Shown: positions 1 to 33,324 of the stretch, in pieces
How the letters are laid out: every line of letters starts with the position of its first letter
Numbering within the stretch: the stretch's first letter is position 1
NCBI RefSeq assembly: GCF_902762735.1
Contig: NZ_CACWPP010000039.1
Coordinates: 1 to 33,324 of the forward strand
Source: an uncultured Ruminococcus sp.
Lineage (GTDB): Bacteria > Bacillota > Clostridia > Oscillospirales > Ruminococcaceae
Reading direction: 5' to 3'
Length of the DNA stretch: 33,324 nt
Made by a program: the position numbers and the translations under genes
Notes under the pieces: model-generated
Databases searched by the model: none
Told to the model about the DNA's origin: nothing
What the model saw: only the letters and a program-made list of their open reading frames with translations

Positions 1-95
1 CAGCGGCTATACAGAACTTAGGGTTCTTGGCGTATGGCGCTCAATTATCCTTTTGTTCACCGCATTTTTAGTTGGTGTGCTAAAGGGATAGTCAT
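1..95 (+). repeat. R1 repeat, copy 1 (cut by window edge)
   Basis: This segment matches the right part of the elements at 30298-30455 and 32071-32232 and, in reverse, at 23190-23333. The shared blocks are a CAGCGGCTATACAGAA-type block, a CAATTATCCTTTTGTTCACC block and the end GTGTGCTAAAGGGATAGTCAT. Unlike the 30 kb and 32 kb copies it lacks the GC-rich hairpin in the middle, so that hairpin is a separable insert. The left end lies outside the window. Confidence 0.8.
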
Positions 96-108
96 AAAAA
101 GAAATGCA

Positions 109-144
109 TGCAGAAACCCCGCAGGGCATCGCGCCTTGCGGGGG
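109..144 (-). terminator. Terminator of the dockerin gene
   Basis: A stem CCCCGCAAGG / CCCTGCGGGG with a short loop is read on the minus strand just after the stop of the dockerin gene. It is followed by a short T-rich stretch (TTTCT). The stem has one G-T type mismatch. The position suits a rho-independent terminator, though the T tract is short. Confidence 0.65.
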
Positions 145-152
145 AAGAAATG

Positions 153-1652
153 TTATACATATCTTTTCGGAAGATTTCTCAGACCTCTTACATAAGCGGC
201 TAATCGTGTTACATCGCTTACGGTTATCTTGCCGTTGCAGTCAACATCAGCCGTAACAGGACCTCTGCCGTCCAGTTTCCTCATATTTCTCAGCTGTGCC
301 GCCACCAGTACTACATCAGCCATATTTATCTTGCCGTCGCGGTTGCAGTCGCCCAGAAGCAGGGGCTTTTTGTTGACTTTGAAAACTGCCTTCTGCATCT
401 CCTTAGTGTTGGTGACTTTTATGGTGCTCTTGACGATCTCATAATCACGCGCCATCGCAGGGTCGTCCAGCACCAGCTTGTAGCTGTCGGGCTTTATGTT
501 GTATATGCAGTAGCCCGCCTGCGGGAACTGGAATACATTGTTCAGCTTCTCAACAGAAGTCGGCAGCTTTGCTTCCAGGACAGAACCGCCGCCGCCGCCC
601 ACAGAGTCGTCGTCGCGGAATGTGTAGGTATACTCCATAAAAGCGGCAAGACCATCTTCACTCACCCAGAACTGCACGTCGCCGTTGGCATCGGGAATGG
701 GCGCTGAGATGACCGCACCGCTGTAATACAGTGCTGAGAAAGTATTTCTTGACTGGTCGCCGCGCAGATCGTAATGGTAGATCTTGCCGAACGCTTCTTC
801 GTCAATAGTCAGGTCGCTGTTGCACAGACCCGGAAAAGCCGTATTGAATGGTATCTTTACTTTTACATATGAGGTCTCGTGGTCGTATGCCCTACATGTG
901 TATCCGCCCGCTCTTCCGCCGTTTACACGTACATGGTATCTGCCGGGCTGTGCGCGGAACTTGATCTTTTTGCCGGGAACGTTGCACATTTTAAGCGGCA
1001 GAGACTCGGGATGGTCACTCACCAGATCAGGCGAAGAGATCGGTTCAAGCCAGAAATATGTGTTCTTGTCATTGTTTGTGGCATATTTTGCATCGGTGTC
1101 CACAAGCATCGTATTTGCGGGAACAGTGATCTTATCGACTATGTTGAACTTTTTCTTGTCAGTATAGTAATAATAGTAATCGTCCTTGAATTGCAGATAG
1201 TATTTATCGCCGTTGATAACGCCGCCGCCTGCTGCATTGTACATGTAGCCGCTCGGTGCGGTACCTTTCACGGGGTCGGGCGTGAAGAGGTCGTATACAT
1301 CGTCGAATTTGCTGTATTCGTTCGGGAACCACTTTACATCTTCAACGCTGTGGTAGTCCGAAAAATCAAATGCGTGGGGATCTTTCACATTCAGGTCGCC
1401 GTTTTTGCTTTTGAAAGTTGCAACTGTCACGCCGCCGGAGTTTTTCAGCGAGAATGTCATATTGCTCAGGTCAACACCCTCACCTGCGGTAACGGCAAAG
1501 TTAAGGTACGGCTTGTTTACCCTGACATCTGTGATCTTATCGGGTTTTGAAACATCGGGTCGGTAAGTATCCAGCGCTGATGCTGTCAGTGTGTTCAGTG
1601 ACAGAACAGCTGTCAAAGCAAGTGAAAGCGCTGTCAGTTTTCTTTTAAGCAT
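153..1652 (-). CDS. Secreted dockerin type I protein
   Basis: 499 residues. The N-terminus is a signal peptide: Lys/Arg-rich start, hydrophobic core, cleavage probably after the Ala-Ser-Ala near residue 26. The last 65 or so residues form a type I dockerin with two Ca-binding F-hand repeats (GDCNRDGKINMADV and ADVDCNGKITVSDV), so the protein should dock on a cohesin or be anchored through one. The middle (about 30-430) has no catalytic motif I recognise. It is rich in aromatic and Asp residues and has a poly-Gly run near residue 353. A glycan-binding or adhesive part is possible but not shown. The start is supported by AGGAG nine bases upstream. A promoter lies at 1901-1929, so the leader of roughly 240 nt runs through R2 repeats. 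Confidence 0.85.
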   Translation of the reverse strand: MLKRKLTALSLALTAVLSLNTLTASALDTYRPDVSKPDKITDVRVNKPYLNFAVTAGEGVDLSNMTFSLKNSGGVTVATFKSKNGDLNVKDPHAFDFSDYHSVEDVKWFPNEYSKFDDVYDLFTPDPVKGTAPSGYMYNAAGGGVINGDKYYLQFKDDYYYYYTDKKKFNIVDKITVPANTMLVDTDAKYATNNDKNTYFWLEPISSPDLVSDHPESLPLKMCNVPGKKIKFRAQPGRYHVRVNGGRAGGYTCRAYDHETSYVKVKIPFNTAFPGLCNSDLTIDEEAFGKIYHYDLRGDQSRNTFSALYYSGAVISAPIPDANGDVQFWVSEDGLAAFMEYTYTFRDDDSVGGGGGSVLEAKLPTSVEKLNNVFQFPQAGYCIYNIKPDSYKLVLDDPAMARDYEIVKSTIKVTNTKEMQKAVFKVNKKPLLLGDCNRDGKINMADVVLVAAQLRNMRKLDGRGPVTADVDCNGKITVSDVTRLAAYVRGLRNLPKRYV

Positions 1653-1680
1653 TTCTTTTGTCTCCTAACTTCTTATCAAA

Positions 1681-1881
1681 TTTCTCCCGAGCTTGATGTG
1701 TATCGCTGATATTGCAGACAGATGTTTTCAGATCACCTTTCCCGTCTGAAGGGAAAGCGATACGCGACATGATCGGGAATAAAAAATATCCCAATTTGGT
1801 TGTGTATCATCAGCAATACACATCAAAATCGGGAATAAAAATCAAGCTCCCGTTTGTGATGTATATTGCTGATAATTGGGA
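1681..1881. repeat. R2 inverted-repeat cluster
   Basis: Three R2-type units lie close together. A half unit is at about 1683-1724. A nearly palindromic unit is at 1789-1834, with arms TCCCAATTTGGTTGTGTAT and ATACACATCAAAATCGGGA. A diverged unit is at 1847-1881. The same arms recur at 10751, 21901, 29733, 31989 and 33017. The cluster fills most of the gap between the dockerin gene and carA, inside the leader of the dockerin transcript. A 67-codon open frame here is only repeat sequence. Confidence 0.75.
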
Positions 1882-1900
1882 TAAAAATTTTACTAAATAT

Positions 1901-1929
1901 ATGATAACACAATGATAAAAACTTGTCAA
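1901..1929 (-). promoter_or_regulatory. Sigma-70-type promoter for the dockerin gene
   Basis: On the minus strand a perfect TTGACA (1924-1929) is followed after 17 bases by TATCAT (1901-1906). Transcription would start near 1894 and run through the R2 cluster into the dockerin gene. Confidence 0.75.
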
Positions 1930-1990
1930 GTACTATTTTGCTCTCCAAAATCTCAGCTGAAAATCAGGGCGATTTTGTACAGCCCTCCCC

Positions 1991-2019
1991 TTTACAAACG
2001 GGCGGGCTTGTGTTATAAT
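1991..2019 (+). promoter_or_regulatory. Promoter of carA-carB
   Basis: TTTACA (1991-1996), 17-base spacer, perfect TATAAT (2014-2019). The predicted start near 2026 leaves a leader of only about 25 nt. That rules against the ATG at 2030 and supports the GTG at 2051. An imperfect inverted repeat (AGCCC-TCCC with GGGC-GGGCT, 1981-2008) spans the -35 box and could be an operator. No PyrR attenuator or arginine leader fits in so short a leader. Confidence 0.8.
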
Positions 2020-2050
2020 ATGGGGAAGAATGTATAAAGGAGGACTTGAT

Positions 2051-3130
2051 GTGCATAAGGCATACCTTATTCTTGAAAACGGCACTGTATTTGAGGGCAA
2101 GTCGTTCGGCGCTGAGGGCGAGGCTGTCGGCGAGATAGTTTTCACCACTGCGATGACAGGCTATCTTGAAACACTTACCGACCCCAGTTATTACGGACAG
2201 ATCGTTGTCCAGACTTTTCCGCTGATCGGCAACTACGGCGTGATCCCCTCTGATTTTGAGTCGGACTGCCCCCATGTAAAAGGATATATCGTTAAACAAT
2301 GGTGTCAAGAACCCAGCAACTTCCGCTGCGAGGGTGATCTTGACATTTTTTTGCGTAAAAACGGCATAGTCGGTCTTTACGACATCGACACCCGCCATCT
2401 CACCAGGATAGTGAGAGAACACGGCGTTATGAACGGCAAGATAGCTACATCTTATGACGGTACTGTACCCGAAGAGATAAAGGGCTATACAATAGTTGAT
2501 GCGGTGAAGAACACCACCTGCGATAAGGAAGAAGTTTTCTCGCCTGAGGGTGAGGTAAAGCGCAGAGTAGTGCTGTATGATTTCGGCGCTAAGGCTAACA
2601 TCTGCCGCTGTCTTGTAAACAGAGGGTGTGAGGTCACTGTTGTACCCGCATACACAAAAGCAGAGCGCGTAAAGGAGATCGCTCCCGACGGCATAATGCT
2701 TTCAAACGGACCGGGAGACCCCGCCGAGAACACAGAGATAATCGAAGAACTGAAAAAGATAGCAGAACTTAAACTTCCAACATTCGGCATCTGTCTGGGT
2801 CATCAGCTGCTTGCACTGGCGCACGGTGCAAAGACCGAGAAGCTGAAATACGGTCATCGCGGCGCTAACCAGCCCTGCAAGGAGATAGCTACGGGCAGAG
2901 TTTATATCACTTCGCAAAATCACGGCTATGCAGTCATCAACGACTCGCTGCCCGACGGTGCTGAGGTCAGCTTCGTGAATGCAAATGACGGCACTTGCGA
3001 GGGTGTATGCTATACCGACGAACCCGCTTTCTCGGTGCAGTTCCACCCTGAGGCTTGCGGCGGTCCTCTCGATACAGGCTTCCTGTTCGACCGTTTTGTT
3101 GAGCTGATGGACGAGAATAAAAATGTTTAG
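2051..3130 (+). CDS. carA: Carbamoyl-phosphate synthase small (glutaminase) subunit
   Basis: 359 residues, a normal CarA length. It hydrolyses glutamine and passes ammonia to CarB to make carbamoyl phosphate for pyrimidines and arginine. Residues 1-150 are the CarA-specific domain, ending near a conserved TRHLTRIVREHG stretch. The class I glutamine amidotransferase domain follows, with nucleophile Cys248 in GICLGHQ and the His332-Pro-Glu334 pair in FHPEA. I chose the GTG at 2051 because AAAGGAGG lies seven bases upstream. The in-frame ATG at 2030 precedes that site and sits almost on the predicted transcription start. carB follows 16 bases downstream. Carbamoyl phosphate is also the substrate of HypF, encoded at 16481-18787. 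Confidence 0.95.
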   Translation: MHKAYLILENGTVFEGKSFGAEGEAVGEIVFTTAMTGYLETLTDPSYYGQIVVQTFPLIGNYGVIPSDFESDCPHVKGYIVKQWCQEPSNFRCEGDLDIFLRKNGIVGLYDIDTRHLTRIVREHGVMNGKIATSYDGTVPEEIKGYTIVDAVKNTTCDKEEVFSPEGEVKRRVVLYDFGAKANICRCLVNRGCEVTVVPAYTKAERVKEIAPDGIMLSNGPGDPAENTEIIEELKKIAELKLPTFGICLGHQLLALAHGAKTEKLKYGHRGANQPCKEIATGRVYITSQNHGYAVINDSLPDGAEVSFVNANDGTCEGVCYTDEPAFSVQFHPEACGGPLDTGFLFDRFVELMDENKNV

Positions 3131-3146
3131 AAAGGACAGATAAGAT

Positions 3147-6100
3147 ATGCCTTTAAATAATGATATACGCCGCGTATTGGTCATCGGTTCGGGCCCTATC
3201 GTGATAGGTCAGGCTGCCGAGTTCGACTATGCTGGCACTCAGGCTTGCCGCGCCCTGAAACAGCAGGGTCTTGAGGTAATACTGATAAACTCAAACCCCG
3301 CCACCATAATGACAGACAATGCGATGGCGGATAAGATATACATTGAACCGCTGACACTTGAAACGGTCAAGAGGGTCATAATCAAAGAGCGCCCCGACAG
3401 TCTGCTGTCAACACTGGGCGGTCAGACAGGTCTTACCCTTTCGATGCAGCTGGCTAAAGAGGGCTTCCTTGAAAAGTACAATGTAAAACTGCTGGGCGCT
3501 AACCCCGAGACCATCGACAAGGCTGAGGACAGACAGATGTTCAAGGACACTATGGAGTCCATCGGTCAGCCCTGCATACCCTCTAAGGTCGTAAATACTG
3601 TTGAGGACGCTGTGGCTTTCGCAAACGAAGAGGGAATCGGCTATCCGCTGATAATCCGCCCCGCATTCACTCTCGGCGGAACCGGCGGCGGCATCGTAAA
3701 CAATGAAGAGGAACTTATCGAGATAACCAGAAACGGTCTGTACCTTTCGCCTATCACACAGGTTTTGGTGGAAAAGTGCATAGCTGGCTGGAAAGAGATA
3801 GAGTTCGAGGTGATGCGTGACTCTAAGGGCAACGTGATAACTGTCTGCTCGATGGAGAACTTTGACCCTGTGGGCGTTCACACAGGTGACTCGATAGTTA
3901 TAGCGCCTGCGGTCACACTGGCTGATAAGGAGTATCAGATGCTTCGTTCGGCGGCGCTGAAGATAATCGACACACTGAAAGTGGAGGGCGGCTGTAACTG
4001 TCAGTTCGCGCTGAACCCCGAAACTTTCGAGTATGCTGTAATAGAAGTAAACCCCAGAGTTTCGCGTTCGTCGGCACTGGCTTCAAAGGCTACGGGCTAC
4101 CCCATAGCTAAGGTGGCGGCACAGATAGCTATCGGCTACACCCTCGACGAGATAAAGAACGCCGTAACAGGCAAGACTTACGCATGTTTCGAGCCTGCGC
4201 TTGACTATGTTGTTGTAAAGCTCCCCAAGTGGCCTTTTGACAAGTTCGTTTATGCAAAGCGCGAACTGGGCACACAGATGAAGGCAACAGGCGAGGTCAT
4301 GGCGATAGGCACTACTTTCGAGCAGGCTATAATGAAGGCTGTGCGCGGCGCTGAGATAGGTCACGACTGCCTTATCTCGCCAAAGATGGCAGACCTCACC
4401 ATTGAAGAGATAAAGGACAAGCTGAAAAAGCCCAGCGACGAGAGGATATTCCTGGTATACGAAGCACTCAGGCGCGGCGTGAGCGTTGATGAACTTCACG
4501 CTGAAACTATGATAGATGAGTGGTTTTTGTACAAGCTGACAAAGCTCATCGACATGGAGAGGGAACTGGCTAAGGGCGATGTTTCAAAGGAAACTTACAT
4601 TGAAGCAAAGCGCATGGGCTACCCCGATAAGGTAATTGAGCGCATAAGCGGTGAGCCTGTTAAAGAACACGCACATGCTGTATTTAAGATGGTCGATACC
4701 TGCGCGGCTGAGTTTGCGGCTAACACACCTTACTTCTATTCGACATATGATGACGAGGACGAAGCTGAGGAGTTCATCGCTGAGCAGAAGCAGAAGAAAG
4801 AAACTGTCATCGTATTCGGTTCGGGCCCTATAAGGATAGGACAGGGCATCGAGTTCGACTATGCGTCGGTACACTGCGTATGGGCGCTGAAAGAACACGG
4901 CTATGATGTTGTAATAGTCAACAACAACCCCGAAACTGTTTCCACCGACTTTGATACCGCTGATAGGCTGTATTTCGAGCCGCTGACCGATGAAGATGTT
5001 ATGAATATAATCCGCGTTGAGAAGCCCGCAGGCGTTGTTGTGGCTTTCGGCGGACAGACAGCTATCAAGCTGACAAAGCATCTCAACGAGAACGGCGTGA
5101 AGATACTGGGCACACCTCCCGATTCGATAGATGCGGCTGAGGACAGAGAGCGCTTTGATGAACTGCTGGAAGAACTGCACATCAAGCGTCCTGAGGGCTT
5201 CACGGTAATGACCTGTGAGGAAGCGCTGGAAGTTGCGGACAGGATAGGCTACCCTGTGCTGATGCGTCCATCTTACGTGCTGGGCGGTCAGAACATGATA
5301 ATCGCATTCAATGAAGCAGATATTAAGGAGTACATGGCGATAATCCTCGATCAGGGCATCGAGAACCCTGTACTTATAGACAAGTATCTGATGGGTATCG
5401 AACTGGAGATAGATGCTATCTGTGACGGCGAGGATATACTCATACCGGGTATCATGGAACATATCGAGAGAACAGGTATACACTCGGGCGACTCGATAGC
5501 TGTTTACCCCGCATGGAACGTTTCCGATAGGCTGATAGACAAGGTAGTTGACTGTTCAAAGAGACTGGCGCTCTCGCTGAAAACTAAGGGTCTTGTCAAC
5601 ATACAGTACCTTATCTACGAGGACGAACTTTATGTCATCGAGGTAAACCCGCGTTCTTCAAGAACTATACCGTACATCTCAAAAGTTACGGGCGTGCCGA
5701 TGGTAGACCTTGCAACAAAAGCTATGCTGGGCGAAAAGCTGAGAGATATGGGCTACGGCGTGGGTCTGCACCCGAATTCGCCTTATGTTGCGGTAAAGGT
5801 GCCTGTGTTCAGCTTTGAGAAGCTGATAGGCGTTGACAACCATCTGGGACCTGAAATGAAGTCAACAGGCGAAGTACTGGCAGTTTCAAGCTCGCTGGAA
5901 GAGTCGCTGTACAAGGGTCTGACTGCGGCAGGCTACAAGCTGGAACAGAAGGGCGGCGTGTTCATCACGGTGCGCGACTCCGATAAAAAGGAGATACCTC
6001 AGACGGCGAAGATGTTCTCGGATCTGGGATTTAAGATATACGCTACTGAGGGTACTGCGAGGGTACTGCACGATCACGGCATCAAGGCGGAAGCTGTCAA

Positions 6101-7202
6101 GAAGATACACGAGAGCGATGTGAACACCCTGACCCTTATCGAGAGCGGCAAGGTAAACTACGTTATCTCCACATCTTCCAAGGGACGCATACCGACGAGA
6201 GATTCTGTTAAGATAAGAAGAAAGACGGTCGAGTGGAACATACCATGCCTGACTTCGATAGATACCGCGAACGCTATCGCGGCTTCCATAAGAAGCAAGT
6301 ACAATGAGTCCAACACAGAGATAGTCGATATAAACAACATGCGCCGCGAAAAGACCACACTGCACTTCACAAAGATGCACGGCTGCGGCAACGACTATGT
6401 ATACTTCAACTGCTTTGACCGCATGATAGATAACCCTGAGGGCTTTGCGCTGAACCTGTCTGACAGGCACTTCGGCGTGGGCGGTGACGGCGTTATACTG
6501 GTATGCCGCTCTAAGGTTGCTGACGGCAGGATGAGAATGTTCAACCTTGACGGTTCGGAGGGCAGGATGTGCGGCAACGGCATACGCTGTGTTGCAAAGT
6601 TCATGCGCGATAACGGTCTGGTAGACCGCGACAGAATGACCATCGAAACCCTTTCGGGCATAATCAAGGTAAAACTCAGCAGGCATTACGGCGAGGTAAA
6701 CGGCGCTACTGTTGACATGGGCGCGGCTATACTCGAACCTGAGAGGATACCATGCACACTTCCTGCTGACGAAAACGGCAGAGTTGTTGACAGGGAAGTT
6801 GAGATAGCGGGCGAGAAGCACCGCATTACCTGCGTATCTATGGGCAATCCTCACTGCATCGTCTTTATGAACAATATCGACGATATGGAGATAGAGAAGA
6901 TAGGTCCGAAGTTTGAGCATGATCCGATATTCCCTGAGAGGGTGAACACCGAGTTCATCAAGGTGATAGACAGCCACACGCTGAAAATGCGTGTATGGGA
7001 GCGCGGTTCGGGCGAAACATTCGCATGCGGTACAGGCGCTTGTGCGGCAGTGGTGGCGGCAGTGCTGAACGGCTACTGCCCGATGAATGAGGAAGTCACT
7101 GTCATGCTGCGCGGCGGCAACCTGACTATCCGCTACACTGAGGACACAGTCTACATGACAGGCGAAGCTGTCACTGTGTTCGAGGGAGATATAAGAGTAT
7201 AA
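3147..7202 (+). CDS. carB-dapF: CarB-DapF fusion: carbamoyl-phosphate synthase large subunit joined to diaminopimelate epimerase
   Basis: One unbroken frame of 1351 codons with AAAGGA before the ATG. Residues 1-1065 are a full-length CarB: two ATP-grasp halves, each opening with a GSGPI.IGQ motif (near 13 and 556), and the C-terminal MGS-type regulatory domain (about 930-1055). The usual clostridial CarB ending (EIVDINNM) runs directly into residues 1067-1351, a complete diaminopimelate epimerase. This part has HGCGND near its start and both catalytic cysteines, in MCGNGIRC and ACGTGACA. DapF makes meso-diaminopimelate for lysine and peptidoglycan. There is almost no linker. The internal ATG at 6339 has no clear ribosome binding site, so a fused product is more likely than re-initiation. 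Loss of the carB stop, in nature or by sequencing error, would produce this. Confidence 0.92.
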   Translation: MPLNNDIRRVLVIGSGPIVIGQAAEFDYAGTQACRALKQQGLEVILINSNPATIMTDNAMADKIYIEPLTLETVKRVIIKERPDSLLSTLGGQTGLTLSMQLAKEGFLEKYNVKLLGANPETIDKAEDRQMFKDTMESIGQPCIPSKVVNTVEDAVAFANEEGIGYPLIIRPAFTLGGTGGGIVNNEEELIEITRNGLYLSPITQVLVEKCIAGWKEIEFEVMRDSKGNVITVCSMENFDPVGVHTGDSIVIAPAVTLADKEYQMLRSAALKIIDTLKVEGGCNCQFALNPETFEYAVIEVNPRVSRSSALASKATGYPIAKVAAQIAIGYTLDEIKNAVTGKTYACFEPALDYVVVKLPKWPFDKFVYAKRELGTQMKATGEVMAIGTTFEQAIMKAVRGAEIGHDCLISPKMADLTIEEIKDKLKKPSDERIFLVYEALRRGVSVDELHAETMIDEWFLYKLTKLIDMERELAKGDVSKETYIEAKRMGYPDKVIERISGEPVKEHAHAVFKMVDTCAAEFAANTPYFYSTYDDEDEAEEFIAEQKQKKETVIVFGSGPIRIGQGIEFDYASVHCVWALKEHGYDVVIVNNNPETVSTDFDTADRLYFEPLTDEDVMNIIRVEKPAGVVVAFGGQTAIKLTKHLNENGVKILGTPPDSIDAAEDRERFDELLEELHIKRPEGFTVMTCEEALEVADRIGYPVLMRPSYVLGGQNMIIAFNEADIKEYMAIILDQGIENPVLIDKYLMGIELEIDAICDGEDILIPGIMEHIERTGIHSGDSIAVYPAWNVSDRLIDKVVDCSKRLALSLKTKGLVNIQYLIYEDELYVIEVNPRSSRTIPYISKVTGVPMVDLATKAMLGEKLRDMGYGVGLHPNSPYVAVKVPVFSFEKLIGVDNHLGPEMKSTGEVLAVSSSLEESLYKGLTAAGYKLEQKGGVFITVRDSDKKEIPQTAKMFSDLGFKIYATEGTARVLHDHGIKAEAVKKIHESDVNTLTLIESGKVNYVISTSSKGRIPTRDSVKIRRKTVEWNIPCLTSIDTANAIAASIRSKYNESNTEIVDINNMRREKTTLHFTKMHGCGNDYVYFNCFDRMIDNPEGFALNLSDRHFGVGGDGVILVCRSKVADGRMRMFNLDGSEGRMCGNGIRCVAKFMRDNGLVDRDRMTIETLSGIIKVKLSRHYGEVNGATVDMGAAILEPERIPCTLPADENGRVVDREVEIAGEKHRITCVSMGNPHCIVFMNNIDDMEIEKIGPKFEHDPIFPERVNTEFIKVIDSHTLKMRVWERGSGETFACGTGACAAVVAAVLNGYCPMNEEVTVMLRGGNLTIRYTEDTVYMTGEAVTVFEGDIRV

Positions 7203-7210
7203 TATCAGCA

Positions 7211-7238
7211 TTCAGCCCGCTCATTTCAGCGGGCTGAA
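7211..7238 (+). terminator. Terminator after carB-dapF
   Basis: Perfect 11-bp stem TTCAGCCCGCT / AGCGGGCTGAA with a six-base loop, nine bases after the stop of the fusion gene. The trailing T run is weak (TTTCG). Confidence 0.65.
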
Positions 7239-7260
7239 TTTCGATATATAAGAGAACATT

Positions 7261-7593
7261 ATGGAAAGATACAGAGTTGAGATGATAATAGCGGGCGCAC
7301 TGCTGTTCCTGCCTGGTGCGGCTATGGTAGCGCTGAACTATTATCTGATATACGCAGGCAGAAAAATGCGGAAACTGCCCAAAGAAGAGCAAAAGCGCCT
7401 GCCGTCGGGTGCGCCGTTTTACGGCGGTATGCTGTGTGCGCTGGGGCTGATAGTGGCTTTCGGCATAAAGCGGGTATGGCTGTGGGTGATACCCCTTTTG
7501 GCTGACCCCGGATGTGTCGGCGGACTGGCTCTGTCTATATTTCTGGAATATCTGCCCGATATAAAGCAGAAGTTCGGGAAGCGAAAAAAATAG
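7261..7593 (+). CDS. Small membrane protein of unknown function
   Basis: 110 residues. A hydrophobic segment lies at about 8-30 and another region at about 54-92 could hold one or two more, so two or three helices. The linker (residues 36-50) and the tail (FGKRKK) are basic, which suggests both face the cytoplasm. I recognise no family. The ribosome binding site is weak (AGAGAA). It lies between two hairpins, at 7211 and 7634, so it may be transcribed at low level by read-through from carB-dapF. Codon use matches its neighbours, so it is probably a real gene. Confidence 0.6.
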   Translation: MERYRVEMIIAGALLFLPGAAMVALNYYLIYAGRKMRKLPKEEQKRLPSGAPFYGGMLCALGLIVAFGIKRVWLWVIPLLADPGCVGGLALSIFLEYLPDIKQKFGKRKK

Positions 7594-7633
7594 GTGATAC
7601 GTGCTTTTAGTGATTTGTTTTTCTGTACGGATA

Positions 7634-7668
7634 AAAAGAGGGAACAGCTGTGGGCTGTTCTCTTTTGC
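7634..7668 (+). terminator. Terminator hairpin
   Basis: AAAAGAG and AACAGC pair with GCTGTT and CTCTTTT across a four- to five-base loop, with a two-base bulge. The stem ends in a T-rich arm. It sits 40 bases after the small membrane protein gene and could work in either direction. Confidence 0.7.
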
Positions 7669-7708
7669 ATGGCGGTTAGTTGTGCATAACTAAATTGACA
7701 AAAAGCGC

Positions 7709-7737
7709 TTGCTATTTCGCGAAAAGCGTGGTATAAT
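7709..7737 (+). promoter_or_regulatory. Promoter upstream of pepF
   Basis: TTGCTA (7709-7714), 17-base spacer, perfect TATAAT (7732-7737). A TTGACA also lies at 7695, but 31 bases from the -10 it is too far to pair. Transcription would start near 7744 and give a leader of about 360 nt before pepF. Confidence 0.55.
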
Positions 7738-7744
7738 AGTAGTG

Positions 7745-8085
7745 CATCTTTTATAATTCATAATTTATAATTCATAATTCATAATTATTGGCGGGGGCGG
7801 AAGATCTGTGCGTTTGGATTTTTTTCGCATGCCCTGCACTTTTGGCATGCTATCGCGTGGGAGTGCTGTTCGCGGGAATTGCGCACGCTCTTTTTTGGGG
7901 AATTGCCCGCGTTTGGACTGCTTCCCAAATTGAAGGGCGATGCCCCTCAAACTCTCCGCAAGCCCTTCGGCGGCGGGCTTGACCGAACGCTTTGACTCGC
8001 GCTTTATTTTGTGTGCTTACTTGGCTTTGTGGGCGGCACGGCGATGCCGATAATTATGGAACAGCGAAATTCAAATGTAAATATC
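7745..8085. repeat. Long pepF leader with AT tandem units and hairpins
   Basis: No convincing gene here. From about 7749 to 7789 an AATTCATA-type unit is repeated several times (ATAATTCAT variants). Beyond it are a perfect hairpin GCATGCC / GGCATGC at 7828-7851 and another, CAAGCCC / GGGCTTG, at 7958-7981. Short open frames on both strands have repeat-like, Arg/Pro-rich compositions and no ribosome binding site. It looks like an inserted repeat or a structured leader. Confidence 0.45.
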
Positions 8086-8108
8086 ATAGATCGTAAAGGA
8101 GAATTGAC

Positions 8109-9911
8109 ATGAGCGAAGAAAGAATACCAAAAAGGTCAGAAGTTGCCCGCGAAAATACTTGGGCGATAGAAGATATTTTTGCCACTGATGAAGCGTGGGA
8201 GACTGCGCTGGAAGATCTGAAAAAGTTCCCTGAGAGGATAGCTTCTTTCAAGGGCAGACTGGCTGAGAGCGCTGAAACTCTGCTGGAGTATCTTAAAATG
8301 TGCGATGAGATCTCCGTTGCCTGCGATGCGCTGGGCAACTACGCACAGCGCAAGTCCGATGAGGATACAGCCGTTGCAAAGTACCAGAGTTACACAGGTC
8401 AGCTGATGAATGTGTATGTGGCGATAAATTCAGCGGGCAGTTTTGAAACTCCCGAACTTATCGCGATACCAGATGAAACGCTGGACGGCTTCTACAAGGC
8501 GAACAAAGACCTTGAACTCTACCGCCATCACCTCGACCGCATACGCCTGAAGAAAGAACACGTTTTGTCGGAAGCTGAGGAAAAACTCCTTGCCATGACA
8601 GGCGAGATGGGCAACTCTGCCGAGAATATCTACGGCATGTTTGCTGATGCTGATCTTAAATTCGATGATGCTGTTGACAAGGACGGCAAAGCGCATCAGG
8701 TAACTCACGGCAGTTATATACCGCTGGTGAAGAGTACCGACCGTGTGCTGAGAAAATCGGCTTTTGAGTCGATGTATAAAAGCTACGGCACATTCAGGAA
8801 CACCTGTGCCGCAACGCTGAATGCTCAGATAAAGGCGGTGAACTTCTATTCGCAGGCGAGAAAGTACGGCTCTTCGCTTGAGGCGGCGCTGTCTGCCAAC
8901 GAAGTTCCCACTGAGGTATACACCAACCTGATAAAGGCAGTACATGACAACATGCACTATATGTATGACTATGTGGCACTGCGCAAAAAACTGCTGGGCG
9001 TTGACGAACTGCATTACTATGACCTCTACACACCCATCGTTTCAGACTTTGAGATGAAGGTGACATTTGAAGAGGCTAAGGAAACAGTGCTGAAAGCGCT
9101 GGCACCGATGGGCGAAGAATATCTTGCTATACTGCGCGAGGGCTTTGAGAACCGCTGGATAGATGTTTACGAGAACGAGGGCAAAACAAGCGGCGCTTAT
9201 TCTGCGGGCGCAAGGGTACACCCTTATGTTCTGCTGAACCACAAGGACACCCTTGACTGCATGTTCACGCTGGCGCACGAGATGGGTCATGCGATACATT
9301 CATATCTCTCCAACAAGAACCAGCCTGTTGTATACAGCGATTATGTGATATTCGTGGCAGAAGTGGCTTCTACCTGCAACGAAGCACTGCTGATGCAGTA
9401 CCTGTTGGCGCACACTGATGACAAGAAGGAAAAGGCATATCTGATAAACTATTTCCTCGAACAGTTTCGCACAACACTTTACAGGCAGACCATGTTCGCT
9501 GAATTTGAACTGAAATGCAACGAGATATGTGCATTGGGCGACTCGCTGACTGCTGACACTCTCTGCGAGATATACGGCGAACTGAACAAGCTGTATTTCG
9601 GTGACGGCGTGGTGCTTGACGAGGATATAAAGATGGAATGGGCGAGGATACCGCACTTCTATTACGACTACTACGTTTACCAGTATGCAACAGGTTATTC
9701 TGCGGCGATAGCGCTCTCACAGAGGATACTGAAAGAGGGCGCGCCCGCTGTTAAGGACTACATTGAGGGCTTCCTCAGCGGCGGCTGTTCGACTGACCCC
9801 ATATCTCTGCTGAAGAGGGCAGGGGTGGATATGTCCACCACAAAGCCTGTCACCGATGCGCTGGCACTGTTCGGTGACCTGATAAAGCAGATGGACGAGC
9901 TGGAGGGCTGA
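8109..9911 (+). CDS. pepF: Oligoendopeptidase F (M3B zinc metallopeptidase)
   Basis: 600 residues, a normal PepF length. It cleaves short peptides in the cytoplasm. The zinc site HEMGH is at residues 390-394. The third ligand region follows about 25 residues later (AEVASTCNEALL), as in the M3 family. The N-terminal half is the helical lid domain typical of oligoendopeptidases. AAAGGAG lies seven bases before the ATG. The stop is followed after one base by the GTG start of the methyltransferase gene, so the two are likely co-translated. No signal peptide is seen. Confidence 0.95.
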   Translation: MSEERIPKRSEVARENTWAIEDIFATDEAWETALEDLKKFPERIASFKGRLAESAETLLEYLKMCDEISVACDALGNYAQRKSDEDTAVAKYQSYTGQLMNVYVAINSAGSFETPELIAIPDETLDGFYKANKDLELYRHHLDRIRLKKEHVLSEAEEKLLAMTGEMGNSAENIYGMFADADLKFDDAVDKDGKAHQVTHGSYIPLVKSTDRVLRKSAFESMYKSYGTFRNTCAATLNAQIKAVNFYSQARKYGSSLEAALSANEVPTEVYTNLIKAVHDNMHYMYDYVALRKKLLGVDELHYYDLYTPIVSDFEMKVTFEEAKETVLKALAPMGEEYLAILREGFENRWIDVYENEGKTSGAYSAGARVHPYVLLNHKDTLDCMFTLAHEMGHAIHSYLSNKNQPVVYSDYVIFVAEVASTCNEALLMQYLLAHTDDKKEKAYLINYFLEQFRTTLYRQTMFAEFELKCNEICALGDSLTADTLCEIYGELNKLYFGDGVVLDEDIKMEWARIPHFYYDYYVYQYATGYSAAIALSQRILKEGAPAVKDYIEGFLSGGCSTDPISLLKRAGVDMSTTKPVTDALALFGDLIKQMDELEG

Positions 9912-9912
9912 G

Positions 9913-10710
9913 GTGGCACACATCATCGAGGTCGATGACCTCGCCGCGCCCGAACTTGCGCCCTACACCGACACTGCCGAACTGGGCTTGAAAGCGGCGG
10001 GCATATTCGTGGCGGAAAGCCCCAAAGTCATAAGGACTGCGCTTGATGCGGGCTTTGAAGCAGTCTCACTGCTGGCAGAAAAGAAGTATGTGAGCGGTCA
10101 GGCGGCAGACATCATCGCGCGGCTGGGCGATGTGCCCGTCTACACAGCCGACAGGGAACAGCTGACGAAAATAACGGGATTTAAGCTGACACAGGGGGTG
10201 CTTTGCGCCATGAAGCGCCGCGCTATGCAGGCGTTTCCCGAAAATGCAAGGCGCATCGCGGTGCTGGAGGATATAATGAACCAGACCAACATCGGCGCAG
10301 TGTTCCGCTCGGCGGCGGCTATGGGGATCGACGGCATACTGCTGACCGACGGCTGTTCCGACCCGCTTTTCAGGCGCACTATCCGCGTCAGCATGGGGAC
10401 GGTCTTTCAGATAGCGTGGAGATATGCGGGGACTTCCGACAGCGGCTATATCGAAAAGCTGAAAGCTGACGGCTGGCTGACGGCGGCTATGGCACTGCGG
10501 GACGACACTGTGAGTATAGCGGATGATCGTCTGAAAAACGCAGAAAAGCTCGCAATAGTGCTGGGTACGGAGGGTGACGGTCTGCGGAATGAGACCATCT
10601 CAGCCTGCGACCTTACCGTAAAGATACCGATGGCACACGGCGTTGACTCGCTGAACGTTGCGGCGGCAGGCGCTGTGGCTTTCTGGGAAACAAGATGTAC
10701 TGATGAATAA
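9913..10710 (+). CDS. TrmH (SpoU) family RNA 2'-O-methyltransferase
   Basis: 265 residues with a GTG start preceded by GGAGGG, one base after the pepF stop. The C-terminal SPOUT domain (about 110-262) shows the three family motifs: motif 1 NIGAVFRSAAAMG, motif 2 VLGTEGDGL, motif 3 IPMAHGVDSLNVAAA. These form the trefoil knot that binds S-adenosylmethionine. The N-terminal 100 residues fit the substrate-binding domain of RlmB/TsnR-like members. The target nucleotide (rRNA or tRNA) cannot be told from sequence. Confidence 0.88.
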   Translation: MAHIIEVDDLAAPELAPYTDTAELGLKAAGIFVAESPKVIRTALDAGFEAVSLLAEKKYVSGQAADIIARLGDVPVYTADREQLTKITGFKLTQGVLCAMKRRAMQAFPENARRIAVLEDIMNQTNIGAVFRSAAAMGIDGILLTDGCSDPLFRRTIRVSMGTVFQIAWRYAGTSDSGYIEKLKADGWLTAAMALRDDTVSIADDRLKNAEKLAIVLGTEGDGLRNETISACDLTVKIPMAHGVDSLNVAAAGAVAFWETRCTDE

Positions 10711-10717
10711 TGATAAG

Positions 10718-10749
10718 ATCGGGGCATGGAAAAATGCTCCGATTTTTTT
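10718..10749 (+). terminator. Rho-independent terminator after pepF-trmH
   Basis: Stem ATCGGGGCAT / ATGCTCCGAT (one mismatch), six-base loop, followed by six T residues. It starts eight bases after the methyltransferase stop. Confidence 0.88.
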
Positions 10750-10750
10750 A

Positions 10751-10850
10751 TCCCAATTTGGTTGTGTATTGTTCCCCCGCCGCAGGCGGGGGAACAATAT
10801 GAAAGAACAGCCATTTTGTATCATCAGCAATACACATCAAAATTGGGAGA
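10751..10850. repeat. R2 repeat carrying an R3 hairpin
   Basis: Outer arms TCCCAATTTGGTTGTGTAT and ATACACATCAAAATTGGGA are the R2 ends. Inside lies a perfect 14-bp hairpin, ATTGTTCCCCCGCC with GGCGGGGGAACAAT around a GCA loop (10768-10798). A GAACAGCCATTTTGTATCATC block shared with the copy at 29733-29807 follows. The copy at 21901 lacks the hairpin and that block, so R3 is a nested unit. Confidence 0.8.
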
Positions 10851-10879
10851 TTTTTTTTGAGGATTTTTAGTAAAAGGTC

Positions 10880-10908
10880 TTTATTTTTTGTGAAAAATGT
10901 TGTATAAT
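10880..10908 (+). promoter_or_regulatory. Probable promoter of zapA
   Basis: Perfect TATAAT at 10903-10908 in the AT-rich gap before zapA. The best -35 at 17 bases is TTTATT, which is weak. The leader would be about 30 nt and contains the AAGGAGG site of zapA. Confidence 0.55.
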
Positions 10909-10946
10909 GTAATGTAAAGTATTTTGGTCTGCAAGGAGGTATTTTT

Positions 10947-11477
10947 ATGGCGACCTATAAGGTTTTTATAATGGGTAAGGAGTATAATCTTACCAGTGAG
11001 GATAATAAGGACTATACGGAGAAGCTGGCAGAAGCCCTCGATAAGCGCATAAGAAGCATGCGTGCAAAGTTTTCAAGCCTTTCTGTCACTGACTGTGCTG
11101 TGCTGACAGCCCTTGACTGTATGGACGAACTGGGTCAGCAGAACCGCAATATCGACAATATACGCACCCAGATAAAGGACTATGTTGACGATGCGGGCAG
11201 GGCGAGAAATCAGGCGGCTGCCGCTCAGCGTGAGATAAAGGCATTGCAGGAGAGGATAGAACAGCTGGAGAAAGAGCTGTCTGAGCGCACGAATTTCGGC
11301 TCATCAAATAATGTGGGCGAAGCTGTCAGCGCTGAGGATATTCTGAAAGGTGACATCGAAGCCGCTATCGGTGAAAGAAAAACCGTACTGACCGAGAACG
11401 TCAGCGCGGTCACAAGCGCCGCACAGAAGCCCCTGAACCTTGCAGGCGTTTATCCCGGCGGCGGGAGCAATAAGTAA
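10947..11477 (+). CDS. zapA: Cell division protein ZapA
   Basis: 176 residues with AAGGAGG seven bases before the ATG. Residues 1-100 fit ZapA: a short N-terminal beta part (YKVFIMGKEYNL) and a helix that promotes FtsZ bundling at the division ring. A coiled coil follows at about 90-120, rich in Glu, Gln, Lys and Leu. The C-terminal 60 residues are low in complexity and make the protein longer than the usual 85-110. The stop overlaps the start of the U32 gene by one base. This zapA-U32 pairing recurs in Firmicutes, to my knowledge. Confidence 0.85.
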   Translation: MATYKVFIMGKEYNLTSEDNKDYTEKLAEALDKRIRSMRAKFSSLSVTDCAVLTALDCMDELGQQNRNIDNIRTQIKDYVDDAGRARNQAAAAQREIKALQERIEQLEKELSERTNFGSSNNVGEAVSAEDILKGDIEAAIGERKTVLTENVSAVTSAAQKPLNLAGVYPGGGSNK

Positions 11478-13525
11478 TGGCTGAGATACTTGCACCCTGC
11501 GGCTCGTTTGAAGTGCTGCAGGCAGCCCTCAGGGCAGGCTGCGATGCGGTCTATCTTGGGGGCGAAGATTTTTCTGCAAGGCAGAACGCGGTGAATTTCA
11601 CCAATGAAGAGATAGAGCGGGCGGTCTATGAGTGCCACAGGCGCGGCGTTAAGCTGTACCGCACCATCAACACGGTGCTGTTCGATGAACAGCTTGAACA
11701 GTGCATGGCGGCGGTGGAACACTGCGCTAAAGTCGGCGTGGACGGCATAATAACACAGGATCTGGCGCTTACCGAGATAGCACGCCGATGCTGTCCCGAA
11801 CTGCCGATACACGCATCTACCCAGATGACGGTGCATACCGCCTGCGGGGTGGAACTGACCAAAAAACTTGGCTTCAAACGCACTGTGCTTTCCCGCGAAC
11901 TGCCGCTTGATATTATCCGCGAACTGTCAGCGCTTGGCATTGAAACTGAGGTGTTCGTGCATGGGGCGCTGTGCATGTCGGTGTCGGGGCAGTGCTATAT
12001 GAGTGCGGTGATAGGTTCGCGCAGTGCCAACAGGGGGCTTTGTGCGCAGGCTTGCCGCCTGCCGTGTAATGCGGGCGGAAGAGGGAAAGAGCGCTACGAC
12101 CTCTCGCTGAAAGATATGTCATACTGCGATGAACTGCGCGAGATAGTTGCGGCGGGGGTAAGTTCGCTGAAGATAGAGGGCAGAATGAAGCGCCCCGAAT
12201 ACGCCGCCGCTGCCGTTGACAGCTGTAAACACGCGCTGAACGGAGAGCCTTACGACCGCCGCACCCTCGAAGCGGTGTTCTCGCGGGGCGGTTTTACTGA
12301 CGGTTATCTGCACCACAAGCTGGGGGCAGATATGTTCGGCATGCGCACGGGGGAAGATGCGGCGGCAGGCGCGAAAGCATTCCCTAAGATACATGAACTT
12401 TACCGCGCTGAGGACAAGCGTTCAGCCCTTAAATTTGAACTTTTCGTCAGTGACGGCGAAGAGATAGCGCTGACTGCCGAAGATGACGATGGCAACCGTG
12501 TCACCGAGAAAGACCCTGCACCCTCAAAAGCCGAGAACCGCGCCCTTGACAGGGAACTTGCGGAAAAACAGCTTTCAAAGCTGGGCGACAGCATATACAC
12601 ATCGGCAGGGGTAGTCTGTCATATAGGTGAGGGGCTGTATGTCAGCCCGAAAGCGCTCAACGACCTGCGCCGCCGCGCGTGCAGGGATATGGACGAACTG
12701 CGTGCTAAGGTCAACGGCAGGGAAGTCGGCTTTGAAAAGGCGGATATTCTGGACTTTGAAGAGTATCACGGCGGCGGCAGGACTCTGCGGGCAAGCGTGA
12801 CAACGCTCGAACAGCTGGCGGCTGTTTCACCCGAAGATGTGGAATTTTGCGCTGTTCCGCTGAATATCGCGGTAAAGGCGGCTGAGGTCTTTCCTGCCGA
12901 AAAGCTGGCTGTCTGTCTGCCGAGATTTACTTTTGACGAAAAGTCGGTGATAAACCGTACAAAGCTGGCGCAGGCGGCAGGCATCTCCCGCATTTACGCC
13001 GCTAACCTCGCCCACGCCGAGATAGCTGAACGGCTGGGAATGACTTTCCACGCGGGGTTCGGCTTTAATCTGACCAATTCCTGTGCGCTGAATGTGGCGA
13101 AAAAGCTGGGTGCGGCTGATGCTGTTGTCAGCTTTGAACTGAGAGCCGCACAGATCGCCCGCCTGAAAAAGCCCCTGCCTGTCGGCGTTTACGCTTATGG
13201 CAGGCTTCCGCTGATGCTGACGGCTAACTGCCCCATATCGGCGGCGGTGGGATGCAAAAACTGTACAAAAAAAGTCACCGACCGCACGGGCAGAGAATTT
13301 CCTGTGCGCTGTTCGCGCAAAGAGGGCTACGTGGAGATACTCAACAGCGACACCCTCTACATGGCAGACAAGATCGGTGACTTCGGCAAAGCTGATTTCC
13401 TGATGCTGGACTTTACCGATGAAAGACCCGCACAGGTGCGCCGCATCATTGATGAATATTCCATCGGCGGACTTGACCGCCCCGACAAGATCACTCGCGG
13501 GCTTTACTATCGCGGTGTGCAGTAA
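11477..13525 (+). CDS. U32 family peptidase-like protein
   Basis: 682 residues. The N-terminal barrel begins AEILAPCGSFE. The U32 signature is complete at about 157-172 (EVFVHGALCMSVSGQC), and cysteines of CAQACRLPC follow closely. In related proteins (RlhA, TrhP) such cysteines hold a [4Fe-4S] cluster and the protein modifies RNA by hydroxylation rather than cutting protein. I therefore favour an RNA-modification role over protease activity. A further Cys group (CPISAAVGCKNC) is near residue 590. It overlaps zapA by one base and is followed by dut after ten bases, forming a zapA-U32-dut operon. Confidence 0.85.
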   Translation: MAEILAPCGSFEVLQAALRAGCDAVYLGGEDFSARQNAVNFTNEEIERAVYECHRRGVKLYRTINTVLFDEQLEQCMAAVEHCAKVGVDGIITQDLALTEIARRCCPELPIHASTQMTVHTACGVELTKKLGFKRTVLSRELPLDIIRELSALGIETEVFVHGALCMSVSGQCYMSAVIGSRSANRGLCAQACRLPCNAGGRGKERYDLSLKDMSYCDELREIVAAGVSSLKIEGRMKRPEYAAAAVDSCKHALNGEPYDRRTLEAVFSRGGFTDGYLHHKLGADMFGMRTGEDAAAGAKAFPKIHELYRAEDKRSALKFELFVSDGEEIALTAEDDDGNRVTEKDPAPSKAENRALDRELAEKQLSKLGDSIYTSAGVVCHIGEGLYVSPKALNDLRRRACRDMDELRAKVNGREVGFEKADILDFEEYHGGGRTLRASVTTLEQLAAVSPEDVEFCAVPLNIAVKAAEVFPAEKLAVCLPRFTFDEKSVINRTKLAQAAGISRIYAANLAHAEIAERLGMTFHAGFGFNLTNSCALNVAKKLGAADAVVSFELRAAQIARLKKPLPVGVYAYGRLPLMLTANCPISAAVGCKNCTKKVTDRTGREFPVRCSRKEGYVEILNSDTLYMADKIGDFGKADFLMLDFTDERPAQVRRIIDEYSIGGLDRPDKITRGLYYRGVQ

Positions 13526-13535
13526 GGAGAAAGCT

Positions 13536-13976
13536 ATGAAACTTCTATTCAAAAAACTACGTGAAAATGCGGTTATACCCGCTTACCAGACCGAATTCAG
13601 CGCAGGCATGGATCTGACTGCCTGCCTTGATGCGCCGCTGACCATCGCGGCGGGGGCGACTGAAAAAGTACCGACAGGTCTGGCGGCAGAACTTGACGGC
13701 GAGAAAAACGCCGTTCTGCTGATCTATGCACGCAGTTCACTCGCAACAAAGCTGGGACTTGCGCCCGCAAACTGCGTTGGTGTGGTGGACTGGGACTATC
13801 GCGGCGAACTGATAGTCGCACTGCACAATCATTCCGACAAGCCGCAGACCATCAATGCGGGCGAGCGCATAGCGCAGTTGGTGGTAACACCCATCTTCCG
13901 TCCCGAAGTCTGTGAAGTGACCGAACTTTCGGATACCGAACGCGGCGCGGGCGGGTTTGGTTCGACAGGCAGATAA
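13536..13976 (+). CDS. dut: dUTP diphosphatase
   Basis: 146 residues, the usual trimeric dUTPase length. All five motifs are present: AGMDLTA, ARSSLATKLG, GVVDWDYRGE (catalytic Asp), GERIAQLVV and the flexible tail RGAGGFGSTG. It hydrolyses dUTP to dUMP, keeping uracil out of DNA. The start follows GGAGAAAGCT, ten bases after the U32 stop. A longer frame reaching back to 13419 lies inside the U32 gene and is not used. Confidence 0.95.
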   Translation: MKLLFKKLRENAVIPAYQTEFSAGMDLTACLDAPLTIAAGATEKVPTGLAAELDGEKNAVLLIYARSSLATKLGLAPANCVGVVDWDYRGELIVALHNHSDKPQTINAGERIAQLVVTPIFRPEVCEVTELSDTERGAGGFGSTGR

Positions 13977-14030
13977 AACAGGGAGAACAGTCGGATTTTT
14001 TCTTCACCCGCCGAAGATAAATGCACAAAA

Positions 14031-14063
14031 AAGCGGACAGGTCAATGCCTGTCCGCTTGATTT
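14031..14063. terminator. Bidirectional terminator between dut and hypE
   Basis: Perfect 11-bp stem AAGCGGACAGG / CCTGTCCGCTT with a six-base loop. A T run follows on the plus strand (GATTTTT) and six Ts on the minus strand. It ends both the zapA-U32-dut transcript and the hyp end of the large minus-strand cluster. Confidence 0.92.
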
Positions 14064-15071
14064 TTAGCAAATTCTCGGCAGAAGTTCGCCGCCAGGCTGA
14101 GGCAGCATCGTCTGTGCGCCTATCTCGGTCTCCATAACGACTCTTCCTGCGTTGTCGGCGGTTATCTCGCCTATTATCGCCGCATTCTTAGAATACTTGC
14201 CCTCGCGCAGTTTCTCGACCAGCGCGGGCGCTTTGTCTTTCGGGGCGATTATGACAAGTCTGCCCTCACAAGCAAGGTAGAGGGGTTCAAGACCCAGCAT
14301 GCCGCAAACGCCCTTAACTGCGGGGTCTACGGGTATATCAGCCGCATTCAGGCGAACGCCAACGCCGCTCTGCTCGGCTATCTCGTAGAGGACTGTACCC
14401 ACACCGCCGCGTGTGGCATCGCGTATGGTGTGTATCTCGTTGGTGACGGTGTAAAGGCTTTCGACTGTTCCCCAGAGCGGTGCGCAGTCGCTGTCAACAT
14501 CAGCATCTATGCCGTATTCGTCACGCGCCAGCAGGATAGTACAGCCGTGTCTGCCCACGTCGCCCGTCACGATAACAGCATCACCGGGCTTTGCGTAAGT
14601 GCCTGAGGTGTCTGCATTGTCCATTATTTTTCCGATACCTGTGGTGGTTATGAATATCTTATCCACCTGACCCTTGCCTGCGACTTTAGTATCGCCTGCA
14701 ACTATCTTAACGCCGACTTCGTTGGCGGTCTTTTCCATCGAAGCCGCTATCTCTTCCAGCTTGTCAAGCGGAAAGCCTTCTTCGATGACGAAAGCGCATG
14801 TCATGTAGAGGGGCTTTGCGCCCATGCAGCTCAGGTCGTTTACTGTGCCGCAAATGCTGAGTTTACCGATGTTTCCACCGTTGAATTCAAAAGGCGAAAC
14901 GATGAAGCCGTCGGTGGACATAGCCAGTCTGCCCTCGCCCATGTTCAGCACAGCCGCATCGTCTGCGGTGAACTGCGGGTTCGAGAAGTGCGCCTTGAAT
15001 ACCCGATCTATCAGCTCGGAGGTCTGTTTTCCGCCTGCGCCGTGTGCCAGTGTTACTGTTTTTTCTGCCAT
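14064..15071 (-). CDS. hypE: Hydrogenase maturation protein HypE (cyanide-forming dehydratase)
   Basis: 335 residues, full length. HypE takes a carbamoyl group from HypF onto its C-terminal cysteine and dehydrates it with ATP to a thiocyanate, the source of the CN ligands. The C-terminus is the required Pro-Arg-Ile-Cys. The AIRS-like fold is seen from LAHGAGGK at the N-terminus through the GDTKVAGKG and RDATRGGVGT motifs. AAAGGAG lies nine bases before the ATG. It is the last gene of the cluster, 82 bases after hypD, and ends at the terminator. All residues needed for activity are visible. Confidence 0.95.
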   Translation of the reverse strand: MAEKTVTLAHGAGGKQTSELIDRVFKAHFSNPQFTADDAAVLNMGEGRLAMSTDGFIVSPFEFNGGNIGKLSICGTVNDLSCMGAKPLYMTCAFVIEEGFPLDKLEEIAASMEKTANEVGVKIVAGDTKVAGKGQVDKIFITTTGIGKIMDNADTSGTYAKPGDAVIVTGDVGRHGCTILLARDEYGIDADVDSDCAPLWGTVESLYTVTNEIHTIRDATRGGVGTVLYEIAEQSGVGVRLNAADIPVDPAVKGVCGMLGLEPLYLACEGRLVIIAPKDKAPALVEKLREGKYSKNAAIIGEITADNAGRVVMETEIGAQTMLPQPGGELLPRIC

Positions 15072-15153
15072 TTCAATTTACTCCTTTATGCTGTTGTACG
15101 ATAAAGTGTACTTTCGCTAGTGATTTGTTACTGCCGCTTTATCCATGCAGTTC

Positions 15154-16200
15154 TTATACTCCGCCGTACTGATAATAAGCCGCGCAAGCGCCCTCGTCCG
15201 ATACCATGCATGCACCGACAGGGTGTTCGGGGGTGCAGACTTTGCCGAATACCTTGCAGTCGCTTGGCTTGCATTTACCCTGCAAAACTTCTCCGCAGCG
15301 GCAGGCGGGGTTCGGCTTGCCTGTTATCTTCGGCATGCTGAATTTTTTGCGCGCATCGAACTCTGCGAACTCGTCACGCAGTTTCATGCCCGACATGGGT
15401 ATCACGCCCAGACCGCGCCATTCGGTGTCGCAGGGTTCCATCACGCGCTTTACCAGTTCACGCGCTGAGGGATTGCCCTCCGCCTTGACAACGCGGGGGT
15501 AGCAGTTTACAAAGAACGGCTCGCCCTTTTCGGCGTTCACCAGTATGACAGCCAGCGCTGTCAGCAGTTCGCTTGCGGTAAAGCCCGCAACTACACCCGA
15601 AACTCCGCGCTTTTTCAGTTCTTCGCATATCTCTGTGCCTGCTATGGCATTGACATGTCCGGGATAGAGGAAAGCATCTGCACTGCCCTCAAGGGCTTTG
15701 TAGGCGTTTGGCATGGTCTTGTTGGCGGTCAGCAGTGAGAAGTTTTTAAGCCCCTCTTTCTTTGCAGTTTCCACTGCAAGACATGCCGACGGCGTGGTGG
15801 TTTCAAAGCCCACCGCCAGAAAAACTATCTGTTCATCGGGGTTCTGCCGCGCCATTTCTACTGCGTCCAGCGGCGAGTAGACAGGTCTTACCTGCGCACC
15901 CTTAGCCCTTGCGCCCGCCAGCGGCATCTCAGTGCCGGGTACACGTATCAGGTCACCGAAAGTGGTGATGATACAGCCCTTTTCCAGCGCCAGCCAGATA
16001 GCTTCGTCGATGAAGCCCACAGGTGTCACGCATACGGGACATCCGGGACCCGATATAAGTTCAACGTTCTCGGGCAGAAGTTTTCTCAGACCCAGCCTGA
16101 ATAACTCGTGGGTGTGAGTGCCGCAGACTTCCATTATCCTCAGCGGTCTGCCCTTGTAGTTCGTGATAATGTCACGCGCTTTTTTAGCCTGTTCGTTCAT
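15154..16200 (-). CDS. hypD: Hydrogenase maturation protein HypD
   Basis: 348 residues. HypD is the [4Fe-4S] scaffold that, with HypC, holds Fe while the CN and CO ligands are attached. The family motifs are intact: EVCGTHTHE near residue 24 (the Cys thought to coordinate the Fe(CN)2CO group), GPGCPVCVTP near 51, and the C-terminal cysteine block CRCGEVL...C..FG..CTP...GACMVS that binds the cluster. Its start overlaps the hypC stop by four bases (ATGA), so the partners are translated together. Confidence 0.95.
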   Translation of the reverse strand: MNEQAKKARDIITNYKGRPLRIMEVCGTHTHELFRLGLRKLLPENVELISGPGCPVCVTPVGFIDEAIWLALEKGCIITTFGDLIRVPGTEMPLAGARAKGAQVRPVYSPLDAVEMARQNPDEQIVFLAVGFETTTPSACLAVETAKKEGLKNFSLLTANKTMPNAYKALEGSADAFLYPGHVNAIAGTEICEELKKRGVSGVVAGFTASELLTALAVILVNAEKGEPFFVNCYPRVVKAEGNPSARELVKRVMEPCDTEWRGLGVIPMSGMKLRDEFAEFDARKKFSMPKITGKPNPACRCGEVLQGKCKPSDCKVFGKVCTPEHPVGACMVSDEGACAAYYQYGGV

Positions 16201-16406
16201 AACAAATTCTCCATTACATCGTTAGCTTCGTCCTCGTCGCTCTCGGTTATCTTCGCGATGGCAACGCCTGCGTGTACCATAACGTAATCGCCGGGTTCAA
16301 GTTCTTCCAGCAGGTCGGCGCTTACCTCGCGCTTTGCACCGTTCGCATCTATCAGCGCAGTGCCGTCCTTAACACTTACTACTTTTGCAGATAAACCAAC
16401 ACACAT
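16197..16406 (-). CDS. hypC: HypC/HybG-family chaperone
   Basis: 69 residues. HypC carries the Fe(CN)2CO unit with HypD and delivers it to the target. The essential Cys2 directly after Met is present (MCVG), and the OB-fold hallmark GDYVMVHAG is at about 39-47. The tail is acidic (ESDEDEAND). Most family members read MCLAIP, so MCVGLS is a slight variant, which may matter if the client is not a standard [NiFe] hydrogenase. AAGGAGG lies upstream. The 74-base gap to hypF includes a fragment like the AGTTGGCG end of the R1/R3 repeats. Confidence 0.92.
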   Translation of the reverse strand: MCVGLSAKVVSVKDGTALIDANGAKREVSADLLEELEPGDYVMVHAGVAIAKITESDEDEANDVMENLL

Positions 16407-16480
16407 TTGAATTTCCTCCTTATTTTCCGATGTGATATTTCACAATGGTTATTGTTGATAGTTGGCGCTTTTCTTCCTTA

Positions 16481-18787
16481 TCAGCCGTTGTATATGCCGT
16501 AAGCCGCCTGACCCAGCGCTATGCCGCCGTCGTTTGGCGGTACAAGACTGTGGGTCAGCACACTGAAGCCTGCATCGCTGAGCCTGTCACAGCACAGCCG
16601 CGTCAGCAGTCTGTTCTGGAAAACACCTCCGCTGAGGGCGGCTGTTTTCAGCCCCGTGTCAGCGCTTATCTTCACACAGGCGGCAGTCACCATGTCAGCC
16701 AGCACCGCATGGAACGTGTATGCCAGCGCCCCCGCCTGACAGTCTGCCAGCCTGCGTTCGGCAATATCCGCCGCCAGTGCCATAGTGCAGAGGGTCACAT
16801 AGTCCTTGTCCGCTTTTATGAGTTTTTCGGGCTTGCGGTAGTTCTCCGCTATGGCGGGGTGCTTTTCGAGATACTTCTCAGCCTCGCACATCAGCGCGGT
16901 GGAAGCCTCACCCTCAAAAGTCGAAGTCCTGACAATGCCCAGTATGGCGGATACCGCATCGAACAGCCGCCCGCAGCTTGTTGAGCGCACGCTGTTCAGA
17001 CCTTTCTCAGCCATCGCTTTTTGCAGTTTGTACTCGTTAGCTTCGCAGATGCCCAGCTTGCGGCAGAGTATCTCTCCGCCGTCACCGAAAGCGTCCCTCA
17101 GCAGTGCCGAAGCGATGCGCCAGCCCTCTTTCGATGAAAGGTCGCCGCCTGTTTGTATGAACGGCTTGATGCTTCCCACGCGCCTGTATGCCCTGTAACT
17201 GCATACCATCAGTTCGCCGCCCCAGATCGTGCCGTCATCGCCGTAGCCTGTGCCGTCAAAGCTAATACCTATCACCTCGCCCTCAAAGCCGTTCTCAGCC
17301 ATGCAGGAGAGTATATGCGCGTAGTGGTGCTGGACTTTCAGCAGGGGAATGCCGCGCTTCTGCGCCATTTCCTCAGCCACCCGCACTGTGTTGTACTTAG
17401 GGTGCGTGTCACAGACTATGACCTGCGGTTTGGCTTCCAGCAGACCGCACATGCGCTCGGTACTTTCTTCCAGCGCCTTGACGGTGCGTATATCAGCCAT
17501 GTCGCCCACATAAGGCGAGGGGTAAAGCAGGTCGCCCCGCGCTATGCAGAAGCAGTTTTTAAGTTCGCCGCCGATGGCAAGCACCTGCCTGTTATCCTTA
17601 TTTTTCAGCATGAACGGCAAGGGCGCAAATCCCCTCGAACGCCGTATCATGTAGGGTCTGCCGAACAGCCAGTCGCACACGCTGTCATCAGCCCGCAGAA
17701 GTATCTGCCTGTTATGCGAAAGCATTATGTCGCAGAAGCCGCCTATCTCTTTTTGCGCATCTTCGTCATTTCGGCAGATGGGTGCGCCGCGCACATTTCC
17801 GCTGGTCATCACCAGACAGTCGCTGAACTGTATCCCGTCAGGGTAGTCAAAAATAAGCATCTGCACAGGTGCGTATGGCAGCATCACTCCGACTGTCGTG
17901 TTGCGGGGGGCTATCAGTTCGCTGATGGTGGTGGTACTGCGCTTTTTCAGAAGCATTATGGGCTTCTGCCAGCCTGTGAGATATTCCTCCTGTCCCGCGC
18001 GGACGTGACATTCGCGCCGCACAGTGCCGATGTCTTTCATCATCAGCGCGAACGGCTTTGCGGGGCGCTTTTTGAGTTCTCTCAGCCTTGCCACCGCATC
18101 TTCGTTGTGCGCATCACAGCACAGGTGAAAACCGCCTATACCCTTTATTGCCGCTATCTTTCCCTCCATGATGGCGCGGCGCACTTCTGTTATCGCCGTC
18201 CCGCCGCGAATATCTGTGCCGACTATATACACCTCAGGTCCGCAGTCGTTACAGCAGACAGGCTGTGCATCGAACCGCCTTGTGGACGGGTCGTGATATT
18301 CTGCGGCGCATTTTTCGCACATCGGGTGTTCGCGCATGGTGGTGCGCTCGCGGTCGTATGGCATGGTGTCCAGTATGGTCAGGCGGGGACCGCATTGTGT
18401 GCAGTTTATAAACGGGTGAAGATACCTCCTGTCCGTTTTATCGAACAGCTCTGCCCTGCACTTATCGCAGGTCGCAATATCGGGCGAAACGAATATATCG
18501 CCGTACTCTTTTTCGCTCTCGATTATCTCAAAACCCGAAAATTCGGTGTATTCTGCTTCGCTTATATCAACGCCCAGCACCATCGCCCTTTCGGGAGGGT
18601 CATGCTTTATCCTGTCAGCGAAAGTGTAAAGCGCTTCTTCCTCGCCTGTGGCAATAATATCCACATACGAACCCTTGTTAGCCACCGTACCGACCAGCCC
18701 CAGCTCATCTGCCGCCACCGCCGTGAACGGTCTGAAACCCACGCCCTGCACTATGCCGAAAGCGCGTATATTAACGGTTTTTCTCAT
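16481..18787 (-). CDS. hypF: Carbamoyltransferase HypF
   Basis: 768 residues, full length. HypF turns carbamoyl phosphate and ATP into a carbamoyl adenylate and transfers the group to HypE. Domains in order are: acylphosphatase (about 1-90, GIVQGVGFRPF), two zinc-finger halves with four CxxC pairs (about 108-185), a YrdC-like domain (about 200-385, KGIGGFHLCC), and the Kae1-like transferase domain with the metal motif VQHHYAH and GTGYGDDGTIWGGE. The start has GGAG upstream and lies 15 bases after the second NifK-like gene. That spacing places hypF in the same transcript as the nitrogenase-like genes. Confidence 0.96.
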   Translation of the reverse strand: MRKTVNIRAFGIVQGVGFRPFTAVAADELGLVGTVANKGSYVDIIATGEEEALYTFADRIKHDPPERAMVLGVDISEAEYTEFSGFEIIESEKEYGDIFVSPDIATCDKCRAELFDKTDRRYLHPFINCTQCGPRLTILDTMPYDRERTTMREHPMCEKCAAEYHDPSTRRFDAQPVCCNDCGPEVYIVGTDIRGGTAITEVRRAIMEGKIAAIKGIGGFHLCCDAHNEDAVARLRELKKRPAKPFALMMKDIGTVRRECHVRAGQEEYLTGWQKPIMLLKKRSTTTISELIAPRNTTVGVMLPYAPVQMLIFDYPDGIQFSDCLVMTSGNVRGAPICRNDEDAQKEIGGFCDIMLSHNRQILLRADDSVCDWLFGRPYMIRRSRGFAPLPFMLKNKDNRQVLAIGGELKNCFCIARGDLLYPSPYVGDMADIRTVKALEESTERMCGLLEAKPQVIVCDTHPKYNTVRVAEEMAQKRGIPLLKVQHHYAHILSCMAENGFEGEVIGISFDGTGYGDDGTIWGGELMVCSYRAYRRVGSIKPFIQTGGDLSSKEGWRIASALLRDAFGDGGEILCRKLGICEANEYKLQKAMAEKGLNSVRSTSCGRLFDAVSAILGIVRTSTFEGEASTALMCEAEKYLEKHPAIAENYRKPEKLIKADKDYVTLCTMALAADIAERRLADCQAGALAYTFHAVLADMVTAACVKISADTGLKTAALSGGVFQNRLLTRLCCDRLSDAGFSVLTHSLVPPNDGGIALGQAAYGIYNG

Positions 18788-18802
18788 TTTAGTTGCTCCG
18801 TA

Positions 18803-19825
18803 TCAAAACATTTTTCCCGACACTGCGAAGTGCGGCAGGTCTATCCATTCTCCGCCGAAGTCGGGCAGTGCCCTTTTAAGGCTGATGTCGCCTATTATCC
18901 TATCAAAGCCCTGCGCCTTCTGCGCGAAGTCCTCTTCGTCCGCTATGTGGAAGTCGCCCGCCTGCGCCGCGCTTTCGTCCAGCTTAAAGAAAGTCCCGCA
19001 GACACCGCCGCCTATAATCTCACGCACAGTGTTCGCAGTGAACTGCTGGTGTATTATCAGCGTCTTTTCCGCAGGTGCGAGCGCTTTCAGCTTGTCCTCA
19101 TATCCTTTCGGTATGGGACAGCCGTGTGCTGTCACATCGAGCGAAAATTTTTCTTTAAGATAAGCCCCCGCTTTCATGCCCGAAGGCGCTGTCACGAAAA
19201 CTTTTTCAAACCGCGATATGTTCTTTATCTCATCAAGTCCGCTGTCAAGCCCGATGCACTTGACTTCATCAAAGCCCTCCGCCTTTATGACCTCTGTTAT
19301 CCTGTCAGCTTTGGCAAAGCCTGTGTTGAGGGGTGTCGCGCCGATCACGGCGGCAGTGCCTTTTTCTGTGGGCAGTTTATCCTGTGCAAAACGCCTGAAC
19401 AGCGCCAGATATGCGTCCTCTTCGCCCTTGTCGTACAGCTTTGTGCCGTCACAGGGCACGCATATACAGGGAACTCCTGTTTTCTTTTCAGCCATGCGTT
19501 CTATGGCTTTGTAGTCGGTGGCGATAACTGCGGGGACGGGTGTGCCCACCACTGCGGTGAACGCTCTTCCCAGCTGTTCCTGCGCACGCGCCAGCTTAGC
19601 CACAAGGCGGTCATCTCTGCCCAGTATAGCGTCCATATCTCTCAGCCCCGCACTCAGCAGTGCCGACTTTTTGGTGAACCATCTCGGTTCGTCAAAACCG
19701 CAGACATTACCCGCACAGCCGCCCGCATCACATATGACCGTAATGCCGCCCAGTTCGTAAAGCACCGAACATGCGCCCGAATCATCGGGGGCAAGGGGAG
19801 AAATGAATTTCAGCAGTTTTTTCAT
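18803..19825 (-). CDS. Nitrogenase component 1-like protein, NifK-type (module 2)
   Basis: 340 residues, shorter than NifK (about 520). The N-terminus matches the NifK P-cluster region. DDSGACS (Cys19) corresponds to NifK Cys70 and DAGGC (Cys37) to Cys95, followed by FDEPRWF like the NifK HFKEP stretch. The third ligand is gone: Thr95 stands where NifK has Cys153, though extra Cys32 and Cys42 are near. It is a paralogue of the protein at 21994-23166, sharing an LPHFA(V/F)SG motif near the C-terminus. The ATG at 19825 overlaps the stop of the NifD-like gene by one base and has AGGAGG seven bases before it. A GTG at 19828 is less well placed. It is probably the partner of 19825-21111. Substrate unknown. 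Confidence 0.85.
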   Translation of the reverse strand: MKKLLKFISPLAPDDSGACSVLYELGGITVICDAGGCAGNVCGFDEPRWFTKKSALLSAGLRDMDAILGRDDRLVAKLARAQEQLGRAFTAVVGTPVPAVIATDYKAIERMAEKKTGVPCICVPCDGTKLYDKGEEDAYLALFRRFAQDKLPTEKGTAAVIGATPLNTGFAKADRITEVIKAEGFDEVKCIGLDSGLDEIKNISRFEKVFVTAPSGMKAGAYLKEKFSLDVTAHGCPIPKGYEDKLKALAPAEKTLIIHQQFTANTVREIIGGGVCGTFFKLDESAAQAGDFHIADEEDFAQKAQGFDRIIGDISLKRALPDFGGEWIDLPHFAVSGKMF

Positions 19826-21111
19826 CACTTATCCTCCTTTTCAAGTGCTTTTGAAAGCTGTTCTGCCAGAAGCGACACACCCTCATAACCGAAAGGCTGT
19901 TCTTCATCATTGAACGGCACATTGGGCAGGTCGGGGTGATAGTAGCCCGCATCTACGCCGATGGTGACATCTATCTCAGTTTTGCGCTCATAGTTCAGCA
20001 TAGTCGGTGAAAGATTTGTAAATATCCTTGTATCGGGCGAAAGTTCCGCCAGCTTTTTTATATAGAAGAAATTGCGCTCACCCACCGTGCCGTATATCTC
20101 ACTTACCTTGTGACCGTACTCTGTCAGCGCAAGGGCTAGTTCAAAGCTGTCAGCATTTACGCATTCGCCCACCGCATATCTGACAGCGCCATGCTTTGCC
20201 GTCAATTCCTCGACCGACTTCTTTGCCGCGTCATAGAATTTGCCGTCCTCAAACTGCACGCCCAACGCCTGACCCAGCAGGCGGTACTGATTGCGTATCT
20301 TGTCTATGCGGTAGAACCTGTTTATCTCTATGAACGGTATGCCCAGCCGCTTTTCCATATCCTGTGCGGCGTATCTGGCTTCGGGGTTTATGACAAGGTT
20401 GAAGTTGGCGCTTGAAAGTTCGTGGTAGCGCTCTATGGTGTCACAGCGCGAAAGTTCCTGTGTGCTTACCCCTACCGACTTAAGCAGGCCGTAAAGTTCA
20501 CAGCTGTCATGGAGATGCGAGAAATAGCCCAGTATATTACAGCGGCCGCCGCGCCTTTTCTGCGGCTTCAGCAGACCGTATACCGACTTGCGTATGCCTG
20601 CCATCGGCGGCAGACGCTTTTCTCGGGTCAGCGCATACATGTATGCGGGCAGTGTGGGGACACCTGTTTCGTTCTCACACTTTCGACAGACTCTCTCCAT
20701 GTCAGTGCCAAGCAGTGCATCGACACAGGTTATGCATATCATCACTGCCGTTGGCGTGTAGTCAAGGCTGTCACAGACTTCCTTGCAGGCTTTGGGTATC
20801 TTCGTAAGGTGCCTGCCTGTAACGATGTCGGTATCGTCCAGCAGAAGATAGAAAAACCTCTCGTTGTAGCCCAGTTCGTTCAGCAGAGCGGTGTTTCGCC
20901 CGCAGCAGCCCGGTGCTACCAGCAGCATCACCGAACCGGGTATCGCCAGACCCGCACGCTTTACGCCGAAGCCCTTAGCGCCGGGCGAGTTGAAATCCAG
21001 TGTGGCAGGGGAACTGTATATCATGTGCTTTGAACTCATCAGTTCATCGGGAATGTTCTCAAAGCCCTTTTCAGCCAGTTCTGCCGCTGTGATGTAATAT
21101 GCTTCAACCAT
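19825..21111 (-). CDS. Nitrogenase component 1-like protein, NifD-type (module 2)
   Basis: 428 residues. The component 1 fold is indicated by VAPGCCGRN (Cys69/70, near NifD Cys88) and [12 protein letters not shown] (Cys129, near NifD Cys154). It also has [20 protein letters not shown], which lines up well with the NifD stretch around Cys275. In that alignment Asn242 replaces the FeMo-cofactor Cys ligand. QPFGYEG near 405 lines up with the NifD His442 motif, with Phe407 in place of His. So it should not bind FeMo-cofactor in the nitrogenase way. The true start is the ATG at 21111, overlapping the NifH-like stop by eight bases. A longer frame to 21189 lies inside that gene. An extra CxxC (Cys142, Cys145) is present. 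Confidence 0.86.
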
Positions 21112-21868
21112 TAGCTTCGTCCTCCGCAATAAGCAGTTTTGCCAGCCCGAAGAAACGCTTTGCAGTTTCGCATTCGGGGTCGCCCTCAATGACAGTTTTG
21201 CCCATATCCTCGTACTTTATTATGTCAGCCGAGCGGGGAATGTCAGCCGCAACATCAAGCCCTGCACTTTCGGCAAAAGCCCTGACTTTCTCTTCCTCAT
21301 TCTCGACAGCCCTGCGGTTCATTATTATGCCGCGCACTTTTGCATAGCTTCTGTCCTCGAAGTTCTTCACTGCTTTGTTGATGTTGTTTGCCGCATACAG
21401 TGCCATCTTCTCGCCCGAAGTCACTATCAGCACCTTGTCGGCATAGCCCTCGCGTATGGGGGCGGCAAATCCGCCGCAGACCACATCGCCCAGCACATCG
21501 TAAAGCACCACATCGGGCTTGAATTTCTCGAAAAGTTCCAGTTCTTCCAGCAGTGCGAAGGTGGTTATTATGCCGCGTCCCGCACAGCCAAGACCCGGTG
21601 TTGGTCCGCCTGTTTCGATGCAGAGTATGCCGCCGTAGCCCACCTTGCTTATCTCTTCGATGGAAGTCGGCTCGTCATCGTGTTCGCGCATGTAGTCCAT
21701 CACAGGGGTGACAGGTGTGCCGCCCAGCAGGTTTATGGTTGAATCTGCTTTGGGGTCACAGCCTATCTGTATCACCCTTTTGCCCAGTGAAGCGAACGCC
21801 GCCGCCAGATTTGCCGTGCATGTGGATTTTCCGATGCCGCCCTTGCCGTATATCGCCAGTTTTATCAT
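21104..21868 (-). CDS. NifH-like iron protein (module 2)
   Basis: 254 residues. It should be the ATP-driven electron donor to its NifD/K-like partner. The P-loop GKGGIGKST is at 8-16, the DPKADST switch region at 38-44, the [4Fe-4S] ligands are Cys95 (GLGCAGRG) and Cys131 (GDVVCGGF), and Arg98 matches the ADP-ribosylated Arg of NifH. The start is the ATG at 21868, with AAGGAG ten bases before. The in-frame codons back to 21928 are encoded by an R2 repeat and are not part of the gene. It is shorter than NifH (about 290), like ChlL/BchL- or CfbC-type members. It is clearly paralogous to 24715-25473. Confidence 0.93.
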
Positions 21869-21900
21869 TAAAATAAGCTCCTTGTTAATGTATCTTTTTA

Positions 21901-21948
21901 TCCCAATTTGGCTGTGTATCATCATCAATACACATCAAAATTGGGAGA
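21901..21948. repeat. R2 repeat, short form
   Basis: Near-palindrome with arms TCCCAATTTGGCTGTGTAT and ATACACATCAAAATTGGGA, lying between the module 1 NifK-like gene and the module 2 NifH-like gene. On the plus strand a T-rich run follows. On the transcribed (minus) strand a hairpin could form, and it may lower read-through between the modules. Confidence 0.8.
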
Positions 21949-21993
21949 TCTTTTTTCTGTCACCGCAGAAGTCCTATATAAAGCATCACAGCT

Positions 21994-23166
21994 TTATGGC
22001 AGTTTGCCCCACACTTCTTTCAGGTCTTTGCAGATGATGTTCTGCATATCTTTTGCAAAGCACCTGCCCGAAAACGCGAAGTGCGGCAGTTCCAGCAGTT
22101 CACAGCCCTTTGGCAGAATGTATCTGTACAGCGGATCGGCTATGACCGTCTTTATGCCGTTATCCGAAAGATAAGCCGTTATCTCATCTTCCGAAAGCAG
22201 AGGCATATCTTTTTTGTCGGGGCTTAGTGCGGCATCTGTGTCGGGCGGACAGATAACGTCCACCGCCGCACTTGTCAGCATCGACCACTCCCGCGCCAGC
22301 GAACCTGCAAGCACAGCCTCACCGATAACAGCCCGTTCTGCATCATTATCAATACTTCTGCCGCGAACTATCGGATAATAACTGCTTCTGCCGTCGCGGG
22401 CAGCCCTGTGCATTTCCGATGCGCATATATCTTTCTGGGATACACCCAGCGGCACACCGCAGATATAGGGTATGCCGAATTCCTTTTCCATATACCGCGC
22501 CGTTTCAAGCCCTGTGTATGACACCACAAGATCAACTTTAGCCGAAGCCGCTTTGCGGATCTCGTCAAGGGTGCTTCCCATGCCGATGCTTGAAATGAAC
22601 TTCATATCACATTCACCCAGCATTTTTTTGATGGTGCTTACCGTGTCGGTCAGCCCGAAGTCAAGCGGTGTTGCGCCGACTATGTTATAAGATGTGCCTT
22701 CAAAGCTGTCTTTCGGCATGTCATGCACGAATTCTTTCACCAGCGCCAGCAGTGCCTTTGATGCGCCGTCAACATACGAGCGCGTGCCGTTTGTTTCTAT
22801 GCCGAAAGTCGGTATACCTGTGCGGTGCTGTATGTCCTCAGCCACCGCGCGGTAGTCAAAGCCTGTCATCATCGGCATGGGCGAACCGCACAGCACTATA
22901 AATGCGGGCGAACGGTCTTTAGCCGCCGAAACTATGTCAGCTATCAGCTTTTCGTCGTTGCCCATGACCGCATCAAGTTCGGTCAGCGCAGAAATATATA
23001 TCATCGAGCGTTGGTCGTACCAGCGCGGTTCATCGTGGGTGGAATAGGTCGAATTGCACCCCGATGCGTCATGCACCACCGTCATTCCCCCGAATTCGTA
23101 CAGCGCCGAGCATACGCCCGAAGTGTCTGCCGCATAACAGGGGATTATCCTGCTAACATTTTTCAT
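21994..23166 (-). CDS. Nitrogenase component 1-like protein, NifK-type (module 1)
   Basis: 390 residues. DTSGVCS (Cys19), DASGC (Cys37) and VLCGSPMP (Cys93) match the NifK P-cluster cysteines 70, 95 and 153. THDEPRWYD follows Cys37 as HFKEP does in NifK. All three cluster ligands are therefore kept, unlike its paralogue at 18803-19825. The C-terminal part carries the shared LPHFAFSG motif near residue 366. CAGGAG lies before the ATG. It is separated from its likely NifD-type partner by 233 bases holding an R1 element, so the pair may be transcribed unequally. A heteromeric partnership with 23400-24713 is inferred from gene order. Confidence 0.86.
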   Translation of the reverse strand: MKNVSRIIPCYAADTSGVCSALYEFGGMTVVHDASGCNSTYSTHDEPRWYDQRSMIYISALTELDAVMGNDEKLIADIVSAAKDRSPAFIVLCGSPMPMMTGFDYRAVAEDIQHRTGIPTFGIETNGTRSYVDGASKALLALVKEFVHDMPKDSFEGTSYNIVGATPLDFGLTDTVSTIKKMLGECDMKFISSIGMGSTLDEIRKAASAKVDLVVSYTGLETARYMEKEFGIPYICGVPLGVSQKDICASEMHRAARDGRSSYYPIVRGRSIDNDAERAVIGEAVLAGSLAREWSMLTSAAVDVICPPDTDAALSPDKKDMPLLSEDEITAYLSDNGIKTVIADPLYRYILPKGCELLELPHFAFSGRCFAKDMQNIICKDLKEVWGKLP

Positions 23167-23189
23167 AAAATACTCCTGTAAAATAATAT

Positions 23190-23333
23190 ATGACTATCCC
23201 TTTAGCATACCAACTAAAAATGCGGTGAACAAAAGGATAATTGAGCGCTCCATATTGGGATATGTTTAACAAGTGATCGTTATTGAGAACCGCCAACTAT
23301 TGTTAATGTCAGGTGTGTCGGCGTGATGACCAT
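23190..23333 (-). repeat. R1 repeat, reversed variant
   Basis: Starts ATGACTATCCCTTTAGCATACC and ends GGTGTGTCGGCGTGATGACCAT, giving imperfect terminal inverted repeats with a TATCCC and a CACACC core. The outer half matches copy 1 in reverse. The inner part is different and holds a CCGCCAACTATTGTTAA block seen near other repeats. It fills the gap between the NifD-like and NifK-like genes of module 1; nothing else is seen there. Confidence 0.75.
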
Positions 23334-23399
23334 AAAACAAAATACGACATTTTTTTGCGCACCGCCTGTTGTTACTGCATACGCCTTTCAATTAAGTGG

Positions 23400-24713
23400 T
23401 CAGATACAGCTTTCGCACCCGATGCCCTTGTGGGAGATCAGCCTGCGCCTGTCTTTAGGTGCGCGGGCGGCTCCCGCAATAAGATCGGCTATGGCGCTTA
23501 TGCCTGTAAAGCCCCAGTATCCGCCGTTCTGCACAATGTTCACAAAATAGTCGGTGTTAAAATAGTGCGCCGCTTTCTGCCCTATTGCTATCACCCGCTC
23601 ATGTTCGAGTTCGGGGAAATCAAGCATGTTCACATTCACTGCCGAACATATGGTGATGTCGGGCGCAAGACTTTTCAGCCGCTCAAACGCCGCACCGTCC
23701 TCGCCAAGACAGTCATTGATGATATATCTCACATCAAAACCGTGACGGACAAGCAGTTCCGCCAGCCCGAACGGCTGAGTCACCGCCGTGAAGTCGATGG
23801 CTATGGGCGTATCGCCGACAGCTTCCTTAGCCGCCGTCAGCGCTTTTTTTGCAGAATTTTCCTCTGCTGTCAGGTCGGGGCAGTCCACCCCGAGTGCATC
23901 GCACAGCTTTGCCATGTTCGCCCTTATCTCGTCAGCATCAAAGCTGTTCGGCAGATACATCGCCTGCGCACCCAGCCGCGCCGAAAGTTCTTCGCACCCG
24001 AACTGCGCAGTGGGCAGATAAGCTATGTTCAGCGAACTTTTTGCCATGTCAAGATATTCCTGATAGCTTGTGCATGCTGTCAGGTCGCGCAGGACAAAGC
24101 CGTTATCCTTTATGACCCTCACAAGTTCGCTGTTTTCATCTGTTGCCCTGTCGTTGCCCAGTATGCTCACCGACTTTCTGTCAAGCCCCATCGGTCTGAG
24201 CGCATCATAAAGCTGTGCGCGCATCTTCGCATCGGGCGAGATGGTCTTTCTCATGGTGGGGGTCATGTAGCAGTCGGCAAAGTGTATATCGGGGTATTTT
24301 TCTGAAAGTTCGGCTATTATCACATCAAAGTCGCACCCCGCGAACAGGTGTATACAGCTGAGGTATAAAAGCACCTGTTTTGGACGGTAGGGGAGTTTTT
24401 CCAGTATCTCGCATACACCGTCCGTCACATCGCTCTCCAGTGTGCCGTCGAACATATCCTGCTCGGATACCGAGATCCAGCTCATTCTGTCCAGCGCGTT
24501 CATCTCTGCCGCCGTGAGTATCACGCCGCGCAGACAGCCCTGTGCGCAGGCGAATATCTCATGCGTTTCGGGTATCAGCATACCTGTGTGTACTATGTTC
24601 CACACGCCCCTTGCGGGCGGGTTGTATTCAAGTCCCCCCGCGAAGAAGTCACCGTTCACCGCATCGCCCAGCCTGACTGTGGGCGGTCTGTCAAGACCGA
24701 CTTGTTTCAGCAT
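23400..24713 (-). CDS. Nitrogenase component 1-like protein, NifD-type (module 1)
   Basis: 437 residues from the ATG at 24713, chosen because GGAGG lies eight bases upstream. An earlier ATG at 24737 would put that site inside the gene. Possible cluster ligands are Cys56/Cys60 (FACAQGCLRG) and Cys120 (LSCIHLFAGCD, near NifD Cys154). SLNIAYLP aligns with the NifD segment that holds Cys275, but Leu233 replaces the Cys. GYWGFTGISAIADL aligns with the NifD YHGFDGFAIFARD segment, with Trp400 where His442 would be. Both FeMo-cofactor ligands are thus absent. The protein ends in a CxxC (GCESCI), not known to me in NifD. It is a distant relative of 19825-21111. Confidence 0.84.
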   Translation of the reverse strand: MLKQVGLDRPPTVRLGDAVNGDFFAGGLEYNPPARGVWNIVHTGMLIPETHEIFACAQGCLRGVILTAAEMNALDRMSWISVSEQDMFDGTLESDVTDGVCEILEKLPYRPKQVLLYLSCIHLFAGCDFDVIIAELSEKYPDIHFADCYMTPTMRKTISPDAKMRAQLYDALRPMGLDRKSVSILGNDRATDENSELVRVIKDNGFVLRDLTACTSYQEYLDMAKSSLNIAYLPTAQFGCEELSARLGAQAMYLPNSFDADEIRANMAKLCDALGVDCPDLTAEENSAKKALTAAKEAVGDTPIAIDFTAVTQPFGLAELLVRHGFDVRYIINDCLGEDGAAFERLKSLAPDITICSAVNVNMLDFPELEHERVIAIGQKAAHYFNTDYFVNIVQNGGYWGFTGISAIADLIAGAARAPKDRRRLISHKGIGCESCI

Positions 24714-24714
24714 A

Positions 24715-25473
24715 TCACTCACCTCCGCAAGCCGCATATACGCTGTCAGCGATGGCTTCCAGCTGTTTTGCCGTATCGCTGTCGGGGGCGCTCGCGACTA
24801 TCGTTTTGCCGCGCTCTTCCGCCAGCGGTATATCCTCGCTCCTGTCCAGTGTGCCTATCACTTCAGTGCCGAAGTCAGCCGCCAGTTCAGCCGCCGCATC
24901 GTCCTCATCGGGGACTCCTCTGCGGTTGAGGATTATGCCGCCCAGTCCCGCATAGCCGCGTCCCTTGAAATTATCCACCGCCATGCAGATGTTTGCCGCC
25001 GCATAGCGCGACATCTTCTCTCCCGAACAGACCACGAATATCTTGTCGGCATAGCCCTTGCGCATCGGCATGGAAAAACCGCCGCACACCACATCGCCCA
25101 GCACATCGTATATCACCACATCGGGCTTGAACCTTTCATAAGCCCCCAGCTTTTCCAGACTTTCCAGCGCGTTTATTATACCGCGCCCCGCACAGCCAAG
25201 ACCGGGTATCGGACCGCCCGCTTCAACGCAGTACACCCCGCACTCAGCCCTGAACACCACATCGTCCAGTGTGAATTTACCGCCTGTCTTTCTGGTCATG
25301 TCAAGCACAGTCGGTATCCTGTCACCGCCGTGTAAAAGTGAAGTCGAGTCTGCTTTCGGGTCACAGCCTATCTGCATCACCGTAAGACCTTTTGCCGCCA
25401 GCGCTGCCGAGATATTGCATGCTATCGTTGACTTGCCGATGCCGCCCTTGCCGTATATCGCGAATTTTATCAT
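24715..25473 (-). CDS. NifH-like iron protein (module 1)
   Basis: 252 residues. P-loop GKGGIGKST at 8-16, DPKADST at 39-44, cluster ligands Cys94 (GLGCAGRG) and Cys130 (GDVVCGGF), switch Asp in DVLGDV. It is about the same length as the module 2 paralogue and lacks the C-terminal extension of true NifH. Its start overlaps the hydE stop by four bases (ATGA), and the NifD-like gene starts one base after its stop. HydE, NifH-like and NifD-like are therefore made from one message. This is the best sequence evidence that HydE works with the nitrogenase-like enzyme, or at least is regulated with it. Confidence 0.94.
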   Translation of the reverse strand: MIKFAIYGKGGIGKSTIACNISAALAAKGLTVMQIGCDPKADSTSLLHGGDRIPTVLDMTRKTGGKFTLDDVVFRAECGVYCVEAGGPIPGLGCAGRGIINALESLEKLGAYERFKPDVVIYDVLGDVVCGGFSMPMRKGYADKIFVVCSGEKMSRYAAANICMAVDNFKGRGYAGLGGIILNRRGVPDEDDAAAELAADFGTEVIGTLDRSEDIPLAEERGKTIVASAPDSDTAKQLEAIADSVYAACGGE

Positions 25474-26513
25474 TTAAAGTCACCTCTCGTTACTGCCACC
25501 TCATACCCGATGGACTTCATGCGCTGTTCAAGACAGCCCCTGCACTGTGCGCTCTCATCGCCTGTGCATATCTTGTTGTCGTAAAGCATGTATTTCTTGC
25601 GCACCGCTGTGGGCGAAAGGTTGGGCATTATTACGTTTGCCCCCGCCTTTACGCCCTCTTCACGCCCCAGCGGGTGTATAGTGCCCAGCGCAGTCGTGGC
25701 AGGCAGAAGCACTCTCGGCAGAAGTATCCTGCACAGACTCAGCAGGAACAGCGTCAGTTCGTAACTGCCTTTCGGCTCGTCTTTGAAAGGCGTGTCCTTG
25801 TGGGGCAGAAAAGGTCCTATACCTATCATTTCGGGCTTGAATTTTTCAAAGAACAGCATGTCCTCAGCGATGCACTCTACCGTCTGGTAAGGCGAACCTA
25901 CCATTATGCCCGCGCCTGTCTGGTAGCCCAGTTCTTTCAGCTGTTCAAGACATTTCATGCGGTGTTCCCACGACATCTCGGCGGGGTGGAGTTTTTCGTA
26001 GTGCGCCTTGTTCGCCGTTTCATGCCTGAGCAGATACCTGTCAGCCCCCGCTTCACGCAGAGCCTTGTAGTCCTCATACTCCATCTCGCCCAGCGAGAGT
26101 GTCACCGCGCAGTCGGGGTGCTTTTCTTTCAGCTTACTTACTATGCCGCACAGCATCTCGGTGGAATAGCTTTTATCCTCACCGCTTTGCAGAACGAATG
26201 TGCGGAAACCCAGTTCATACCCCTCGTCACAGCATTCGCATATCTCCTCAGCCGTCAGCCGATAGCGCTGTGCGTTCTGATTTGAACGCCTTATGCCGCA
26301 GTAAAGGCAGTCGTTTCTGCATATATTCGAGAACTCCACTATGCCGCGTATGAATATCTTGTTGCCGTAGTGCGCAAGACTTATCTCACGCGCCAGCGAT
26401 GCCGCGTACTCCCTGTCCTCATCTGTGAAGCCCGAAAGCACTTCCACCCATTCAGCCTTGTCAAGATGCTTGTTCTCACCGAGCCTGTCTATAAGCTCTC
26501 TTACTCTGCCCAT
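25470..26513 (-). CDS. hydE: [FeFe]-hydrogenase maturase HydE (radical SAM)
   Basis: 347 residues. The radical SAM cluster motif CRNDCLYC (Cys-x3-Cys-x2-Cys) is near 64-71. The C-terminal region keeps the second, optional HydE cluster motif Cys-x7-Cys-x2-Cys (CTGDESAQCRGC). In [FeFe] hydrogenase maturation, HydE acts on the Fe(CO)2(CN)-cysteine complex made by HydG on the way to the 2Fe subcluster. The start overlaps the stop of the upstream paralogue gene by one base. No hydG is found in the window, so it must be elsewhere if this HydE does its standard job. Confidence 0.93.
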   Translation of the reverse strand: MGRVRELIDRLGENKHLDKAEWVEVLSGFTDEDREYAASLAREISLAHYGNKIFIRGIVEFSNICRNDCLYCGIRRSNQNAQRYRLTAEEICECCDEGYELGFRTFVLQSGEDKSYSTEMLCGIVSKLKEKHPDCAVTLSLGEMEYEDYKALREAGADRYLLRHETANKAHYEKLHPAEMSWEHRMKCLEQLKELGYQTGAGIMVGSPYQTVECIAEDMLFFEKFKPEMIGIGPFLPHKDTPFKDEPKGSYELTLFLLSLCRILLPRVLLPATTALGTIHPLGREEGVKAGANVIMPNLSPTAVRKKYMLYDNKICTGDESAQCRGCLEQRMKSIGYEVAVTRGDFK

Positions 26514-27166
26514 TACATTTCACCCTGTTTTTCCGCTTTTTCCAAAGCATACTTCATTATCATTATCTCAGCATTTATCTGCTGTACCTCTTTATCATGC
26601 ATCATCGGCAGACCTCTCAGCTGTTTCAGGTCTATCTCATTCAGACCCATCTCGTCGGCAACTTCGATAAAAACGTGATACGCCCCGCCCTTGCCGTGAG
26701 AAACATAACGCTTGCTTACTTTCTGTATGTTTGCGAGCCTGCACATGGTCTTGCCTGCGATATATACATACCTGCCGTCAGAAGAACACCCGCTCACGCT
26801 CATGCTGCTTGCCTTCATAAGCCCCTCAAATACAGCGTCGATGCCGTCTGTTTCGATTATCGTGTTTACCCTTTCCATTTCGGGATAGAAGTTGTTGTTC
26901 AGCATTCTCAGCCTATAATATGCCGCAACGAAAAGCACAGGCATCATCAACAGGCACATCGCCCTGTTTCCCCAGCTTTTGAGAAACAAGACTACCCCCA
27001 AAAACAGCAACGCAAAAGATGCCGTTAATGCTATTGTCTGTATTTTTTTCACCTTTATCATTTTGGGGCTGAACCTTGCCGAAAGTGCGAGAAAGTTGTC
27101 TATCTTCTCATACTTCTGCGCATCCGCACTGTTGAGCCGCTTGTAAAAATCAACTTTGTTATCCAT
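26513..27166 (-). CDS. Unknown membrane protein, paralogue 1 of 3
   Basis: 217 residues, no family recognised. Layout: an N-terminal helix with a LSARFSP motif (about 28-34), two membrane helices (about 43-65 and 70-88), then a cytoplasmic part containing ER.NTIIETDGIDAVFEGLM and a mixed region ending in an Ala/Lys/Glu-rich helix. The same order is seen in 27300-27962 and, without the membrane part, in 27996-28499. GAGGA lies upstream of the ATG. The stop overlaps hydE by one base. Its place between HydF and HydE suggests a role with the cluster, perhaps at the membrane, but nothing shows a function. Confidence 0.75.
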   Translation of the reverse strand: MDNKVDFYKRLNSADAQKYEKIDNFLALSARFSPKMIKVKKIQTIALTASFALLFLGVVLFLKSWGNRAMCLLMMPVLFVAAYYRLRMLNNNFYPEMERVNTIIETDGIDAVFEGLMKASSMSVSGCSSDGRYVYIAGKTMCRLANIQKVSKRYVSHGKGGAYHVFIEVADEMGLNEIDLKQLRGLPMMHDKEVQQINAEIMIMKYALEKAEKQGEM

Positions 27167-27197
27167 ATTTTTGTCCTCTTTCCTCTGTGATCTGTTA

Positions 27198-27313
27198 TGT
27201 GGTTATCCCGCTGACACACCAAAATAAACGATGTTATATCGGGAACCCAATACAGTTGGCGGTTATCTTTCCCCCGCCTGCGGCGGGGGAAAGATAACAT
27301 CAACTCAGTTTTT
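27198..27313. repeat. R1 end fragment plus R3 hairpin
   Basis: GGTTATCCCGCTGACACACC (left R1 end) is followed by a perfect 16-bp stem, TTATCTTTCCCCCGCC with GGCGGGGGAAAGATAA and a TGC loop (27263-27297). The stem can extend outward through AGTTG / CAACT. Positions 27247-27312 are present in exact reverse at 33260-33324. The repeat overlaps the last codons of 27300-27962. Confidence 0.82.
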
Positions 27314-27962
27314 CATTCTGCTTGTATCTTGCCTGTTCTATGGGCGCTGTCAGTTCCTCAAAACGCGCCTGCATTTTCTTTTCGCTGAAACCGTGAAGCA
27401 TTTTCACATCGACATGGCATAAGCCGCATTCGTCCAGTATCTCAGCACTGGCGAAATAGGAACAGCTGTCATCGCTGTTCTCTTTCCTGATATAGGTGCG
27501 CTGTATGTCCTTTATGCGGTAAAGACAGTCGTTCTTTTTGAAGATATATTCCTCGCCCAGCCATATATTGGTATCACCCATCTGACGCGCGTGAATAAAG
27601 TCATTATACACCCTTTCCAGACCGTCCGCCATGATTATTTTCTCAGCCCTCTCCATTTCCGTAGAAGTACCGACACCGTATATCTGCCTTGCCAGTTTCC
27701 AGACGCCCAGCAGGAAATTGCCTATCACAAATTCCGGTCCCACTGCGGGTATCTTGAACCCCACCGTCAGCAGTGTGACAGGGATAGATATATACAGCAG
27801 TATACCGCCGCCCAGTGTCACCGTCAGCAGTGTCTTTCTTTTTCGCGCCACATTTTCGGGGCTGAACCTTGCTGTCAGCCGCAGGTGTTCATCTATCGCT
27901 TTGTACATCTCGGCATCTCTGCCGCCCATGTCGTAATAAGAGACCATCTCCTTGCCGTCCAT
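27300..27962 (-). CDS. Unknown membrane protein, paralogue 2 of 3
   Basis: 220 residues with the paralogue pattern: LTARFSP at about 28-34, two hydrophobic segments (about 44-68 and 77-92), ERAEKIIMADGLERVYNDF, then a mixed alpha/beta part. The final residues (EKLS and stop) lie within a repeat that is also present at 33260-33324, so the natural end may have been replaced by the repeat. GGAGGT lies six bases before the ATG. The gap to paralogue 3 is 33 bases. Function unknown. Confidence 0.75.
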   Translation of the reverse strand: MDGKEMVSYYDMGGRDAEMYKAIDEHLRLTARFSPENVARKRKTLLTVTLGGGILLYISIPVTLLTVGFKIPAVGPEFVIGNFLLGVWKLARQIYGVGTSTEMERAEKIIMADGLERVYNDFIHARQMGDTNIWLGEEYIFKKNDCLYRIKDIQRTYIRKENSDDSCSYFASAEILDECGLCHVDVKMLHGFSEKKMQARFEELTAPIEQARYKQNEKLS

Positions 27963-27995
27963 GACGCACCTCCGTTCACTGTCGCTCAGAGATCA

Positions 27996-28499
27996 TTATT
28001 TCTGCTTCTTTTTAGCCGCCTCGATGGGCTTGCTTATCATCTCGAACTGCTGCTGCCGCTGGACTTTTATGACGCTCAGTTTTCTCAGTTCCAGCGTATC
28101 CGTGCCTGTCTCATCGCTTATATCAGCCACACAATGATACTCGGTATCATCGCCCTGTGTCTCGTCGATGATATAGCACTTGCTGACATCGCTCATTCTA
28201 AAAAGGAACATGCCCTGCCTGAAAATATACTTACTTCCGATATATACATCGCACCTGTCTATCCTTGTGCAGTGCATCAGGTCATCGTAAACGCTTTCCA
28301 CGCCGTCATTATTGACTATATTTTTAGCCCTTTCAAGCATCGAACCGCCGCCGCGGTTTATGATAGACCCGAGATAGTTCTTTAATTTGCGTATACCGCC
28401 GCTGAAACGGGCGTTGAGCTGTAAAAACTTGTCTATCTCCGCGTACTTGTCTGCGTTCGCACCTGTTTTTTCATATGAAAAAGCATCATTATTCTTCAT
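27996..28499 (-). CDS. Unknown soluble protein, paralogue 3 of 3
   Basis: 167 residues. It has the family start (LNARFS motif) and the ERAKNIVNNDGVESVYDDLM segment, but the two membrane helices are missing. A short Gly-rich linker (NRGGGS) joins the parts, so this member should be soluble. The Lys-rich C-terminal helix is kept. AGAGGT precedes the ATG, 14 bases after the hydF stop, so it is co-transcribed with hydF. Function unknown. The three copies look like tandem duplication followed by divergence. Confidence 0.73.
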   Translation of the reverse strand: MKNNDAFSYEKTGANADKYAEIDKFLQLNARFSGGIRKLKNYLGSIINRGGGSMLERAKNIVNNDGVESVYDDLMHCTRIDRCDVYIGSKYIFRQGMFLFRMSDVSKCYIIDETQGDDTEYHCVADISDETGTDTLELRKLSVIKVQRQQQFEMISKPIEAAKKKQK

Positions 28500-28513
28500 C
28501 GCTGACCTCTTTT

Positions 28514-29704
28514 CTATAAAAGTCCGGGCAGTATCTCCAGACTTCTTTTAAGTATACCGTTCATGTATGCGATAGCTATGCCGTAGTTTGTGACAGGCAC
28601 GCCTGCGTTTTCGACATTCTGCATCCTGCTGTGCATCTCGCGTGCATTCAGCATACAGCCGCCGCAGTGTATCACCAGTGCAAAGTCACTCAGGTCATCG
28701 GGGAACTCTCTGCCCGATGAAAACTCCAGCCTGAACTCTTTGCCTGTGTACTTTTTCAGCAGTTTCGGAAGTTTTACAGTGCCTATATCTTCGCACTGAC
28801 GGTGGTGTGTACAGCCCTCCGAGATAAGTATCCTGTCGCCGTCCTTCAGTGAATCTATCGCCTTAGCGCCGCGCACAGCGATCTCTAAAAATCCCTTGTG
28901 CCTTGCCATGAGTATTGAGAATGAAGTCAGCTTTATGTCAGCGGGCGTGTCAGCATTCGCCTTAGCAAACACCTGACTGTCGGTTATGACCACAGCAGGC
29001 TTAGGGTCAAGCTGTTCGAGATAGCCTTTCAGCTCGGTCTCGCGGCAGGTGAGTGCCGCCGCGCCGTGTTCCAGCAGATCTCTTATCACCTGCTGCTGCG
29101 GAAGTATCAGCCTGCCCTTTGGTGCTGCCTTGTCTATCGGTATGCACAGCACTGCCAGTTCGCCCGCCTTTACAAGGTCGCCCACCAGAGGGTATTCCTG
29201 CTCTTTCACATTACTCAGCCTGCCCACAAGCTCTCTCATCTCATTGATGTTTGTCTTGTTGAGCGCACTGACATATATTTCATTACTGCCCGCCTGCGGT
29301 ACGCTTTCCAGCAGGTCGGATTTATTCTTAGCTATTATAAAAGGTATACCTTTCTGTCTGAAAAGCTCTGTCAGCTGTTTCTCGCTGTCATCGAGTTCGC
29401 GCGTGCAGTCCGTCACCAGCACCGCGCAGTCTGTCCTGCCCAGCACCTGCACCGTCTTTTTTACCCTCATTTCGCCCAGTTCGCCCTCGTCATCGTAACC
29501 GGGTGTGTCGATTATCATCACAGGTCCCATCGGCAGAAGTTCCATCGCCTTGTATACAGGGTCGGTGGTAGTGCCCGGCGTGTCGGAGACTATCGCCAGC
29601 TCCTGATTTGTGAATGCGTTGACCACGCTTGATTTTCCCGCATTCCTGCGCCCGAAAAATCCGATGTGTACCCTCTCGCCTGAGGGTGTGTCATTAAGTC
29701 CCAT
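28514..29704 (-). CDS. hydF: [FeFe]-hydrogenase maturation GTPase HydF
   Basis: 396 residues. HydF is the scaffold that carries the 2Fe precursor to apo-HydA. GTPase motifs: GRRNAGKSS (P-loop, near 15), DTPGTTTD, DTPGYDD and NKSD. The C-terminal cluster-binding part has CTHHRQC and HCGGC, with the conserved CxH...HCxxC arrangement. I chose the ATG at 29704, since AAAGGAG lies nine bases before it. The ATG at 29713 is too close to that site. The longer frame to 29767 only translates an R2 repeat. No HydA or HydG is encoded nearby. Confidence 0.95.
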   Translation of the reverse strand: MGLNDTPSGERVHIGFFGRRNAGKSSVVNAFTNQELAIVSDTPGTTTDPVYKAMELLPMGPVMIIDTPGYDDEGELGEMRVKKTVQVLGRTDCAVLVTDCTRELDDSEKQLTELFRQKGIPFIIAKNKSDLLESVPQAGSNEIYVSALNKTNINEMRELVGRLSNVKEQEYPLVGDLVKAGELAVLCIPIDKAAPKGRLILPQQQVIRDLLEHGAAALTCRETELKGYLEQLDPKPAVVITDSQVFAKANADTPADIKLTSFSILMARHKGFLEIAVRGAKAIDSLKDGDRILISEGCTHHRQCEDIGTVKLPKLLKKYTGKEFRLEFSSGREFPDDLSDFALVIHCGGCMLNAREMHSRMQNVENAGVPVTNYGIAIAYMNGILKRSLEILPGLL

Positions 29705-29732
29705 TCTCGTCATCTCCTTTGTGAAAAAACTG

Positions 29733-29807
29733 TCTCCCAATTTTGATGTGTATTGCTGATGATACAAAATGGCTGTTTTTTCGTATTATACACAGCCAAA
29801 TCGGGAT
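29733..29807. repeat. R2 repeat upstream of hydF
   Basis: Reverse of the 10751-10850 type: TCTCCCAATTTTGATGTGTATTGCTGATGATAC arm, GGCTGTTTTTTCG middle, TGTATAATACG and AGCCAAATCGGGA arm on the complementary side. On the minus strand it brings a TATAAT, but no good -35 lies at 17 bases. It separates the terminator at 29831 from hydF. Confidence 0.75.
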
Positions 29808-29828
29808 AAAACTGTAAAAAGCATAAAA

Positions 29829-29862
29829 ATACCCGTGTTCTCCTTACTCAGAAAACACGGGT
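29829..29862 (-). terminator. Terminator between the regulator gene and hydF
   Basis: On the minus strand ACCCGTGTT / AACACGGGT forms a nine-bp stem, followed by ATTTTTATG. It would end or reduce transcription from the TM1266-type gene before hydF, so hydF may need its own promoter or antitermination. Confidence 0.75.
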
Positions 29863-30001
29863 AAATATACCGATAAAGACTCCGCGCGTATCTGCACGAA
29901 GCCGTATAGTGCTTGCTGCTTTCGCCTCAAAGAACTTTTCGGCGTCAGGAGATGCTGTCTGATATTGAATTGCAGGTCTTGACCGTCAGTAATGCTTAGG
30001 T
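29863..30001 (-). ncRNA. Possible structured RNA or attenuator after the regulator gene
   Basis: These 139 bases hold no open frame of note. On the minus strand there are several short stems: CGCC...GGCG around an A-rich loop, GCAC...GTGC, and ATAC...GGTAT. The strong hairpin and T run of the terminator at 29829-29862 follow. A terminated small RNA or a riboswitch-like attenuator for hydF would look like this. I cannot match it to a known riboswitch class, and random pairing is possible. Confidence 0.3.
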
Positions 30002-30247
30002 TCAGACCGCTGAATATACCGTCTTAGCTGTGACACCGTTGAGCCTGCCTATCTTGCCCGCAAGAGTGTTTATCTTATCCTGCGGCGCATCAATGGCGAT
30101 GCTTATGATGTTCACTTTTTTTGCCCGGTAGGGAACACCCATCCTGCCGATTATGTACTCTGCAAAATCGTGCAGTATGGAGTTTATGCTTTCCACAGTG
30201 CTTGAGTCTTCGATGATGATAGAAATTACAGCTACTCTCGTCTGCAT
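30002..30247 (-). CDS. TM1266-family iron-only hydrogenase system regulator (putative)
   Basis: 81 residues of ACT-like fold. It starts TRVAVISIIIEDSSTVESIN, and a second beta-alpha-beta half has VNIISIAIDAPQDKINTLAGKIGRL. Small proteins of this family are found beside hydE/F/G genes in Clostridia and Thermotoga, and are named regulators by context rather than proof. AAAGGA lies before the ATG. It is the first gene downstream of the promoter at 30476-30505. Its linkage with hydF and hydE agrees with that context. Confidence 0.85.
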   Translation of the reverse strand: MQTRVAVISIIIEDSSTVESINSILHDFAEYIIGRMGVPYRAKKVNIISIAIDAPQDKINTLAGKIGRLNGVTAKTVYSAV

Positions 30248-30297
30248 AAAAATGCTTCCTTTCTATCGGTGTCAGTCACCGTGAAATATTCGATTTT

Positions 30298-30455
30298 GTG
30301 GTTATCCCGCTGACACATCACAAAAACAGCGGCTATACAGAATTTAAGGCTCTTGGCACATATCTTTCCACCGCCGCAGGCGGGGGAAAAATATGGGGCG
30401 CTCAATTATCCTTTTGTTCACCGCATTTTTAGTTGGTGTGCTAAAGGGATAGTCA
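30298..30455 (+). repeat. R1 repeat, full copy with R3 hairpin
   Basis: Left end GTTATCCCGCTGACACATC, right end GGTGTGCTAAAGGGATAGTCAT; the right end in reverse resembles the left (TATCCC...CACACC), giving imperfect terminal inverted repeats of about 20 bp. The middle has the GC hairpin (30361-30393, with one changed base in a stem arm). It lies in the leader between the promoter at 30476 and the regulator gene. Confidence 0.8.
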
Positions 30456-30475
30456 TATTCAATTTTATCAAATTC

Positions 30476-30505
30476 ATTGTACCACAAAGGGTATAGGTTA
30501 GTCAA
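30476..30505 (-). promoter_or_regulatory. Promoter for the hyd/nif-like cluster with overlapping inverted repeat
   Basis: On the minus strand TTGACT (30500-30505), 18-base spacer, TACAAT (30476-30481). An inverted repeat, AAAGGGTAT with ATACCCTTT (about 30486-30524), brackets the -35 box. Its position suits a repressor or activator site. It could also be a hairpin at the end of the kinase gene, but it lacks a T run on that strand. This is the only strong promoter seen ahead of the cluster. Confidence 0.6.
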
Positions 30506-30585
30506 GCACAACCCATACCCTTTTAGTGTATTTTTTTCAGCCGCACGTTTCAACACCGCTTACCGTTGAACTGCGGCGTTTTGCG

Positions 30586-31815
30586 CTATCTTTTAGCCGT
30601 ACTTTTAGCCGTAAAGAGCTTAGCCAGCTGATTGTAAAGCACCGCAGGTATCACGGGCTTTGCGATATGTTCGTTCATGCCCGCTTTTTTTGACTGCTCA
30701 ACGTCCTCAGGATAAGCATTCGCGCTCATCGCCACTATCTTCACCGCATCAGCGTCACTGCGTTTTAGCGCACGTATCTTCTGTGCCGCTTCCAGACCGT
30801 CCATAACAGGCATTTTAATGTCCATCAGTATCAGGTCATAGTACCCCGAATCGCTCGCCATGAACTTTTTCAGCCCCTCATAGCCGTTATTGACCGCATC
30901 GGTCTCAAAGCCCGCTCTTTTAAGCAGTTTTACTTCCAGTATTCGGTTTATCGAATGGTCATCGACCACCAGCGCACGCTTGCCTGCAAAATTAATGTTC
31001 CTGACCGCAGTTTTGTCAGCCGCAGCAGCTTCTCCCGCAGGTTCGCAGTCCAGCTCGACAATAAATGCCGTGCCAACGCCTGGCTGAGACTTCACGCGCA
31101 TCTCGCCGCCCATTAAATCTGTCAGGTTTTTCGCTATCGCCAGACCCAGTCCTGTGCCCTGTATCTCGGCAGTAGCAGAATTTCTCTCCTGCGAGAACGG
31201 CATGAACATCCTGTCAGTGAATTCTTTGCTCATACCTATCCCGTTGTCTTTTACGGTAAACACTGTCCTGACCTTGCCGCCGCCCGAAGCAAGCTGTGAA
31301 ACTGTCAGGTCTACCCGCCCCCTCTCAGGTGTGAACTTTGCCGCGTTTGAAAGCAGATTTAAAAATATCTGTCTCAGTCTCAGCTTGTCTACCACCAGCT
31401 TGTCCGCAAAAATATCGTGGAACTCAAAGTGGAAATCTATCTGCTTCTGTTCCATCATAGGCGCTATTATGGCGCTGATATTGTCTGCCAGATCCTCCAG
31501 AGAATATGGCTCGGGGTAAAGGGTGATACTGCCGCTCTCTATCCTTGCCATGTCAAGCACATCGTTGAGTATCTCCAGCTGATACTCCGCCGATTCACGG
31601 ATATGCTTGAAATATTCGCCGACAGCCCGCCCATAGCATTCTTCCTCACCGATGGTTGCCAGACTTATTATCGAGTTCATCGGTGTTCTTATTTCGTGGC
31701 TTGTGTGAGACATGAATTCAGTCACCGCATTGTATCTTTTCCGCAGACGCGAAAGTTCGCCTTTAAGCTCAGTGATCTCTCTCAGCGCCGCGAGGTATTC
31801 TTCTTCCGTGTGCAT
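30586..31815 (-). CDS. Soluble hybrid histidine kinase without sensor domain
   Basis: 409 residues. Short N-terminal coiled coil (about 1-32), HisKA domain with phospho-acceptor His40 (SHEIRTPMN), HATPase with N box (NLLSNAAKF), G boxes (DNGIGM, GTGLGLAI), then a receiver domain with DD near 290, phospho-acceptor Asp332 (LILMDIKMPVMDG) and the conserved Lys in AKPV. No PAS, GAF or membrane segment is present, so the signal must come through a partner protein. No DNA-binding output is encoded next to it. GGAGGG lies before the ATG, and its own promoter is at 31879-31907. A link with the hyd cluster is positional only. Confidence 0.92.
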   Translation of the reverse strand: MHTEEEYLAALREITELKGELSRLRKRYNAVTEFMSHTSHEIRTPMNSIISLATIGEEECYGRAVGEYFKHIRESAEYQLEILNDVLDMARIESGSITLYPEPYSLEDLADNISAIIAPMMEQKQIDFHFEFHDIFADKLVVDKLRLRQIFLNLLSNAAKFTPERGRVDLTVSQLASGGGKVRTVFTVKDNGIGMSKEFTDRMFMPFSQERNSATAEIQGTGLGLAIAKNLTDLMGGEMRVKSQPGVGTAFIVELDCEPAGEAAAADKTAVRNINFAGKRALVVDDHSINRILEVKLLKRAGFETDAVNNGYEGLKKFMASDSGYYDLILMDIKMPVMDGLEAAQKIRALKRSDADAVKIVAMSANAYPEDVEQSKKAGMNEHIAKPVIPAVLYNQLAKLFTAKSTAKR

Positions 31816-31878
31816 TTATATCCCTCCGTTTGGGCAATATCGTACTAATCACTGTCCGAAGTGTTAATTATCATTGTA

Positions 31879-31907
31879 ATTATATCACGAATTTATGAAT
31901 ATGTCAA
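31879..31907 (-). promoter_or_regulatory. Near-consensus promoter of the histidine kinase
   Basis: Minus strand: perfect TTGACA (31902-31907), 17-base spacer, perfect TATAAT (31879-31884). Start near 31872, leader about 57 nt. Confidence 0.88.
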
Positions 31908-31988
31908 GTGCTATCTGCAAATGTACAATATTTTAACCATATCGAAAAAACATCAGTGCGCATCTTACCGCAAAGCGCTTGATAATTT

Positions 31989-32022
31989 TCTCCCAATTTT
32001 GATGTGTGCCGCTGATATTGCC
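31989..32022. repeat. R2 half unit
   Basis: TCTCCCAATTTTGATGTGT arm followed by GCCGCTGATATTGCC, very like the half unit at 1683-1724. The opposite arm is missing or decayed. It is part of the 560-base gene-free gap between the kinase genes. Confidence 0.65.
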
Positions 32023-32070
32023 AAATAGATGTCATCGTGCTGTTTACCCGATAGAGACTTATCATACAGC

Positions 32071-32280
32071 ATGGTTATCCCGCTGACACATTACAAAAAA
32101 CAGCGGTCTTACAGAATTTAAGGTTCTTGGCGTATATCTTTCCCCCGCCGCAGGCGGGGGAAAGATATACAATGCTCAATTATCCTTTTGTTCACGGCAT
32201 TTTTAGTTGTTGTGCTAAAGGGACAGTCATATATCATTTTGTTTACACATTTTCAGCCGTTGTGCTAAAGGAAACATCAT
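32071..32280 (+). repeat. R1 repeat, full copy with R3 hairpin and partial tandem duplication
   Basis: 32071-32232 is a full R1 copy with a perfect 18-bp R3 stem (32132-32170). Its right end (TTTTGTTCAC...TGTGCTAAAGG...CAT) is repeated at about 32237-32280 in diverged form (TTTTGTTTACAC...TGTGCTAAAGGAAACATCAT). Together with the R2 half unit it accounts for most of the gap at 31908-32380. After 32280 only a weak hairpin (ACCGCT / AGCGGT, 32322-32352) is seen. Confidence 0.78.
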
Positions 32281-32380
32281 ATTATATAATGTATAGCAGC
32301 TGTACCGCGTTCGGTCAATGCACCGCTGTTACCCAAAAAGCGGGGGAGCGGTATGATAAAACGCAGGACAGCTTTGCCGT

Positions 32381-32992
32381 TCAGTCATCTTTCAGAAGTA
32401 TATCCGCCCTGCAAGCGGGTGCATATTCATCGGTATACCGCCGTTCGGCAGGGAAGTATCTGTTCTCATATTTAGCTCTTATCTCTCCTTCGCCGCCGAT
32501 ATAGGTATCACGTTTCAGCACCCGCGCAAGACGTTCCTGTTCGGGCAGGTCGATGTATGCCGTAAGGTCAAACAGCCCCGAAAGTTCTCTCCTCTGCAAA
32601 AATATCCCCTCAGTCAGTATGACTGTTATGCCGCTTGCGCAGCATCTCTTCGTGTAATAGCTGTCGTTATCCTTGTCGTAGAGCTCTGTCTCGGTCTCTC
32701 CGCCATTTTTCAGTATCTCCAGCTTTTCCCTGAAATAGTCATATCTCCACTGAAGAACATAATAGCATTCCCACGCAGGGCGTTTATCGTCGTACCTGAC
32801 TGCACGCGGGGTTATAAAGTCGTCGATATGCAGAAGTATCACCTGCACTCCCGTTTTTTCGAGTGCATCGCGCACTTCTTCCGAAATGGTGCTTTTTCCC
32901 GCACCGCCAAGCCCGTCTATCCCCACACTGATGATCTGCGTACTTTTAAGCATTTCCAGTGCAGCTTCGGTCAACCTGTCTGTATTTATCAT
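32381..32992 (-). CDS. Uridine kinase-like P-loop kinase
   Basis: 203 residues. Walker A is GLGGAGKST near residue 28. HIDDF near 54 is the Asp-containing nucleoside-binding motif of uridine/phosphoribulokinase-type kinases. ILTEGIFL near 125 resembles the Walker B region of that family. The exact substrate is unclear. Length and motifs fit the small Udk-like proteins of Firmicutes annotated as uridine kinase. The start is the ATG at 32992, with TGGAGGACAGCT before it. The longer frame to 33064 begins in repeat-derived sequence. Confidence 0.8.
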   Translation of the reverse strand: MINTDRLTEAALEMLKSTQIISVGIDGLGGAGKSTISEEVRDALEKTGVQVILLHIDDFITPRAVRYDDKRPAWECYYVLQWRYDYFREKLEILKNGGETETELYDKDNDSYYTKRCCASGITVILTEGIFLQRRELSGLFDLTAYIDLPEQERLARVLKRDTYIGGEGEIRAKYENRYFPAERRYTDEYAPACRADILLKDD

Positions 32993-33016
32993 AGCTGTCC
33001 TCCAATTGAAGAGCAT

Positions 33017-33084
33017 ATCCCGAAACGGTGGTGTATTGCTTTGACCATTCTGTGTCATCGGCAATACACAACAAAAACGGGAGC
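33017..33084. repeat. R2 repeat, diverged
   Basis: Arms ATCCCGAAACGGTGGTGTATTG and CAATACACAACAAAAACGGGA form an imperfect inverted repeat just upstream of the kinase gene. They are clearly related to the R2 arms but changed at several positions on both sides. Confidence 0.65.
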
Positions 33085-33103
33085 TTATCCTTATTATATA
33101 CGG

Positions 33104-33324
33104 CTATCCCGCTGACGCACCGTACCAAACAGCTTTTCGGCGTGCATCAACAAAAGTTTCGTTTTTTCCCGCCGCAGCAGGGAGAATGAAAGCATCTCAA
33201 TGAATGTTCATTATGACTATCCCTTCACACCACTGCAAAATACCTTTATCAATGAGGAAAAACTGAGTTGATGTTATCTTTCCCCCGCCGCAGGCGGGGG
33301 AAAGATAACCGCCAACTGTATTCA
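33104..33324. repeat. R1 end fragments and R3 hairpin at window edge
   Basis: GGCTATCCCGCTGACGCACC (33105) and ATGACTATCCCTTCACACCAC (33210) are R1 ends. From 33260 to 33324 the sequence is an exact reverse copy of 27247-27312, including the R3 hairpin (33274-33308). It contains in-frame codons for Glu-Lys-Leu-Ser and a stop, the same as the end of the gene at 27300-27962. It may continue beyond the window. No gene is seen in this stretch. Confidence 0.78.

Follow-up and report, generated by a model that had tools for sequence, protein, structure and literature searches.

A gene cluster with HydE, HydF, HypCDEF and two nitrogenase-like sets as a probable HydG-independent route to the [FeFe]-hydrogenase H-cluster

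Gene content and organization of the cluster

On the minus strand of a 33,324-nucleotide stretch of DNA (the window) from an uncultured Ruminococcus sp., we identified a cluster that contains hydF and hydE, two nitrogenase-like NifH-alpha-beta sets, and hypF-C-D-E. Each gene that the original prediction had placed on one strand was found. The features, in the direction of the minus strand, are as follows.

30002..30247, minus: 81-aa putative regulator (TM1266 family) of the iron-only hydrogenase system, lying upstream of hydF (113 bits to NCBIfam TIGR03959, cut-off 60.8; PF21699)
28514..29704, minus: hydF, GTPase scaffold of the H-cluster (TIGR03918, 553 bits, cut-off 325.6)
27996..28499, minus: small ORF P3, paralogue of P1 and P2, R. 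albus group only (no Pfam or NCBIfam match)
27300..27962, minus: small membrane-type ORF P2 (no Pfam or NCBIfam match)
26513..27166, minus: small membrane-type ORF P1 (no Pfam or NCBIfam match)
25470..26513, minus: hydE, radical SAM H-cluster maturase (TIGR03956, 568 bits, cut-off 254.6)
24715..25473, minus: nifH1, nitrogenase-reductase-like ATPase of set 1 (PF00142, 282 bits)
23400..24737, minus: alpha1, NifD/NifE-like subunit of set 1 (61 bits to PF00148; nothing matched in NCBIfam); the true start is probably the Met at 24713
21994..23166, minus: beta1, NifK/NifN-like subunit of set 1 (PF00148, 110 bits)
21104..21928, minus: nifH2, nitrogenase-reductase-like ATPase of set 2 (PF00142, 295 bits); the start is probably the Met at 21868
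19825..21111, minus: alpha2, NifD/NifE-like subunit of set 2 (PF00148, 93 bits)
18803..19828, minus: beta2, NifK/NifN-like subunit of set 2, with a CDAGGCxxNxCGFDEPRW motif (PF00148, about 55-56 bits)
16481..18787, minus: hypF, carbamoyltransferase (TIGR00143, 733 bits, cut-off 466; five Pfam domains)
16197..16406, minus: hypC, Fe(CN)2CO chaperone, 69 aa (ORF with an MC start motif, found by reading the gap)
15154..16200, minus: hypD, Fe(CN)2CO scaffold (TIGR00075, 411 bits, cut-off 193)
14064..15071, minus: hypE (TIGR02124, 424 bits, cut-off 252)
14031..14058, minus: strong terminator-like hairpin directly after hypE (pattern scan, consensus match only: 11-12 stem pairs and a T run, in both orientations)

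The predicted tight spacing is borne out. The hydE/nifH1 and hypC/hypD junctions each overlap by 4 nt, nifH2 and alpha2 overlap by 8 nt (with alpha2 starting at the ATG at 21111), and hypF, said to start close behind a nifK-like gene, follows beta2 after 15 nt. The alpha1-beta1 junction is loose, at 233 nt, part of which is a dispersed repeat. The earlier reading overlooked the TM1266-type gene and P1-P3, the small paralogues that lie between hydF and hydE. A relative of the TM1266-type gene occurs in 68 of 80 named loci. Because a 14-pair terminator-like hairpin (29863-29830) separates it from hydF, this gene may have its own transcript; the hairpin after hypE is the probable end of the operon. 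Relatives of P1, P2 and P3, sought among 20 unnamed and 80 named loci, L150-L159 and L163-L182, are confined to L055, L057, L062 and L064-L071.

Distribution and conservation

The run from alpha1 to hypE is present in 46 of the 80 named relatives, and 28 more are truncated within 600 bases; hydF lies outside the fetched stretch in 46 of the 80. Carriers belong to the Bacillota, Spirochaetota and Lentisphaerota. Largely the same gene order is seen in several genera and in no fewer than four families, which excludes chance. Rearrangements are few, hypE having moved in L085, L113 and L115. The linkage thus holds across distant genera rather than being limited to one strain, the finding that would have spoken against the original prediction. 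A second version of the operon keeps set 1 and has a FecCD/BtuC-type ABC importer instead of set 2 and the Hyp genes, which suggests scavenging from outside.

The cluster HydE is an ordinary HydE, nested among HydE proteins adjoining HydG in a tree from a quick search with many weak forks. On the same weakly forked tree the Hyp label needs only two changes, so the genomes are not independent.

Relationship to known nitrogenase-like proteins

All four alpha and beta proteins exceed the PF00148 cut-off of 28.6 bits (55-110 bits), and the motifs of the sets are well conserved. The P-loop of nifH1 is found in 92 of 93 loci and both cluster-cysteine motifs in 93 of 93. Both cysteine motifs are likewise kept in nifH2 (81/81), and the beta2 motif is kept in 77 of 78 loci. 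Profiles against the PDB match alpha1 to NifE and nitrogenase alpha, and alpha2 to nitrogenase alpha/NifE. AF2 models of alpha1 (pLDDT 85) and alpha2 (pLDDT 83) have the nitrogenase fold, with fold matches that include NifEN, DPOR, catalytic nitrogenases and methylthio-alkane reductase, at only 11-20% identity to the solved relatives. Cys37 of beta1 aligns with a GC-motif cysteine of the NifEN fusion 9i0g, located in its second half, which we infer to be NifN. No active-site residue in the alpha or beta proteins indicates what is bound.

The cassette resembles nitrogenase and NifEN in its NifH-like ATPases with both cluster-cysteine motifs, in the component-1 profile of alpha and beta, and in the fold of alpha1 and alpha2. 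However, all of its proteins fall below the NifH, NifD and NifE cut-offs: the NifH-type proteins score 297 and 310 bits (NifH cut-off 394), and the component-1-like proteins, where matched at all, 31-65 bits for NifE (cut-off 505), with NifD matches of 31 and 45 bits (cut-off 654). CfbCD, DPOR, methylthio-alkane reductase and NflHDK are likewise nitrogenase-like reductases with other jobs. The cassette differs from CfbCD and DPOR/COR in that both NifH-type proteins are below the cut-offs for CfbC (298 bits each, against 402), BchL (207 and 178, against 345) and BchX (194 and 185, against 331). Methylthio-alkane reductase is matched by fold (9fmg/9d9u, 13-17% identity), and no tetrapyrrole or sulfur-metabolism gene was recognised within the cassette. 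Locus L154 in genome G116 also has NifH and two component-1-like genes, adjoining a BtuCDF-type ABC importer, which is of a related type. However, its alpha and beta proteins are only about 23-25% identical to those of the window, and it does not adjoin hydE or hydF.

Hyp genes and the [NiFe] hydrogenase

HypF catalyzes the first step toward the cyanide ligands of [NiFe] hydrogenases as a carbamoyltransferase, and HypE makes thiocyanate on its own C-terminal cysteine. Compared with this branch of [NiFe] maturation, the cassette is complete (HypF, HypC, HypD, HypE) with the main catalytic motifs. The MC start of hypC is present in 66 of 66 loci, CGTHxH and GPGCPVC of hypD in 68 of 68, and the C-terminal cysteine of hypE in 54 of 56; a strict HypD C-terminal cysteine pattern fits only 53 of 68. 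The hypD gene is the only PF01924 match of its genome, and in 80 named loci Hyp never occurs without set 2.

The cassette departs from the [NiFe] branch in its linkage to hydE and set 2 and in that most genomes searched have neither HypA nor the large subunit. The large subunit (PF00374) is absent from G000 and from all 14 HypD-bearing genomes. It occurs in two of 27 further genomes searched, G193 and G198, as group-4-like 359-aa ORFs with RVCGIC and DPCISC (one of the two was scanned). HypA is absent from G000 and exceeds its cut-off in three of 38 genomes (G181, G193 and G198). A CobW/HypB-type gene adjoining HypA was seen in L184 only.

Exclusion with HydG

HydF occurs in 79 of 148 genomes of the family, and HydG in 62 of those. 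Close relatives of set 1 occur in 12 of these family genomes, always with HydF and never with HydG. The 79 HydF genomes thus divide into 12 with set 1 only, none with both, 62 with HydG only and five with neither (Fisher p = 1.2e-10, relatedness ignored). Here a match counts as set 1 at an E of 1e-30 or less, a line set after seeing a gap from 1.4e-30 to 3.1e-14. A further 13 genomes, eight of which have HydG, match more weakly, through distant nitrogenase-like or nif proteins, and are left uncounted. The HydG cut-off is reached in none of 26 named cluster genomes, among them those of R. albus 8, BL-3, AC2031 and R. bicirculans 80/3, and in none of 16 genomes from the genus of the window; the best match in G000 scores 183 bits against a cut-off of 312. 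Within genus g36, the cluster is found in G035, which lacks HydG, and HydG in G143, which lacks set 1. G043, G088 and G116 have HydF but lack HydG and set 1 alike, so the cassette is not a precondition for losing HydG.

All genomes searched for HydA have it (28/28 and 29/29). G000 has three PF02906 matches ([FeFe] hydrogenase); two of these regions carry the TSCCP-type and ExMxC..GC motifs, and the screen found none in the third. In 20 of the 62 HydG loci, selected by us, the genes follow TM1266-hydE-hydG-hydF in whole or in part; of these 20 loci, 13 have hydG between hydE and hydF, and 16 have TM1266. The cluster shares with this system HydE, HydF, a TM1266-type regulator and the HydA client, and its cassette stands after hydE, as hydG does in HydG-bearing relatives. 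However, the place of HydG is taken by two nitrogenase-like sets and HypCDEF, or by one set and the ABC importer, and hydF lies upstream of hydE, compared with downstream in HydG operons.

A proposed HydG-independent route

Given that HydG is absent, [FeFe] hydrogenase present, [NiFe] hydrogenase mostly absent and the cassette at the place of hydG, the product is best taken to be the H-cluster. We consider it probable that the cluster provides the 2Fe part of this cofactor by a route independent of HydG. This rests on the genes present and their order, the mutual exclusion of set 1 and HydG, a HydA in every genome searched, [NiFe] hydrogenase and HypA missing from most genomes, and largely intact motifs; from these we infer every reaction step, the order of the steps and the cargo of the importer. 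HypF and HypE would use carbamoyl phosphate as the source of cyanide, and HypC-HypD would build the Fe(CN)2CO unit. NifH1-alpha1-beta1 and NifH2-alpha2-beta2, using ATP and low-potential electrons, would convert it to a mono-iron CO/CN synthon, which HydE normally gets from HydG. HydE and HydF would then complete the cluster and pass it to HydA. HypCD makes one CO and two CN per iron, compared with two CO and one CN in the HydG synthon, and this route therefore has to assume an exchange of ligands. As set 2 goes with Hyp, it would most likely work on or with HypCD-bound iron, for example supplying CO by CO2 reduction, or in ligand exchange. Set 1 goes with HydE and would most likely perform the last reduction or hand-over before it. 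Where set 2 and Hyp are missing and the importer adjoins set 1, their product or an equivalent iron complex may be imported. An [FeFe] hydrogenase has been isolated from R. albus, which produces H2 (PMC6288185, in the portion available), so its H-cluster must be made somehow.

The original prediction had proposed a functional linkage in which the nitrogenase-like enzymes are tied to an Fe-CO-CN centre, and this part stands. The further suggestion that Hyp proteins feed a new nitrogenase-like cofactor is not supported. A common need for anaerobic Fe-S work, the plain alternative, leaves the exclusion with HydG unexplained. It is very improbable that HypCDEF serve an ordinary [NiFe] hydrogenase, with the nitrogenase-like sets an unrelated reductase (acting on tetrapyrroles, thioethers or sulfonates) that happens to sit in the operon. 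G193 and G198, with both the group-4-like subunit and HypA, do offer a second possible Hyp client. However, the missing client (PF00374 absent in 14/14 HypD-bearing and 25/27 other genomes), HypA absent or below cut-off in 35 of 38 and the constant company of set 2 largely refute this explanation. HydE and HydF might instead use stray CO and cyanide, with the Hyp and nitrogenase-like genes sharing only the operon and making something else, such as a new Fe-CO-CN cofactor for another enzyme. The three genomes lacking both HydG and set 1 fit this, as does the roughly 1% activation in vitro by HydE and HydF without HydG, from trace CO/CN (PMC9431212, in the portion available). We nevertheless judge it quite improbable in view of the exclusion of set 1 with HydG, the cassette at hydG's place with the TM1266 regulator nearby, and the lack of any further gene common to the cluster loci of four genera (twelve regions listed).

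Nitrogenases can reduce CO2 to CO, which would suit an arrangement in which the nitrogenase-like enzymes give only CO, HypCDEF only cyanide, and HydE and HydF collect the released ligands with no preformed Fe(CN)2CO. With free CO or CN, HydF-HydE activation in vitro rose twofold (PMC9431212, same portion). However, the iron scaffold HypC/HypD keeps its main motifs, needless for a cyanide-only role, and two separate sets are retained, so we regard this arrangement as unlikely. Within the H-cluster route itself, sets 1 and 2 may be NifEN-like scaffolds instead of redox enzymes, the NifH ATPases driving hand-over and alpha/beta carrying the growing Fe-CO-CN unit. The nearest solved relatives by profile (NifE and nitrogenase alpha), the fold matches to NifEN and a NifH1-alpha1 fusion in two Clostridium genomes (L137, L141) point this way. 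However, fold and profile matches equally include catalytic nitrogenases and methylthio-alkane reductase, and we hold the scaffold version only tentatively. Somewhat less likely still is a broader proposal, that the nitrogenase superfamily includes organometallic enzymes making or exchanging CO/CN on iron, and that Hyp-less species import an iron-CO-CN or similar complex, H-cluster parts being traded among gut and rumen bacteria. There, set 2 with HypCD would possibly reduce CO2 to a CO ligand and set 1 hand HydE its synthon.

Implications

In the known H-cluster pathway the five CO/CN ligands are supplied by HydG; according to one study's title (PMC3105041), all five reportedly derive from tyrosine. 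We found no description of a HydG-free route with Hyp and nitrogenase-like proteins in the literature searched. R. albus-like and other anaerobic bacteria appear to have a second natural route to the [FeFe] hydrogenase cofactor. If so, a key bio-organometallic cofactor would be made in a new way, combining cyanide from carbamoyl phosphate with nitrogenase-like catalysis, and the nitrogenase superfamily would gain a new function and HypCDEF a new client. The source of the CO ligand in anaerobes is an open question on which the route would bear. It may also explain some industrial acetogens that, in the available portion of PMC9431212, seem to lack HydG and yet have HypCDEF and no HypAB. Since the carriers R. 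albus and R. bicirculans are gut and rumen hydrogen producers, the route would have a bearing on rumen hydrogen and methane.

Organization of the cluster

The cluster lies on one contig (C39, the window) of a 4.06 Mb draft genome that is 97% complete. It joins hydE and hydF to two nitrogenase-like gene sets (set 1, nifH1-alpha1-beta1; set 2, nifH2-alpha2-beta2) and to hypF, hypC, hypD and hypE (Hyp). The relevant features are:

30247 down to 14064, minus strand: in order, TM1266-type regulator (a putative hydrogenase regulator family), hydF, three small paralogous ORFs, hydE, set 1, set 2, hypF, hypC, hypD, hypE
26513-28499, minus strand: paralogous small ORFs of membrane type, assigned to no known family, that lie between hydE and hydF in the R. 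albus group
21994-23166, minus strand: beta1
38-89, 23196-23247, 30399-30450 and 32171-32231: copies of a dispersed intergenic repeat of approximately 60-145 bases, one of them in the alpha1/beta1 gap

We infer from the positions of motifs, and from alignments of profiles with solved structures, that the component-1-like proteins are NifD/NifE-like (alpha) and NifK/NifN-like (beta). The hypE gene is directly followed by a strong hairpin bearing a T run, and another hairpin separates the regulator gene from hydF. No Rfam family reaches the gathering score in the window, and a single hit is at chance level; RNA regulation was rejected on that basis.

Ruminococcus albus 8 (alpha1 98% and hydE 99% identical) was the nearest named relative in a search that may have omitted the window genome's own records. 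The beta1 genes of the two share only 81% identity (R. albus 8 locus L064), whereas the adjoining nifH1, alpha1 and nifH2 are 98-100% identical, which suggests local recombination or fast change of beta1. The small membrane-type ORFs occur as six tandem copies in another fetched locus (L062, 1-3906).

Conservation of the cassette

The 20 fetched regions of relatives comprise 13 of the Hyp type and seven of an importer type, in which set 1 lies beside a FecCD/BtuC-type ABC importer. The original prediction asked whether the linkage of nitrogenase-like, hyd and hyp genes extends across distant genera; the order hydE-set 1-set 2-hypFCDE recurs in these regions, in the window's genus and three others. 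In one genome (G035) hydF is located apart from the cluster.

An alpha1 alignment scanned against 84,980 species gave at least 559 confirmed relatives, the best 80 of which were retained as named loci. Within these best 80, set 1 is present in all, set 2 in 69, Hyp genes in 64, TM1266 in 68, hydE in 63 and hydF in 34; the whole run from alpha1 to hypE is found in 46, and the core genes share one strand in every case. HydG was found in none of the 80, nor were Hyp genes found in any of them without set 2. In 28 of the 34 loci without the whole run, the sequence continues for no more than 600 bases past the last core gene. Of the remaining six, three (L072, L079 and L112) are missing just hypE in the vicinity, L113 has no hypF, L107 has 1.35 kb free of Hyp genes beyond set 2, and L140 is the importer version. 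The hypE gene is relocated in L085, L113 and L115. Certain named loci duplicate other fetched records (e.g. L069 and L057), and the counts of the two sets are thus not additive. The hosts include Oscillospiraceae, Lachnospiraceae AC2031, Clostridiaceae BL-3, a Spirochaetaceae genome and Lentisphaeria/Victivallales. On a draft contig of G148 (L063, 66-2403), hypF is apparently split over three ORFs, through a frameshift or assembly error.

The proteins largely retain the motifs screened, in counts that pool all fetched loci (some genomes twice) and use family motifs or motifs taken from alignments. Both cluster cysteine motifs are kept in NifH1 (93/93) and NifH2 (81/81), as are CxxxCxRG in alpha1 (99/99), CC and CxTC in alpha2 (78/78), HxAxGC in beta1 (84/91) and CDAGGCxxNxCGFDEPRW in beta2 (77/78), the C-terminal PHxA of which is found in only 68/78. 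Motifs are likewise retained in HypC (66/66), HypF (71/71), HypD (CGTHxH and GPGCPVC, 68/68; strict C-terminal cysteine pattern, 53/68) and HypE (C-terminal cysteine, 54/56). HydE keeps CxxxCxxC in 76/76 and the pattern of its second cluster in 53/76; that cluster is dispensable according to a 2022 study (PMC9431212). AlphaFold models of alpha1 (pLDDT 85) and alpha2 (pLDDT 83) match the folds of nitrogenase, NifEN, DPOR and methylthio-alkane reductase, with query TM-scores of 0.56-0.69 at 11-20% identity among the 50 matches listed for each. In two Clostridium loci (L137 and L141) nifH1 and alpha1 form a single ORF of approximately 700 residues, which supports a working NifH1-alpha1 pair.

Mutual exclusion with HydG

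HydG is the standard supplier of the Fe-CO-CN synthon in H-cluster maturation by HydE, HydF and HydG. We scored HydG by its curated profile in 148 mostly draft genomes drawn from the family. HydF exceeds its cut-off in 79 of them and HydG in 62, all HydF-bearing. A beta1 query has matches at E <= 0.001 in 25 genomes. Set 1 was called at E 1e-30 or better, giving 12 genomes; the next match is at 3.1e-14 and 26% identity, and the 13 weaker matches (distant nitrogenase-like or nif proteins, eight in HydG-bearing genomes) were not counted. Eleven of the 12 show at least 40% beta1 identity over most of the length, and that of G022 is a fragment at a contig end, 67% identical over 82 residues. All 12, spanning 10 genera, are HydF-positive and none is HydG-positive. 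The HydF-bearing genomes thus divide into 12 with set 1 only, none with both, 62 with HydG only and five with neither (p = 1.2e-10, a value inflated by ignoring relatedness). Genus g36 contains both situations, the cluster in one species and HydG in another.

The HydG cut-off was reached by none of 16 genomes of the window's genus (cluster presence being tested in part of them), by none of 26 named cluster genomes (25 Hyp-bearing, one importer type) in a search of 31, and not by R. albus 8, AR67 or KH2T6. Assembly gaps do not explain this absence, since the genomes of carriers such as R. bicirculans 80/3, BL-3, AC2031 and G113 are complete or in very few contigs. HydG matches below the cut-off (approximately 170-230 bits, in ORFs of approximately 330-420 amino acids) are probably ThiH. 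ThiH as a stand-in for HydG was rejected, as R. bicirculans has one weak match only, which is its HydE.

We chose 20 of the 62 HydG loci for inspection: in 13 of them hydG sits between hydE and hydF, and 16 have TM1266 nearby. The cassette takes the place after hydE that hydG occupies in these operons; hydF is downstream of hydG there and upstream of hydE in the window. On a quick-search tree of 50 rows (13 of 46 inner branches weak), HydE of the cluster genomes falls inside the HydG-partnered HydE proteins, which argues that the same kind of enzyme changed its supplier. On this tree the Hyp label requires two changes and the importer label three, two of them forced by well-supported branches.

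Of the five genomes with HydF and neither HydG nor set 1, G049 carries HydG in frame-broken pieces and G016 is 55% complete, leaving three (G043, G088 and G116). No explanation was found for G088. The other two have HydE-like proteins, at 155 and 158 bits against a cut-off of 255, encoded next to an importer, possibly a third way to supply the H-cluster and a lead only:

L150, 5532-10111 (G043): sub-cut-off HydE-like protein of the radical SAM type with an ABC importer of NMT1/BPD type at its side, next to hydF
L153, 8520-11839 (G116): the same arrangement of HydE-like protein and NMT1/BPD-type importer

G116 also has NifH, a BtuCDF-like importer and two component-1 genes in a row (L154, 3935-10145); these nitrogenase-like genes are distant from sets 1 and 2 and are not beside hydE or hydF. 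G091 and G093 have weak pairs of beta1 matches.

The importer version

Set 1 occurs without HypD in seven family genomes, and set 2 was not seen beside set 1 there; L140 is an eighth case. A FecCD/BtuC-type permease, ATPase and binding protein lie beside set 1 in L048, L049, L050, L053 and L140; the binding protein of L048 is at 8214-9398. In L052 the binding protein alone is visible, and L051 and L054 are interrupted by contig ends. The ATPase carries a C-terminal TM1266-type domain in three loci:

L049, 1770-2858: ABC ATPase with TM1266-type domain
L050, 14269-15321: ABC ATPase with TM1266-type domain
L140, 7078-8208: ABC ATPase with TM1266-type domain

This domain ties an importer of metal-complex type to the hydrogenase system. 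Metal complexes, for example siderophores, heme or B12, are the usual cargo of this importer family, hence our idea that the importer version may depend on scavenging.

Hydrogenase clients

[FeFe] hydrogenase (HydA, PF02906) is present in 28/28 and 29/29 genomes searched. Two of the three HydA regions of the window genome contain TSCCP-type and ExMxC..GC motifs; the motif screen gave no match in the third. The R. albus [FeFe] hydrogenase that was isolated reportedly came from strain 7. A review (PMC6288185) states that this electron-bifurcating enzyme has been isolated and that glucose is converted to H2 by the organism.

The Hyp proteins might instead serve a [NiFe] hydrogenase. The large-subunit family (PF00374) was found in none of 14 HypD-bearing genomes in one search and was absent from 25 of 27 in another. 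The two positives (G193 and G198) contain 359-residue ORFs with RVCGIC and DPCISC motifs, one of which, when profile-scanned, gave NuoD/FpoD as best names, below cut-off; G022, which is of the importer type and has no HypD, matches PF00374 as well. HypA exceeds its cut-off in three of 38 genomes (G193, G198 and G181). As both are missing from most genomes searched, Hyp here is usually without a nickel client, and this role was rejected. Nitrogen fixation and an F430 or chlorophyll reductase role were rejected for the window sets, all of which fall below the profile cut-offs. Elsewhere in the window genome is a separate, genuine-looking nif set (L183, contig C36 10000-29999, at 5121-10199) with a radical SAM protein (perhaps NifB), a NifH that scores 426 bits against PF00142, and a pair of component-1 genes at 301 and 208 bits; the bacterium may be a nitrogen fixer.

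Proposed function

From the parts and their co-occurrence we infer a route in which HypF and HypE would make cyanide, HypC-HypD would assemble an Fe(CN)2CO unit, set 2 would act together with HypCD, and set 1 would yield a synthon handed to HydE. Two CN ligands accompany a single CO on the HypCD iron, and the HydG synthon has two CO ligands with a single CN (PMC9431212), so that ligand exchange or CO supply would be required; this would be a natural place for nitrogenase-like chemistry. The component families are known. Our literature search, which covered few subscription papers and no preprints, gave no account of a HydG-free H-cluster route from nitrogenase-like and Hyp modules.

The 2022 study, a survey of Clostridium acetogens, did not find HydG in five of eight species, and reports HypCDEF without HypAB in five species and an additional hypCDE alongside the only hypF in C. 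carboxidivorans (PMC9431212). Its hypotheses there, atypical HydG candidates, activity of HydE-HydF alone and other nickel routes, are offered without settling on one (PMC9431212). The cassette could account for these observations in the acetogens.
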